64,000 bases of DNA from the NCBI GenBank assembly GCA_013376995.1, contig JACAAZ010000003.1:124001-188000 (forward strand). The letters run 5' to 3'. The notes beneath the pieces were generated by a model. The model had not been told where the DNA came from, ran no database searches, and saw nothing but the letters and a program-made list of their open reading frames with translations. Below, one piece after another: positions 1 to 64,000 of the stretch. Source of the DNA: Bacteroidota bacterium. Lineage in GTDB: Bacteria > Bacteroidota > Bacteroidia > Bacteroidales > UBA4417. Positions within the stretch are counted from its first letter, which is position 1; each line of letters opens with the position of its first letter. A program made the translations under genes and the position numbers.

Positions 1-1275
1 CTCGAGTATATTAGCAAGTGCACCTTTTGTTATCAGGTAATGTTTGGCACTCTCACTGACGGCTATACTCAGTCGTTTCCTCAAAAAATCATAGGGTATT
101 TCTCCAATTTTTTCAAACGCCTTTGTTTCAATTTTCTTATGCATCAATATGGCTTCATCAATGGGATTTGTAAAGCCTGTTTCAAATGTTGCGTTCAGGT
201 AAGCATACAAGAATACCTTTTCATTTTCAATCCCTGACACATCAACAGCTGCCTGAAGCCTGACCTTCCCCTCTGTAAGCGTTCCCGTTTTATCAGAACA
301 AATGATGTTCATACTTCCGAAGTTCTCAATTGAGGCAAGCCGTTTAACAATCACTTTATTCTTAGCCATTTTCTTGGCCCCATGAGCCAGGTTAATGCTG
401 ATGATTGCCGGAAGCAACTGGGGAGTTAAACCTACTGCCAATGCCAGAGAAAAAAGGAATGATTCAAGAACTGGCCTATGCAGGTATACATTAATCGCAA
501 AGATGAGCACAACCAACAGCAAGGTCACTTCGCCAAGAAAATAGCCAAATCGCCTGATACCACGCTCAAATTCAGTTTCCTGGGGTTTAAGTTTCAGATG
601 TTCCGAAACTTTGCCGAATTCGGTATTCTTACCAGTAAAAGCAACCAGGGCCTTTGCATTTCCGCTAACAATATGCGTACCCATCCATACTGAATTCGTC
701 CGCCTGGCCAGTTCAGTAACAACAGGAAGCACAGATACCTGCTTTTCAACAGGATAAGTCTCACCGGTAAGCATTGATTCATCTACAAAAAGATCTGTGG
801 ATTCGAGTATAAGGCAATCGCCGGGAACAATATCACCGGCATTCAGAATAATAAGGTCTCCGGGAACAATATTTTCTACAGGAATTTCTATTTCTTTTCC
901 ATTGCGAAGTGTCGAGACATTGATCCTGACAATAGCCAGCAGTTTCTTAACCGCATCCGATGCAGAATGTTCCTGCCAGAATCCCAGGAGACCGCTGATG
1001 ACCACAATTGACAGAATGATCGAAGCATCGGCAATGTTATGGAGGTAGATTGACAATACTGTAGCCCCCAAAAGTATAAGGATGATGGGGCTTTTAAACT
1101 GGGCTACAAGAAGAATGAGGGTATTCGATCTTTTTGCGGGTTTCAACCGATTGGCCCCGTATGTTGTAAGCCTCTTCTGTGCTTCATCTGCAGAAAGACC
1201 GTTGGTCGAAACATTGTACTGAGCAAGGATTTCCCGGACAGGAATACTCCAAAATGCTGATTGGTTCTGATCCAT
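1..1275 (-). CDS. mgtA: Magnesium-translocating P-type ATPase (MgtA-like), 5' part, cut by window edge
   Basis: Translating the minus strand from the ATG at 1275 gives 425 open codons to the window edge, so the C-terminal half is missing. The N-terminal cation-ATPase domain is followed by the actuator region with a DESMLTGE motif, then a membrane segment with GLTPQLLPAI, and the phosphorylation motif SDKTGTLTEG with its Asp near residue 328. The TPQLLP and IENFGSMN stretches resemble type IIIB (MgtA/MgtB) Mg2+ importers more than Ca2+ pumps; this subtype call rests on memory of the family. It would sit in the inner membrane and import Mg2+ using ATP. The start follows a 189-bp gap from the next gene and no shared promoter module is seen there. 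It could be another P3 or P2 ATPase. Confidence 0.85.
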   Translation of the reverse strand, partial: MDQNQSAFWSIPVREILAQYNVSTNGLSADEAQKRLTTYGANRLKPAKRSNTLILLVAQFKSPIILILLGATVLSIYLHNIADASIILSIVVISGLLGFWQEHSASDAVKKLLAIVRINVSTLRNGKEIEIPVENIVPGDLIILNAGDIVPGDCLILESTDLFVDESMLTGETYPVEKQVSVLPVVTELARRTNSVWMGTHIVSGNAKALVAFTGKNTEFGKVSEHLKLKPQETEFERGIRRFGYFLGEVTLLLVVLIFAINVYLHRPVLESFLFSLALAVGLTPQLLPAIISINLAHGAKKMAKNKVIVKRLASIENFGSMNIICSDKTGTLTEGKVRLQAAVDVSGIENEKVFLYAYLNATFETGFTNPIDEAILMHKKIETKAFEKIGEIPYDFLRKRLSIAVSESAKHYLITKGALANILE

Positions 1276-1464
1276 AAAGTGCTTCCTTTGATTTTGATGC
1301 TATTTTGATCCACTCAAACAGCTCTTTCGTGCCCAGCACAGCGGGATCATTCTTTTAACTTCCAGGCATTTGCCTTGTATTATTAACCTGCCAATTTAAC
1401 AATAAGCTGATAATAAATATAAAACAGCTGATAAGATAATTACTCAATCTTGTGAAAGAGTAAC

Positions 1465-1842
1465 CTAAGAAAAATACTGTCTTACAAAAGCATGCCTGTG
1501 ATATTCGTCCAATTTGTCAGCATCTTTTGCTTCAATTTTTATTTTATCAAAACGATGGTCGGCTTTTAACAGGTTAAGCAACTCATTTTTAGCATTGGTA
1601 GGGCCGAAAAGAACCACATCATTGTAATTGAGCAACATACCGCCAAGCTTTTTAAAATAGGCAAATTGATGTTGATTCTCTTTATTGTGCATCAGGTTTT
1701 CACTTCTGCTCAGGCTGAATTCTTTATCCTGGTGTGAGAACCCGGAAGATACACTTTTTTGAATTATCACATCGTCCGAAAGTTCCATCAAAAAGGCTTC
1801 GGAGTGATCGAGGTAAACAGCTACTTTATCGGATATCTTCAT
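1465..1842 (-). CDS. Small protein, possibly baeRF/host-attachment-like
   Basis: A 125-residue soluble protein with no signal peptide or membrane segment. It starts with a strand-rich segment (VAVYLDHSEAFLMEL) and ends with a helical part (NDVVLFGPTNAKNELLNLL, then DADKLDEYHRHAFVRQYF). This arrangement recalls the release-factor-1-like 'host attachment/baeRF' proteins, in which a 'GP..AK..L...L' strand-helix precedes the C-terminus, but I cannot confirm the family. It is the last gene of the apparent OYE-CbpA-CbpM series, 56 bp after the cbpM stop, which suggests a stress-related role. The product is otherwise unknown. Confidence 0.6.
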   Translation of the reverse strand: MKISDKVAVYLDHSEAFLMELSDDVIIQKSVSSGFSHQDKEFSLSRSENLMHNKENQHQFAYFKKLGGMLLNYNDVVLFGPTNAKNELLNLLKADHRFDKIKIEAKDADKLDEYHRHAFVRQYFS

Positions 1843-1898
1843 TTTATTTGAATTGATGTGTTAGTAAGTGACTTTTTTTCAAGCCTTTAGTGGCGATG

Positions 1899-2195
1899 CT
1901 ATTCATTTTCATAAAGAAGAAGCCTGTTCCTCAAAGAGGTAATTTCATCCTGCATGCTGTTAATACGCCGGATCATATGGGTAATTGCTTCAATTCCTTC
2001 GATATTGATATCAAGGTCGTAGTAAAACCGGATAAATCGCTCCAGATCCCTGATCTGGGCCGGATCTATAAACCCTGTATCCTGTATCGTAGTTACTTCA
2101 ATCAAACCATTCTGTTGCAATGAACTGACGAAGGAAATCTCGATGTTGTGGTTGGCACAAAAGACCTCAACAGCTACTAAGCTCTCTGTTTGCAT
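1899..2195 (-). CDS. cbpM: Chaperone modulator CbpM (MerR-like fold)
   Basis: A 98-residue protein with the CbpM pattern: a short N-terminal winged-helix-like part containing the phrase QQNGLIEV, then a DPAQIRDLERFIRFYYDLDINIEGIEAI-type helix and a C-terminal coiled coil (RRINSMQDEITSLRNRL). CbpM proteins bind the J domain of the DnaJ-like co-chaperone CbpA and restrain it. The gene lies 96 bp downstream of the DnaJ/CbpA-like gene on the same strand, the expected partner arrangement. The ATG at 2195 is the natural start. Confidence is high from the combination of sequence and neighbour. Confidence 0.85.
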   Translation of the reverse strand: MQTESLVAVEVFCANHNIEISFVSSLQQNGLIEVTTIQDTGFIDPAQIRDLERFIRFYYDLDINIEGIEAITHMIRRINSMQDEITSLRNRLLLYENE

Positions 2196-2291
2196 GGATA
2201 GGGTGTTACATTTAAGTGGTCAGTCCCGTTTTTGATGCTGTGAATACCAATTGCAGAATATATTTCATCCATTTTTCATCAGCATCACCTT

Positions 2292-3179
2292 CTATGTTTG
2301 TGACAATTCAGTAAATAATTCCTTCTGCCTATTGGTCAACACTTCCGGTATTTTTATGTTGTATGTCACTATCAAATCTCCGAAGCGCCCTTCTTCCTTA
2401 TAGACCGGAAAACCCTTTCCTTTCAGCTTTATCTTTGTTCCATTCTGAGTTAATGGCTTAACCTGGAGTTTGATTTTACCATCCAACGTATCCATGGTAA
2501 ATTCTCCGCCAAGGATAGCCAGGTAAAGGTCAAGGTCAGCTGTTGTATACAGATTATGTTCCAATCGCTTGATTTTTGGATGATTGGCAATGACAAACGA
2601 AATGAAGAGGTCACCATTTGGGCCTCCGTTAACTCCGGGGCTACCATGCCCGGGAATCTTTATGGTCTGGCCATTTTCAATCCCTGCAGGTATTGTAATC
2701 CTGATAGATTCACCGTTTACCTGGAAGGTTTGCTTGTGTGTTTTATATGCTTCCAGCAACTGGAGATGCAATTCAGCATTGTAATCCGAACCCCTGAACC
2801 TGGATTGTGAACTTCTGCCTGGCTTGGCCTGACCACCAAACAAGGATTCGAAGAAGTCGGAAAATTCATCTGCTGAGCTTGAATTTGTATACCTGGCTTG
2901 CTGTGCAGATGATGGCGGCTTACCATATTGTTTAGTCTTTTCAGATTCGTCAGCTTGCTTCCAGTTCTTTCCATATTCATCGTATTTCCTTCGTTTTTCG
3001 GGATCGCTTAAAACTTCATTAGCTTCGTTAATATTTTGAAAATTCCTTTTTGCATCCTTGTCATTAGGATTCAAATCAGGGTGATATTTCCGGGCCAATT
3101 TCCGGTAAGCGCTCTTAATTTCCTTTGCTGTGGCTGATTTATCAATGCCAAGGACTTCATAGTAATTGACAAAATTCAT
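2292..3179 (-). CDS. cbpA: DnaJ-class co-chaperone CbpA
   Basis: The protein is 295 residues from the ATG at 3179; a GTG three bases upstream would add one residue. The J domain occupies about residues 4-70 with the HPD motif at 33-35, which stimulates DnaK ATPase. A glycine/serine-rich linker with FFESLFGG follows, then the two C-terminal peptide-binding domains ([26 protein letters not shown], and later KGKGFPV). There is no cysteine-rich zinc domain, which separates it from true DnaJ and fits CbpA (type II Hsp40). The cbpM gene follows directly and the OYE reductase gene is 21 bp upstream, so the genes are probably co-transcribed. Confidence 0.92.
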
Positions 3180-3200
3180 CACACATTTCCTTTTCTGTAT

Positions 3201-4289
3201 TTAGATACTATAAACCGGGTAATCTGTATAACCCTTCTCCCCTGGTGTGTAAAACAAATCCATGTGAAGTTCCCCGGATAATTTCCAATTGTTCCTGAAC
3301 CGGTCTACAAGGTCAGGATTGCTGATGAATGGCTTTCCAAAGGCTATAAGGTCAGCGAGACCGTTTTGAATGTCTGCTTCACCCGTTTCCTTTGTGTAAC
3401 CGCCTGTCAGAATGATCATATTCTTGAAGTTATTCCTGATTAGTGTTTTAATTTCAACAGGAACTGAAGGCGCTCCCATTGCAGAATGATCAACAATATG
3501 AATATATGCTATTCCCAACTTGTTAATCTCTTCGGAAAGGTAAGAATAGGTCTCCTCTATTTCGGGATACAGTGGCATGTCGCTTGCTACTCCATAGGGA
3601 GACAAACGGATACCTGTTTTAGTTTTTCCAATAGCATCAGCTACCTGAGATAAAATTTCAATTACAAACCGGCAACGATTTTCAATGCTTCCTCCGTACT
3701 GGTCTTTTCGCACATTACTCACGGGTGAAAGGAACTGCTCAAGAAGGTAACCATTGGCTCCGTGCAATTCTACTCCGTCGAAACCTGCATCCATCCCATT
3801 GAGTGCTGCATCAACAAATTCTGATTTAGTATGAAGGATATCTGCAATAGTCATGGCTTTTGGCACCGGAAAATCCTGGAGTTGTTTCGAATCCGTCCAC
3901 ATCTGTCCTGATGCCTTGATTGAAGATGGTGCAAGTATTTGTGAAGAATCCGGCATATTGAGGGGGTGGCTGATCCTTCCCGTATGCATCAGCTGAACAA
4001 ATATTTTACAATCGCTCTCGTGTACTGCAGATGTTACCTTACCCCAGCCTTCGACCTGCTCCCTGTTGAAAATACCGGGAATCCGGGCATAGCCCAAACC
4101 GTTTACAGAAGGAGAAGTACCTTCGGTAATGATCAGTCCAGCACCTGAACGTTGTTTATAATATTCTGCCATGAGGCTGTTCGGCACATTCCCTATTGCG
4201 CGGCAGCGAGTCATCGGAGCCATTACTACACGTGAGGATGTAGATAAAAAATCAGTCCTGAAGGGCTTCAGCATTTCGTATTCAGCCAT
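3201..4289 (-). CDS. Old-yellow-enzyme alkene reductase (NADH:flavin oxidoreductase)
   Basis: A 362-residue TIM-barrel flavoenzyme. Hallmarks are APMTRCRA near residue 24, QLMHTGR near 99, the substrate-anion binding HGAN in VELHGANGYLLEQFLSP near 175, and DQYGGSIENRCRF directly after it. These match the NemA/OYE family, which reduces activated C=C bonds, nitro compounds and electrophiles using FMN and NAD(P)H in the cytoplasm. It is the first gene of the apparent OYE-cbpA-cbpM-small-protein unit, which would make the unit an electrophile and protein-stress group. No shared promoter module is seen in the 59 bp upstream. The physiological substrate cannot be told from sequence. Confidence 0.9.
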   Translation of the reverse strand: MAEYEMLKPFRTDFLSTSSRVVMAPMTRCRAIGNVPNSLMAEYYKQRSGAGLIITEGTSPSVNGLGYARIPGIFNREQVEGWGKVTSAVHESDCKIFVQLMHTGRISHPLNMPDSSQILAPSSIKASGQMWTDSKQLQDFPVPKAMTIADILHTKSEFVDAALNGMDAGFDGVELHGANGYLLEQFLSPVSNVRKDQYGGSIENRCRFVIEILSQVADAIGKTKTGIRLSPYGVASDMPLYPEIEETYSYLSEEINKLGIAYIHIVDHSAMGAPSVPVEIKTLIRNNFKNMIILTGGYTKETGEADIQNGLADLIAFGKPFISNPDLVDRFRNNWKLSGELHMDLFYTPGEKGYTDYPVYSI

Positions 4290-4348
4290 TACAAATATTT
4301 TACAATGTTTATGATCTTATGACAATCCTGACAAGAAGCTGGCATTAC

Positions 4349-4594
4349 CTATCTTTTATCGATATTATGCCTGTTGTGTTGATTATGATTCCCGCGATTC
4401 TGCTGGCCGCTATTCATCGGATGCCTTTCATGCCTGTGCGATGGAATAAATACGGCACATGAATTAACAAGCAGCATAACGGACAGCAGACAGAGCAGCA
4501 ATATGGCTTTTAAAGATTTGCCTGACCTGGATTTGAGCCGTACCTCTTCATCACTATTAAATGAAGGATAATTAAGAATTCCCGTTTTTTTCAT
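4349..4594 (-). CDS. Small histidine/asparagine-rich lipoprotein
   Basis: An 81-residue protein with a 28-residue charged N-terminus, a hydrophobic segment (AILLLCLLSVMLLVNSC) and a lipobox-like VNSC cysteine near residue 46. After this comes a short tail very rich in His, Asn, Arg and Gln (SHRHERHP, NHNQHNRHN). I infer a lipid-anchored peptide that might bind divalent metal. The unusually long region before the hydrophobic segment is odd for a lipoprotein; a single-pass membrane protein is the alternative. The gene is preceded by a copy of the shared promoter module whose -7 box lies 36 bp before the ATG. No family was recognised. Confidence 0.7.
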   Translation of the reverse strand: MKKTGILNYPSFNSDEEVRLKSRSGKSLKAILLLCLLSVMLLVNSCAVFIPSHRHERHPMNSGQQNRGNHNQHNRHNIDKR

Positions 4595-4630
4595 CTTTAT
4601 TTGTTTTTGGCGGGAGTAGAATTCCCATTA

Positions 4631-4699
4631 CAAAGTTGAATTGTAGCGCCTGACTTCACCTTACACTATTAATGGAAAGTGTTACATAATTCACATAAT
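4631..4699 (-). promoter_or_regulatory. Shared promoter module P1
   Basis: Read on the minus strand: ATTATGTGAATTATGTAA (4699-4682), 13 bp, ATAGTGTAA (box 4668-4661), 22 bp, and a -7-like CAACTTTG ending at 4631. Spacing is identical to the other 11 copies in the window. It directs transcription into the His-rich lipoprotein gene. Confidence 0.8.
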
Positions 4700-4767
4700 G
4701 AGAAGTATCTCCAACTATTTTGCAATTTCATAATAATAATAACCTCAGAAAGCAAGGATTAAGGATT

Positions 4768-4992
4768 TTACAGCCTGTTTCTCCTTGCTGCACCCAGACA
4801 GAACAAGTATCCAAGCAAAAAGCCGACTCCCATACTAATCAGGATCTGGGGCCATTGCCAACCTGTCATACTGAAAGACATACCTCCCAGCATTGTTCCC
4901 CGGTCGGTATCACAATCAACAATAACCAATATGATCACTATAAAAAGGATAATGGTTGACACAGTATTAATGATACCTCTTTTGCTTATCAT
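4768..4992 (-). CDS. Small two-TM membrane protein
   Basis: A 74-residue protein with two hydrophobic segments (about residues 10-26, IINTVSTIILFIVIILVIV, and 49-67, ILISMGVGFLLGYLFCL) joined by a polar loop with DCDTDRGTMLGG, and a basic C-terminus (AARRNRL). The second segment resembles LapA/DUF-type 'MGVGFLLGYL' helices. It is probably an inner-membrane envelope protein of unknown function. It lies 157 bp downstream of promoter module P2, with no other gene between, and is thus likely a member of the same regulon. Confidence 0.7.
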   Translation of the reverse strand: MISKRGIINTVSTIILFIVIILVIVDCDTDRGTMLGGMSFSMTGWQWPQILISMGVGFLLGYLFCLGAARRNRL

Positions 4993-5302
4993 ATTTTTAC
5001 AGAATTAATGTCATCTCAGCTATTAAACAAGCCTGTGGACAATCTGAATACTCAATTAACTTAATTATAGTTTTCCAGGCCTGACATGAGTTTCAGCCTG
5101 CTCACCATATCCTTCCAATCTTTTGTACAACTGAAACTGGAAGCATAGTAAAGATACCTCCCAGGTTTTGTGCTTGTGTTATACAATTCAAAGATTCATT
5201 TATATAATTCACACATTAACTGTGAGATTATAAAGTATGTAAAGGGTTAATTCTCTAAAGAAATCAACTTCGACACTCTGGAAACAGATAGTGCTGATCC
5301 GG
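4993..5302. other. 310-bp non-coding stretch with promoter P2
   Basis: Holds module P2 (5149-5217) and the roughly 150-nt leader of the two-TM gene. The leader contains an 8-bp inverted repeat AGTTTCAG (5089-5096) / CTGAAACT (5131-5138). The 3' end of the P-type ATPase gene borders the stretch; no convincing terminator was seen. Confidence 0.6.
5149..5217 (-). promoter_or_regulatory. Shared promoter module P2
   Basis: Minus strand: AATGTGTGAATTATATAA (5217-5200), 13 bp, TTGTATAA (5186-5179), 22 bp, -7-like TATCTTTA ending at 5149. It points to the small two-TM gene. Confidence 0.78.
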
Positions 5303-7870
5303 TTAAAGAGAAGAAATTGCCAGGGCTCTCAGGCTCTTATACTTAAAATGTTTGTAAATCTCGAACCAGGTAATTGTTGATAAGCCTGCAAGGCCGCAAA
5401 TTAAAATATTGAAAAGCGGTATTTTCTCAAATTGAAATAATACCAGGAAGAAATTCACATTCAGAATGATAGCGAGAAATGAAATTGCTCCCCCGCTTAC
5501 CCATAATACTGCATTGTTGCGAGTAGCCAGTATCCGGAAAATATTTTCAGTCCACGATCTGTTGGTAAGGATCACTGCAAGGTTTGCAATTATGAGTGTG
5601 ATGAAGGTCATGGATCGTACTTCCTTTTCAGCATACCCCATGTAAAGTCCGGCAAAATAGATGACGAGCGTGGTAATAAGGATACCCAAACCCTGCATGC
5701 AACTGAACAGTATCTTCCTGCTTCCGAAAAATGGTGTATTTATATCTTTGGGAGGCCGGTGCATAATATTTTTCTCAGCTTTTTCGGCTTCAAAAATGAT
5801 GGAACATGCCGGGTCAATGATCAGTTCAAGGAATACAATATGTACAGGCCATAAAATGAGCGGGAAATTCCCCAGCAATATCGGGATCAGTGAGAGACCC
5901 GCTATTGGCACATGTATAGCAAAGGTATAGCCGAAAGCTTTTTGCAGGTTGTCGAATATCCGCCTTCCCATCCGAATTGCGCCAACAATGGAAGCGAAAT
6001 TATCGTCCATCAATACCAGTGATGCTGCTTCCCTGGCTACGTCAGTTCCCTTTTCACCCATTGCGATGCCAATATGTGCTGATTTGAGTGCCGGGGCATC
6101 ATTGATACCATCACCGGTCATTGCAACAATTTCATTATTCTTCTTTAGAGCCTCAACGATTTTGAGCTTTTGTTCCGGGATAACCCTGGCAAAAACATTA
6201 ATATTCCTGATCTTTTCGCGCAGTTCCAATTCTGTCATTTGCTGCAACTCCTGCCCTGTTATACATTCTTCAGGGTTTTGAATTCCTATCTCTAAAGCAA
6301 TGTGCCGGGCTGTTACCGGATAATCTCCAGTGATCATAATTACCCTGATACCAGCCTTGTAACATTCGGAAACAGCCTGGCTTACATTCTCACGAATCGG
6401 GTCTGAAAGGCCAATAAGGCCAATAAAATCGAATGAAAAACCATGCTGAATCTCAGGTAATCCTTTTGTATTGATTTTTGCCTTTGCAACACCCAATACC
6501 CGCAATCCATCTTTTGCAAGCAAACCAACAGCACCCAGCAATCGTTGCTTTTCCTTTTTTTCAAGGTGGCATAGGTCAAAAATGGCTTCGGGGGCTCCCT
6601 TAGTTGCAATGATCCTTTCCTGGGTCCCTTTGTGGGAAAAAACCCTCGACATGGCCATAAGTTCTCTGGAAAGAGGGTATTCCTTTATCATCTCCCAATT
6701 CTCATGGACATGATCAGTACCCTTCAGGTAGAAATCACCCAAATGGGTGATTGCCTTTTCCATAGGATCAAAAGCATTCACCTGGCTGGAAAGTATTCCA
6801 AATTCAAGAATTTCATGAAATTCGGAAACTAAATCTGTTTTTTGGTTGACAGCAAGGAAATCTTTCCCGTTATACAAATGTGTAACTGTCATTTTGTTTT
6901 GCGTAAGGGTTCCTGTTTTGTCGGTACATAATACGGTTGCGGAACCTAATGTCTCAATTGCAGCTGGTTCCCTGGTCAGGACTTTCTTTTTGGACATACG
7001 CCAGGCACCAAGCGCCATGAAGACAGTGAGAATAACAGGAAATTCCTCGGGTAAGATTGCCATGGCCATTGTTATTGCTGCAAGAAACCCATTCAGTAAA
7101 CTGCCATGGGTAAGGGTATAACCTATTACTACCAGCACACAAAGTATAGCTGCAATGATCGTAAGCTTCCTGACCAATGATCCCATTTCCAGTTTTAAAC
7201 GGGTTGGTTCGGGTTTTACATCCTGAAGTGCCTTACCTATTTTACCGATTTCGGTATTTATACCTGTTCCAGTGACACGTGCAATACCATTTCCCTGGAC
7301 TATCATTGATCCGGAAAATACAAAGGGTAAATCATCACCTCCAGGCTGAATATTTTCCAGGACCCCGTTCCATGCATTTTTCCTTACAGGTATTGATTCA
7401 CCGGTTAGCAAGGATTCATCTACCAATAAATTAATTGAATTCAAAACTGTGGCATCGGCAGGTATCCTGTCGCCTTCCTGGACAATGATTATGTCATCGG
7501 TTACTACTTCAATGCCTGCAATACGCAATTCAACACCATCCCTGATTACAAGAGCCCTGGGGCTTGCAAGGTCCTTCAATGCATCCAATGCCTTTTCAGT
7601 CTTCTTTTCCTGGAAAAATTCTATTCCCATTATAACAAAGACAAATCCCAGGAGAATGATGCCCTCACGCAGATCGCCCATTACCATATATATACTGCCG
7701 CAAGCAACCAGCAAGATGAACATAGGTTCCCTAACGACCTTGATGGCAATGGAGAAAAATGATTTGGGTTTGGAAGAAGGCAAGCTATTGAAGCCTTCGG
7801 AACGCAGTTTTTCCCCGGCCTGTGCAGAGGTTAGACCTTCGTATTGACCTGGAACAAAGAAATTATTCAA
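5303..7870 (-). CDS. Cation-translocating P-type ATPase (Ca2+-type)
   Basis: An 855-residue P2-type ATPase. It has an N-terminal cation-ATPase domain, the actuator motif LLTGESIPV near 155, a membrane-4 motif LPEEFPV near 274, the phosphorylation site CTDKTGTLTQ with Asp near 317, and the hinge motif MTGDGINDAPALKSAHIGIAMG near 590. About ten membrane segments are visible. The PEEFP form of the usual PEGLP motif is typical of bacterial Ca2+/PMCA-like pumps of uncertain ion specificity. No in-frame ATG exists upstream; the TTG at 7870 gives the normal N-terminus. The 226-bp gap to the uspA-like gene contains no shared promoter module. The ion exported could be Ca2+ or another divalent cation. 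Confidence 0.92.
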   Translation of the reverse strand: MNNFFVPGQYEGLTSAQAGEKLRSEGFNSLPSSKPKSFFSIAIKVVREPMFILLVACGSIYMVMGDLREGIILLGFVFVIMGIEFFQEKKTEKALDALKDLASPRALVIRDGVELRIAGIEVVTDDIIIVQEGDRIPADATVLNSINLLVDESLLTGESIPVRKNAWNGVLENIQPGGDDLPFVFSGSMIVQGNGIARVTGTGINTEIGKIGKALQDVKPEPTRLKLEMGSLVRKLTIIAAILCVLVVIGYTLTHGSLLNGFLAAITMAMAILPEEFPVILTVFMALGAWRMSKKKVLTREPAAIETLGSATVLCTDKTGTLTQNKMTVTHLYNGKDFLAVNQKTDLVSEFHEILEFGILSSQVNAFDPMEKAITHLGDFYLKGTDHVHENWEMIKEYPLSRELMAMSRVFSHKGTQERIIATKGAPEAIFDLCHLEKKEKQRLLGAVGLLAKDGLRVLGVAKAKINTKGLPEIQHGFSFDFIGLIGLSDPIRENVSQAVSECYKAGIRVIMITGDYPVTARHIALEIGIQNPEECITGQELQQMTELELREKIRNINVFARVIPEQKLKIVEALKKNNEIVAMTGDGINDAPALKSAHIGIAMGEKGTDVAREAASLVLMDDNFASIVGAIRMGRRIFDNLQKAFGYTFAIHVPIAGLSLIPILLGNFPLILWPVHIVFLELIIDPACSIIFEAEKAEKNIMHRPPKDINTPFFGSRKILFSCMQGLGILITTLVIYFAGLYMGYAEKEVRSMTFITLIIANLAVILTNRSWTENIFRILATRNNAVLWVSGGAISFLAIILNVNFFLVLFQFEKIPLFNILICGLAGLSTITWFEIYKHFKYKSLRALAISSL

Positions 7871-7930
7871 TTGGCAAATCTGGTAAAATGTGAATTTAAT
7901 GTACCATTAATGATATTTCAGTGGTTTTAG

Positions 7931-8016
7931 AATGCAATCTTCGTGAATTCTCAGTGCCTTCGCGGCTTCAAGGTATTATTATGCCATAAAGCCACAATGT
8001 CACCAAAGAAACACTA
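7931..8016. repeat. Degenerate CTTTGTG/CCACAATGTCACC-type intergenic repeat
   Basis: The plus strand reads cttcgtgaattctcagtgcc, then ttcgcggcttcaa, then a 'ccataaagccacaatgtcac' section ending in caaagaaac. This resembles the dispersed 'ctttgtgtctttgtggc' sequences found in many Bacteroidota intergenic regions, from memory of such genomes. It sits in the leader of the P-type ATPase gene. It has no coding content. Confidence 0.4.
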
Positions 8017-8096
8017 TGCTTAACACATTTTGCTTGCATCTGATAAATGCAATTTCAAAAACACCGAATACACTTTAATTATGGAAGCAGGTTTGA

Positions 8097-8582
8097 TTAA
8101 TCATGCTTCTTGGTAGGAATTACGAAAATGGGGATTTTGGAATGTCGCAGAACTTCTTCTGTTACACTTCCAATCAGGATATTTTTCAGCCATTTGCGGC
8201 TATGTGATCCCATCACAATAAAATTGGCATGAATCTCCTTTGCCACTTTCAGAATGGTCTCTGCAACAGCACCTTCTTCCACAATTGTCTGAATAGCATC
8301 ATCCTGCAGATGAATTTTTGATTTGGCAAGATATTGCAAAGTGGCTTCCTTGAGCGCTTCGCCATTATCAGCAGTCAGTGGAACCAGCCCCTGAATACCA
8401 TTGAACCCCATTATAGGAGAATATTCTTCGGAGGAATAATAAATAAGGTCAGAAACTACATGCAGCAAAACAACCTCCGCATCCATGGACCTGGCAACGA
8501 TATATCCTCCTTCAGCAACTTTTTGGGCAGTTGGATCATAATCCAATGCTATCAATACTTTGGTGATCTTGGTTGTTTTCAT
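8097..8582 (-). CDS. Universal stress protein (UspA family)
   Basis: A 161-residue single-domain Usp. The N-terminal strand KVLIALDYDPTAQKVAE carries the family's conserved Asp, and the ATP-binding signature G-2x-G-9x-G(S/T) appears as MGSHSRKWLKNILIGSVTEEVLRHSKIPIFVIP near residues 123-155. It is thus likely an ATP-binding Usp of the UspFG/MJ0577 type. It is cytoplasmic and linked to survival under stress. Immediately upstream of its ATG (24 bp) lies a six-copy 7-bp tandem repeat that could alter expression by slippage. It is a single gene, separate from the neighbouring ATPase. Confidence 0.92.
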   Translation of the reverse strand: MKTTKITKVLIALDYDPTAQKVAEGGYIVARSMDAEVVLLHVVSDLIYYSSEEYSPIMGFNGIQGLVPLTADNGEALKEATLQYLAKSKIHLQDDAIQTIVEEGAVAETILKVAKEIHANFIVMGSHSRKWLKNILIGSVTEEVLRHSKIPIFVIPTKKHD

Positions 8583-8605
8583 TTCAGATGCTATTAGGGT
8601 TAAAT

Positions 8606-8646
8606 GTTATTGGTTATTGGTTATTGGTTATTGGTTATTGGTTATT
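8606..8646. repeat. Heptanucleotide tandem repeat (GTTATTG)x5.9
   Basis: Five perfect GTTATTG units (8606-8640) plus a partial GTTATT (8641-8646). On the coding strand of the Usp gene this is a (CAATAAC)n tract ending 24 bp before the ATG. Such simple repeats are prone to slipped-strand length change. Confidence 0.95.
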
Positions 8647-8752
8647 CCTGCCTGAAGCCGCTTGATTAATTGCTATTGGTTGCGCCTAAATAGCCATTTC
8701 TTGATCTTTGGTTGGATGTAGGTTTCAGGCCAGATTGAAACCAATCCTTCTT

Positions 8753-8836
8753 TGTCGCCAGGCATCCGTTGATAAAAGTCTTATTATTAGTTATCTGACT
8801 AGCAGGGTATAAAAGTTCTTTTTGGATGCCTGACAA
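8753..8836. repeat. Interrupted inverted repeat (CAGGCATCC/GGATGCCTG)
   Basis: Perfect 9-bp arms 8759-8767 and 8824-8832, extended by imperfect TTGTC/ACAA flanks, with about 56 bp between. It lies in the 336-bp gap (8583-8918) between the acidic-protein gene and the Usp gene. It may be a small palindromic element or part of a transcript end. No coding sequence is seen in this gap. Confidence 0.5.
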
Positions 8837-8918
8837 CAAATCGGGAGTTCAAATCAAACCACCGCATTATTAAAAAAAATAGCTTTCAGAATCTGAAATA
8901 CAAATTGAAGGTTTACTC

Positions 8919-9278
8919 TCATTCTACTTTGGTTTCATCCAGGTCATTATGATCATCACCACCAAGGCTGTAATAGTTGTTTTCTTCATCTTCATTTCCT
9001 ATATCTTCTGCTTCATCGTCCAATTCTGAACCAGGAACGTCCATGTCATTTAATTGACTAATGAATTCAAATCCAACGCCTTCTATTTTGACTGATCGCT
9101 TATTGTTGTTTGGCTCTTTCAACCGGGTCAGATCCTCGGGATTGAGGTTTCTTTCCTCCTTATACCTGTAATAGATATCCTCTTTGGCAGGATATAACGG
9201 GTATCCCGTTAATATATCAGGAGTGTGGTTACGGACTTGTATAACAGGCAGGTTCCTATTTTGAGATCTTTCTATCAT
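8919..9278 (-). CDS. Small acidic Bacteroidota-specific protein
   Basis: A 119-residue soluble protein starting at the ATG at 9278. A longer frame reaching 9362 is excluded because the promoter module P3 (9299-9367) covers that extension. The middle has PLYPAKEDIYYRYKEE, and the C-terminus is strongly acidic (DVPGSELDDEAEDIGNEDEENNYYSLGGD). Proteins ending in 'DVPGSELDDE...EENNYYSLGGD' are familiar from Bacteroidota genomes as uncharacterised proteins; I know no function. The leader is about 14 nt if transcription starts 7 bp after the -7 box. It is likely a member of the shared-promoter regulon. Confidence 0.8.
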   Translation of the reverse strand: MIERSQNRNLPVIQVRNHTPDILTGYPLYPAKEDIYYRYKEERNLNPEDLTRLKEPNNNKRSVKIEGVGFEFISQLNDMDVPGSELDDEAEDIGNEDEENNYYSLGGDDHNDLDETKVE

Positions 9279-9298
9279 CACATTATTTATTAACAGTG

Positions 9299-9367
9299 CG
9301 AAGTTCTGAAGTATCCAATGCCTATGTATTACACAACTTCCTGAAAGACTTACATCTTTCACACATT
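9299..9367 (-). promoter_or_regulatory. Shared promoter module P3
   Basis: Minus strand: AATGTGTGAAAGATGTAA (9367-9350), 13 bp, TTGTGTAA (9336-9329), 22 bp, a weak -7 (GAACTTCG) ending at 9299. It drives the acidic-protein gene (ATG 9278). Confidence 0.72.
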
Positions 9368-9467
9368 TTTAATGCCCGGGACTTGAAATCGGTGATGAAG
9401 CAATCCAACATTTCAATGTTCTTCAACTGCAACCGGAATTCTTTATCCATATGGCCCGGTTCGTTGA

Positions 9468-9536
9468 AAAGTGTGAAACATGTAAGTATGGATGAAAATT
9501 ATGTAAGCATTTCACTTTGGGGGCAATCTACCTTTG
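9468..9536 (+). promoter_or_regulatory. Shared promoter module P4
   Basis: Plus strand: AAAGTGTGAAACATGTAA (9468-9485), 13 bp, TTATGTAA (9499-9506), 22 bp, and a perfect -7 TACCTTTG (9529-9536). It points to the 9782 gene, with a long leader. Confidence 0.78.
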
Positions 9537-9781
9537 ACTATTCCAGCAAGGGAGCATTGCACAACTAAATCCAGCATTATCAGTCCGGATCATCAACCGC
9601 TTCCAACCTTGTTTTCTCGCTCCATGCGCGGTTAGTCGTTCATTCAACATGGACTTAAACCTGATCGGGCAATATTTCCAAAGTACAGTATGAAAAAAAG
9701 CAAAAAGAGCTTATAAGTCTCTATCTACGCCGCATCCACAAAATTTTTTTTTCACTCATCGCTTCTAAAACCCAAATAAAT

Positions 9782-10042
9782 ATGAAAAGATCAAATACTC
9801 AAGTGTTAGCTTCACTTATCATTTCACTACTCATTTCGCTGCCATTTGCCAACTACACATTTGCGCAACCCCAAATTTCACCTCCTCCTGGCCTTACAAA
9901 CAGCGGACATGCCTCAAGTTCAGCTGAGCATGCACCTTCAGCTCCTGTAGGTGAAGGAATTTTTGTGCTGGTAACCCTTGGAATAGCCCTTTCTATTCGT
10001 AAACTGTCAAAATTCAAAAGGAAAGTTACACGTCAGAATTAA
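9782..10042 (+). CDS. Small exported PPPG / single-TM protein
   Basis: An 86-residue protein with a signal peptide (SLLISLPFANYTFAQ), a short proline-, serine- and histidine-containing linker (PQISPPPGLTNSGHASSS) and a C-terminal membrane helix with basic tail (APVGEGIFVLVTLGIALSIRKLSKFKRK). Small 'signal peptide - PPPG - GxGxxxLxxxGxAyxxxKx' proteins are common in Bacteroidota, from memory; their role is unknown. The C-terminal hydrophobic helix and basic end resemble sorting-signal architecture, but no matching enzyme is in the window. It lies downstream of module P4 and 17 bp before the next gene, so the two may be co-transcribed. Confidence 0.75.
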   Translation: MKRSNTQVLASLIISLLISLPFANYTFAQPQISPPPGLTNSGHASSSAEHAPSAPVGEGIFVLVTLGIALSIRKLSKFKRKVTRQN

Positions 10043-10059
10043 ACAATACCAGATACAAA

Positions 10060-10431
10060 ATGAAAACCCGGATATTCCTGTTGATGACCCTATGTATGAT
10101 TTTAACCTGTGTTAATGCACAAAACCAGCAAGTTAAGATGATAAACGTTGGTATTGTTGAAGCAACAGACCCTGACTCAGGACAAAATCTTACGTATAGG
10201 ATCATCTCAGGAAATTCTGAGAAGTTCTTTTCAATTGATCCAGTTGCAGGAATGCTAAGGGTCAAGCAATCAGCCTATTCTACATTTGCTGGTCAAAGGA
10301 CCTGGCAACTTACTGTGAATGTATCCGACAACGATGCCAGTAAACCCTTGAGTTCAAGTGCTGTAATCCAGGTGACTCTTAAGAAAGATCTTCTTAACCG
10401 GAACACAGTTCCAATAATAACAAAACTATAG
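10060..10431 (+). CDS. Exported single cadherin-like domain protein
   Basis: A 123-residue protein with a signal peptide ending near ILTCVNA. The rest is a single cadherin/He_PIG-like domain: VGIVEATDPDSGQNLTYRIISGN, FSIDPVAGMLRVK, then WQLTVNVSDNDAS and a final strand ending VIQVTL. The ATDPD and SDND motifs are typical Ca2+-binding positions of cadherin repeats. Cadherin-like domains are usually arrayed in large adhesins; a stand-alone exported copy is unusual. There is no anchor or secretion signal at the C-terminus, so it is probably periplasmic or released. It follows the small exported gene at 9782 and may share promoter P4. Confidence 0.75.
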   Translation: MKTRIFLLMTLCMILTCVNAQNQQVKMINVGIVEATDPDSGQNLTYRIISGNSEKFFSIDPVAGMLRVKQSAYSTFAGQRTWQLTVNVSDNDASKPLSSSAVIQVTLKKDLLNRNTVPIITKL

Positions 10432-10474
10432 CCTGCTTAAAATTATTAACATCGTATAGCCAGTGCATAAGAGA

Positions 10475-11035
10475 TCAAATATTCTCAATCGGTGTCCGTC
10501 TTTTCAGCTTGAGATGCTTGTAGTGTGAGGGAGTCATACCGGTCATCTTTTTGAATTGATTTGATAAATGAGCTGCACTGCTATAATGCATCTTATAAGC
10601 TATTTCTGTAATATTCAGTTCATCATATACCAATAACTCCTTAACCCGCTCTATTCGATGGTTAAGTAAAAAATGTTCGATGGTAATTCCCAGGTTTTCT
10701 GAAAAGATATTTGCCAGATAGGTATAATCGTAATTTAATTTTTCGCTTAGATAATCTGAAAAGTTGATCTTTAATTGGGTATCCTGATAATGAATCAGAT
10801 CAATAACACAAACTTTGATTTTCTCGATTAATATGCTCCTGTTGTCATGAATAAGCGCCAGCCCCGACCTGTTGAGTTCAACATTCAGCCTATTCAATAT
10901 GTCAGAGCCAACATCTTCCTCAACCTCCACCTCCCCATATACCAGATTTCTATAATGGAATCCGAATTTATCAAGTTCGGATTTCACTATAAGCAAGCAT
11001 CGGTTACTCACCATATTTTTAATAAAAAGCTTCAT
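10475..11035 (-). CDS. AraC-family regulator with HMA-like N-terminus (paralogue 1)
   Basis: A 186-residue protein. Residues 1-60 (MKLFIKNMVSNRCLLIVKSELDK) resemble an HMA-type ferredoxin fold, but the metal-binding CxxC is reduced to SNRC. A helical linker follows, then a C-terminal AraC double helix-turn-helix (LNITEIAYKMHYSSAAHLSNQFKKMTGMTPSHYK, about 140-175). It has two paralogues in the window (20178-20732 and 49701-50261). It follows the PAS and CheB-CheR genes by 22 bp and is probably the DNA-binding output of that signalling operon. It is a candidate regulator of the shared promoter module. Whether it senses metal is doubtful given the lost cysteine. Confidence 0.88.
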   Translation of the reverse strand: MKLFIKNMVSNRCLLIVKSELDKFGFHYRNLVYGEVEVEEDVGSDILNRLNVELNRSGLALIHDNRSILIEKIKVCVIDLIHYQDTQLKINFSDYLSEKLNYDYTYLANIFSENLGITIEHFLLNHRIERVKELLVYDELNITEIAYKMHYSSAAHLSNQFKKMTGMTPSHYKHLKLKRRTPIENI

Positions 11036-11057
11036 CCTTCAGTATCCAATAATAAAA

Positions 11058-11621
11058 TCAACGTTCTAATTCGCTCTTCAACTTGGTGATATCAATAACT
11101 GACAACAGGCAGTCCTTTTCATCTCCGGCAACAACACCTTCAATATAAACCTCGCACAGCGGCAATGAGGACGTTTCTAAAGTAACTTCACAGGATCCCT
11201 TGGAATTAGTCTCATAAAGTGACGTTAAGAAATCATTGAAAACAGTTTTAGATCCTTCCGAAACGAAAAATCTGAAGTTGCTGTCAACCAGGCTGAATCG
11301 TCTTTCTCCAAGCAAATCAGCCCCTGTGAAGTTTAAATCATGTATGGTCCCATTTTGATTGATTGTAAAAAAGCCAATGGGGGCTAAATCAAACAGTCTT
11401 GTATATTTTCGCAGAGCGGTTTCAGCTGTTTCGTAAGTAAGCCTTAATTCTTCATTCTGCATTTCAAGTTCAATCTGGTGAACCTGCAATTCGTGCAGAA
11501 GTTTTTTTACATCGACCTCTCCTTCTGGCACTTCAGATAATTTTGCATTTTCCTTAAGCTTTTCTTCTGCTTTCATACGCAGCATTTGAGCTTCATTGAA
11601 ATTCATTTCCTGTTCTTTCAT
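11058..11621 (-). CDS. Stand-alone PAS-domain protein
   Basis: A 187-residue cytoplasmic protein. It starts with a helical segment resembling the 'ELQVHQIELEMQNEELR' linkers that precede PAS domains in CheB-CheR and kinase proteins. A PAS domain follows (LFDLAPIGFFTINQNGTIHDLN, about 95-180) and the protein ends with LSVIDITKLKSELER. There is no kinase, cyclase or methyltransferase output, so it is a sensor or adaptor. It overlaps the CheB-CheR gene stop by 4 bp (ATGA), implying translational coupling, and the AraC regulator gene follows. It could relay the CheB-CheR-PAS signal. Confidence 0.85.
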   Translation of the reverse strand: MKEQEMNFNEAQMLRMKAEEKLKENAKLSEVPEGEVDVKKLLHELQVHQIELEMQNEELRLTYETAETALRKYTRLFDLAPIGFFTINQNGTIHDLNFTGADLLGERRFSLVDSNFRFFVSEGSKTVFNDFLTSLYETNSKGSCEVTLETSSLPLCEVYIEGVVAGDEKDCLLSVIDITKLKSELER

Positions 11622-14560
11622 GGCTTCGCGATTTTAGTAACAACAGTCAAACCTTTTGCATTATCTTGATTATCAGATTGAATATAAATTGAACATTCAA
11701 GAAGTTGAATTTTTTCCCCGGCGGTAATCATATGAATTTCGATTTTACCATCCTGATTTTTGTCAAACCGCTTCTTGATAGCCTGAACAAAGCCATTTTG
11801 ATCTTTTTCAGGGATAAATGCCTTTATGAAATCCTTGTTCAGCACTTCCTCACGTTTTTTACCCAGGAAAGCTTCTGCAATCCTGTTGTATTCGAGTATC
11901 TTAAGATCGTTGGATAGATGAATAATCACATCCTCCGAAATATCAGCATACAGCCTGCTAAGCCTTTCCATTTCGGAATATTTAACTTCAACCTGTTTAA
12001 GGTCAGTTATGTTGATGAAAGTGATCACAAGTCCATCAATCCTGTCATCAAAAGTCCGGTAAGGCATGATCCGTGTTAAGAACCATCTTCCATCTTTTGC
12101 AGGGACCTGCTTCTGAATAAACACGAGGGTATTTAAAACCTCGACTGCATCACTGGCCAGGTTTGGGTATACCAGGTCTGAAACAAGATCGGTGAAAGGT
12201 CGACCAATGTCACTTTTAATAAGTTTAAATATTTTGGTTGCCTGTAGTGTAAAACGCCTGATATTTAACTCTTTATCCAGGAACAGAGTGGCAATATCGG
12301 TGCTGTTCAGCAGGTTCTTCATATCATTATTCGCTCTTGAAGAATCATCGACCTTCGACTGCAATTCTGCGTTCACTGTTTGCAGTTCTTCATTGAGGCT
12401 CTGCATTTCTTCCTTTGATGTGGTCAGTTCCTCATTGGTAGACTGCAATTCTTCGTTGGTTGATTGCAATTCTTCATTTGCTGATTTCAATTCTTCCTGC
12501 GACGTCTGCATCTCTTCGAAAGTTGACTGTACCTCTTCCCTTGAACGAATCAATTCTTCTTCTAATTCAGCCATTCTCTGGCTGCCCGGGTTATTCTTCC
12601 CTTTGGCAGGAGCAGAACTTTTATCCGGATGTCCTTGCAGATCGTTGAAAATGATCATGACCATTCCATGCAATTGTTCCGGCTTATCCAACCATTGAAT
12701 TGTAAGGTTGACCAACTGGGTACCGCCGTTTGTGCCAACCTTCAGGTTATGCAGGATGACGGTTTCTTTTTTTGTAACGGCTTTACGGAATGCAATAGGG
12801 AATTCGTGTCGCAACCCTTCACGCAACATAGCAAAAATGTTCAGGTTAGCTTTGCCGACAGCCGGCTCAAGGTATTTGCCGGTCCTGCCGCTGATATAAA
12901 TAATATCACCATTCTCATTTACCAGTACACCAGCAGGTGAGAATTGCTGCAGTAATAGTTGATCTGCGATTATTTGAATGTTCTGGACTGATTTTTCAGG
13001 CATTGGAATTCCGGTATTGGAAGGTTTATTACGGGAATACGAAGATGGGAAATCCGACAATTCTGGTAACAAAGACGACGATGATCGCTTAAAAATTTTG
13101 AGTTTTGAATCAACAGGGACAAACATAAGATTTTGAGTTCCTATTGTTTCTGAACTGCCCAGCAACATATAGCCTTCAGGGTTTAGACTATAGCCAAAAA
13201 GGCCAAGCAATTTCCGTTGCAGAACCGAATCCAGGTATATCAGTAGGTTACGGCAGGATAAAATATCAATTTTTGTAAAGGGAGGGTGATTGATCACATT
13301 ATGTTGGGCGAACACTATCATCTCCCTGATTTCGGTACTGATTCGGTACGTGTTATCAACCTTGACAAAAAACCGGTTAAGCCGCTCGGGAGAAATTTCA
13401 GAAGTGATATTCGCCTGGAAAATCCCCTTTCTTGCTATTTCTATGGCCTCATTGTCAAGGTCTGTTGCAAATATCTGCAGGGTTAATCCGCAATAGGGGT
13501 TTGTCTTCTCAAGAGCTTCCTTAAAAACAATAGCAAGTGAATAAGCTTCTTCGCCTGTTGAGCAGCCTGGTATCCATGCCCGAATAATTGAATTGCTCCT
13601 CGGGGCTGAAATGATGGATGGGAGAATGACTTCTCTCAGCTTTTCCCAAACAAAGTTATCACGGAAAAAGTTCGTTACACCTATCATCAATTCTTTAAAA
13701 AGAATATCGACTTCACCAGGATTTTCCTGCAGAAAATGAACATAGGAGGATATCTTTTCGATTTTATGTATCCCCATTCGCCTTTCTATACGGCGATAAA
13801 TAGTATTCTTTTTATAGAGTGAGAAATCGTTCCCGGTTCTGATCCTGAGCAGAATAATGATTTTTTCCAGGGCGCTCTGGTCTTTTATGTCCTTGTCGGA
13901 GTCAGATCTAATAGCAGGTATATGCTTAATATATTCCAGCAACAAAGAAGGGATTTCGTTCGCAGGAGCAACAATGTCAGCTTGCACAGAATTTATTGCA
14001 TTGCGGGGCATGCTGTCAAATTTTGCAGAAGCAGGTTCCTGCACCAATACAATGCCATTCTTTTCCTTGATGCTCTTTATGCCAATACTTCCATCTGATC
14101 CCATCCCGGAAAGAATAACAGCTATACTCCGATCAAGAAGGTCTTCTGCGAGGGAACAAAGGAAGAAATCAACTGGAAGACGTAATCCTCTTGCTTCAAC
14201 CGGTTCAAAGAGATGAAGCACGCCCTTAAGGATTGACATGCTCTTGTTGGGAGGAATTACATAAATGCAATCCGGCTTTACCTGCATCCGGTCGGATACC
14301 TGGAGAACTTTCATCCCGGAAATCCGCTGCAGCAATTCGGGTAATAAACCCTTTTGTGTGGGATCCAGATGTTGAATAACCACATATGCAAGCCCGCTGT
14401 TGTCAGGAACATTTCCCAGGAATTGTTCCAAAGCCTCAAGGCCCCCGGCAGATGCGCCAATACCCACAATCGGGAACTGATCAGAAACAGACTGAGGATA
14501 TCTTGCCCTGACAGCTGTTTCCTGTTTCAACTGCCCGGATTTCTGTTTCTTTTGAATCAT
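11618..14560 (-). CDS. CheB-CheR-PAS fusion protein
   Basis: A 980-residue multidomain protein. An N-terminal CheB methylesterase domain (FPIVGIGASAGGLEAL with Ser near 37, VVIQHLDPTQKGLLPELL, LSGMGSDGSIG) is followed by a CheR methyltransferase (GCSTGEEAYSLAI, SCRNLLIYLD). A long coiled coil with repeated 'EELQSTNEEL' units comes next (about 660-745), and two PAS domains complete it. No receiver domain or kinase is present. Such fusions are widespread in Bacteroidota but are not part of classical chemotaxis there, and no other che genes are seen here. It is likely the sensory head of an operon with the PAS protein and AraC regulator. The upstream gap (14561-14977) has no shared promoter module. 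Confidence 0.93.
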   Translation of the reverse strand: MIQKKQKSGQLKQETAVRARYPQSVSDQFPIVGIGASAGGLEALEQFLGNVPDNSGLAYVVIQHLDPTQKGLLPELLQRISGMKVLQVSDRMQVKPDCIYVIPPNKSMSILKGVLHLFEPVEARGLRLPVDFFLCSLAEDLLDRSIAVILSGMGSDGSIGIKSIKEKNGIVLVQEPASAKFDSMPRNAINSVQADIVAPANEIPSLLLEYIKHIPAIRSDSDKDIKDQSALEKIIILLRIRTGNDFSLYKKNTIYRRIERRMGIHKIEKISSYVHFLQENPGEVDILFKELMIGVTNFFRDNFVWEKLREVILPSIISAPRSNSIIRAWIPGCSTGEEAYSLAIVFKEALEKTNPYCGLTLQIFATDLDNEAIEIARKGIFQANITSEISPERLNRFFVKVDNTYRISTEIREMIVFAQHNVINHPPFTKIDILSCRNLLIYLDSVLQRKLLGLFGYSLNPEGYMLLGSSETIGTQNLMFVPVDSKLKIFKRSSSSLLPELSDFPSSYSRNKPSNTGIPMPEKSVQNIQIIADQLLLQQFSPAGVLVNENGDIIYISGRTGKYLEPAVGKANLNIFAMLREGLRHEFPIAFRKAVTKKETVILHNLKVGTNGGTQLVNLTIQWLDKPEQLHGMVMIIFNDLQGHPDKSSAPAKGKNNPGSQRMAELEEELIRSREEVQSTFEEMQTSQEELKSANEELQSTNEELQSTNEELTTSKEEMQSLNEELQTVNAELQSKVDDSSRANNDMKNLLNSTDIATLFLDKELNIRRFTLQATKIFKLIKSDIGRPFTDLVSDLVYPNLASDAVEVLNTLVFIQKQVPAKDGRWFLTRIMPYRTFDDRIDGLVITFINITDLKQVEVKYSEMERLSRLYADISEDVIIHLSNDLKILEYNRIAEAFLGKKREEVLNKDFIKAFIPEKDQNGFVQAIKKRFDKNQDGKIEIHMITAGEKIQLLECSIYIQSDNQDNAKGLTVVTKIAKP

Positions 14561-14977
14561 TGTTATTGTCTTATCATTCCGAAATGTAACTATTTCTGCT
14601 TGATGGCAGAATTATATCCCTGAAGGGAAGTGCTGGTTTATTGAACCATTGATTCTCAACAGCATTTCTTACAAATTTACTAAAAAGCAAATAATTTTCA
14701 AAGAAAAGCATTCACGTTACCACATAGGCCTGGGGAAATGCCTTCAAAGGCTATCAGTGCAGGCTTATACTTTTCTTATCTTTTGTTTCTAAAAACTTCA
14801 ATCCTTCCACTTATAATGACTCAACACCTTGACATCAATTAACTTCCTAACGGATAATTACTCAATTTACATCAGTTTTGACTTAAAATAAACTGTTTTG
14901 TAAAGTTGAATTTTGTCCACTTTTATTCCGGAATAATCAATGACAAATTATTTGCGTGTCAAATGAAAGAAATATGA
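14561..14977. other. 417-bp gap, no gene recognised
   Basis: No coding frame, repeat or shared promoter module seen. It is A+T-rich and presumably carries the promoter of the CheB-CheR operon and the 3' end of the methyltransferase gene. Confidence 0.6.
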
Positions 14978-15706
14978 TTATGCTGCCCAGGCATCATTTT
15001 TATTGGTTTTCCCAACAACAGAGTAGCGGAAGTACCAGGTTCGCTTGAGAGAGTAATTCATAATTCTTGCATACAAGAGCAGTTCTTTAAGTTCAAAGGC
15101 CTTGTATCCCTTTAAGACCGATTGCGGCCCATTATTTCCTATTTTGAAACCGACCTTAAAAATCCGGGCCATAGTCCAGGCGCAAATAAAAGCCAGCCAA
15201 CTGCGATGCAGATCGTTCATTATAAATCCGATATTAACATGTTGCCTGAGATAGAAGAATAACTTAAAAAACTCCTCATCACTAAAATGGTGGCAAAACA
15301 AAGAACTATGAACGATATCGATATTATTGGTCCGATCGAGAAAATCCTGGAAATCTGCATTAACTCCAATAATTTCGGGATATCCCTCAGTACGGTGATT
15401 AAGGCAAGAGATTGCTTTTTTATCTATATCAACTCCGGTTAAGTGAACATTGTAATGGTTTTCCCTGGCCCAATCTGCAATAGCAATCAGGGAATCACCA
15501 GATCCGCAGCCAATATCAACAAGGTGATACTTTTTGGTATTATCAGTGATGAGTTGTTTAATTCCATCCAGGAAAACAACATGTTCCCCTGTGACCTTTT
15601 TAATGTTGGATTGACGTTTTGCATTTTTAACGGGCAAACCTGAAATCACAACCTGTTTATTAAGTCGTTGCTTATCACCAGAAGAATTTGCGATTTGGTT
15701 TAACAT
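14978..15706 (-). CDS. Class I SAM-dependent methyltransferase
   Basis: A 242-residue protein with the Rossmann SAM-binding motif I VDIGCGSGDSL (about 62-72), motif II GVDIDKKAI, and a post-motif 'DIVHSSLFCHHFSDEE'. These patterns are typical of small-molecule methyltransferases in polyketide or lipid pathways, but the substrate is unknown. It lies 144 bp downstream of the flavodoxin-reductase-like gene on the same strand. The two may form an operon under module P5, which would link them to a redox or lipid modification step. Paralogous methyltransferases of unknown substrate are common, so the name is limited to the class. Confidence 0.82.
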   Translation of the reverse strand: MLNQIANSSGDKQRLNKQVVISGLPVKNAKRQSNIKKVTGEHVVFLDGIKQLITDNTKKYHLVDIGCGSGDSLIAIADWARENHYNVHLTGVDIDKKAISCLNHRTEGYPEIIGVNADFQDFLDRTNNIDIVHSSLFCHHFSDEEFFKLFFYLRQHVNIGFIMNDLHRSWLAFICAWTMARIFKVGFKIGNNGPQSVLKGYKAFELKELLLYARIMNYSLKRTWYFRYSVVGKTNKNDAWAA

Positions 15707-15850
15707 GAGTTTTGGAGCCTAACTATTTACTGCTGCGAAACGTGATGAAACGGGAAATTAATTAAGGAACTATGAATTCGTTAACAGGCAGGATTGAATT
15801 AGCAGTAAATTCAGCCAGGGATCTTTACTAAACTGTTGTTAACCTGGTTG

Positions 15851-16546
15851 TTATTTCTTTCCTACAGGTACTTCAGCAAAGTTTTCTTTGATTATCGTTT
15901 CCTGGGCTATGTTCATTGCTGAGAGTTGTTCTTCGACTTCATCCATCATTTGCGGAGGGCCGCAAAGGTATATATGCCGGACATTGCCAGGGATATGCTC
16001 ACGCAGGAAGTCTTCCGATATATGTCCGTAGGAACATCCCTGAACCACTTCGTCGGATAAGATGTTGATGAAGTTTTCCCCGAGCATCTCCCTGAATTCC
16101 CTGTTCAGGATAATATCGTTTTTTGTCTTATTGGCAAAAATGAGCTTGTTCCCGCCAAGTGAATTTGTCGATTGCAGGCTTCTAAGGATAGAAATGAAGG
16201 GTGTAACGCCTGCCCCACCTGCAATGAACACTCCCTCTCCTTCATACATCAAGGTTCCAAAAACATCGCGCAGTATTAACACATCATCCTGTTGAATCAG
16301 TCGAAATTGGTTAGTTACACCTCTATGGGAAGGATAAATTTTTATTGTAAATTCCAGGAAATAATTCCCAGGAAGGCAAGTAAATGTAAATGGCCTTTTC
16401 ACTTTCTTCCATCCATTCCTGTTAATGGAAAGTTCTGTGGCTTGCCCTGGCATGAATTCATAATTCTCAGGCTTTTCGGTCACAACTTTCAGCACATCAT
16501 GAGTTAGGTGCATAACAGATATAACCTTTACTTCAAATTGGTTCAT
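15851..16546 (-). CDS. FAD/NAD-binding flavodoxin-reductase-like oxidoreductase
   Basis: A 231-residue protein of the ferredoxin-NADP+ reductase fold. An FAD domain (PGQATELSINRNGWKKVKRPFTF with the RPFT FAD signature) precedes an NAD(P) domain (GEGVFIAGGAGVTPFISILRSL, YLCGPPQMMDEVEEQL). It lacks a 2Fe-2S domain and its cysteines, so electron transfer would use a separate partner protein. Such proteins are often called flavodoxin reductase family 1 or class I FNR. The start is ATG 16546. A copy of the shared promoter module (P5) lies 340 bp upstream with no gene between, so the gene is probably controlled by it through a long leader. Confidence 0.85.
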   Translation of the reverse strand: MNQFEVKVISVMHLTHDVLKVVTEKPENYEFMPGQATELSINRNGWKKVKRPFTFTCLPGNYFLEFTIKIYPSHRGVTNQFRLIQQDDVLILRDVFGTLMYEGEGVFIAGGAGVTPFISILRSLQSTNSLGGNKLIFANKTKNDIILNREFREMLGENFINILSDEVVQGCSYGHISEDFLREHIPGNVRHIYLCGPPQMMDEVEEQLSAMNIAQETIIKENFAEVPVGKK

Positions 16547-16885
16547 ATTTTAATCTTTTTACCCGGATGAAGAAGGCTAAATACATCCTGATTTCCGGTC
16601 AGTAATGAATGATTGAATTCTCTGATCAGGAAGTGTGAAACTGGTTTCAACTTCAGCTGGTCAGACTGATATCTACTAATAACTTTGGCAAATGGTCCTT
16701 ACAAGGCTCTTTTTAAGGTAATTACTAAGATTGCAAATCTTAAGCCTGAGTTGTGTACTCTAACCTCAATGAGCAATTGGTTTATTACATAAATCATTTC
16801 TGAAACGAATGCGTTCAGGGCTTCAACCAGATACGTACCAGCTCCCTTAGTTTTAGTTTTGTCAGCATAAATTGATTCAGTTATG

Positions 16886-16954
16886 CAAAAATATCTGGCG
16901 ATGAGTGAAAGCTTGTTACAAAACTTTTATAAAGACTTACATAATTCACACATT
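16886..16954 (-). promoter_or_regulatory. Shared promoter module P5
   Basis: Minus strand: AATGTGTGAATTATGTAA (16954-16937), 13 bp, TTTTGTAA (16923-16916), 22 bp, -7 TATTTTTG ending at 16886. It points to the FNR-like gene with a long leader. Confidence 0.8.
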
Positions 16955-17160
16955 TTGAAATCTGAATATATATTCGAGAAGGACAGGTTTTCACATCAAT
17001 AATCCAATATAAAATTAACTTGAGAATTGGGAGAGTGCAAAACAAAGCCTTTTCAAGGCTTTCAGCTGATGAACCCGCCGATTGGCTTTTATACCATAAG
17101 GTAAGAAGTGAAATAACGGATAAAGAAGTATTAACAATCTGCATTATAGCTATAAATAAA

Positions 17161-17241
17161 GAGGCTGTTTCAAAAGTTGGAATTTTCATCCTTTCACTTC
17201 TCATCGACGTTTAGCGATTGAAGAACTTTTGAAACAGCCCC
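17161..17241. repeat. Short element with 16-bp perfect inverted ends (MITE-like, or a terminator)
   Basis: GGCTGTTTCAAAAGTT (17163-17178) is repeated inversely as AACTTTTGAAACAGCC (17224-17239), with 45 bp between. The ends GAGGCTGTTTCAAAAG resemble insertion-sequence termini, so this may be a MITE or IS remnant. It also lies 47 bp beyond the stop codon of the OmpA gene and could act as its terminator. Confidence 0.6.
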
Positions 17242-17285
17242 GGCATTATTCGTAAACCAAAACCCTGATCAACGAATCTTTAATA

Positions 17286-18821
17286 TCAGTAAGAGGTTTT
17301 CAGTTCAACCCTCCTGTTTTTTGCACGGCCCAGTGAGGTTGCATTATCAGCAATTGGCCTGCTTTCGCCATATCCAATTGCGGTAAGTCGCGATTCCATG
17401 ATCCCTTTACCCATTAAATAGGTTTTGACAGATTCAGTACGTTTCTGAGAAAGAGCAAGGTTATAAGCGTCATCACCCTGGCTGTCAGCATGTCCTTCGA
17501 TGAGTAAATTGGCTTCTTCATAACGCTTTAGGATTGAAGCGAGTTCATCCAGTTGAACCAATGAGGCTACCTTGAGTTTATCGCTATTGGTTTCGAAGAA
17601 TATTTTGCTTGCTATTTGAGTAATCTTTTTTACATCAGCAATGGCCATTTCAGGGCAACCTTTATTGGCAATAGTTCCTTTTACAGTAGGGCATCGGTCA
17701 TCCAAATCGGAAACGCCATCTCCGTCACTGTCGGGACAACCCTTCATGGACAGGATGCCGGCTTTATCGGGACAAGCATCTTCTTCATTTACAATACCGT
17801 CCTTATCATTATCCAAGGCACAACCGGTTGCGTCAACCTTATATCCCGGGTGCGTATTTGGACATTTGTCATCAATATCAGCCACTCCGTCATTATCTGC
17901 ATCTGGGCATCCTTTTAATGCAGCAGATCCGGCAAATTCGGGGCACCTGTCATCCTTGTCGGCAATACCGTCCTTATCAGCATCCGGGCAACCCATCAAG
18001 GCAGCCGGGCCACTGAGTTCGGGACATTTATCATCCTTATCTGCAATACCGTCGCCATCCATATCCGGACAACCCTGCAGATCTTTTATACCTGCCTGAT
18101 CGGGACAAGCATCCAGGTAATCGGCTACGCCATCACCATCTTTATCAAGAGGGCATCCTGCCTTGTCAACAGGAACTGAAGCAGGAGTATTGGGACATTT
18201 ATCACGATAATCGGATATGCCATCATGATCTGCATCCTTTTTCTTTCCAAAATTGAAGGAAAATCCGACAGTATGCAATAGGTAGGCATCATTTTCATGA
18301 GCTACCACTCCATCCCTGTTATCCCCTGTGGAATAATAGAAAGTTTCCTGCAGATTGAGCATTACTGTTGGGTTCAGGCGGAAATTGATACCACCTCCCC
18401 CGGCAGGAGCAATATAATCCATCTTTTTCTCCGAGATGTTAATATTCTTATCGAATAACATTCCGCCAGCACCGGCAAAAAGGTAAGGCCTAACAGCATA
18501 TCGCGCTCCCAGGATATTAAACCTTATGTTCAGGGTTGCTGCGGTAAAGTCTCTCCTGAAATTACCCGAGGAACGGTTATAACCCACTGTCCCTTTTGTA
18601 ACAAATAAACTGGCGTCGAAATGGTTTGTCAGGTATCTTGAAAAAGAAATTCCTCCAACTCCATAACGGGCCATATCGGTCTTGTAAAAGTCACTACCGA
18701 GGTCGCCTTTATATTGACTTATTCCTCCATGTAAACCGATATTCCATTTCTTATCTATTGTTTGAGCGTTAGCGACTAAAAACACGGCTAAACAAAGAAA
18801 CGCAAGTACTAATTTTTTCAT
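17286..18821 (-). CDS. OmpA-family outer-membrane protein with TSP3 repeats
   Basis: A 511-residue protein with a signal peptide (LCLAVFLVANA). An N-terminal eight-stranded barrel (about 25-195) follows, then a run of thrombospondin type-3 repeats (about 200-375) in which D-x-D-x-D-G-x-x-D calcium motifs and DDKCP/DACP cysteines recur about seven times. The C-terminal OmpA domain (FFETNSDKLKVASLVQL, IEGHADSQGDDAYNLALSQKR, GYGESRPIADN, RAKNRRVEL) binds peptidoglycan. This is the typical Bacteroidota OmpA that ties the outer membrane to the wall. Module P6 lies 137 bp upstream of the ATG. Confidence 0.95.
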   Translation of the reverse strand: MKKLVLAFLCLAVFLVANAQTIDKKWNIGLHGGISQYKGDLGSDFYKTDMARYGVGGISFSRYLTNHFDASLFVTKGTVGYNRSSGNFRRDFTAATLNIRFNILGARYAVRPYLFAGAGGMLFDKNINISEKKMDYIAPAGGGGINFRLNPTVMLNLQETFYYSTGDNRDGVVAHENDAYLLHTVGFSFNFGKKKDADHDGISDYRDKCPNTPASVPVDKAGCPLDKDGDGVADYLDACPDQAGIKDLQGCPDMDGDGIADKDDKCPELSGPAALMGCPDADKDGIADKDDRCPEFAGSAALKGCPDADNDGVADIDDKCPNTHPGYKVDATGCALDNDKDGIVNEEDACPDKAGILSMKGCPDSDGDGVSDLDDRCPTVKGTIANKGCPEMAIADVKKITQIASKIFFETNSDKLKVASLVQLDELASILKRYEEANLLIEGHADSQGDDAYNLALSQKRTESVKTYLMGKGIMESRLTAIGYGESRPIADNATSLGRAKNRRVELKTSY

Positions 18822-19242
18822 CTGAAAATAATTTTAAGGTTAAAATCGCTTCCACCTGAGGCGGATACACATGTCCGCCCTCCGGCGAAGCATACTTGTT
18901 TATCCAGCAACTGCGGGATATACATTTCATATTATTTATTTCGTTGATTAATAGCATCAAAGGTCTCTATCCCAGCGCGTACAGGTGTTACAGAATAACC
19001 TATAAGATTTACATGATTCACACATAAATAGCTATGTTTGATCTTGTTTAGCTAAAAATCACCCGGCAAAAGCATGCAAAAAAAGCCACCAGGCCAGGAA
19101 CCTTTGCCTTCCGGCGGGTTATTGGGTAAAATGGGAGATTCCCAGGTACCTGGTGACAGTCTGGTACTTTTCGGGAAACTAAGGCTGAAAAGTATAACTA
19201 CCTGTAAAGCAATGAATAATGTATATTTAAGATAATCGGAAA
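18822..19242. other. 421-bp gap with P6 and small palindromes
   Basis: Carries promoter module P6, an inverted repeat GGCGGA (18860-18865) / TCCGCC (18874-18879) within the OmpA leader, and a 12-bp palindrome CCAGGTACCTGG (19142-19153) that pairs imperfectly with CACCAGG at 19087-19093. The latter may terminate the AraC-kinase transcript ending at 19243. No convincing gene is present. Confidence 0.55.
18958..19026 (-). promoter_or_regulatory. Shared promoter module P6
   Basis: Minus strand: TATGTGTGAATCATGTAA (19026-19009), 13 bp, TTCTGTAA (18995-18988), 22 bp, -7 GACCTTTG ending at 18958. It drives the OmpA gene (leader about 130 nt). Confidence 0.8.
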
Positions 19243-20136
19243 TCAAATGTAATGTGGAAGCGTAAAAATGAATTTACTTCCCTCGTTCACTTTGCTAATT
19301 ATGTGGATTTCGCCACCATGAGTATTGACAAATTCCTTGCACAGTAATAAACCTAAACCTGTACCTTGCTCATGGTTGGTACCTTCAGTAAATTGAAAAT
19401 CACGTGATTTGAATAATTCTTTCTGAGCTTCCGCCGATATTCCAATGCCATTATCCTGTACAATTATTTCGACAAAAAGATCTATTTCATTTGAACTGAC
19501 TTTTATTTCCCCGTAAACATTGGTGAACTTAATTGCATTATTGATCAGATTTCTGAGAATGGTTTTTGACATTTGCAGATCAGCACTGACGAAAACACCT
19601 GTGGCAATATCATTGATGCAGTTAATAAATTTCGGCTTGGACTGGGAAGATGCAATTTCAAATTCCTCCCGGACCAATTCAAACAAGTTTATCTTAACAG
19701 GATTAAAACTCTTCTTTTTATTTTGCAGCACCGTCCATATCAATAAGTTATCAAGAAGATTCAGCGTTTTATTTGCTGATTCAAATGCGGTATTGATAAA
19801 ACTCTCAATTTCCTCCATATCATAATTATGGATGCCTTCCTTGAGAATCTCGAGGATCCCAATGATGGCACTAAAAGGGCTTCTCAGGTCATGGGCAATT
19901 ATCCTGATAAATTTTGTATTTGTTTCAACAATTTCGGTTAGCTTTTTTTTGCTGAGGTCATAACGTGAATTCAATTCCTTATTGGCATCTTCCAACTCCT
20001 GAATTCGTTCTAAAAGAAACTTTGAATTGCTGGTTATTTTTTTTGGTACTTCATGGATTGAAGGATCCTGCTTGGAAGCTATGTCTCTTCGCCTGATGAA
20101 GTCTTTGTTTGGATTGGTAGTATTCACGAAATACAA
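19243..20136 (-). CDS. Soluble sensor histidine kinase
   Basis: A 297-residue kinase without membrane segments. An N-terminal coiled coil (ERIQELEDANKELNSRYDLSKKK) leads to the H box IRIIAHDLRSPFSAI, then the N box NLINNAIKFTN, G1 box QDNGIGIS and G2 box GTGLGLLLCKEF. No ATG is available: the frame opens at a TTG (20136) directly after a stop codon, with a GTG at 20127 as an alternative. It lies 41 bp after the AraC paralogue 2 stop on the same strand, and the two genes likely form one operon from module P7. No receiver-domain partner is encoded beside it. Confidence 0.9.
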   Translation of the reverse strand: MYFVNTTNPNKDFIRRRDIASKQDPSIHEVPKKITSNSKFLLERIQELEDANKELNSRYDLSKKKLTEIVETNTKFIRIIAHDLRSPFSAIIGILEILKEGIHNYDMEEIESFINTAFESANKTLNLLDNLLIWTVLQNKKKSFNPVKINLFELVREEFEIASSQSKPKFINCINDIATGVFVSADLQMSKTILRNLINNAIKFTNVYGEIKVSSNEIDLFVEIIVQDNGIGISAEAQKELFKSRDFQFTEGTNHEQGTGLGLLLCKEFVNTHGGEIHIISKVNEGSKFIFTLPHYI

Positions 20137-20177
20137 TTATTAATTTCACAATAAAGAATAATGATTCACAGGTAGTT

Positions 20178-20732
20178 TCAAGTTGGAATTGCTGACCTGC
20201 TCATCCTAAGCTGCCTGAAATGATAGGGAGTCAGCCCGGTAAATTTTTTAAACTGGCTGGATAACTGAGTTGAATTGCTATAGTGCATTCCCCGGGCAAT
20301 TTCTTCCATATTCTTATCACTGTAGACCAACAATTCTTTTATGCGATCAATCTTTCGTCTTAAGATGTATTTTTCTATTGTAACACCTTCAATTTCAGAA
20401 AACAATGTATTCAATGAAATAAAATTCTCTTTCAACTGCAAAGCAATGTAATCCGTGTAGCTAGTATTTAAATCTTCATCCGTATTAAGTTCAAGTTCAA
20501 GAATCGACCTTTTCAATTTTTCAATCAGGCAATGTTTTTTTTCATCGATCAGTTCGAACCCTGATGCGAGCAGTGCCTCTTCTAATGATTTTCGTTGAAA
20601 CGGGTTCAATTCTTCTTTGGTGTTTACCTCACCAAATTCAATTGTGGTATATCCTATTGCCAACTTTTCAAGTTCCAGTTTAACCGTTGTTTTGCATCGG
20701 TCGCAAACCATATTTTTGATATATAGTTTCAT
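20178..20732 (-). CDS. AraC-family regulator with HMA-like N-terminus (paralogue 2)
   Basis: A 184-residue protein. The N-terminus MKLYIKNMVCDRCKTTVKLELEK keeps an intact CxxC (MVCDRC), the classic HMA metal-binding motif that paralogues 1 and 3 have lost. The C-terminus is an AraC double helix-turn-helix (KNMEEIARGMHYSNSTQLSSQFKKFTGLTPYHFRQL), somewhat diverged from the other two. A histidine kinase follows in the same transcript. The promoter module P7 lies about 320 bp upstream, so the gene may be regulated by itself or by a paralogue. It is a candidate activator of the regulon. Metal sensing by the CxxC is an inference. Confidence 0.88.
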   Translation of the reverse strand: MKLYIKNMVCDRCKTTVKLELEKLAIGYTTIEFGEVNTKEELNPFQRKSLEEALLASGFELIDEKKHCLIEKLKRSILELELNTDEDLNTSYTDYIALQLKENFISLNTLFSEIEGVTIEKYILRRKIDRIKELLVYSDKNMEEIARGMHYSNSTQLSSQFKKFTGLTPYHFRQLRMSRSAIPT

Positions 20733-21052
20733 AAAATATCCAGTATTATCTTACAAATCATTGCTAACAGCTTATTTAATTTCTTGGTTAATTAAAAACT
20801 GAACTCATAACTACTTTAATTGGGGATTCAACAGGCTGCTTTCAGAATCAATGCTCAAATTCAATTATTTCAGTATACAATTTGGTCAGCTTAGCAAATG
20901 TCAATATGTAATTCAATTTAGTTAAACTTAAAAACAGGATAACGAGTACTAAAACTCGTGAATACAAATGAAATCGTTTTTAAGAAGCCTTTTTATTATT
21001 GATATTATATGAATCGACTCTGTTAAACAGTTGGTTAAGTTATTTGCAGGTG

Positions 21053-21121
21053 CAAATTTAGCTCGCAATGCTTGTCGTATTGTTACAGAATTTCGATGAA
21101 GTATTACATAATTCACACATT
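21053..21121 (-). promoter_or_regulatory. Shared promoter module P7
   Basis: Minus strand: AATGTGTGAATTATGTAA (21121-21104), 13 bp, TTCTGTAA (21090-21083), 22 bp, perfect -7 TAAATTTG ending at 21053. It is upstream of AraC paralogue 2 and its kinase. Confidence 0.82.
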
Positions 21122-21154
21122 CAGGCTTGATATTCCTAAGAAATATTCCAAAAC

Positions 21155-21189
21155 AAATGGGGAACTCCCGAAAAAGAGGTCCCCCATTT
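21155..21189 (-). terminator. Hairpin terminator of the DUF6600 operon
   Basis: Strong stem AAATGGGG-AACTC (21155-21167) with GAGGTCCCCCATTT (21176-21189), one base bulged, followed by a short T-containing run on the minus strand. It lies 69 bp past the DUF6600 stop and just before the P7 promoter. Confidence 0.7.
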
Positions 21190-21257
21190 AATTTCAATAC
21201 TATTCCAAACTGCTAAAAGGATCCTGATCAGATGCCAGGCTATCCATTGGAACCAGA

Positions 21258-22685
21258 TTATTTAGGAGGGTCATTCTCTTTGTCGCGAGAAGGATTTGTT
21301 GCTTTTGCCCCTTTTTTGACTTTTGTCTCCCTCTGGGGATTTTGTTGATTTTGCTGAGCAGGACTTGTCCTGTTGTTCTGAGGTTTCACCACATTCGGTT
21401 GTTGTTGTTTCCCCTGGTTTTTTGATGGTTCTGTGCGGGAAGGCTGGGACTGCTCCTGTTTAGGTTTATTCTGCGGGGTTACCTGTTTGGGCGGTTGATC
21501 CTGCCGGATATTCCTGGATGGATCTACGCGGGGTTGCTGAGCAGGTTGAGACTTCCGGTTATTCTGAGGGCTCACCTGATTAGGCTGTGGCTGCTGTTTT
21601 GAGTTTTTTGAAGGATCTACCCTGGGTTGTTGAGCAGGTTGAACATTCCGGTTATTCTGCGGGCTAACCTGTTTAGGCTGCTGTTGCTTACCGTTGTTTT
21701 GCAAGGGAGTTATTTTCCTGTTATTGGAAGGTTGCACTTTCCCGTTGTTCTGCGGATTCACCCGGGCTGGTTTTTGTCCCTCTTTAACTTTATTTGCCGG
21801 GGATGTTTTTCTTTCATCAACTGGCAATAAATTTCTTTTGCCGGCTGGCACTACTTCCCGGGCTGGCTGGCTGCCTTGTCCCGGTTTCTTTGCATCTTTC
21901 AGTTCAACAACCCTACCGGGAACAGGTTTCTGCTGATTAGAAACAGCTCTTTCAACTTTTGGCCTGTAAATTTCCATTTTGCCGTTTTGTACTTTCTGGC
22001 CCGGGGCATTATTTTCCCGGATAGGAACCGGGGTTACCTTGCGACCGGTTACCTTCTGGACTTCAGTCCTGGCAGGCCCTGCAACATAGGTAGTATTCCT
22101 GCTATTATCAATATAGGTGTTATTGATAACCACAGAACTACCGATAATCCTGTTATGTTCATTCCGATCCACATTGTAGCGATGGATATCTGATCTTTCA
22201 AAATCCCTGTCTCTTACAAAAATCCAATGGTCATGATTTCTGTCGTACTGGCTTCCAAAACTAAGACTGAGGCTGATGCCAGGCTGCATAGGTTCCCATC
22301 CGTAATATCCGTCAGCTCTTCTCCAGGTCACCCATGACGGGCCCCATTCATTATCGGGCACCCAAAACCAACCGTAGGAATCATCATAATCCCAACGACC
22401 ATAATGGAATGGAGCCCATCCCCAGCTATAATCCGACACCCAGGTCCAACCGTAATCCGTTAATATCCAATAACCCTGGCTTGAGTAGGGAACAAAATCC
22501 GAGCCTGCATCCGGTATCCATACGTAACCATAATTGGGATAATCGACCCATTGTCCATAAGGACTAAGCTGGTCATAGAAAACCTGGAAGCTGACTGACT
22601 GACGCTGAGCAGTAATATTCCCTGAGGGGAATGCGGCGCAGAACATCAATGCGATGACAATAAAAACTTTGGTTCTTGATTTCAT
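21258..22685 (-). CDS. Exported DUF6600-like aromatic-repeat protein with P/Q/N-rich tail
   Basis: A 475-residue protein with a signal peptide (IALMFCAAFPSGNITA). Residues about 30-160 are full of Trp/Tyr/Gly motifs (YGQWVDYPNYGYVWIP, YGWTWVSDYSWGWAPFHYGRW, WVPDNEWGPSWVTWR), matching the DUF6600 or 'YXWGXW' type of exported protein. From about 260 onward the chain is low-complexity, with repeated QVSPQNNRK/QPAQQPRVDPS units. It probably resides in the periplasm or on the surface. It is the last gene of the lipoprotein-kinase-sigma operon, 16 bp after the sigma gene. The role is unknown; an envelope-stress link is inferred from context. Confidence 0.85.
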   Translation of the reverse strand: MKSRTKVFIVIALMFCAAFPSGNITAQRQSVSFQVFYDQLSPYGQWVDYPNYGYVWIPDAGSDFVPYSSQGYWILTDYGWTWVSDYSWGWAPFHYGRWDYDDSYGWFWVPDNEWGPSWVTWRRADGYYGWEPMQPGISLSLSFGSQYDRNHDHWIFVRDRDFERSDIHRYNVDRNEHNRIIGSSVVINNTYIDNSRNTTYVAGPARTEVQKVTGRKVTPVPIRENNAPGQKVQNGKMEIYRPKVERAVSNQQKPVPGRVVELKDAKKPGQGSQPAREVVPAGKRNLLPVDERKTSPANKVKEGQKPARVNPQNNGKVQPSNNRKITPLQNNGKQQQPKQVSPQNNRNVQPAQQPRVDPSKNSKQQPQPNQVSPQNNRKSQPAQQPRVDPSRNIRQDQPPKQVTPQNKPKQEQSQPSRTEPSKNQGKQQQPNVVKPQNNRTSPAQQNQQNPQRETKVKKGAKATNPSRDKENDPPK

Positions 22686-22701
22686 GCTATTTATGGTATT
22701 A

Positions 22702-23199
22702 TTATGAATTCAGTTTCTTCATTAATTTCTGCCGGGAAATGTACATTCTGCTCTTTAAGGTTCCAAGGTTGAGATTTAGTGCTTCAGCAATTTCCCTGTA
22801 TTTGAATCCTTGCTGATACATCTTGAAAGGCAATTTGAAATCATCTTCAAGTGATTCAACCAGCTTTTCTATTTCCTTCGACCCATAAAGTGAATCCGGA
22901 TCTTCCAGGCCGGAAGCATAAACGGGATTCATATAGGGATGTTCCCGGGTTTGATCGCTGTAATTCGTTTGTCGGACTGTTCTGTGATAACAGTTGATGT
23001 AGGTATTCTTAAGGATAGTAAATGTCCAGGCTTTGAAATTTGTGCCCGGCGCAAACTTATCCTTATATTTCAATGCTTTCAGGAATGTTTCCTGAACAAG
23101 GTCTTTTGCATCTTCCCTGTCGGATGTCAAACTTCTGGCTAACCTAGTGAGTCCACCCTGGAGGTTGACAAGTTTGTAATGAAAATCTGTAGTTGTCAC
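22702..23199 (-). CDS. ECF-type RNA polymerase sigma factor
   Basis: A 165-residue sigma70 protein with region 2 (SDREDAKDLVQETFLKALKYKDKF, KAWTFTILKNTYIN) and region 4 (YQQGFKYREIAEALNLNLGTLKSRMYISRQKL), lacking regions 1 and 3. The start is a GTG (23199), as no in-frame ATG is near. It lies 11 bp after a hybrid histidine kinase gene and 16 bp before the DUF6600 gene. No anti-sigma membrane protein follows, which is unusual for this class. Regulation may come through the kinase, or the factor may be controlled only by transcription from P8. Confidence 0.93.
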   Translation of the reverse strand: MTTTDFHYKLVNLQGGLTRLARSLTSDREDAKDLVQETFLKALKYKDKFAPGTNFKAWTFTILKNTYINCYHRTVRQTNYSDQTREHPYMNPVYASGLEDPDSLYGSKEIEKLVESLEDDFKLPFKMYQQGFKYREIAEALNLNLGTLKSRMYISRQKLMKKLNS

Positions 23200-23210
23200 T
23201 TGTTTGGGTT

Positions 23211-25337
23211 TTAAGAATTTAAATAATGATCCAGTAGTTCTAACAAGGCATCTTTAAGAACCGGCTTTGATAAATAGTTATCGAATCCGGCCTGGAGAGC
23301 CTTAGTCCTATCCTGGTTGAGAGCGTAAGCAGTAAGAGCAATTATGGGAAGTTCAGGTTTTGATAATTTAATTTTTTGCGTTGCTTCAAAGCCATTTACC
23401 AGTGGCATTTTTATATCCATGAGAATGAGGGAAATACCCGGATTACTTTTCACCATTTCGATAGCTTTTTCCCCGTTCCATGCATGAAGTAAACTGACAC
23501 CAGTCGGTGAAAGGACTTCATCGAGATACATATGGTTTGAATCTTCATCCTCAACGATCAGAATGGTTTTATCTGCCCATTGCCTGGTCTGATTTATTTG
23601 TAAATGGATGTTTGAGTGATCATGACTGTTTAAATTAAATGTAAGAGGTATAGTAAAAAAGAAAGTAGAGCCTTTTCCAAGTTCTGACTTCAATGAGATA
23701 GTTCCACCCAACATTTCAACCAATGCTTTCGAAATAGATAACCCCAAACCACTTCCTCCGAATTTCCTGGAAAGTGTTTCCTCAACCTGTCTGAAGCGTT
23801 CAAAAACAGAATCCTGGTCGCCGGGAGCAATTCCAATCCCAGTATCTTTTACAAAGAATTCAATATTGTTACCTGTTAAATTGAACCCAAAGAGTATTTC
23901 ACCTTTTTGTGTAAACTTGATTGCATTGTTCAGCAGGTTGCATAAAACCTGTTTTACCCTGTTAAGGTCTGTAATAGTATCTATATCAGAGTATTCCGGA
24001 TTTGAATAATAAGAAAGTTTCAGATCATTTTTCCGGATCTGTTTACTGTATGTTGTGAAGATCTCCTTAAGTAAGCCATCAATGCTGACAAGTTCGGTGT
24101 TAAGAGTCATTTCGCCTGTTACTATCTTTGAAATATCAATAATATCGCTGATAACAGTCAAAAGCTGGTTGCCATTAACATTAATTATCTGGACATATTG
24201 TTCAATTTTAGCTTTTGATAAGTCAGGATCGATTAATAGGTCAGAAAAACCCATTATTGCATTTAGCGGAGTCCGGATTTCATGACTGATGTTGGCCAGG
24301 AAAGCAGATTTCAGCCTGTCAGATTCTTCAGCTTTATCTCTTGCAGCCACCAGGTCAGTGTTCATCTTTTGGATTCGCTGTAACGTTGACTTAAGCTCTT
24401 CATTTAAGGCCTGGTATCCCTCATTCAAAGTAAGAATCTCTACATTCTGTTCCTTTAAATGGGCTTCACTGTCCTTGAGGGCTTTTTCAGAGTGTTTACG
24501 TTCTGTAATATCCTGTAAAGACCCGATTATATTGGATGGTTTGCCATCCTGGTCGATCAATAGTATACCTGAACCGAAAATATCAATGATCGTCTTGTCA
24601 GGCCGAACAATTCTGAACTCAAGTTCCCCAGGATTTTCACCCAGTGTAGTATCTCTGACCCACGCAGCCATAGAATCTCTGTCGTTGGGATGAATATAAT
24701 TAATGAAAGAACTAATTGTCGGGTTGAATACCTCTTTACTAACCCCGAAAATGTTGAACATTTCATCCGACCAGGTAAGCTCTTCGTTATCAAAATTGAA
24801 CTTGAAGCTTCCCAGTTTTGCTATTTTTTGTGTCTTCGACAGAAGCTGTTCACTTTCACGTAAGATCCGTTCTGTCAGTTTCCGCTGGGTAATATCACGG
24901 ATATTGCATTGTATTACATCAATCCTGCTAACTTCGTACACGTTGCTCACAAACTCCACTTCTACTTTCTGACCGTTCTTCCTGAGCAATGGCATATCGT
25001 CAAAGCGGATATAGCGGTTCATTTTCAATTGACTGAATGCTTTTTTGGATTCTTCCTTATTCCTGAATACACCGATCTCCCACAGCTGTTTTCCAATGAT
25101 TTCCTCCAGTGAATAACCCAAAAGGTTAACGATAAAAGGGTTTGCATCTACTATCTTAGCTGTAAGTGGATCAAGTATTAAAATACCATCCTTGGCTGAT
25201 TCAAACAACCGCCTGTACCGCAATTCAGAGCTGATAAAAGAACTGATATCCCTCTTCTGGCCTAACTTAAGAATTGGAACAACCTTATTCAGTTTGTTCA
25301 GAGTTTGTTCCATTGGTACTTTCTTCATGGTTTTCAT
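23211..25337 (-). CDS. PAS-PAS hybrid sensor histidine kinase with receiver domain
   Basis: A 708-residue soluble kinase. Two PAS domains (about 35-150 and 165-285; RLFESAKDGILILDPL and later LEFRIVRPDKTIIDIFG) precede a coiled coil. The H box is FLANISHEIRTPLNAIMGFSDLL near 345; HATPase motifs NLLNNAIKFTQ, KDTGIGIAPGD and GSGLGLSI follow. The C-terminal receiver (about 585-705) has TILIVEDED, the phosphoacceptor in ILMDIKMPLVNG, and ALTAYAL. No HPt or DNA-binding domain is fused. It lies between a lipoprotein and a sigma gene in the P8 operon and presumably acts upstream of them. Confidence 0.95.
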   Translation of the reverse strand: MKTMKKVPMEQTLNKLNKVVPILKLGQKRDISSFISSELRYRRLFESAKDGILILDPLTAKIVDANPFIVNLLGYSLEEIIGKQLWEIGVFRNKEESKKAFSQLKMNRYIRFDDMPLLRKNGQKVEVEFVSNVYEVSRIDVIQCNIRDITQRKLTERILRESEQLLSKTQKIAKLGSFKFNFDNEELTWSDEMFNIFGVSKEVFNPTISSFINYIHPNDRDSMAAWVRDTTLGENPGELEFRIVRPDKTIIDIFGSGILLIDQDGKPSNIIGSLQDITERKHSEKALKDSEAHLKEQNVEILTLNEGYQALNEELKSTLQRIQKMNTDLVAARDKAEESDRLKSAFLANISHEIRTPLNAIMGFSDLLIDPDLSKAKIEQYVQIINVNGNQLLTVISDIIDISKIVTGEMTLNTELVSIDGLLKEIFTTYSKQIRKNDLKLSYYSNPEYSDIDTITDLNRVKQVLCNLLNNAIKFTQKGEILFGFNLTGNNIEFFVKDTGIGIAPGDQDSVFERFRQVEETLSRKFGGSGLGLSISKALVEMLGGTISLKSELGKGSTFFFTIPLTFNLNSHDHSNIHLQINQTRQWADKTILIVEDEDSNHMYLDEVLSPTGVSLLHAWNGEKAIEMVKSNPGISLILMDIKMPLVNGFEATQKIKLSKPELPIIALTAYALNQDRTKALQAGFDNYLSKPVLKDALLELLDHYLNS

Positions 25338-25352
25338 GCTTGTTACCCGGGG

Positions 25353-25811
25353 TTATTGATCCAGGATTTTATAAAGCTGTTCAAGATCAGGGGATATCAT
25401 CATTTCTGAGCCATTATTATCTGCCCGCATTTTAGCAAGCTTATAGTTGTTCAGGGCTTCCGAAATGGAAACTTTCAGCATATCCAAAACATCTTTTTGC
25501 GTTTGAAAGAGTGCCTGAAGGCTATTATATCGTGCCGTCTGTTCAGCAAGGGTAAGTTTTGTTTCTGTTGTTAACGCACTCATATCATCCTGGAACCTGG
25601 CATTTTGCAGTTCAAGAGAACGCTTTTCCTGTTCAAGTTTGACAACCTGGAGATTGCAGTCGTTCAACTGATTTAACGCTTTCTCGTTCTCAGCCATGAG
25701 TTGAGTGGTTGCTGGACCTGGACTTATTAAAGCCCTGGAAGGGCTGCAAGAGGTTAAGAATGACCCCAATAGCAGAATTAGAAAAGGAAGGATTTTCGGG
25801 TAGGATTTCAT
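25353..25811 (-). CDS. Coiled-coil lipoprotein
   Basis: A 152-residue protein with a lipoprotein signal (LPFLILLLGSFLTSC, lipobox LTSC) followed by a long predicted coiled coil (NEKALNQLNDCNLQVVKLEQEKRSLELQNARFQDDMSAL, then ALFQTQKDVLDMLKVSISEAL). It is likely anchored to the outer or inner membrane on the periplasmic side, where it could interact with peptidoglycan or a partner protein. It is the first gene of the P8 operon. The -7 box lies 27 bp before the ATG. No enzymatic motif is seen. Confidence 0.82.
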   Translation of the reverse strand: MKSYPKILPFLILLLGSFLTSCSPSRALISPGPATTQLMAENEKALNQLNDCNLQVVKLEQEKRSLELQNARFQDDMSALTTETKLTLAEQTARYNSLQALFQTQKDVLDMLKVSISEALNNYKLAKMRADNNGSEMMISPDLEQLYKILDQ

Positions 25812-25837
25812 TTAGATCATATAGGAATTGCGCCCTA

Positions 25838-25906
25838 CAAAGATCACCCGGCAGCAGAAAATACCTGTTACACAACTTTGTGAATTCTTTACATAATTCA
25901 CACATT
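25838..25906 (-). promoter_or_regulatory. Shared promoter module P8
   Basis: Minus strand: AATGTGTGAATTATGTAA (25906-25889), 13 bp, TTGTGTAA (25875-25868), 22 bp, -7 GATCTTTG ending at 25838. It drives the lipoprotein-kinase-sigma-DUF6600 operon. Confidence 0.82.
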
Positions 25907-25949
25907 TAAAGGAAAATACGTCAAAACCACGCTATAGTTTTAGTGAAAT

Positions 25950-28319
25950 CTACCTGGCCCGGATCTTATTCTTTTCGCGCTCTCTTTTGAACCATTTCCT
26001 GGGAGCTGCATTGTCAAGGTTACTCATTTCCTGGTAGGCCCTAAGCAATTTTTTCGGGAGATCTCCCTTATAAACTATCTTGAAATTGGAATAGCCATTA
26101 TAAGGGACAAGACTTACAGCAGGATAAAATTTAAGCTGCTTTGAAAGGTCTTTCTTTTTAAATATTTCCATCACTGCCACCAACCTTTGCTTGTTAAGTT
26201 GCCTGTATATAGAATTTACTTCTGTTTCAGAAATTACATTGCTGCACTTTTCCTGAATGGTGTGCTGCCTGAGTCCTGCATATTTATTGACCAGATACCT
26301 GACAAAGGAGGAATCTCTTACTGACATAAGCTCAACAGCCAGGGAATCATCCCGGCTGTAAACGGTATTTCCATGCCTTAGATAGTTTAAGAGATACTTC
26401 TTTTTGGCCTCATAAAACAATATTTGTTCTTTCTCTTTTTTCTCATAGTGTATCGGGTAAATCGACAGGTATGACCCGGGATTGCTCTCCAGGAATTCAG
26501 CCATCCTGATCACAAACTTTTCCTGCTTTTCGAGTAGGTTGCTTTGACGCAACTTCCAGCTGATAGTGAGTGATTTTTCAATCTCAGTTTCGGCATTTCG
26601 CACCTGAATCTGGTATGGAGTGGTTGCTGGCTTAACAAAAATGTTCCCAAGCAGGTCAATTATAGCATCCTTCAAATGAAATTTCGGATTTTTCAGGTTG
26701 CCTGTAATTGGAATTTCATAATCGATCAGGTTGCCTCTTTCCCGTATGAAAGCCATTACCAGCGGCAGGGGAATCCAACGGTTTTCCTTATTCCTGATCC
26801 GTTTTGCAAGCCTTGGATCTATAAGCAGGAGGTGATTATTGCTGCTTATGATTCCGTTCCGCACTGTCCAATCACCGTTGAGCTCCAGTGTACCGCGGTC
26901 AAGTGGAAATGAAGTATAGGTAATTGTGTAAGGGTTAAATAGGGAAACAGGCAAGCCCTGGAGATGATAATGAATATCAAAGTCCGAACTGTCATTAGGG
27001 TTGATACTCAGGTCAACCCTCACATTGCCATAGGGTTTAATGCCTGATTGCAACATAACACTAACGCGTTTATGCTCTTTGCTGATGGAATCAGCCAGGA
27101 CAAGCAAAGGATTCGCCTCGATTGAAAATTCCTCATTCAACGAATAGTCATTGTATAAGAATTGCCCATGATAGATAGCTAGTTTACGGATCTTGTAATC
27201 GCTGCGGAAAAAGTTCCTTGCCAGCACTTTGACGTAATCAGCTATGATCAGGATCACGTTGAAACTAGTTGAGGCAGCCCTGGTTTCTGAAATATTTGAC
27301 CCGTTTTTCCCAAACATTGCCTGGAGATTATCAAGGTAATCATATCGTTCGAATTTGAAATAAGGATGTTCGAGAATAATTGAATCGAAGAGATACTGGT
27401 GGCCTTTGGGGTTCAGATGCTCAATCCTTACGATGATTTTTTTGAAAGCTGCATAATCTTCTGCCTTTGTCTCACCAAAATGCAAGTCATTCATTACCAA
27501 AAGCCCTCTGAAATCAACATTTTCCTGGTTAAGGAAATTACCATTTGCCTGGATATTGGCATCCATTGCGGCAGAGAAGTAAGCTGCATAGGTCAATCCC
27601 CGCAGATATTGCCCAATGAATTCAAGGTTATACTTATTTACCAACACAGAAAACCGGTAATCAAGGTTGCTGAGGTTGATAAAAAACCAACCTTTTGCAA
27701 CTCCGGCACCCATCCCTGATGCAAAGGAAAAAGAAGCAGATATCGTGTCTGATTTCCAGCGTTTTCCGCTGCTTTCGATAAGGACATCGCGGATGAAATA
27801 CCTGACAGGTGTTTCGGTTTCGTAATAATGAAATTCCCCTGATATAATTCTAATACCGGCTATTGAAAAACGAAAACCAGAAGATTTGGAACCCGTTTCT
27901 TTTGGCGTAAATCTTTTTATCAGGTCGGAAAAATTGAAGGTTCTCCCCTTCTGAACAATAGTCCCAGTAGGATGATCAAGTGTTATTGAGGTAATTGCAA
28001 TGCTCTTGCTAAAAAGTTGACCTACTGAAAAGTCTGCACTAACCCATGCGGCCTTGAGAAATATAGTATCCTCAATTTTGAGTGAATCAAGCTGTTTGTT
28101 TTCATATATGCTAAGGTTCTGCAGATGAATATGACCTGAAAATGGATTTACATATACCCATCCTACCATTACTTTACGCCCGGTATATTTCACAGAATAT
28201 TTTTCAATGAGATACTTGGAAATAGGTGAAAGCAACAGCAGTATCAGGAGTACTGATGCAATCAGTATAACTGTTATGGCAATAACGGATTTAAGAAGCC
28301 TGGATTTTATATGTTTCAT
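25950..28319 (-). CDS. DUF748-like (AsmA-type) envelope protein
   Basis: A 789-residue protein with one N-terminal membrane anchor (SVIAITVILIASVLLILLLL). The long periplasmic part starts with ISKYLIEKYSVKYTGRKVMVGWVYVNPFSGHIHLQNLSIYENK, the characteristic beginning of DUF748/AsmA-clan proteins. These have repeating beta-groove folds (YhdP, TamB relatives) thought to carry lipids between membranes. It ends 24 bp after the outer-membrane protein gene and after MlaD on the same strand, so a role in lipid traffic is inferred. Its C-terminal 200 residues are lysine-rich and helical. Confidence is high for the family and moderate for the lipid role. Confidence 0.8.
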   Translation of the reverse strand: MKHIKSRLLKSVIAITVILIASVLLILLLLSPISKYLIEKYSVKYTGRKVMVGWVYVNPFSGHIHLQNLSIYENKQLDSLKIEDTIFLKAAWVSADFSVGQLFSKSIAITSITLDHPTGTIVQKGRTFNFSDLIKRFTPKETGSKSSGFRFSIAGIRIISGEFHYYETETPVRYFIRDVLIESSGKRWKSDTISASFSFASGMGAGVAKGWFFINLSNLDYRFSVLVNKYNLEFIGQYLRGLTYAAYFSAAMDANIQANGNFLNQENVDFRGLLVMNDLHFGETKAEDYAAFKKIIVRIEHLNPKGHQYLFDSIILEHPYFKFERYDYLDNLQAMFGKNGSNISETRAASTSFNVILIIADYVKVLARNFFRSDYKIRKLAIYHGQFLYNDYSLNEEFSIEANPLLVLADSISKEHKRVSVMLQSGIKPYGNVRVDLSINPNDSSDFDIHYHLQGLPVSLFNPYTITYTSFPLDRGTLELNGDWTVRNGIISSNNHLLLIDPRLAKRIRNKENRWIPLPLVMAFIRERGNLIDYEIPITGNLKNPKFHLKDAIIDLLGNIFVKPATTPYQIQVRNAETEIEKSLTISWKLRQSNLLEKQEKFVIRMAEFLESNPGSYLSIYPIHYEKKEKEQILFYEAKKKYLLNYLRHGNTVYSRDDSLAVELMSVRDSSFVRYLVNKYAGLRQHTIQEKCSNVISETEVNSIYRQLNKQRLVAVMEIFKKKDLSKQLKFYPAVSLVPYNGYSNFKIVYKGDLPKKLLRAYQEMSNLDNAAPRKWFKREREKNKIRAR

Positions 28320-28343
28320 AGAATAGGTATTTAACAGCCACTT

Positions 28344-30185
28344 CTACTGAAACAAGGTGGCTCCTGGTTTACCAATAATAAAATCCTGGACGCCAAAATC
28401 CGTTGTCCTGAATGTATTGGCTTTAAGTATATCCTGGCCTTTGCCAGGTATGGAAGGGAAAAATGAGAATGAAAGCTGAAATGTATTGATGACCAGGTTT
28501 TCATTTTTGATCAGTACACCCAGTCCCAGAAGTGTATACACTTTACTGCTTTTAAAGCCAGTTGGTTCATTGCCCAAAACTCCAAATGTACAAGTTAGAA
28601 AAGGGCCGAAATGAAATCCGATAAGACTCCAGGGTGAATACCATTGCGATTGAAAGGTTAACAGCAGTCTTTTGGTTCCAATTAAAGAGGAACTGTTAAA
28701 TCCATCCAGGCCATATCCGTCATTCAGCGTTAGGCTGTCCGATGTAAACCTGTCTACACCTATAATAAGTTGAGGCTTAATAAACTGCCTGAATTTCCAT
28801 TTCCCTAATTCAGTCAGGTTGGTAAAATAGGTTATCCCCGCAGCATAAACCTGTTGCTGAGGATTCGAGGCATGAAAGAATGATCCGTATTCAAAGGTCG
28901 AACTCAGGTATCCAAAGGAATAATAATTACCAAACGAAATGCGGGCTCCAAGGTACAATCGTTTAATACTGTTCTTCCTCTGGTATCCGGCCGTGACACT
29001 TAGAAGTCTGCCAACAGGAATATCCTCGGTAATTCCAAACCTGAAAATAAATTTATCCTGAACGTATTTGCGCGTGGAAACACCTATGGAGGCCATGTAG
29101 AAATCTTCATTGCTAAAGTTGTGCATGGTGTCTGAAGCATATTCAGGGAACGCAGGATATCGAATTCTTAAGAACCGTAATGAAGTAATCAGATTTGTTG
29201 TCCGATTATCCTCCGAAGTACCTTTAAATAATTGCTGGGCAAAACCAAACCAAATATCCTGAGCATTGAATTTATATTGCCTGGGCGTAAACAAGGAATC
29301 AGATGTATAAACAGAATCGCTCTGGAACTGCTGGTAAACCCTAACACCGGCTGCCCACCGGGCAAATGGCGAGTAAAATGGCCTGTCAACTGATACACTT
29401 TTGGTGTAGTTCCTGTACCTGTCATTGCTATACTGGACGGAGGAATTGATGAATGTATTTCGAATGTTGGATATCAAATAGTTAGACAGAAAGGCATAAT
29501 CAGCATTGTTCCGGTACCGTGTTACTCCTGCCTGGAATTCATGACCTAATCCCAGGAAATTATTATCTCTAAGGTTAAAAGTAATGCTGCTAGGCGATGC
29601 TGCCAGTTTTGGGATGAGGCTCCACTTATCCATTTCCCGAATGTTTATGTCAACTGAATCGGAATTTGAGGTAACTGGAGTAACAAAAAAAGCCAGATCG
29701 CGAACATAATGTTGGGAGCGCACAAGGCGCTCTGATTCTTTGACGAGCAGTGAATCAAAGGGCTGGTTTCTATGAATGAGCAAGAGGTTACGGATTGTGA
29801 TACCCTGCGATTTGATATGAGTTGCATTTGCCTGTTTTATCATATAATTCAGGGGTTTCGCCGAGGTATCGTTGATGGAATATCCAAAAGGGTCCAATGA
29901 ATTGATATCTATTTTCCTGATGATTTTCCCTTCAAATGCGCTGTAGGGCATCTTTTTCAGTTTATGCCCGGCTTTCTTTACAGCAACCTTCCTGGAACTC
30001 CGGGAAACTGGCCGGAAGAACATTTGGAACATAAACTTTGTAAACTTCCTCTGACCTGAAAAGGTTTCAATATTTTTATAGAGTTTCAAAGAATCAGGAA
30101 CCGGAGTTTTTTGGGCAAAAGCAAGGCTGCTTGTCAAAATGAAATGAACAAGGACCATTGATTGTATTTTTGTCTTCAACCGCAT
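28344..30185 (-). CDS. Outer-membrane beta-barrel protein (Omp85/TamA-like)
   Basis: A 613-residue protein with a signal peptide (VLVHFILTSSLAFA). Residues about 90-200 contain POTRA-like strands (IIRKIDINSLDPFGYSIND, QGITIRNLLLIHRNQPFDSLLVKESERLVRSQHYVRD), followed by a long barrel with aromatic-ended strands. This pattern fits a BamA/TamA-type assembly or translocation protein, though I cannot assign the exact subfamily. It lies between MlaD and the DUF748-like gene, matching a TamA-TamB style pair. It could form the outer-membrane end of the lipid path, or insert specific proteins. No shared promoter module is seen nearby. Confidence 0.78.
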   Translation of the reverse strand: MRLKTKIQSMVLVHFILTSSLAFAQKTPVPDSLKLYKNIETFSGQRKFTKFMFQMFFRPVSRSSRKVAVKKAGHKLKKMPYSAFEGKIIRKIDINSLDPFGYSINDTSAKPLNYMIKQANATHIKSQGITIRNLLLIHRNQPFDSLLVKESERLVRSQHYVRDLAFFVTPVTSNSDSVDINIREMDKWSLIPKLAASPSSITFNLRDNNFLGLGHEFQAGVTRYRNNADYAFLSNYLISNIRNTFINSSVQYSNDRYRNYTKSVSVDRPFYSPFARWAAGVRVYQQFQSDSVYTSDSLFTPRQYKFNAQDIWFGFAQQLFKGTSEDNRTTNLITSLRFLRIRYPAFPEYASDTMHNFSNEDFYMASIGVSTRKYVQDKFIFRFGITEDIPVGRLLSVTAGYQRKNSIKRLYLGARISFGNYYSFGYLSSTFEYGSFFHASNPQQQVYAAGITYFTNLTELGKWKFRQFIKPQLIIGVDRFTSDSLTLNDGYGLDGFNSSSLIGTKRLLLTFQSQWYSPWSLIGFHFGPFLTCTFGVLGNEPTGFKSSKVYTLLGLGVLIKNENLVINTFQLSFSFFPSIPGKGQDILKANTFRTTDFGVQDFIIGKPGATLFQ

Positions 30186-30258
30186 CTGAAGCTGTTAATT
30201 TCCATTGCCCCATTTTGTCTCCAACGATAGCTTAAGTATATTCTACTTTATTTTGGAC

Positions 30259-30966
30259 CTATTTTTTGATCTTATCTTCTTTCTTTTTCTCTGCCGCTTT
30301 GGCCTTTTTATTGAAGTATCCTCTCAGGAGAAAATTATGTTTCGCAGCATTCATATTCTCATTCAAGCCATTAGAGCTTTTCTTAAGATTTACCATGGTT
30401 TGATTAAGGTTCTCGGCGATATTGGAATCTTGTATCAGCCTTCCCAGCGTTCCATTCCCTTTGTTGATCTTCATCATAATCTCAGCAAGTTGTTCCGATA
30501 TAATCTCTGCATTTCCTGCTGTTACCTGTAAACTGGCCATAATAGCATCTGTTTCAACAGGTTCGGAGGATTGAAGCCTCTGTCCTTCCTTCGACAGAGG
30601 AGTGTCAGAACTTCCCTGGGTAATAATCAGCATTTTGTCGCCAATAAGCCCCTCTGAACCAATTGTGACCTCACAGTCCGACTTAATGAACTGGTGGACC
30701 TCTTTGCGAACAAGCATATCCACTCTTACAGTAGTGTCGTTTATGATGCTGATATTATCTACCGTGCCGACATTGATGCCAGAAAAACGGATATTATTTC
30801 CGACCTGTAATCCGCTGATATTCCGAAACGTAGATGTCAGTCTGAAAACAGGGTTGAACAGGTTCTTTTGTTTACCGATGATAAAAATAGCCAGTATAAA
30901 TAGTGCCAGGCCACCGGCAATGAAGAGTCCCAATCGTACTTTGAATTTCTGGGTATGAGTTTCCAT
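30259..30966 (-). CDS. mlaD: MlaD/MCE-family substrate-binding protein (copy 1)
   Basis: A 235-residue protein with one N-terminal membrane helix (LGLFIAGGLALFILAIFII) and an MCE domain (about 40-120; FRNISGLQVGNNIRFSGINVGTVDNISI). A helical tail ends with AAKHNFLLRGYFNKKAKA. MCE proteins form hexameric rings that carry phospholipids across the periplasm. The C-terminal AAKHN-LLRG-F motif is shared with the second MlaD in the window (40645-41622). It follows mlaF and mlaE copies on the same strand. Direction of transport (import or export of lipids) cannot be told. Confidence 0.9.
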   Translation of the reverse strand: METHTQKFKVRLGLFIAGGLALFILAIFIIGKQKNLFNPVFRLTSTFRNISGLQVGNNIRFSGINVGTVDNISIINDTTVRVDMLVRKEVHQFIKSDCEVTIGSEGLIGDKMLIITQGSSDTPLSKEGQRLQSSEPVETDAIMASLQVTAGNAEIISEQLAEIMMKINKGNGTLGRLIQDSNIAENLNQTMVNLKKSSNGLNENMNAAKHNFLLRGYFNKKAKAAEKKKEDKIKK

Positions 30967-31038
30967 ACAATGAGTTGTTATTGATTAGTTATAGTTATCA
31001 TCCGGTTATTTGAAGCCAAACCAGTTGAAATCCTGAGC

Positions 31039-31821
31039 TTAGGCAAAGAATGCTTTGATTTCGGGGTCATCGGACTTCTCGAATGACAGCAGGTTACCTT
31101 CTTTATAAACCTTGCCGTCGGCCAGCATAATAATCCTGTTGGCGGTGCTCCTGGCGCAATTAATATCGTGTGTTATGATGATGGATGATGTTTTGTATTT
31201 TTTCTGAACGGCATTTATTAATGAGGAAATCTCCGATGAGGTTATGGGATCAAGTCCTGTAGTAGGCTCATCGTAGAGCATAATTTGAGGATCGGCAATA
31301 ATAGTTCGGGCCAGGCTAATCCTCTTTCGCATTCCTCCTGAAAGTTGTGAAGGCATTTTTTCCAGGCAATCGGCCAATCCTACATGTTCCAGGACTTCCA
31401 TTACCTTCAGGTCAATTTCGTTTTCGGCAAGATCCCGCCTGATCCTCCGCAAGGGGAATTCCAGGTTTTCTTTAACCGTCATGGAATCATACAAGGCTCC
31501 GCTCTGGAACAGGAAACCAATTTTCTTCCTCAATTCTCCTAACTCACTACTCTCTAATTCATTAACACGCTTCTCCAGAACATCAATGGTACCTCCGTCA
31601 GCCTGTAAAAGTCCGACTATGCACTTAATCAAGACTGATTTACCGCTTCCTGATTTCCCTAAAACAACCAGGTGCTCCCCTGTAAAAAGACTTAAGTTGA
31701 CATCCTTCAAAACATCCTGGCCACCAAAAGATTTACGTAGTTCAAGTATTTTAATTACCTCTGACTTATCAGCCGGGATAGTTGATTTATTAAGCAAGGT
31801 TTCTGTTTCTTCAGTTTTCAT
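31039..31821 (-). CDS. mlaF: MlaF ABC transporter ATPase (copy 1)
   Basis: A 260-residue ATP-binding subunit with Walker A (GKSGSGKS, near 58), Q loop, signature LSGGMRKRISLAR, Walker B IMLYDEPTTGLD and the switch His in IITHD. The spacing and the LSGGMRKR signature are characteristic of the Mla lipid transporter. It overlaps the mlaE stop by 4 bp (ATGA), showing coupling. It powers MlaE and MlaD in the inner membrane. A second copy is at 39865-40641. Confidence 0.94.
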   Translation of the reverse strand: MKTEETETLLNKSTIPADKSEVIKILELRKSFGGQDVLKDVNLSLFTGEHLVVLGKSGSGKSVLIKCIVGLLQADGGTIDVLEKRVNELESSELGELRKKIGFLFQSGALYDSMTVKENLEFPLRRIRRDLAENEIDLKVMEVLEHVGLADCLEKMPSQLSGGMRKRISLARTIIADPQIMLYDEPTTGLDPITSSEISSLINAVQKKYKTSSIIITHDINCARSTANRIIMLADGKVYKEGNLLSFEKSDDPEIKAFFA

Positions 31822-32669
31822 GGGAGCAACATATCCGTTATTTGAACTGCAATCATGTCGACAATGATAACCAGCAAAGAAGCCAGGACAACGGCAGAAT
31901 TGGCGGCGATTCCTACGCTTTCAGTCCCACGGCCTGCATTATACCCTTTATAGCAGCCTACTAATCCAATAACAGCGCCGAAAAAGAATGATTTAATTAC
32001 AGCAGGTATGAGATCCAGGAACTTAATATGGCTGAAAGCCTGGGAGAAAAATAGTGTGAATGTTACATCTCCTTTTATATTAGCTCCTACCCAACTACCG
32101 GCGATTCCAAGGCCATCAGCATAAAGGATAAGCAACGGAACCATGAGTGTAACAGCCAGCACTCTTGTTACTACCAGGAATTTCATTGGGTTTGTTGATG
32201 ATACTTCCATTGCGTCAATTTGTTCAGTCACCTTCATTGAACCCAATTCGGCACCCATACCGGAACCGATTTTACCGGCACAGATAAGGGCAGTGATCAC
32301 AGGACCCATTTCCCTGATCAGGGAAACGGCGACCATACCGGGGAGCATGGTAACCGCTCCGAACTCTACCAATACCGGGCGGGATTGTATTGTCAGCACA
32401 AGCCCCATTATTGCCCCGGTAACTGAAACAAGGGGAAGCGTTTTATACCCGATATGGAAACACTGGCGCAGGAACTCCTTAAATTCAAATTTCCCTGTAA
32501 AAGTCTCCCTGAATATCCGTAGGATAAACAGGAATACATCTGCCAGGTTAGTAAGAAAGCTACCTGCTACTTCAGTTTTGGCCAATGTTTTTTCCGACAG
32601 CTTAACGATATGTTTCGTCGCTATAGGAATAGGTTTGATGGCCTTCAGAAGTGGAACTATCTTCTTCAT
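31818..32669 (-). CDS. mlaE: MlaE permease (copy 1)
   Basis: A 283-residue MlaE/YrbE-type permease. Five hydrophobic segments are visible, with the conserved VTGAIMGLVLTIQSRPVLVEFGA and ICAGKIGSGMGAELGSMKVTEQIDAMEVSSTNPM motifs. The latter is the hallmark EQIDAME helix of the family. It is 53 bp after a glycosyltransferase gene in the same direction and starts the Mla set of this operon. Confidence 0.93.
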   Translation of the reverse strand: MKKIVPLLKAIKPIPIATKHIVKLSEKTLAKTEVAGSFLTNLADVFLFILRIFRETFTGKFEFKEFLRQCFHIGYKTLPLVSVTGAIMGLVLTIQSRPVLVEFGAVTMLPGMVAVSLIREMGPVITALICAGKIGSGMGAELGSMKVTEQIDAMEVSSTNPMKFLVVTRVLAVTLMVPLLILYADGLGIAGSWVGANIKGDVTFTLFFSQAFSHIKFLDLIPAVIKSFFFGAVIGLVGCYKGYNAGRGTESVGIAANSAVVLASLLVIIVDMIAVQITDMLLP

Positions 32670-32722
32670 AGAATAATTTTCAGTTCAACATTAATAATCT
32701 GTTAATTCCGCTTTGGTCCTGG

Positions 32723-35197
32723 TTATTCCAACCGAAGCGGGAGTGAAATGATATTCGGAAAATCAGGCAATTTCAGGCTGTTGGTCGAATACAGGAATTT
32801 ATACTGACTCTTTTGAATATTCAAGTGATTCCATGATGCTAAAGCAATGGAACGACCCAGGTTGCGGTATTTCTCGATTGTAAGCCTTGCCATCAGGTAA
32901 CTGAGGGTTGATTCAGCACCCTGGTTCAGATTCACATGATTTTCCTCAAGACCGTCATAGCAGCCCCCGGTACAAGGATTATAAACAATCTGTTTCAGCC
33001 TGTTACTTCCTAAAAACCAATTGAATGCGGTCTCCATTTTTGCCAGGTAATCCTTTTTCTTAAAGACCTCATAGAATTTCCCCAGTGTCATGATGGTATA
33101 GGCAACATCGATAGGCTGTTCGCCAAAATGTGTGGCTTCCGTGCCTTTTAGTCGCCATTCCTTGTTGGAGATAACCTCGATACCATTTTCATTAAAGGTT
33201 TGTGATAACAGGAATTCGAAGGAAGAGACAGCAATATCCCTGTAGGATGTTTCCCCTGTCATAGAGTATGCATGCAGCAAAGCTTCCGGCAATATACTGT
33301 TGGCGTAGGTGAGGTATCCCTCAAACCAATCCCATTGCTCATTCGATTCGTGTTTGTACATCTGAACCAGGCGCTGAGAAAATATTTCCACCAATTTATA
33401 GGCCTCCCGGCTCTTGACAGCTATATAATAGTATGACAATCCCTTGACGGCAAATGCCATTGCCCTTGTTGAGTGAATGTTGATAATTCCGGGCAGGCAT
33501 TTTTCGAGAATTGTTTCAGCCAGGATAACTATATCTGCGGGAAGAACATCCTTAAGTGAAATGACATATCCTAATGCCCAAACAGCCCTTCCATTCGAGT
33601 CATCGAGGTTCACCTCCTGGTTTTGAGCAGTGAACTCATTATTTTCATTTACATAATTCAGAAATTCACCTTCAGGTTGCTGGCAGTAATGAATGAACTG
33701 CAGGTATTTCCGGATATCCCTTATATTTACTTCGTAACCAGTCAGTTTGTAGTACATACAACTCACAACCAGAGCCCTCGCATTATCATCAAGAGTATAA
33801 CCTGAATGGATATCAGGCTGGTTCGTTTTTGAGAACTGGATCATTCCAAATTCAGTGCTCATCTTTTCGAAATGATCAAGGTTTATACTAGGCAGATCAA
33901 AATTGACCGGGTATTTTTTCCCGACAATTTTTCCAATCAGCATAGCATGCGAAACAGCTGAGTTCTCCCAGGCCGTGGAAACAATTTTCTGCAAGGCATT
34001 TAAACTGAGTTCTCTCCTAAGTTTATCATTTTTCAACAGGCTGATTGTACTTTCAGCCAACTGAACCGCATTGCCGAAATCGAATATTATCCCGGTATCT
34101 CCATTGAGAAATTCCCTGGCATGCGGAATTGGCGTTGAAATGATGGCACATGCACAACTCATGGCATAGGCAAAAGTTCCGCTCACAGCCTGGTTGGGAT
34201 CATTGGTGGTAAAGAGATATATATCTGTTAGTTGCAGATATTCAAGCAGATCCGGTAATGCCAGGTACTTATTGATGAAAATCACATGATCCTGAAGGGA
34301 GTATTTTTGAATCAAGGCTTCAAGCATTTCCCTATAGGTTTCGCCATCTGATTTTACAACCTCCGGATGAGTCTTGCCAATTATCAGGAACATAGCTTCG
34401 GGGCAGGACTTAATAATCTCAGGCAATGCTTCCAGGGTTGTTTCAATACTCTTTCCGGGGCTCAGTAATCCAAAGGTTGTAAGCACTTTTTTCCCTTTCA
34501 ACCCATATTTCATTTTGAGGAATTCAACATCAAGACGAGGGACCAGGTGGGTACCATGTGCTATGATTGAGATCTTATCTTCGGGAACATTATAATCATT
34601 ATGCAATATTTCAGCTGAGTTATGAGTCATCACTATTACAGACTCACAGGCACTTACTATCCTGCCAACCTTGCTTTTTAGCAACTGATCGGGATAAGGA
34701 AGTACTGAATGAAATACAATTACAACCGGCTTTGAGATGGAGTTGATAAATTCAAGGAATGCCTCTTCCTGCTTTCTGAAAAAGCCAAATTCATGCTGAA
34801 TCAGAACGACTTGAATATCTTTATCTATATTTATACTTGATGCCAGTAAAAGATACCCTTCCGACACTGTTGTATCAAGTATCATCTTAACTTCTTCAGG
34901 ATAAATGTAGTCAGCTACACCTGATTCCAAAGCACATACCTTAATGGACAATGAATTGCTGAATTTATTGTTCAGAGCCTTCACAAGATCTTGAGAATAA
35001 GTAGCTATCCCACATTCCCTGGGAGGATAGGAGGTGATTAAAAGTATCTCTGCTTTCCTTTTCTCAGGCTCGGCAGCATTTACCAACCGTTTCCGGTTAT
35101 GCATATTTCCATACTTCCTGGTAACCGGAAAATCGCTCTTGTCCTGAGCATGAATGCTCTCTAACTGTGTCGGACTATTTATTATTCTGTTTTTCAT
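32723..35197 (-). CDS. Large GT4-type glycosyltransferase with alpha/alpha C-terminal domain
   Basis: An 824-residue protein. The N-terminal half (about 50-430) is a GT-B fold glycosyltransferase (LITSYPPRECGIATYSQDLVKAL, FGLLSPGKSIETTLEALPEII, SGTFAYAMSCACAIISTPIPHAREFL). The C-terminal half (about 470-800) looks like an alpha/alpha-toroid domain (SGYTLDDNARALVVSCMYY, RAMAFAVKGLSYYYIA, DVAYTIMTLGKFYEV, NLNQGAESTLSYLMARL), probably acting on or binding glycans. Fusion of such a GT4 to a toroid recurs in Bacteroidota, often near GH130 enzymes like those at 41.7-45 kb. It probably builds or remodels a mannose-containing glycan. It heads the Mla operon; the link to lipid transport is only by position. 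Confidence 0.85.
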   Translation of the reverse strand: MKNRIINSPTQLESIHAQDKSDFPVTRKYGNMHNRKRLVNAAEPEKRKAEILLITSYPPRECGIATYSQDLVKALNNKFSNSLSIKVCALESGVADYIYPEEVKMILDTTVSEGYLLLASSINIDKDIQVVLIQHEFGFFRKQEEAFLEFINSISKPVVIVFHSVLPYPDQLLKSKVGRIVSACESVIVMTHNSAEILHNDYNVPEDKISIIAHGTHLVPRLDVEFLKMKYGLKGKKVLTTFGLLSPGKSIETTLEALPEIIKSCPEAMFLIIGKTHPEVVKSDGETYREMLEALIQKYSLQDHVIFINKYLALPDLLEYLQLTDIYLFTTNDPNQAVSGTFAYAMSCACAIISTPIPHAREFLNGDTGIIFDFGNAVQLAESTISLLKNDKLRRELSLNALQKIVSTAWENSAVSHAMLIGKIVGKKYPVNFDLPSINLDHFEKMSTEFGMIQFSKTNQPDIHSGYTLDDNARALVVSCMYYKLTGYEVNIRDIRKYLQFIHYCQQPEGEFLNYVNENNEFTAQNQEVNLDDSNGRAVWALGYVISLKDVLPADIVILAETILEKCLPGIINIHSTRAMAFAVKGLSYYYIAVKSREAYKLVEIFSQRLVQMYKHESNEQWDWFEGYLTYANSILPEALLHAYSMTGETSYRDIAVSSFEFLLSQTFNENGIEVISNKEWRLKGTEATHFGEQPIDVAYTIMTLGKFYEVFKKKDYLAKMETAFNWFLGSNRLKQIVYNPCTGGCYDGLEENHVNLNQGAESTLSYLMARLTIEKYRNLGRSIALASWNHLNIQKSQYKFLYSTNSLKLPDFPNIISLPLRLE

Positions 35198-35547
35198 GTC
35201 TGGTTTTTTTAACTATTCAGCTATCAACTCCTGTAAAAGATGTACAAGTAGTATATGAGCTTTATTTTTCAATTCGAAACGACACATCGGGTGAGATGCA
35301 TTTCTTCTCCCATTGGTCTTCCGGAAGTGTCATGCGGCATGCCGAGCCGGCAATTTCAATGTATTGATTTTAAGTTTTGAAAGGACTGTGAAAGCTGGGT
35401 ATACAAGCCAACAACTCAATTTTCTATTATGCGATGAGTATGAATGTTAAGCTTTTTAGTTTTGTCACCTTAGTGGATGCCGGGATTGAGACGTAAGGTT
35501 GCAAGAACCGGCTAATGTTTTATATATCAGCGCCTCCTACTCTGAAT
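35198..35547. other. 350-bp gap, no gene recognised
   Basis: No coding frame or shared module found. A 10-bp palindrome CGGCATGCCG lies at 35335-35344. It should hold the promoter of the glycosyltransferase operon. Confidence 0.5.
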
Positions 35548-43381: not shown

Positions 43382-44977
43382 CTATTTAACAGTTTTACTT
43401 TCAGCAGACTTTAGAACATCCAGCAATTCTTTCAGATTTACAGTGGCATAGGTAGAAGAATGGTCGGACATTGCATAGGGAATGATCAGATCTTCGTTGT
43501 GTATAATCGAACCACAGGAATATATAACATTAGGAACATAACCCTCTCTTTCCGTCTCATTTGGGACCATAAGCGGGCTGCTGAGCCTGCCTATCTCCTT
43601 CTCAGGATTATCAAGTTCATAGAGGGAAGCACCAAGTGAGTATTCTCTCATGCTTCCTACAGCATGGGTTATAACCAACCATCCATCCTCAGTCTCAATT
43701 GGAGAACCGGCATTGCCTAATTGAACAAGTTCCCATGGGTATTTGGGCTGTTGAATTATTTTAGCTTCATGCCACATGTTTATGCTGTCAGAAAAGGCTA
43801 TATAATTATTCACTCCATCTATCCTGCAGAGCATCACATATTTACCTTTGATCTTTCTTGGAAATAACGCCATCCCTTTATTTTGGGCTATCTCACCGTT
43901 GATAGGCAGTATCTTGAATGTATAGAAGTCAGAAGTCTTGATTAACTTAGGCAAAATGGAAGTTCCATCATATGCTGTATAGGTTGCATAGTAGGTAATT
44001 TCACCGTTATCATCTGTGAATTTAACAAAGCGTGCATCTTCTATGCCTCTTTGCTCGGTTGCAGATATCGGGAAAATAACTCTTTCAGAGATGGCTGAAT
44101 CTATAGAAAAAGTGATCTCATAATGCGAGGAAGCAAGCCACATCATCTGGTTCATCATTTTGACATGATCTTCTGAAATGTCAGGCAACTTCCTCGCAAG
44201 ATCAATTTGCATCATAAGCTCACCATAGGTAAAACTATCTCCAAGGTTATCGAGGATGAAAGAAGGAGAAACAACAGAAGTATGCTCCTGTACCTGTGAT
44301 TGCTGATCAATAATGACCGGGGGAATAATATTCGCCTGGTCGGGCTTCTCATCGCGTTTATCGAGAATAGCCGGTGAAATATAATTCCTGGTTTCGTGGA
44401 TTTCAAGGAGTTTTTCGAGGAAAGAAACCTTATTATAGATATTTCGTTTAATTACATCCGCTTCAGCCAACATGCGGCCCACAGGCTCCAGGATCAGGTT
44501 ATTATTCCTGTCGAGCACCCCTGAACGGAAAACGATGGATGAGATATGGCCTTCACCGGTGGCACGGAAGCTAAAGATCACTCTTTTTTCATCCGACCTG
44601 GTCTCAGACTGATCAGGGTTCTCTACAATTGATGGATTAAAAAACGCAGCAGATTCGATCGAATACTCCATTGTAAAATAAGAACCCAGCAGCGCTTTCT
44701 GTGTTTCAGTAAGATCCTCCTCGTTCACTTCAATTTTTTCAAAAACCGGTGCCAGTTTGGCAAAATGCTTTTCAAAAATCTTTGAGATATTCCTATGCCT
44801 GCGCGAATAGCCTCTCAGCAGTTGGCTCATTGCTATATTAACATCCTTCTCCGACATTGCCAGCACTTTCCGGATAATGTCAGCCGACCTTTCATCGCTG
44901 ACATATAAAAAGCGGGCAATGATCCTAGTAGGATCAGGTGAAAAAACAAATTTCTTTCTGCTTACGGCAACTTGCAT
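43382..44977 (-). CDS. GH130 family glycoside phosphorylase/hydrolase (copy B)
   Basis: A 531-residue protein from the ATG at 44977, which gives an N-terminus (MQVAVSRKKFVFSPDPTRII) aligned with copy A; the 20-residue extension to 45037 is excluded on that basis. It shares the GH130 motifs RATGEGHISSIVFRSGVL, GIEDARFVKFTDD and KGMALFPRKIKGKYVMLCRID. It contains an insertion of roughly 25 residues (DKRDEKPDQANIIPP and beyond) absent from copy A. Tandem duplicate of copy A. It probably works on mannose-containing glycan, perhaps made by the glycosyltransferase at 32.7 kb; this is inference. Confidence 0.88.
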   Translation of the reverse strand: MQVAVSRKKFVFSPDPTRIIARFLYVSDERSADIIRKVLAMSEKDVNIAMSQLLRGYSRRHRNISKIFEKHFAKLAPVFEKIEVNEEDLTETQKALLGSYFTMEYSIESAAFFNPSIVENPDQSETRSDEKRVIFSFRATGEGHISSIVFRSGVLDRNNNLILEPVGRMLAEADVIKRNIYNKVSFLEKLLEIHETRNYISPAILDKRDEKPDQANIIPPVIIDQQSQVQEHTSVVSPSFILDNLGDSFTYGELMMQIDLARKLPDISEDHVKMMNQMMWLASSHYEITFSIDSAISERVIFPISATEQRGIEDARFVKFTDDNGEITYYATYTAYDGTSILPKLIKTSDFYTFKILPINGEIAQNKGMALFPRKIKGKYVMLCRIDGVNNYIAFSDSINMWHEAKIIQQPKYPWELVQLGNAGSPIETEDGWLVITHAVGSMREYSLGASLYELDNPEKEIGRLSSPLMVPNETEREGYVPNVIYSCGSIIHNEDLIIPYAMSDHSSTYATVNLKELLDVLKSAESKTVK

Positions 44978-45064
44978 TAGTCGGATTGTTGAAAAACATA
45001 AAGGTACTCTTCTAAAACAGGGATTCCTAAATAACATTCCAAAAGCTACGGAATTAGGCTAATG

Positions 45065-46354
45065 TCATCCCCTGGCCAGCGTAAAGAACATTGCAACAGC
45101 AGATGCCAGCATAACCAGGAAGGTAATCCAGACAACTGTATTTGACATCCAGCCGCTTCGGTTTTCACCCATTATCTTCTTATTACGTGCAATTCTTGCA
45201 ATCAGGAAGATAAGCGGGACAGCAGCCACTCCATTGAATACAGCAGTGAATACCAGTGCTTTAATCGGGTCGATACCTATAAAATTGATCATCAGCCCAA
45301 TTAGTGTTGCAATAGTAATAATGCCATAAAACCCATGTGCTTTTTTTAATTTGAGATTGAGGCCTTGCTTCATATTAAAGGCTTCTGACAGCGCATAGGC
45401 TGCTGATCCTGATAGTACCGGAATTCCTAGCAACCCCAGCCCTATGATCCCGGTGGCAAAGATCAGCTTTGCAAGAAACCCGGCATTGGGGAATGTCTGA
45501 ACCAAAGGCTCAAGCGCTTTCGCAGCATCTGCAGCAGAGTTTACATTTACGATTCCGTTTTCGTGCAGTACCGAAGCTGCTACAACTATGATGGACCAGG
45601 TTGCAATTTCCGAGAACACCATGCCCACGAAATTATCCATGCGCAGGTTCCTGATAAAATTGCGGCCAAGCACCGGTTTCCCGTTATTTATCTTCATGTG
45701 CTCAGATTTCTCCTCCTCCACCTCTTCGGAAGCCTGCCAGAAAAACATATAGGGTGATATAGTTGTACCCAGTACGCCTGTGATGATAAAGAAAAATTCA
45801 AAATTCATTTCGATATGCGGCCAAAATGTAGCTATAGCCAGTGTTTTCCAGGGCTGGTGAACAATAAAAACCGTCACGGGGTATGTGATGAGGGCCAGGG
45901 CCAACCACTTCAGTATCCTGGAATAGACCCGGTAGGTGGTGAAAATCTCCAGGGTAAGGATTAGTGCGGTAAATCCTAAGGTAAGGACAACAAAATTAAC
46001 CGGAATCAACAGTTGAGCAGCTGCTGCCAACGCCCCGATATCAGCACCAATATTGATCGTATTGGCAACAACAACAAGCATGACGGCAGAGTAAAGTACC
46101 TTTTTGCTGTAATTTGCTTTAATCACAGACGCCAGTCCGTGTCCGGTTACCGCTCCAATTCTTGCACAGGCTTCCTGGATTGCTGTCATCAAGGGCAGCA
46201 TGGCAATTACAGTCCAAAGCTGTCCATATCCAAATTTCGCACCAGTCTGGGTATAGGTTGCTATTCCTGAAGGATCATCATCCGCTGCACCAGTTATCAA
46301 ACCTGGGCCGAATACTTTCAGGAACTTATGTATTTTGCGAAAAACAGCTTTCAT
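45065..46354 (-). CDS. NRAMP-family divalent metal transporter
   Basis: A 429-residue membrane protein with about eleven TM segments. The first helix region has GPGLITGAADDDPSGIATYTQTGAKFGY, the NRAMP DPSG metal-binding motif, and TM6-like VLGTTISPYMFFWQASEEVEEE. Members import Mn2+, Fe2+ or related ions with protons; the DDDPSGI variant and missing classic MPH motif in the second binding helix leave Mn2+ or Mg2+/Al3+-type members possible. It begins 87 bp upstream of the GH130 copy B gene. A terminator hairpin lies beyond its 5' side at 46509-46537. Confidence 0.88.
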   Translation of the reverse strand: MKAVFRKIHKFLKVFGPGLITGAADDDPSGIATYTQTGAKFGYGQLWTVIAMLPLMTAIQEACARIGAVTGHGLASVIKANYSKKVLYSAVMLVVVANTINIGADIGALAAAAQLLIPVNFVVLTLGFTALILTLEIFTTYRVYSRILKWLALALITYPVTVFIVHQPWKTLAIATFWPHIEMNFEFFFIITGVLGTTISPYMFFWQASEEVEEEKSEHMKINNGKPVLGRNFIRNLRMDNFVGMVFSEIATWSIIVVAASVLHENGIVNVNSAADAAKALEPLVQTFPNAGFLAKLIFATGIIGLGLLGIPVLSGSAAYALSEAFNMKQGLNLKLKKAHGFYGIITIATLIGLMINFIGIDPIKALVFTAVFNGVAAVPLIFLIARIARNKKIMGENRSGWMSNTVVWITFLVMLASAVAMFFTLARG

Positions 46355-46806
46355 GTTTTGCTAAAAGCTAAATAAGACAATACTTTCCAACTCATGAGAA
46401 TCCAATTTAACAGGCAGCACTATATAGGGCCATAAACATTCCATAGGACACTATCCATCTACTTGTTAAGTCAGTTTAACTATTAGTTTTAAATACCTTA
46501 AAGCATAAAAAACCCATTCCTGGTTGAAATGGGTTTTGAGGCAGGTTTATTTACGTGTCCAAATTTTTCATCGGGTGAGGATACTGCATATGAGCATTAT
46601 CTTTCAATTTTTAAAAAGCTTTTAGCGCTGTTAACCCTACCAATATTCATAAGACTCATCTTGGGGTATGAAAAGGTTATGAGAGTTTGTTCATTTATTG
46701 GAGCCATACATTTTCTTGTTGATACTATTACGATGTATAGCCGTTCAAACCAATTAATTCAATTCCACTTAAAGTATGTCCTGCCTGCAAAGAAGCACAA
46801 CAACCC
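46355..46806. other. 452-bp gap with a terminator, otherwise empty
   Basis: Contains the hairpin at 46509-46537. The rest (46538-46806) has a 116-codon plus-strand frame with a hydrophobic stretch but no recognisable family, starting inside the hairpin; I do not call it a gene. No shared module is present upstream of the NRAMP gene. Confidence 0.5.
46509..46537. terminator. Bidirectional hairpin terminator
   Basis: AAAACCCATT (46509-46518), loop, AATGGGTTTT (46528-46537), flanked by A- and T-rich bases on both sides. It likely ends the YceI operon transcript before the NRAMP gene. Confidence 0.75.
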
Positions 46807-47001
46807 TCAGGATGCGTCCCTGGTACTGCGGATCAGGCCTATTCCTGAGATAAAGAACAAGAGACCTAGTATCCCATAAATACCAACCGCCTTCATCAGA
46901 TGTGTTCCCCAACCTGTATTATAAAACAATACACCAGTGTATATGAGTCCTGCTATCCCCAGAATTGTGAGCAAAGCTCCAAAACCTCTCTTCATATTCA
47001 T
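46807..47001 (-). CDS. Small two-TM protein
   Basis: A 64-residue protein: MNMKRGFGALLTILGIAGLI, then a second membrane segment GIYGILGLLFFISGIGLI, with loop GWGTHLMKAV between and a short polar tail (RSTRDAS). It resembles small DUF-type inner-membrane proteins of Bacteroidota with glycine-rich paired helices. It follows the YceI gene by about 65 bp and is probably the last gene of the P12 operon. Function unknown. Confidence 0.7.
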   Translation of the reverse strand: MNMKRGFGALLTILGIAGLIYTGVLFYNTGWGTHLMKAVGIYGILGLLFFISGIGLIRSTRDAS

Positions 47002-47066
47002 TTTACCTGACCTTAATAAGCATTTGTAGTATCTCCCTTATGAGATGATAACGAACCAGCAGATTT

Positions 47067-47696
47067 CTATTTTGTCATTTTAAGCTGCTCTGTTGGCTCC
47101 AACTGCATTGTAAGATCCTTTTCGCCAATATTGGCTAATTCGACTTCGCACAAAATAGATACTTCTTCACCAACCATCATGCCTCCGGCTTCCAGGAGAT
47201 TATTCCAAACCAGGCCCCAATCTGTCCGGTTTATTGTCCCGGAGACATAAAATCCGGCTTTCTCATTTCCCCAGGGGTCAACGGTTATTCCGCCAAACTG
47301 AACATTCAATTTGATATTTTTTGTTATTCCAAGTATTGTCAATTCGCCCCATAGTTCACGATTTCCATCAGCATCCGGTTGCCCGATTGTACTGGAGGTA
47401 TAGGTGATCTGGCTATGTTTCTTTACATCGAAAAAATCAGGGCTCTTAAGATGTTCATCCCGCTTCGTATCACCTGTGTCCAATGAGTTTGCATCAATCC
47501 AAAGATCGATTTCTGCAGTGGAAAAGTCTTTATAGCTGGTATAGATACTGGCATCAAAAATCTTGAAGCTGCCTCTTACACGCGAAATCATCAGGTGCCT
47601 TATCTTAAAGCCAATTTCACTATGTGCCTGGTCAACTGCCCATTTGGTTCGAGTTGTACTCGCATTCGTTTTCATTTTTATTACTTTAATAAACAT
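47067..47696 (-). CDS. YceI-family lipid-binding lipocalin-like protein
   Basis: Up to 209 residues; the ATG at 47675 (MKTNASTTRTKWAVDQAHSE) is an alternative start. YceI landmarks: WAVDQAHSEIGFKIRHLMISRVRGSFKIFDASI, SLDTGDTKRDEHLKSPDFFDVKKHSQITYTSS, GELTILGITKNIKLNVQFGG, and DWGLVWN near the end. YceI proteins form a barrel that holds isoprenoids or amphiphiles. There is no signal peptide, so this member is cytoplasmic, unlike E. coli YceI. It is part of the P12 envelope operon. Confidence 0.9.
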   Translation of the reverse strand: MFIKVIKMKTNASTTRTKWAVDQAHSEIGFKIRHLMISRVRGSFKIFDASIYTSYKDFSTAEIDLWIDANSLDTGDTKRDEHLKSPDFFDVKKHSQITYTSSTIGQPDADGNRELWGELTILGITKNIKLNVQFGGITVDPWGNEKAGFYVSGTINRTDWGLVWNNLLEAGGMMVGEEVSILCEVELANIGEKDLTMQLEPTEQLKMTK

Positions 47697-47728
47697 TTAG
47701 CTGCTTGACAGATAACTTGATCTCTGAT

Positions 47729-48289
47729 TTATTTAAAGGACAGTCCGATGGTTGAAACTCCTGTTGAAAGATCGAGAAAACCGCCTACGTGATGATTAAA
47801 ATGGTACTCAGCTCCTGCGTGAAAATCAAAGAAGAACGGGCTCCCAGCCTGGTAATAACCCCTGTCACCATTATAACCATTATCCCATGAAGTCCTGATA
47901 ATTGCAAATCCCAATGAGCCGGCAAGGTAAAAATCCCATTTTGGCCCTGCCTGGAAAATCTGGTCAAAGTAATAGCTGCCTTTGACTCCAATTGGAATGA
48001 TGGATTCGTGGAAGTAATAGGTATTATCGTTCCAATAATAACCATTCCGGTATGAAGAGAAACTAATGAACGGGGCCAGTGTAAAATTACGGGCCACATC
48101 AAATTCATAGTTGATGTCGACAACGGGGACAGAGTGGCCAACGTAATTATAGTAACCCCCGTAACCCCCTATTCCGATTCCAAGGTTAAATGTATTTCCG
48201 TGTTTTTCCGAATACCCGGTTTTCTGGGCGGAAACAATGGCTCCGCAAAACAGCAGAGCTAACAGAATGGTAAAGAATGTTTTTTTCAT
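47729..48289 (-). CDS. Outer-membrane beta-barrel protein
   Basis: A 186-residue protein with a signal peptide (ILLALLFCGAIVSA). Alternating aromatic and small residues (FNLGIGIGGYGGYYNYVGHSVPVVDINYEF, FTLAPFISFSSYRNGYYW, FFFDFHAGAEYHFNHHVGGFLDLSTGVSTIGLSFK) match a small eight-strand barrel. The final Phe-Lys pattern suits outer-membrane insertion by Bam. It is the third gene of the P12 operon. No specific function is known. Confidence 0.8.
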   Translation of the reverse strand: MKKTFFTILLALLFCGAIVSAQKTGYSEKHGNTFNLGIGIGGYGGYYNYVGHSVPVVDINYEFDVARNFTLAPFISFSSYRNGYYWNDNTYYFHESIIPIGVKGSYYFDQIFQAGPKWDFYLAGSLGFAIIRTSWDNGYNGDRGYYQAGSPFFFDFHAGAEYHFNHHVGGFLDLSTGVSTIGLSFK

Positions 48290-48350
48290 GGTTATTGCTT
48301 AGTAGTTAAATTTGAGTTTAAACAAATACCTGGTTATACCTGCTTTATTG

Positions 48351-49016
48351 TCAATTATTTACAAGACGGTATCCAAGTGTACCCTGGTACCAGGCATTTT
48401 TATACCTCGGTGATGAAGCTGATCCATCTCCTTTATTTGAGGAAATATCCCAGCCAGACCTGAAACTGATCACAAAATGGTTGAGGTCATAGTCAAGTCC
48501 GCAGGAAAAGCTTACATTATTTCTTCTTACATCAGCATTTTTGAATTCCGTCTCCTGCTCGAGGGTAATGGACCCACTAGAAAACGCATCATGTTCGCTG
48601 ATCAGGTATGAGTATTGAGACCCTGCAAGGAGATTGAGGCTCCTGGTAGGTTTGAATGAGATCATTAAAGGGATGTCAGCAAAGGTAGTTGTCCGTATAA
48701 ACTCATATTTGTTGCCGAGCAATTCACCTGTTGCATGGAACCCTTTTTGAGAGATCAGTATTTCAGGCTGAAAACCGAATAACTTGCTCATCGGTATAGC
48801 AACGAACACTCCTGTTGCAAGTCCAAACCTTGGATCAGTATTAAACTGCATTCCCTCAACATTGTAAATGGAAGAGTAGTTTGCACCTAATTTCACACCC
48901 AACTGGATCATGTCCCGAAAATCAGAACCAGGAACGAAATTGTTGACTTTTTCTTGAGCTGAGCATTGAATTGCAATACATCCAAACAGCAATATTGCAA
49001 TGATTGTCTTTTTCAT
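48351..49016 (-). CDS. PorT-like outer-membrane beta-barrel protein
   Basis: A 221-residue protein with a signal peptide (AILLFGCIAIQCSA). The barrel begins IQLGVKLGANYSSIYNVEGMQFNTDPRFGLATGVFVAIPMSKLFGFQPEILISQKGFHATG, a typical outer-membrane beta-barrel PF13568 (PorT) pattern. Later strands (FADIPLMISFKPTRSLNLLAGSQYSYL) support it. It lies between the putative periplasmic protein and the 47.7 kb barrel in the P12 operon. Confidence 0.85.
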   Translation of the reverse strand: MKKTIIAILLFGCIAIQCSAQEKVNNFVPGSDFRDMIQLGVKLGANYSSIYNVEGMQFNTDPRFGLATGVFVAIPMSKLFGFQPEILISQKGFHATGELLGNKYEFIRTTTFADIPLMISFKPTRSLNLLAGSQYSYLISEHDAFSSGSITLEQETEFKNADVRRNNVSFSCGLDYDLNHFVISFRSGWDISSNKGDGSASSPRYKNAWYQGTLGYRLVNN

Positions 49017-49090
49017 TTTTAGAGTTTGCCAATAATAATTTCATTGATATGCTGGCAAAAGAGAACACAGGTTCTAAGCATGCTCATGAA

Positions 49091-49603
49091 CTAGCGCTTT
49101 TTGCCTTTTCCACCATCATGACCATTGTTTTGCTTCTGATTACGGCCATTATTTTGCCTGACACCTTGTCTCTGATGGTTCTGTTCATGTGAATTCCCGG
49201 GTCCCATATTACCACGTCCGGGCCTTTCACCAATCGTTCTCTGTGCTTCGCCATGATAACCCCTGTGATACTTCGTCCTATATTCCCTGTAATGGGCATA
49301 AGGCGCATCTCCATGATAATCAGTCATTACTACTTTATAACCATTATAAAGGTCATAATTCCTGTATCGGCCTGGAAGGTATGTACGATGAATCCAGCGC
49401 CCCCCGCTGGAATAGATGAACAGGGATGTTTGAAGGTCATAATAAGCCTGTACATCGGGAAGATAATAGTAACGGGCCTCGGCATATCCGACCGGTCCCC
49501 AGGGCGGTGGTGTTCCAATATTGATACTCATAGAGACCTGGGCTTGAGCTGCGACTGCAAAAAACAAGAGTATTCCTGCAGGGATAAGTTGTAGTTTCTT
49601 CAT
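49091..49603 (-). CDS. Exported basic glycine/asparagine-rich protein
   Basis: A 170-residue protein with signal peptide (AGILLFFAVAAQAQ). The middle holds WGPVGYAEARYYYLPDVQAYYDLQTSLFIY-type aromatic motifs and SSGGRWIHRTYLPGRYRNYDLYNGYKVVM, common in Bacteroidota periplasmic proteins. The tail is rich in Gly, Asn, Gln, His and Arg (GNSHEQNHQRQGVRQNNGRNQKQ). It is the first gene of the P12 operon; the -7 box is 37 bp upstream of the ATG. Function unknown. Confidence 0.8.
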   Translation of the reverse strand: MKKLQLIPAGILLFFAVAAQAQVSMSINIGTPPPWGPVGYAEARYYYLPDVQAYYDLQTSLFIYSSGGRWIHRTYLPGRYRNYDLYNGYKVVMTDYHGDAPYAHYREYRTKYHRGYHGEAQRTIGERPGRGNMGPGNSHEQNHQRQGVRQNNGRNQKQNNGHDGGKGKKR

Positions 49604-49640
49604 CTTCTATTGTTAGGTGGAATACGTAATTACCACGAAA

Positions 49641-49709
49641 CAAAGGTGAAAATTTACATGTCGGAATACATTACACAATACTGATTAAGAGTTACATGAT
49701 TCACACATT
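49641..49709 (-). promoter_or_regulatory. Shared promoter module P12
   Basis: Minus strand: AATGTGTGAATCATGTAA (49709-49692), 13 bp, TTGTGTAA (49678-49671), 22 bp, -7 CACCTTTG ending at 49641. Its distal end overlaps the last codons and stop (49701) of AraC paralogue 3. It drives the periplasmic protein-barrel-barrel-YceI-TM operon. Confidence 0.85.
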
Positions 49710-50261
49710 ATCAAGCGACTTGCGCCTTTTGTGCTTCATTTGCTTGTAATATGTGGGCGTTAAACCTGTTATCTTCTTAAATTGATTGCAAAGGTGCGCA
49801 ACGCTGCTGTAATTCAACCTGTAGGAAATTTCAGTAATACTTAGATCATCGTAAAGCAGCAGTTCTTTGATCCTTTCAATTTTATGAATTATAATAAAAT
49901 GTTCAATAGTAGTACCCGTCACTTCAGAAAACAAGTTGGCCAGGTAGGTATAGTCATTGTTCAGCTTTTCGCTAATATAATCGGAATTCTTCAGCTGGGG
50001 CATTTCATCCGAATAATGGATCATCTCAACAACTAAGTTTTTTATCTTTTCAATAAGTATAGCCCTCCTGTCATTCATAAGTTCCAAACCTGATTTCAGC
50101 AGTTCTACCCTCAGAGTTTCAAGTTGTTCAGCTGTAATTTCATTGTAAATTTCCACTTCTCCCAAATCCAGGCTTCCATAACTCAGCCCTAGCTTTTCGA
50201 GTTCAGCCTTTACCATCATCTTGCAGCGGATGGATATCATATATTTTATAAAAAGCTTCAC
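49701..50261 (-). CDS. AraC-family regulator with HMA-like N-terminus (paralogue 3)
   Basis: Starting at the GTG at 50261 gives 186 residues, the same length as paralogue 1 and with an aligned N-terminus (VKLFIKYMISIRCKMMVKAELEK). The upstream frame to 50309 adds 16 unmatched residues and is rejected. The HMA CxxC is reduced to SIRC. The C-terminus is an AraC double helix-turn-helix (LSITEISYRLNYSSVAHLCNQFKKITGLTPTYYKQM). The gene's end overlaps promoter module P12, so it may regulate or compete with that promoter. It is a candidate regulator of the whole regulon. Confidence 0.88.
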   Translation of the reverse strand: MKLFIKYMISIRCKMMVKAELEKLGLSYGSLDLGEVEIYNEITAEQLETLRVELLKSGLELMNDRRAILIEKIKNLVVEMIHYSDEMPQLKNSDYISEKLNNDYTYLANLFSEVTGTTIEHFIIIHKIERIKELLLYDDLSITEISYRLNYSSVAHLCNQFKKITGLTPTYYKQMKHKRRKSLDNV

Positions 50262-50459
50262 CTGGTATAAGTAATGAATAGAAATAGAAACAGCAACACT
50301 AATATACACAAAATGCCAGGATTATCAATGGATGGTACATAGTCAAATATCATTTTACAAAGCGGGGTGATGCATTTAAGCCCGGCTTAATATCAAATAA
50401 CTCTGCATCAACATCCAAACTCATTCCTGGATGTTAATAGAGTATAATACTGTATATCT

Positions 50460-50873
50460 ATGAAAACTAAAGTATTCATGTTGATAATCATCCTGGTAAC
50501 TGCATGCGGGCCTCCGGGAATTGGTACCAAACGAAAAAGCATGGAAATCATCAATAAGATAGGTATCCAGTATAACCTGGCCTTTACAAAGAAGAGTCTT
50601 GACGACGGCACAAGGTGGTACCAGGCCCAATTATCTGATAAATTGTCAGATTCGCTGGAAGCAAAAATCATGACCAGTATTGTCAAAGAATTGGCCATGT
50701 TTCCTAGCAGCAAACTTGAAAACCTTTATGAACAAACGGAGAAGTATTCATATTTACTGAATACTTATACCTGGCAAACTCCAAACATGAAACTGGTTAT
50801 GCGCTATACACAGGATATGACAAAATCCGTTAAGCCAAAATACCTGATTACTTTCCTGCTTAGTTCCAAATAG
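50460..50873 (+). CDS. Small lipoprotein of unknown function
   Basis: A 137-residue protein with a lipoprotein signal (FMLIIILVTACG, lipobox VTAC) and a mostly helical mature part (KSMEIINKIGIQYNLAFTKKSLDDGTRWYQAQLSDKL). It contains a tryptophan-tyrosine pair (TRWYQ) and lysine-rich ends. No family was recognised. It is alone on the plus strand between the AraC gene and the citrate transporter gene; no shared module is near its start. A ATAATA-rich region before its ATG may be its promoter. Confidence 0.75.
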   Translation: MKTKVFMLIIILVTACGPPGIGTKRKSMEIINKIGIQYNLAFTKKSLDDGTRWYQAQLSDKLSDSLEAKIMTSIVKELAMFPSSKLENLYEQTEKYSYLLNTYTWQTPNMKLVMRYTQDMTKSVKPKYLITFLLSSK

Positions 50874-51019
50874 AATACTCGATGGATTCTAGTTTTCCGC
50901 CAACCAATTGATTTATAGCAGCAATACTGTTCCTGATCGGAAATATAGTTCATCCTTCAGCTTTAGAAACTGGAATGAAGTATTCCCGCAAATGATAAAC
51001 ATTAAAATATAGAGCAGCA

Positions 51020-52306
51020 TTATAGGGGATGCACGCTTAAAGCCCCGGTGAGGACAGCGGCAACAAGCATAACGATTACCGTGCTGATTGCCCATTTCAG
51101 GGTAAAACGCTGATGGGCTTCAAAGCTCACACCAGCCAGGCCAACTAGCAAATAAGTAGATGCTACCAAAGGGCTAAGCATATGAACGGATTGTCCTAAA
51201 AGCGAAGCCCTGCCTATTTCAACCGCAGTCACTCCGAAATGAGAAGCGGTTACGGCTGTCAAAGGCACGATCCCATAGAAATAAGCATCATTGGAGATGA
51301 AATAGGTAAATGGCATGGAAGTAAGTCCGGTTATGACACCCAGGTTTGGTCCTAATGCGGAAGGGATGAAATGAATGAACTCCTTTGCCATAGCATCCAG
51401 CATCCCGGTACCTGATAAAATACCTGTAAAGATTCCTGCCGCGAAAACCATTGAACCGACTGAGAGGGCACTCCCGGCATGTGCAGCTAATTTCTTACGT
51501 TGTTCATCCAGGCTTGGGAAGTTGATAATCAATGCAATGGCAAGACCTACCATGAATGTAATTGCAATCGGGAATGTTGCCATAACCAATGCAACGATCA
51601 TAACTATTGTCAGAAGAAGATTGATGAAGTAAATTATTTTATTCTTGATTACATAATTTTCAGGGGTTTCAATATGTTGTATTCCCAGCCGTTTACGCTC
51701 CTTATTGCCAAGGTAGTATGCAACCAGAACAATCCAGGCAATTGATATAATCATACTGGGGATAATAGGATTAAAAAGTTCGGTTGGATTGAGGTGCAGT
51801 GCACTCAGAACACGGGCATTGGCCCCAGTCCAGGGAAGTTTTATCATAATACCGACGCTCAAAGTCAGGATGGCAGTAAGAATGAGCGGGTTAATCTCAA
51901 GTCGTTTATAAACCGGTAACATGGCTCCTACCATGATCAGGTAAGTAGCGGCGCCATCTCCATCGAGAGCTACAACCAGGGATATAATACAAGTCCCCAT
52001 GATAACTTTCAACGGGTCACCCTTTGCCAGCTGCAGCAGTTTAGTGATCAGCGGTTCGAAAAGTCCCACCTCAAACATGATCCCAAAATACAATATGCCA
52101 AACATGAGAAGAACGCCGGTTGGAGCAGTATCCTTTAAGCCTGTTTCCATCATTTTTCCCAACCCTGATACTTCCCCCGTAAACATCCCAAACAAAATCG
52201 GGATCAGGATCAATGCAACCATTGGCGAAAGACGCCTGGTCATGATCAGTGTTATAAAGGTAATTATCATCCCTAACCCGATTAGGGCCAGCATCGTTTC
52301 ACTCAT
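51020..52306 (-). CDS. CitMHS-family citrate/divalent-metal symporter
   Basis: A 428-residue membrane protein with about 12 TM segments. The CitMHS pattern is clear: ALIGLGMIITFITLIMTRRLSPMVALILIPILFG, FGILYFGIMFEVGLFEPLITKLLQ, VVALDGDGAATYLIMVGAMLPVYKRL, PWTGANARVLSALHL, and FTYFISNDAYFYGIVPLTA. These carry Mg2+-citrate or Ca2+-citrate complexes with protons. It follows a terminator and is transcribed separately from the PUL-like operon. The ligand here is a prediction from family only. Confidence 0.92.
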   Translation of the reverse strand: MSETMLALIGLGMIITFITLIMTRRLSPMVALILIPILFGMFTGEVSGLGKMMETGLKDTAPTGVLLMFGILYFGIMFEVGLFEPLITKLLQLAKGDPLKVIMGTCIISLVVALDGDGAATYLIMVGAMLPVYKRLEINPLILTAILTLSVGIMIKLPWTGANARVLSALHLNPTELFNPIIPSMIISIAWIVLVAYYLGNKERKRLGIQHIETPENYVIKNKIIYFINLLLTIVMIVALVMATFPIAITFMVGLAIALIINFPSLDEQRKKLAAHAGSALSVGSMVFAAGIFTGILSGTGMLDAMAKEFIHFIPSALGPNLGVITGLTSMPFTYFISNDAYFYGIVPLTAVTASHFGVTAVEIGRASLLGQSVHMLSPLVASTYLLVGLAGVSFEAHQRFTLKWAISTVIVMLVAAVLTGALSVHPL

Positions 52307-52396
52307 AGATTCAAAAAATAATTGACAAAGTTGATAGGGTTCATTCTGTATTACTATATCTAATCCATATAGCAGATCCTTACATTTAAAATTTAA

Positions 52397-52444
52397 AAGA
52401 AAGAGGCAACCATTTCCTTAATTGATGGTTAACCTCCTTCTTTC
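52397..52444. terminator. Hairpin terminator
   Basis: Stem AAGAAAGAGG-AACCAT (about 52397-52413) with ATGGTT-CCTCCTTCTTT (about 52424-52443), imperfect at one base pair, loop TTCCTTAATTG. It separates the lipoprotein end (52524) of the PUL-like operon from the CitMHS gene. Confidence 0.75.
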
Positions 52445-52523
52445 AAACATCATTCTGCAGTCAATACGGCTGTTCCATCTATCATTACATGATCAAACAA
52501 TAGAATGGAGTGATAGAGACCGT

Positions 52524-53573
52524 TTATTCTGCATAGGTATAACTCCATTCCTCTGTTGAACCATCGGATGAAAGGGTCTTAACAGCTTTTGAAACCCTGT
52601 TCTTGGAGTCGAAAGTGTAAGTAAAACTTGACCTGTTTTTAACAATCGGAGTTTCCCTTGGGTCCCAATATTCAAAGTAATCAACCAGTTTTGTACTTGG
52701 TTTTCCATAGAAGTTTCCAATGGGTTTCCAATCAGAATCTGTTGCATTAGCCTGGAATATACCGTCAGTGTTATCGCCAATTGTATAGGTGAATACCTTA
52801 ATTTGTGATGCTACTCCATCATCGGTGTATTTGGTGATCTGAGTAACATTGCCGTCAGTCATCTGAATTTCAAGTTTCTTATGATCAGAACCTGACCAAT
52901 ATTCCCTGTAAGTGGTGCAGTAACCATTGGCATCATAATCGTAGGAAGCATATTCACCACCGCCCCAGTCATCTTTGGTAATTAAGCCTGAAGAGTTGAT
53001 GTCGTAAGTTCCGTAGGTGGAAGATGCATTCTTCGTAAGGGTTAACTTGCCCGCAACTGTATAGTCATACGTGACGGTTTTATCAAGTGAGCCTTCCCAA
53101 TAATCATCAAATTTAGTAACCTTTGAAGCAGCATCATAGGTAAAATCCCATTTCTCTGTTCCACCGGCCCATAAGGCATAGAATGAAATTGATTTAATGA
53201 GTGAAGCTGTTGTAAAAGTAACATCCTGGCCATAAGAGGTACCTTCGGAACTTGTTGCATAGGCTCTCAAATGGTAAAGTGTAGCAGGAGTCAATCCGGT
53301 AATGGCGCTTGTAAATGTTCCGGTACCTGCTCCATCAGTAGTTTTGGAATCTGTGATTGTTGGGTTGGCGGCAGTGCCCCAGCATACGCCACGGGCGGTT
53401 ACAGTAGATGATCCGGCTGAAGTAATATCTCCGCCTGAAGTTGCAGAAGATACTGTGATTGAAGAAACAGTTGTTGTGGTAACTGTTGGAGGGCTGTTGC
53501 TGTCCTTTTTGCAGGAAGAGAACGAAATGGCTAATACTGCAGCCATTGCCAAAAAGAAAATTTGTTTTTTCAT
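52524..53573 (-). CDS. Surface lipoprotein with fibronectin-like and YD-like repeats
   Basis: A 349-residue lipoprotein (AVLAISFSSC lipobox, then KKDSNSPP). Residues about 25-125 look like a fibronectin type III-like domain (VSSITVSSATSGGDITSAGSSTVTARGVCWG, LTPATLYHLRAYATSSEGTSYGQDVTF). The rest has repeats such as KVTKFDDYWEGSLDKTVTYDYTV and SFTYTFDSKNRVSKAV, recalling YD/DUF4595-type segments. It closes the PUL-like operon, 43 bp after the permease-like gene, and may bind substrate on the cell surface. Confidence 0.82.
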   Translation of the reverse strand: MKKQIFFLAMAAVLAISFSSCKKDSNSPPTVTTTTVSSITVSSATSGGDITSAGSSTVTARGVCWGTAANPTITDSKTTDGAGTGTFTSAITGLTPATLYHLRAYATSSEGTSYGQDVTFTTASLIKSISFYALWAGGTEKWDFTYDAASKVTKFDDYWEGSLDKTVTYDYTVAGKLTLTKNASSTYGTYDINSSGLITKDDWGGGEYASYDYDANGYCTTYREYWSGSDHKKLEIQMTDGNVTQITKYTDDGVASQIKVFTYTIGDNTDGIFQANATDSDWKPIGNFYGKPSTKLVDYFEYWDPRETPIVKNRSSFTYTFDSKNRVSKAVKTLSSDGSTEEWSYTYAE

Positions 53574-53616
53574 GCTTCGAGATTTTGGGGTTAGAATTAT
53601 GGATTTAACAAGGAAT

Positions 53617-54633
53617 TTAATTGTTACCGGCTATGATGATCAGTGCCAGGCCTACTGTAAAAAGTAAGAACATTAAAGCAATCAAGGTATTGACTGAACG
53701 GGCAGCTCCTTTGAATTCTTTCCAGATGAATACTCCCCAGAAAGCACCGATCATCGTGGCACCCTGCCCAAGTCCAAAGGAAATGGCATATCCAGCCTTA
53801 TTGGCGGCCAGGAGACTTAATGAAGTTCCAAGTGCCCAGATACATCCGCCAATAATACCGGACAAATGGCTACGGAAGTTTCCTTCAAAATATTGCTTGA
53901 AATTAACAGGACTGCCTTCGATTGGCTTTTTCATCAGGTATGTATTAAACAGGAAATTGCTCAGTACAACGCCAATTACAAAAAAGAAAAATGCAGCGTA
54001 AGGCGTCAGTTTCCCAACCTCAGCCATTCCTGCACCAGTTGCTTCCGGATCAACAGCAATTGCCTTGGCCACGAAACGGAAAAACCACGCCATGAGAAAT
54101 CCGGCTGATACAGAAAGAAGGATTCCCTTTGTTGAGGTTTTCTGTATGCTGACCGCATGCTTCTTATAGGCAAGGGCATCAAGAATAATAGCAACCACCA
54201 CTATACCCACCCCGATAAACAACAGCATGGGGTCACCTTTGGGAGTAGCAATATAATTGATAAGCACGCCTAAAACCATGCAGATACCGACCCCTACCGG
54301 GAAAGCTATAGCCATGCCTGCAACAGAGATTGCAGCTACCAGGAGGATATTGGAAAGGTTGAAGATTATACCTCCCAGGATTGGATTAAGGATAGAGGAT
54401 GTGCTTGCCTGTTTAATACTTTCAAGGAAGCTCATTCCCACACCGTGTGTGCTTCCCAGGGTGAAACCAAACAAAAGGGAAAATAAAAGGATCCCGATCA
54501 CATAATCCCAATAGAAATGTTCGAAACGCCAGCTCTTGGCGGCTATTTTCTGGGAGTTGGCCCATGATCCCCAGCAAAGCATGGTAACAAAGCAGAGAAC
54601 GACCGCCAGAGGATAACTATTTACGATAAACAT
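53617..54633 (-). CDS. GRP/RhaT-type sugar transporter
   Basis: A 338-residue protein with about ten TM segments in DMT fold. Features: CFVTMLCWGSWANSQKI (N-terminal WGSW), LGVLINYIATPKGDPMLLFIGVGIVVVAIILDALAYKKH, and C-terminal SLLAANKAGYAISFGLGQGATMIGAFWGVFIWKEFKG. This matches the GRP or RhaT family of sugar permeases; in Bacteroidota they are linked to ribose or nucleoside loci. The substrate cannot be told. It lies 30 bp after the first esterase gene. Confidence 0.85.
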   Translation of the reverse strand: MFIVNSYPLAVVLCFVTMLCWGSWANSQKIAAKSWRFEHFYWDYVIGILLFSLLFGFTLGSTHGVGMSFLESIKQASTSSILNPILGGIIFNLSNILLVAAISVAGMAIAFPVGVGICMVLGVLINYIATPKGDPMLLFIGVGIVVVAIILDALAYKKHAVSIQKTSTKGILLSVSAGFLMAWFFRFVAKAIAVDPEATGAGMAEVGKLTPYAAFFFFVIGVVLSNFLFNTYLMKKPIEGSPVNFKQYFEGNFRSHLSGIIGGCIWALGTSLSLLAANKAGYAISFGLGQGATMIGAFWGVFIWKEFKGAARSVNTLIALMFLLFTVGLALIIIAGNN

Positions 54634-54663
54634 GGTAATTGGTTTTAGTTAGTATTAGGTTGT

Positions 54664-56226
54664 TTATTTATGAAATCTTTTTGTTGCAAAGCTGATTATA
54701 TCAGGCAAGCCCTGAATGAGCCATTCAAACCCGCCGGAGCCAGGCCTAACCCTGTATTCATGCGACAAATCCTTATCCCGAAGGAGCATATGGGCTGTCC
54801 CGTTGCCTTCATAATGATTCCCTTTGTCGGGCGAATCGATATAGAATGAAGTACTTTCGAGGGATTTCGGATCCCTGCCTGATAATAACCCGGCAATACT
54901 GTCAACTGACAGGAAACCATCCGAAAGGATACAACAACCGAATTGCCCCTGTTTAATAGCAAGCGCGGAAACTGCATCAGCCGAAGCCTGGTAACCCATT
55001 AAAGCCCGAAACTTATAACCTTTGCGAATGCGCAGTTTTTGTTCAAGTTCAGGCATGATCTTGTCAAATTGAGCAGATGCTGCGCCTGGCAAAAAGACCA
55101 GGATCATCGGGCATGCTTTTATATCATCTGCTTCCTGGCCGACCAGGGCTGCGATAGATTTTTGCTGAATAGTATTCAGTTCTCCTATGAAATAAATTAC
55201 CGGGTATAAGCGGTCGCCCAGATCATATTCAGAAGGGACACAGGCTATTGCTGTTTTGCCCTGTACAGTCAAACGCATTACTTGCTTTTCCGGAAAAGCA
55301 TTAAGGCTAATCATGGGTTGAATATCAGGCTGGTATGATTTCCCCTCAAAAGCATCACTAATAAACCTTAATGCCTCTGGCAATGCTGAACACCAGTACT
55401 GAAAACTATGCCCGCCATCGCGTACACGAAATTCATGCGGAATATTCAGTTTGCGCATCAGGATATGCAGTTCCTCATTTGACCTGCAGAGCGTTTGCTC
55501 CTTATCGCCATTATCGATATAGATATTCAGTTTACTGATTTGTGCTTCATTCAAGCCTGGTAAAAGGTGGAAAGGAGAATTCTGTTTGTAATATTCTGTA
55601 ATCCGGTCCTCCCCTATTGTCCCAACTCCTCCAAACAAGCGTCCCCATTGTTTATTCCACCCTGAAGAATCTTCAGTCATATACTGCTTATCGGTTCTGA
55701 TGGAAATGCTAAGCGGCACTGTTGAACCAAATACATCAGGATGCTTAAGGTGAAGGTTCAAGGCGCCAAATCCTCCCATGGAATAGCCCATAAGGGCACG
55801 GTGACGGCTGTCAGGAAGAGTCCTGTATATACTGTCGATGTAAGGCACCAACTCTTTCACAAACATATCTTCGTAAAGGAACGTACCCTTGTAATCGTTC
55901 ACATAATAACTTCGGAATCCCTGGGGCATGACAAATATCATAGGGACTGCCATCTTCTCAGCAACTGCTTTATCAGCATACTGGCTGATCTGCCCGTATT
56001 CAAGCCATGCTGTTTCATCATCACCCAGCCCATGCAGCAGGTAAACCACCGGGAATGACTTACCAGCAGAATAGTAATCCTGAGGAAGGCAAACTGAAAA
56101 ACGGATATCCTGATTCAGTATTCGGCTATGCATTACCAGGCTTTCCTGGATTCTCAGACCATTGGCTGAAAACGCAATGGATAAGCCAGGCAAAGTCAGG
56201 AGAGCCAGTAACATCAATTTTCTCAT
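54664..56226 (-). CDS. Double-domain exported esterase (feruloyl-esterase-like), copy 1
   Basis: A 520-residue protein with signal peptide (MLLALLTLPGLSIAFS). Domain 1 (about 25-300) is an alpha/beta hydrolase with FPVVYLLHGLGDDETAWLEY, the nucleophile elbow GYSMGG (ALMGYSMGGFGAL), an acid (IDNGDKEQTL) and His in RDGGHSFQYW. Domain 2 (about 310-520) repeats the fold but its elbow reads GYQASA, without the serine, so it is probably inactive. Esterases of this type cleave feruloyl or acetyl esters. It overlaps the second esterase gene by 4 bp. Confidence 0.88.
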   Translation of the reverse strand: MRKLMLLALLTLPGLSIAFSANGLRIQESLVMHSRILNQDIRFSVCLPQDYYSAGKSFPVVYLLHGLGDDETAWLEYGQISQYADKAVAEKMAVPMIFVMPQGFRSYYVNDYKGTFLYEDMFVKELVPYIDSIYRTLPDSRHRALMGYSMGGFGALNLHLKHPDVFGSTVPLSISIRTDKQYMTEDSSGWNKQWGRLFGGVGTIGEDRITEYYKQNSPFHLLPGLNEAQISKLNIYIDNGDKEQTLCRSNEELHILMRKLNIPHEFRVRDGGHSFQYWCSALPEALRFISDAFEGKSYQPDIQPMISLNAFPEKQVMRLTVQGKTAIACVPSEYDLGDRLYPVIYFIGELNTIQQKSIAALVGQEADDIKACPMILVFLPGAASAQFDKIMPELEQKLRIRKGYKFRALMGYQASADAVSALAIKQGQFGCCILSDGFLSVDSIAGLLSGRDPKSLESTSFYIDSPDKGNHYEGNGTAHMLLRDKDLSHEYRVRPGSGGFEWLIQGLPDIISFATKRFHK

Positions 56227-57839
56227 ATGCCGGTACTTTTTAAGTGATAGGCCAGGAACAGAAATGAATCAGAGAGCCCGTTCAGGAGTGACTGTTCACC
56301 GGGAATACCTTGCCGTACCCGGTATTCATAAGGTACATCCAGTTGGCGGATCGAGCTGTACAATGCATGATAGCCCTTGTAGTTATTGCCTTTTTCGCTA
56401 ATGTCCAGGTAATATGAAATGTCCGTATTTGAGGCCACAGCATTTAACGGAATATCAGCATCAAACAAAAGGCAGGAATTGAACGTATCCGTAAAGCCAG
56501 GTACAAGTTCAAATGCTGTTGCCCCTGCCCTGGCGTTACCGGCTAGGATGGTTTGATCCTTAAGTGAGGTAACCCTGTAGGTACTCCTCACCTGCTCCAG
56601 GACCTGTTGCAGGATATCATGGGTAACCGGAGTTTCCTGGTAAGGTATCTCAACCAGCAGCGATTGGGGCAACCGATTGGAATTCATGCTGCAATTCAGC
56701 AGCGAATATAGCTTCTGCGAATCCTGAACTTCCTGCCCTGCTGTGCGGTCATGCATCATTACAAAGAGCGGGAAATCAGAACTAATATCCGCATAGTTTG
56801 AAGGAAGCATCACATTGTATGTTATATTGCTGCCCGAAAGTTGTCCTGGAACAACCCGGCTGGCAGGGACTTCAGCACAGGTATCAACAGAGGCGGGCTC
56901 AGAAGGGTATTGCATCTGCCTCACTGCATACGATATATACTTGAGGGCTTCCGGCAAAGCACTGTGCCAGTAACCCCAGGTATGTGCCCCGTTCCTGACC
57001 CTGAATTCATGCGGAATATCTAGATCACGCAGGGTATCATGCAGTGCATCACTGGTTATGGTGAGTGTCTCTTCGTCATCGCCGCAATCAATAAACAGGT
57101 TGAGCCCATTTATCGAAGGAGTGCCAGGAGTTCCCAGGAAGTGGAACGGGCTGTATTTTTTGAAATAATCCGTGATCCGTTGATCGCCGGTTGTGCCGCT
57201 GCCTCCAAAAATTGCCCCCCATTGCATATTGAAAACGCCCTGAGGCTCAGCTTTATACTGATCATCGGTGCGGAATGACATACTCAAAACCACACTTGTT
57301 TTAAAAACTTCAGGGTTCTTTACTGGCAGGATAAATGCACCATAACCACCCATTGAATAGCCCATAACTGCCCGGTGCTGCGCATCCTTTATTGTCCGGC
57401 AAATGGAATCGATATGCGGGACCAGTTCATTTACAAACATATCCATGTACGGAAATGAGCCATCAAAACGGTTTACATAGTAGGAATTAAAGCCTTCGGG
57501 CATCACGTAGATCATTGGGATCGTTTCCGATGCAAACTGGTCGATGTAGTATTGAACATTTCCCCCTTTATACCATCCGGTTTCATTTTCACCGTATCCA
57601 TGCAATAAGAAAACAACCGGGAATTTCGTTGCTGAATTCTCATATTCCGCAGGAAACAATACCGCGTAATGAATGTCGCGGTTCAGCAGCTTGCTATGAA
57701 GGGTTTGATGCTCCTGCAAGCGAACAAAAGGAACTACCTCCACATCATCAGGCGTTTTTTTCCTGCACCCTTCCATTCCTGCAAGGATGACAAGAATACA
57801 GGACATTGTAATTAACCGGAAGAGGATCCTTTTAAACAT
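56223..57839 (-). CDS. Double-domain lipoprotein esterase, copy 2
   Basis: A 538-residue lipoprotein (LAGMEGC lipobox). Domain 1 has FPVVFLLHGYGENETGWYKGG, elbow GYSMGGYGAF, acid (IDCGDDEETL) and catalytic His (RNGAHTWGYW). Domain 2 (FPLFVMMHDRTAGQEV onward) has AGNARAGA in place of GYSMGG and should be inactive. It is paralogous to copy 1, and the stop overlaps that gene's start (ATGA). It is 11 bp after the first ADP-ribosylglycohydrolase-like gene. Confidence 0.88.
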   Translation of the reverse strand: MFKRILFRLITMSCILVILAGMEGCRKKTPDDVEVVPFVRLQEHQTLHSKLLNRDIHYAVLFPAEYENSATKFPVVFLLHGYGENETGWYKGGNVQYYIDQFASETIPMIYVMPEGFNSYYVNRFDGSFPYMDMFVNELVPHIDSICRTIKDAQHRAVMGYSMGGYGAFILPVKNPEVFKTSVVLSMSFRTDDQYKAEPQGVFNMQWGAIFGGSGTTGDQRITDYFKKYSPFHFLGTPGTPSINGLNLFIDCGDDEETLTITSDALHDTLRDLDIPHEFRVRNGAHTWGYWHSALPEALKYISYAVRQMQYPSEPASVDTCAEVPASRVVPGQLSGSNITYNVMLPSNYADISSDFPLFVMMHDRTAGQEVQDSQKLYSLLNCSMNSNRLPQSLLVEIPYQETPVTHDILQQVLEQVRSTYRVTSLKDQTILAGNARAGATAFELVPGFTDTFNSCLLFDADIPLNAVASNTDISYYLDISEKGNNYKGYHALYSSIRQLDVPYEYRVRQGIPGEQSLLNGLSDSFLFLAYHLKSTGI

Positions 57840-57850
57840 TAAGTCTGGTA

Positions 57851-59422
57851 TTATTTTTCAGGATTCTTTATTTCAAGTGGCTTATCACTATAAACCACGT
57901 AAGCTTTTTCCGTGATCCTGAAATCCGGATCCTGGTTAACCCATTTAATTTCAAGCTTATGGTCCCCGTTTTTAAGCAGGTACTTATAAAAGATATCATA
58001 CTTGCGGATGATGTAGTCATAAGGCATATGAACCTGCTCGACCTTTGCTCCATCAATGAAGACATCCAGGATGGCAACATAATCACTTTTTGCCACGCCA
58101 CACTGGCTTTTTACATTTCCAAGCACTACGATCCCATTCCCGTTAAAATCAATTTTGATGCTTTCATCCAGGAAGTCCTTCCTGACGAGGAGTTGTTTTG
58201 ATGGATACATTCCTTCGAAGGATTGCTCAAACCGCAGCAATTTTGGCTCCTGGATTTTCAGTGTGACTTTGTCATCCTTCAATTCGCCGCCATTTTTCAG
58301 GATCTGCTCGAGAGCATGCTTATAGCTCAATGCATAAACCTGGTTAAGGGTAATGTCAGAATACGGGAATTTCAGATCCTGTACTTTTTCCACTGCCGGT
58401 TTCCAGTAAGCAGGAATTTTATCATATCCCAGGATAACTCCAAGAATGCCTCCGGCTGTAGCAGGGTTACAATCGGAATCCTGTCCGCAGCGACATGCTA
58501 TATCAATGGTTTTAAAGAAGTCCTTTTCCCCATACAGAAGGCCCATAACCACATAGGCTGCATTTACACTTGCATCAATATTGAATGAGTTGAATACACC
58601 TTCAGGGCAGCCTTTTTCGGAAGTATGCTTCTTCTGGAATTCGAACCAGCACTGCTTCCAGTCTTTGGGATACGCCTTGTGCCATTTGATCACATCACTG
58701 ATTGACTGGTAAAACCTGCTCTTTTCAGGAATTGGTTTCAACCCCTGTTCGATTATGAAATCCAGGTCATCAGAATAGAAAGCTGTTGCATACATACCTG
58801 CCATAAAAACCCCGCCATACCAGCCATCACCATAGTTTGTAATATGGCCGGTGCGATCACATATTTCAGCGGCTGTATTGATTAAACCGGGTGACATCAT
58901 TCCTGCAAAGTCTGATTCAATCTGGAAGTCAATGTCATCGGCATGGGGATTATTCTTCCAGCTACCGGATGCTGGAGGCATGATTCCGTTCAGGATGTTA
59001 TAGCGGGCAGCCTGGTTAGCATGCCAGAGTTTATAAGGTGAATTTGCAAATGAGATAGCAAACGAATCAGCCGGGGCATTCAGGCCGCATCTTTCCAGCA
59101 CTTCGATAAACGTGAGATCCATATATACATCATCGAAGAGGCCCGGATCTGAATTAAAGAGCTCCCTGATATAATCATCGTACCAAATAATGGGCTGGTC
59201 ATCCTGGATCATGGAGCCTTTAAACTGAAATTCAGTTGGACCACCGTATGTGCATCCAATCACCTGACCAGCCCAGCCACCTTTGATTTTGTCTTTCAAC
59301 GTACTAACTGACAAGGTAGCTTTGTCAGTCAGCAGGGATTTATTTTTCCCATTCCCACCGCATGATGAAATTATGATCACTGCCGAAATCAAACTGATAA
59401 TGCTTATCCCGAGTTTTCTCAT
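57851..59422 (-). CDS. Exported ADP-ribosylglycohydrolase-fold lipoprotein (ARH-1)
   Basis: A 523-residue lipoprotein (SAVIIISSC lipobox, GGNGKNK). The ARH fold is evident: LKDKIKGGWAGQVIGCTYGGPTEF, GLFDDVYMDLTFIEVLE (metal-binding Asp pair), NNPHADDIDFQIESDF, and CRCGQDSDCNPATAGGILGVILGY (second metal-binding motif). A C-terminal beta domain (VAILDVFIDGAKVEQVHMPYDYIIRKYDIFYKY) resembles a carbohydrate-binding sandwich. Family members remove ADP-ribose or cleave N-glycosidic bonds; being exported, it would act on external nucleoside-like substrates. Its neighbours are two paralogues. Confidence 0.88.
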   Translation of the reverse strand: MRKLGISIISLISAVIIISSCGGNGKNKSLLTDKATLSVSTLKDKIKGGWAGQVIGCTYGGPTEFQFKGSMIQDDQPIIWYDDYIRELFNSDPGLFDDVYMDLTFIEVLERCGLNAPADSFAISFANSPYKLWHANQAARYNILNGIMPPASGSWKNNPHADDIDFQIESDFAGMMSPGLINTAAEICDRTGHITNYGDGWYGGVFMAGMYATAFYSDDLDFIIEQGLKPIPEKSRFYQSISDVIKWHKAYPKDWKQCWFEFQKKHTSEKGCPEGVFNSFNIDASVNAAYVVMGLLYGEKDFFKTIDIACRCGQDSDCNPATAGGILGVILGYDKIPAYWKPAVEKVQDLKFPYSDITLNQVYALSYKHALEQILKNGGELKDDKVTLKIQEPKLLRFEQSFEGMYPSKQLLVRKDFLDESIKIDFNGNGIVVLGNVKSQCGVAKSDYVAILDVFIDGAKVEQVHMPYDYIIRKYDIFYKYLLKNGDHKLEIKWVNQDPDFRITEKAYVVYSDKPLEIKNPEK

Positions 59423-59428
59423 CGATCT

Positions 59429-61069
59429 TTATTTTGGCAGATTACTAACAGCTTGTTTTTCCGAATAAATCACAATGTCATTGATCCTGATCTCATATGC
59501 CGGCTCTGGATTTATCCATTTGAGCCTTAATGTATGTTTCCCTTCCGGAAGCTGGTATTTCCAGGCCGGTTCGAGCCGCCGGGAAGTATTCTTCATAGGC
59601 ATTTTGATATGCTCATCCAGTTTCCTGTCGATGTATAAATCAAGTTCGGCTACGTATGCATCATCCGGTTCTGCAAGTGCAAATGCTTCGGAGCCAACTC
59701 TCTTTGACACACGGTCAATATAATCTTTATCAATTTTTGAGTTCTTCACCAGGTTACCATAGAAAATGAAACCATTCCCTGTAAAATCATAGGAAAGTTC
59801 GTCGGTAAAGGATTTGTCGTACCTGTCGCGATAGGTTGGGAAGGTTTTTTCAAAATTCTGTTCAAAAGCCACAGGGACAGGTTCTGCAAGAGGAATTACA
59901 ATCTTATCGCGATCAACTGAGCCTCCGGATAATTTTATCATTTCAACTGCCTGCTTATAGCTCAGATCATATGCTTTATTCAGTGACATATCCGTCCCTT
60001 CGAAATCAAGAGGTTCAATTTCCTGCAGAGGGTTTAACCAGAAAGCAGGAATTTTCGAGTACCCAAGCATCACACCCAGCACTCCGCCAACGGTTGCAGG
60101 ATTGCTGTCAGCATCCTGTCCGCAGCGGGCTGAGATATCAATTGACTTCGTAAAATCTCCATTCCCATACAACAGCCCTATGGCAACAAAGGCCGAATTC
60201 ATTTTGGCATCTATATCAAAGGAAAGAAAGACACCCTTGGGACAGCCGACATCATTGTTCCATTTCTTCTGCAACTCAAACCAGGTTGCTTTCCAGTCAT
60301 CCGGAAACTGTTTATGCCACTTAATGACATCTGCGATGCATTCATGGAATTTCGTCCCTTCCGGGATGGTCTTATTTGCTTGTTCTACAAGTTCATTTAC
60401 ATCTGAAGCAACAAAAGCGAGCGAATACAAGGAAGAAACAAAGACCCCTCCGTACCAGCCATCCCCGGAATTCATAATATGGCCAACACGATTGGCAATT
60501 TCGGTCGCGGAATTCACCATTCCGGGAGCCATCAGCCCGATAAAATCAGCCTCAATCTCAAAATCAATATCATCGGCATGTGGATTATTTTTCCAATAGC
60601 CGGATGCAGGAGGCCTGATACCGTTCAGGATGTTGTAACGCGAAGCCTGGTTCGCATGTGCCAGGTGGTAAGGTGTTGATGCCCAATGGCTTGCAATACT
60701 ATCCATTGGGGCTTTAAGTCCATATTTTTCAAATACCTCTACAAAGTTCAGATCCGTATACACATCGTCGAATAATCCCGGTTTTTTATCAAACCAGTAT
60801 TTCACATAACCTTCATGCCAGGGAATGTTCTGGTAATCAGGTATGATTGACCCCTGGTACTTGAATTCAACCGGGGCTCCGTACACCACTCCTATCGTCT
60901 GACCGGCCCATCCGCCCCTGATCTTGTCTTTCAATTCTGCAGCTGTGAATGTCTTTTGACCGACATAGTGATTCTTCTCTGAACCTTTCTGTTTGCAGGA
61001 AACAGAAAAGATCAGCAGCGTAGACAAAACGAATGCTGATACAAAAGACTGTTTGATTCTATATTTCAT
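59429..61069 (-). CDS. Exported ADP-ribosylglycohydrolase-fold lipoprotein (ARH-2)
   Basis: A 546-residue lipoprotein (TLLIFSVSC lipobox, KQKGSEK). Motifs: LKDKIRGGWAGQTIGVVYGAPVEF, GLFDDVYTDLNFVEVFE, and ARCGQDADSNPATVGGVLGVMLGY. The C-terminal beta-sandwich (AYVAELDLYIDRKLDEHIKMPM) matches that of ARH-1. The two share about half of their motifs visibly and are a tandem duplication, with a gap of 6 bp. Acidic residues expected for the binuclear Mg2+/Mn2+ site are present, so it should be active. Confidence 0.88.
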   Translation of the reverse strand: MKYRIKQSFVSAFVLSTLLIFSVSCKQKGSEKNHYVGQKTFTAAELKDKIRGGWAGQTIGVVYGAPVEFKYQGSIIPDYQNIPWHEGYVKYWFDKKPGLFDDVYTDLNFVEVFEKYGLKAPMDSIASHWASTPYHLAHANQASRYNILNGIRPPASGYWKNNPHADDIDFEIEADFIGLMAPGMVNSATEIANRVGHIMNSGDGWYGGVFVSSLYSLAFVASDVNELVEQANKTIPEGTKFHECIADVIKWHKQFPDDWKATWFELQKKWNNDVGCPKGVFLSFDIDAKMNSAFVAIGLLYGNGDFTKSIDISARCGQDADSNPATVGGVLGVMLGYSKIPAFWLNPLQEIEPLDFEGTDMSLNKAYDLSYKQAVEMIKLSGGSVDRDKIVIPLAEPVPVAFEQNFEKTFPTYRDRYDKSFTDELSYDFTGNGFIFYGNLVKNSKIDKDYIDRVSKRVGSEAFALAEPDDAYVAELDLYIDRKLDEHIKMPMKNTSRRLEPAWKYQLPEGKHTLRLKWINPEPAYEIRINDIVIYSEKQAVSNLPK

Positions 61070-61082
61070 ACAGAAGTTTCCA

Positions 61083-63071
61083 TTAATGGTAAACGCTGAG
61101 TTCAGTTATGGATGTGAAGCCTGAAACCTGTTTCGTGTATTTATTCCAGTGATCCTGGATCTTTGCATCGCCAATGATCCTGATCCCTTTGGTCTCAATA
61201 GTTTCAAAACTGATCACATATTCAACAAAATGAGGCTGGAAGAATACGATATCTGTTTCAGGCAAAGGAGGTGAGATCTGAGTTTTCTCAACCGGGACCC
61301 ATTTCCCGGCTTCATTGAGGTATTGGACATTAAGGGATGTAAACCATCCGCCGAATTCTTCAAGGCATCCCGAATGGAAAGCCATCATACTGATCTTCTG
61401 GGGCGTTTTCCAGCTATAGCCATAATAATCAACTTTGGGAATTTTGGCTTTGGCAGCCAGGCTGTAAAATACTGAGCCAGGACCGGATAGTACCCCATCA
61501 TTAATTACGTCAACACTTTTAGCGTACATGGATTTCCCGAACGTATACCAGCAGGAATCAAGAACCTTTTCATTCAGGTTGCGCACATTGGCCAGGATGG
61601 AATCAGCAGTGGGAGCAATATTGGTTCCCCGCACTAGCAGATTAAACTCTTTAGTGGCTTTTTCTTTCCCGTTGTCCAGTTGGAGGGTTATCCTGGAATA
61701 TCCACCTGATGTTGGGATCCCTGTGAGTTTTCCTTTCGAGAAGGTAAGGCCATCAGGCAATTTGCCCCCAACAAGGCTCCAGTTATAAACCTTATTTGCT
61801 TCGGTGTAGAAATTATAATCAACGGGCTTTCCAACCTCCATCCTTGGAAGGGGCCCCAGGCAAAACTCGACCGGTGGATTGAATGCGGCCTCCGGGTTGA
61901 TGGTCAAAACTTCGAACCCGGGTTTACCACTGAGTTTTCCACCTTTGGCAATTACCAGGTCGATTGTGGCCTTTAATGTTTGGTCGATCATCTCCGAAAT
62001 TTTTCCATCCGGCATATCGTACCTTGTAATATTGATATACCTGTCGTTAAATGGCAATTTCCATCCTTCAATTGGCAGGTACAGATTTTCCGGCAAACCC
62101 TTCATTCCATTGATAACACCCATCAATCCGGCAACTGTAGCTGCCTGGTTATCAGCATCAAAACCCATTGCGCAGGAATAGTCAAGTGTATTTTGAAAAT
62201 TACCATTCCCATACAACATGGCGAGTACAGCACATGCGCCATTCAGGTTGGCGTTCCAGATGGTTTTGGTCATATCGGGTTCATCGATGTAATATTTCTG
62301 CGCCATTTCTTTCCTTGCAGCCTTCCAATCAGCAGGGTATTTATCATGAAGTGAAATCATATCCTTCACTGTTGCAGTAAACCGGCCATTTGAGGGCAAC
62401 GCCTTTATTCCAATCTCAATGAGTTTATGAATGTCTTTCTCAAAGTAGGCTGCCGAATACATGGCGCCATAGAAGATTGTGGGTTCAACACCCCAGCTGT
62501 CACTGGTAATGCGAGCGGCCCAATCGGATTTAGCTGCTGCATATCCAATCATTCCAGGGGCAATTACTCCCCAAATTTCATTAATCAACTGAGGGTCGAT
62601 CTGGAACCAATGCGGGTTCAGCTCTTTACTACCGGTAAATGGCGGAGTATAGCCAAAATGCATAAGCCCGACTGCTGCCCGGTTGGCTAACCAGACACGG
62701 TCACGGATATGGTACATCCAGGCTTCCCGGAGCTGCTGATAGGTGGGTTCTTCACCATATTTCACCATCTGCAGGAGGTACATGTATTCCACATCCGTAT
62801 CATCATCAGAGAAAGCACCGTCGTATTTCTTCAGCTTATCCAGGTTCTTCATATACCCATACGGCCAGGTTTCTGGCCCCGGGTTACTGATGTATTTGCC
62901 TTCGTGAGGCAAGCCATAGATATTACCGATCATCTGACCTATCCACTCAGCAGCTATTTTATCTCTCAATTCACTAACCTTAATCTTATATTGTTTGTTT
63001 CCCATTGATTGATAGGAAACCAGTGATAAGAAGAGGAGTACAAGTGCTATTCTGAATGATGCTTTCATCAT
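61083..63071 (-). CDS. Exported ADP-ribosylglycohydrolase-fold protein with Ig-like domain (ARH-3)
   Basis: A 662-residue protein with a signal peptide (ALVLLFLSLVSYQSMG), not a lipobox. The catalytic part has LRDKIAAEWIGQMIGNIYG, GAFSDDDTDVEYMYLLQ and CAMGFDADNQAATVAGLMGVINGM. A putative Ig domain (about 400-480; PVDYNFYTEANKVYNWSLVGGKLPDGLTFSKGKLTGIPTSGGY) and a C-terminal discoidin-like part follow. It is more diverged than ARH-1 and ARH-2. It starts 2 bp after the SusD-like stop, showing tight linkage to the uptake system. Confidence 0.88.
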   Translation of the reverse strand: MMKASFRIALVLLFLSLVSYQSMGNKQYKIKVSELRDKIAAEWIGQMIGNIYGLPHEGKYISNPGPETWPYGYMKNLDKLKKYDGAFSDDDTDVEYMYLLQMVKYGEEPTYQQLREAWMYHIRDRVWLANRAAVGLMHFGYTPPFTGSKELNPHWFQIDPQLINEIWGVIAPGMIGYAAAKSDWAARITSDSWGVEPTIFYGAMYSAAYFEKDIHKLIEIGIKALPSNGRFTATVKDMISLHDKYPADWKAARKEMAQKYYIDEPDMTKTIWNANLNGACAVLAMLYGNGNFQNTLDYSCAMGFDADNQAATVAGLMGVINGMKGLPENLYLPIEGWKLPFNDRYINITRYDMPDGKISEMIDQTLKATIDLVIAKGGKLSGKPGFEVLTINPEAAFNPPVEFCLGPLPRMEVGKPVDYNFYTEANKVYNWSLVGGKLPDGLTFSKGKLTGIPTSGGYSRITLQLDNGKEKATKEFNLLVRGTNIAPTADSILANVRNLNEKVLDSCWYTFGKSMYAKSVDVINDGVLSGPGSVFYSLAAKAKIPKVDYYGYSWKTPQKISMMAFHSGCLEEFGGWFTSLNVQYLNEAGKWVPVEKTQISPPLPETDIVFFQPHFVEYVISFETIETKGIRIIGDAKIQDHWNKYTKQVSGFTSITELSVYH

Positions 63072-63073
63072 TA

Positions 63074-64000
63074 TTACATAGGGTTTTGTATAAGATTTGA
63101 GTTGGCATCCAATACAGCCTGGGGAATTGGGAACAGTTTTGCATTGGTTCCGGAGGCCGGCTTATTCCAGCCTGCATTTCCCCATACTCCAAAACGAATC
63201 ATATCCTGACGGCGATGACCTTCCCAGGCAAATTCCCTGCCCAGTTCATCAAGGAACCCTGTAGTGGTTAAATCGGAACTCGTCAAAGGAGCAAGACCAG
63301 CCCGGGTCCTGATTTTTTGAAGATCCGGGTCACTCAGGAATTCTTCTGCCCGGTTTAACCGCCAAAGGGCTTCCAGCTTGGTATAAAGAACATCGGTATA
63401 GCGGAAGAGGACAAAATCATTTTCCATATCATTCGTGTAATACTCCAGGCCTTCCTGGTATTCATACTTGCAGCAGCGGGCGCCTTCCCATTTTTTTCGT
63501 GCCATATAATTTGCCACCGTCGAAGTATAGATAAAAGGCTCACCGTCAACGATGATATCCTGCCCGTTCTTATCTTTTTGCTGGCCGACAAGGAATGATT
63601 TTTTACGAAGGTCGCTGTCGGAATATTTGTCGATGAACCCTGGTTCAAGGATAAATTCATCCCACATCCCGCCCAGGAACTTAAAGGTGGCCCTGCTGGC
63701 ATCATTAAGTGTTAGGGTATACCAGTAAAAATGGTCCTTTGTCAAGACGGTTTCCATTGGAATAACAAAAATGTTTTCGGTTGAACCTTCGTTGTGAACC
63801 TTGAAATTTGCAAAGAAGTCATCTTCAATATGGTAACTGTTTAAGGCAATAACCTTATCGCAGGCATCAATGGCTTTCTGATTTTCATCAATTCCAATCC
63901 ACTCCTGAGCATTCAGGTACATCTTGGCAAGCAGCGTATAGGCCATTCCCTGGGTAACCCGGCCGTAATATTCAAGGTTTGGCTTATCCTGGAGTTTGTC
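63074..64000 (-). CDS. SusD/RagB-family nutrient-binding lipoprotein, 3' part, cut by window edge
   Basis: The open frame runs from the window end to 63074; 308 residues are visible and the N-terminus lies outside. It contains the tetratricopeptide-like segment GRVTQGMAYTLLAKMYLNAQEW, FVLFRYTDVLYTKLEALWRLNRAEEFLSDPDLQKIRTRAGL (typical SusD RagB 'RYTDVLL..AEA') and a final AWEGHRRQDMIRFG / FPIPQAVLDANSNLIQNP. SusD proteins sit on the outer face and pass ligands to SusC. An adjacent SusC is expected beyond the window. Confidence 0.95.
   Translation of the reverse strand, partial: DKLQDKPNLEYYGRVTQGMAYTLLAKMYLNAQEWIGIDENQKAIDACDKVIALNSYHIEDDFFANFKVHNEGSTENIFVIPMETVLTKDHFYWYTLTLNDASRATFKFLGGMWDEFILEPGFIDKYSDSDLRKKSFLVGQQKDKNGQDIIVDGEPFIYTSTVANYMARKKWEGARCCKYEYQEGLEYYTNDMENDFVLFRYTDVLYTKLEALWRLNRAEEFLSDPDLQKIRTRAGLAPLTSSDLTTTGFLDELGREFAWEGHRRQDMIRFGVWGNAGWNKPASGTNAKLFPIPQAVLDANSNLIQNPM

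Follow-up and report, generated by a model that had tools for sequence, protein, structure and literature searches.

A fixed 69-bp promoter module and its association with a small AraC-type protein in Bacteroidota

Modules and genes in the window

The window, i.e., the whole 64,000-nucleotide stretch of DNA analyzed here, carries 12 copies of a 69-bp module, ten of which are on the minus strand and two (those at 9468 and 38740) on the plus strand. The modules and the genes that follow them are listed below.

Module 1, 4631-4699, minus: upstream of a small lipoprotein gene (4349-4594), then OYE flavin oxidoreductase (3201-4289) and DnaJ-like (2292-3182) genes
Module 2, 5149-5217, minus: upstream of a small membrane protein gene (4768-4992)
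Module 3, 9299-9367, minus: upstream of the genes for a 119-aa acidic protein (8919-9278), Usp (8097-8582) and a cation P-type ATPase (5303-7870)
Module 4, 9468-9536, plus: upstream, after an ORF-less 245-bp leader, of the genes for an 86-aa exported protein (9782-10042) and a cadherin-like protein (10060-10431)
Module 5, 16886-16954, minus: top-scoring copy; NAD-binding oxidoreductase gene (15851-16546) 339 bp on, the leader being ORF-less
Module 6, 18958-19026, minus: upstream of an OmpA/TSP3 protein gene (17286-18821)
Module 7, 21053-21121, minus: AraC gene (20178-20732) 320 bp on, after an ORF-less leader with a terminator-like hairpin (20942-20959)
Module 8, 25838-25906, minus: lipoprotein gene (25353-25811) 26 bp on, then hybrid kinase (23211-25337), ECF sigma (22702-23199) and DUF6600 (21258-22685) genes
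Module 9, 38190-38258, minus: upstream of genes for an lmo0937-like protein (37950-38108) and YtxH (37603-37896), those at 37227-37577 and 36657-37055, and an AI-2E transporter gene (35548-36660)
Module 10, 38655-38723, minus: upstream of the CsbD gene (38436-38618), divergent from module 11
Module 11, 38740-38808, plus: upstream of the Mla operon (39060-41622; MlaE, ATPase, MlaD), with a leader of 251 bp
Module 12, 49641-49709, minus: upstream of the gene at 49091-49603, an OMP gene (48351-49016), that at 47729-48289 and a YceI gene (47067-47696); contains the TGA stop codon of the AraC gene at 49701-50309

Three genes in the window encode AraC-type regulators.

10475-11035, minus: AraC-type regulator (Atx1-like N-terminal domain plus AraC HTH), in an operon with the genes for a PAS protein (11058-11621) and a CheB-CheR-PAS protein (11618-14560)
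20178-20732, minus: divergent AraC-type paralogue, followed by a histidine kinase gene (19243-20136)
49701-50309, minus: AraC-type regulator with its stop codon within module 12, used for the AlphaFold model described below

In modules 10 and 11 (38655-38808), the distal sites face one another across 16 bp. As the two are divergent, transcription of the CsbD gene and, in the other direction, of the Mla operon is predicted to start from one intergenic stretch. No ORF is present in the 245-340 bp that follow four of the modules (9537-9781, 16547-16885, 20733-21052 and 38809-39059), and the hairpin at 20942-20959 is found about 95 bp downstream of module 7. A short regulatory RNA after this module is possible, but the leaders are not conserved in the relatives. 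The idea that the leaders of modules 5 and 7 are conserved sRNAs received no support, the BLAST similarity staying within the module and ending around positions 41-50. No RNA family was detected in the window by Rfam, the sub-threshold matches at 16.5-21.2 kb being noise. The right end of the window (51000-64000) carries transporter, ADP-ribosylglycohydrolase-type and SusD genes, and no module.

Sequence and geometry of the module

All 12 modules are present at the coordinates listed above and their 69 columns aligned without gaps, confirming the twelve sites and the fixed 69-bp layout proposed by a first-pass annotation. Searching the window for AATGTGTGAATNATGTAA with up to three mismatches yielded 13 matches against 0.57 expected, and none of 100 shuffles gave as many; the 13th match, at 33649, is not accompanied by the remainder of the module. 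When each copy was scored by the position weight matrix derived from the other eleven, the scores ranged from 33 to 55 bits, while first-order Markov controls reached about 8 bits at most. Conservation in the 12 copies is found mainly in columns 1-21, 30-40 and 63-69, and the spacers vary from copy to copy. Thus, the modules resemble operator-promoter modules, unlike copied repeats.

The direct repeat of ATGTAA and GTGTAA boxes 21 bp apart, as first annotated, held, and the shared element appeared to be wider, with AARTnRTGTAAC occurring twice exactly 21 bp apart. TGTG is present at the distal site alone and absent from the proximal one. The -33 TTTG element, claimed to be missing, is indeed absent, and columns 38-44 read AACACTT in a profile made from 150 modules. 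The proposed TAnnTTTG-like -7 box held only in part: the initial T is not conserved in the window, in which the box reads nAnCTTTG/A, and TAnCTTTG is no more than a trend across the 150 modules. Likewise, the claim of no variation in spacing held in the window; elsewhere, the gap to the -7 box is mostly 22 bp and is 21 bp in about one tenth of the modules.

The 150-module profile can be written as ATGTGTGAATnATGTAACTT...AARTTRTGTAAC-N21/22-TAnCTTTG. The second site was found at exactly +21 bp for 210 of 228 distal sites and 1-4 bp off this position for none, and 22 bp separate the second site from the -7 box in 172 of the 210 pairs (21 bp in 17). The median distance from the -7 box to the start codon is 37 bp over 105 loci. 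This distance and the fixed -7 box, together with the absence of modules in reversed-sequence controls, support the reading of the modules as promoters, which had been put forward in the first annotation. A sigma-70 style promoter scan of the window yielded no more matches than chance, as expected for Bacteroidota.

In Flavobacterium psychrophilum, the TAnnTTTG -7 box was mapped at -12 to -5 (PMC9723704). By this placement, +1 is therefore expected at column 74, which is a purine in 71% of the modules, and a start there would set the half-site centres near -64 (distal) and -43 (proximal). Two half-sites in a fixed 21-bp register, of which the proximal one replaces the upstream promoter element, are one mark of a class-II AraC-type promoter, and the module shows it. 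In such promoters, an A box and a B box one turn apart are also expected in each half-site; here, the distal half-site carries both TGTG and TGTAA, and a B-type box alone is conserved in the proximal half-site. The modules and their geometry are directly shown by the alignments.

Distribution of the module

A sequence-only model built from the 12-module alignment (R1) was searched against the whole 5.05-Mb genome and found the 12 modules of the window again at 45-54 bits. The genome contains 21 modules, all with the identical 69-bp layout, and 13 of them lie within 51 kb, the 13th clustered module being located 1.3 kb beyond the window (C23:122615-122683). The remaining eight are distributed over three contigs, namely C1 (five, including a weak one with an E value of 0.05), C2 (one) and C41 (two). 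A reversed-sequence control model found nothing at E<0.1 in the same genome.

Among 60 relatives, the module was detected in 20 or 21 genomes, with up to 38 copies in a genome that are often clustered. Of 198 Bacteroidota genomes sampled evenly over the phylum, 29 (including that of the window) possess the module, and the reversed control gave single weak matches in two of the 198. R1 detected 179 modules around 80 AraC relatives from named genomes, and the matrix made from the 150 modules found 286 modules in 93 of 105 loci but none in the same 1.6 Mb reversed. The hosts include Prolixibacteraceae, Flavobacteriaceae, Cyclobacteriaceae, Saprospiraceae, Emticicia, Sunxiuqinia and Pontibacter, as well as two Ignavibacteriota bins. 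In the whole genomes of cultured strains, we counted 13 modules in Emticicia aquatica, 11 in Sunxiuqinia indica, 2 in Pontibacter populi and 1 in Flavobacterium paronense, and none in Empedobacter brevis and Dyadobacter sp.

The search of this genome and its relatives with a model of the module, which the first-pass annotation had suggested as a check, found the module across the phylum. Its claim of a clustered regulon held, as 13 of the 21 modules are in 51 kb and clusters recur in the relatives. Altogether, the control-corrected distribution of the module shows that the putative regulon is common to genomes across the phylum Bacteroidota. As for the claim that the regulon was undescribed, we found no description of the module or the AraC subfamily in the open-access literature searched, which does not cover subscription journals.

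AraC-type proteins and their association with the modules

Four AraC-type paralogues of 184-202 aa are encoded in the window or at its left edge. The module at C23:122615-122683 precedes a CsbD gene, which is followed by the fourth AraC gene and the genes for a PAS hybrid kinase and a receiver protein. Pfam HTH_18/HTH_AraC domains were detected in all three copies in the window, as required for the C-terminal double helix-turn-helix of this family. The AlphaFold model of the protein encoded at 49701-50309 has a pLDDT of 90.7, and its C-terminal domain matches the MarA, GadX-type and YesN domains with a probability of 1.00, and SoxS as well. The N-terminal domain adopts a beta-alpha-beta-beta-alpha-beta fold, for which Foldseek gave probabilities of 0.98-1.00 to Atx1, GolB and HAH1. 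MVSxRC is found in place of the MxCxxC metal motif; thus, the domain was not assigned to the metal-binding HMA domains. Arg12 and Cys13 do not vary across 103 sequences, while position 10, corresponding to the first Cys, is Ser in at least 90%. The N-terminal domain is predicted by the model to be Atx1-like in fold, and metal binding is not shown. No specific family for the protein was found in NCBIfam, the matches being far below the cut-offs and resting on the HTH domain.

As the 80 loci around AraC relatives were fetched by AraC similarity, the frequency of AraC genes there is biased, and only the comparisons in the relatives and in the phylum sample are unbiased; other regulator families were left out of the co-occurrence test. 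Among the relatives, all 10 with a strong AraC match possess modules, against 10 of 49 others (p=3e-6), and seven congeners without modules had no AraC homologue match. In the phylum sample, modules were found in 27 of 95 AraC-positive genomes and 1 of 102 others (p=5e-9) or, considering strong AraC matches alone, in 17 of 24 genomes and 11 of 173 others (p=3e-12). The remaining 7 of these 24 genomes have no module at the threshold. In the same sample, which was not anchored on AraC genes, 11 genomes have a module and an AraC gene no more than about 2 kb apart, against 0.2 expected. Both the co-occurrence and the proximity are thus shown by these counts. Some genomes with good modules lack an AraC homologue at E<=1e-16 (G014, G019, G037 and G251), some being draft bins, and only weaker homologues were found in two others with modules, G013 and G046; G009, also with modules and without a strong AraC match, is 64% complete. 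The Flavobacterium-like clusters L174 and L175 carry 8-9 modules with no AraC gene within the fetched 20 kb, so that control there would be in trans.

A module lies no more than 200 bp upstream of 36 AraC genes, likely serving as their own promoter, while 23 AraC genes have a module at the stop codon, the TGA of the gene often being inside the TGTGA of the module. The two kinds are partly separated in the tree. The AraC TGA was seen within or at the edge of the TGTGA in the window (49701-49709) and at L094, L107, L110, L117, L119, L125, L132 and L136. In this arrangement, which is seen in many unrelated species, the end of the AraC coding region overlaps the operator of the next gene.

Genes for a hybrid histidine kinase and a receiver-only protein come directly after the AraC gene at 48 of the 81 loci for which enough sequence was available, as in the operons AraC-PAS hybrid histidine kinase-receiver-only at L029:6760-10253, L101:9911-13034 and L125:10001-13308. 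The operon itself is shown by its recurrence, and we found no description of this three-part signalling operon in the open-access literature searched. Its conservation predicts, by inference, an input from the kinase and receiver to the AraC protein, which itself has no receiver domain. The operon at 10475-14560 in the window comprises the genes for the CheB-CheR-PAS protein, the small PAS protein and the AraC regulator, and a CheB-like gene (L030:7894-8517) also adjoins modules on contig C1. At L064:73-2410, modules lie near three tandem AraC paralogues, one of which is highly divergent (MVSHCC, long branch).

The first annotation had held an activator to be required and named the AraC proteins as candidates. 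The co-occurrence, proximity, autoregulatory position and class-II geometry support this claim, with no binding data at hand. We regard the AraC protein of about 190 aa as very likely the regulator of the modules, its binding and activation being inferred.

Target genes

The commonest first genes after the modules are those for the AraC protein (about 43), CsbD (29), ice-binding-like proteins, lmo0937-type (DUF5670) membrane proteins and MlaE. YtxH, Usp, BON, OmpA, Dps, ferritin, DUF892, DUF6600, YceI and response regulators are among the further targets. Two genomes from different families of the class (L174 and L175) have the flavin oxidoreductase, the Mla operon, CsbD, the lmo0937 protein and YtxH with its neighbours in common with the window. 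The targets had been taken as an envelope-stress set, which held in part. The set typical of general stress (CsbD, Dps, Usp, YtxH, BON and DUF892) is present, and the targets are not confined to the envelope, including Dps, ferritin, Usp, DUF892 and oxidoreductases. Since Dps, ferritin, Usp and DUF892 go beyond the envelope, we prefer "general stress" over "envelope stress" and consider a general stress set with a large envelope share to fit better. That the regulon serves general stress, rather than the envelope purely, is suggested by gene content alone, without expression data.

Alternative explanations

The repeat may be bound by a response regulator of the LytTR or OmpR type acting under the hybrid kinases, the AraC gene being merely another target. 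In favour of this possibility, LytTR-type regulators also use direct repeats about 21-22 bp apart, response regulators are among the targets, and a LytTR-like gene (L032:3644-4438, its domain unconfirmed) is near the modules on C41. However, the response regulator of the AraC operon is receiver-only and has no DNA-binding domain, those proteins of the window that were scanned showed no LytTR domain, and it is the AraC gene that recurs beside the modules and co-occurs with them, albeit in a test confined to this family. We regard this alternative as unlikely. Still less likely is recognition of the module as a promoter by an alternative (ECF) sigma factor, for example that encoded at 22702-23199, even though this gene is in a module-driven operon of the window and similar genes were found in two relatives. 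The conserved columns 1-40 are far upstream of the usual sigma contacts, the -7 box is the ordinary TAnnTTTG of Bacteroidota sigma-A (PMC9723704), and no ECF gene is apparent in other clusters such as L101 and L175. We rejected the ECF promoter on the latter two grounds.

Many near-identical copies clustered in one region might also be expected if, rather than operators, the modules were a mobile or repeated element that transposition had multiplied. Nevertheless, the spacers and both flanks are unrelated between copies, the DNA similarity between genomes stops near position 41-50, and the geometry is conserved across families and classes. The divergence of spacers and flanks led us to reject this reading, which is all but excluded.

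Proposed mechanism

In the model proposed here, the small AraC protein controls a stress-protection regulon through the modules, which would be sigma-A promoters of class II that depend on this activator. This reading is likely (roughly 0.78), with binding, activation, the signal path and the biological role all inferred. Two small AraC-family monomers would bind the direct repeat, whose strong distal site, AATGTGTGAATnATGTAAC, is centred at about -64 and whose weaker proximal site, AARTTRTGTAAC, at about -43; they would sit on the same face of the DNA exactly 21 bp, or two helical turns, apart. As the proximal site lies where the missing -33 element would be expected, we propose that RNA polymerase is brought to the TAnCTTTG -7 box by the activator and not by the DNA. 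In many species, the AraC proteins would activate their own genes. The stress signal is probably reported by the hybrid histidine kinase and receiver-only response regulator of the AraC operon and sensed or passed on, again probably, by the Atx1-like N-terminal domain with its one invariant Cys. Several points speak against this reading, namely the good modules in genomes without a strong AraC match, the strong AraC matches in genomes without a module, the clusters L174 and L175 with no AraC gene nearby, the lack of a receiver domain in the AraC protein, and the leaders without ORFs at modules 4, 5, 7 and 11, whose length is not usual for a simple promoter.

A bolder reading, which we hold tentatively and cannot favour at present, is that, in much of Bacteroidota, the general stress response is governed by the AraC-hybrid kinase-receiver operon. 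A repurposed copper-chaperone fold would then be the input domain of the AraC protein, at least 10 stress promoters would be served by the housekeeping sigma factor, and the AraC regulon would take the role that RpoS, SigB or PhyR-EcfG plays elsewhere.

Comparison with known systems and significance

The proposed AraC-module system shares with E. coli AraC at araI1-I2 and Pseudomonas putida XylS at Pm the two tandem direct-repeat half-sites about 21 bp apart. The half-site layout of AraC at araI1-I2 is like the -64/-43 one here, and XylS at Pm uses 15-bp direct repeats, with the activator site overlapping that of the polymerase (PMC5481539). Also shared with the AraC/XylS class-II systems are a proximal site that takes over or overlaps the upstream promoter element, the C-terminal double HTH and frequent autoregulation. 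In contrast to these systems, the N-terminal domain is Atx1/HMA-like rather than a cupin or benzoate domain, the distal site carries an extra TGTG that the proximal one lacks, and a Bacteroidota -7 promoter serves a multi-promoter stress-gene regulon rather than a catabolic operon.

The closest solved DNA-binding domains by fold are those of MarA/SoxS/Rob, which control an autoregulated, multi-promoter stress regulon. These proteins bind a single site of about 20 bp as one monomer, and MarA and SoxS have no sensor domain, whereas a two-site direct repeat and an Atx1-like domain are found here. The RpoS (Proteobacteria), SigB (Bacillus) and PhyR-EcfG (Alphaproteobacteria) regulons include CsbD/YjbJ, Dps, OsmY/BON, YciE-type DUF892, YtxH and Usp, and their content overlaps with the module targets. 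Whereas those regulons depend on an alternative sigma factor, control here is inferred to rest on a DNA-binding activator that works with the housekeeping sigma factor. The sigma motif map of F. psychrophilum, comprising six motifs, contains the same TAnnTTTG -7 box as the modules, and no such AraC module is described in the relevant sections of that study (PMC9723704).

To our knowledge, no master regulator of the general stress response is known in Bacteroidota, nor was one found in the open-access literature searched. A single sequence rule predicts the regulator, operator, promoter class and targets across the phylum, cultured strains such as Emticicia aquatica and Sunxiuqinia indica included, which makes the question directly testable. 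The module is also a potential activator-dependent promoter part for Bacteroidota genetics. For many uncharacterised small stress genes and ice-binding proteins, a function and a rule of control are offered. We found nothing on the regulation of ice-binding-like proteins in the open-access literature searched; those following the modules (PF11999) were seen at L114, L153, L160, L098 and other loci.
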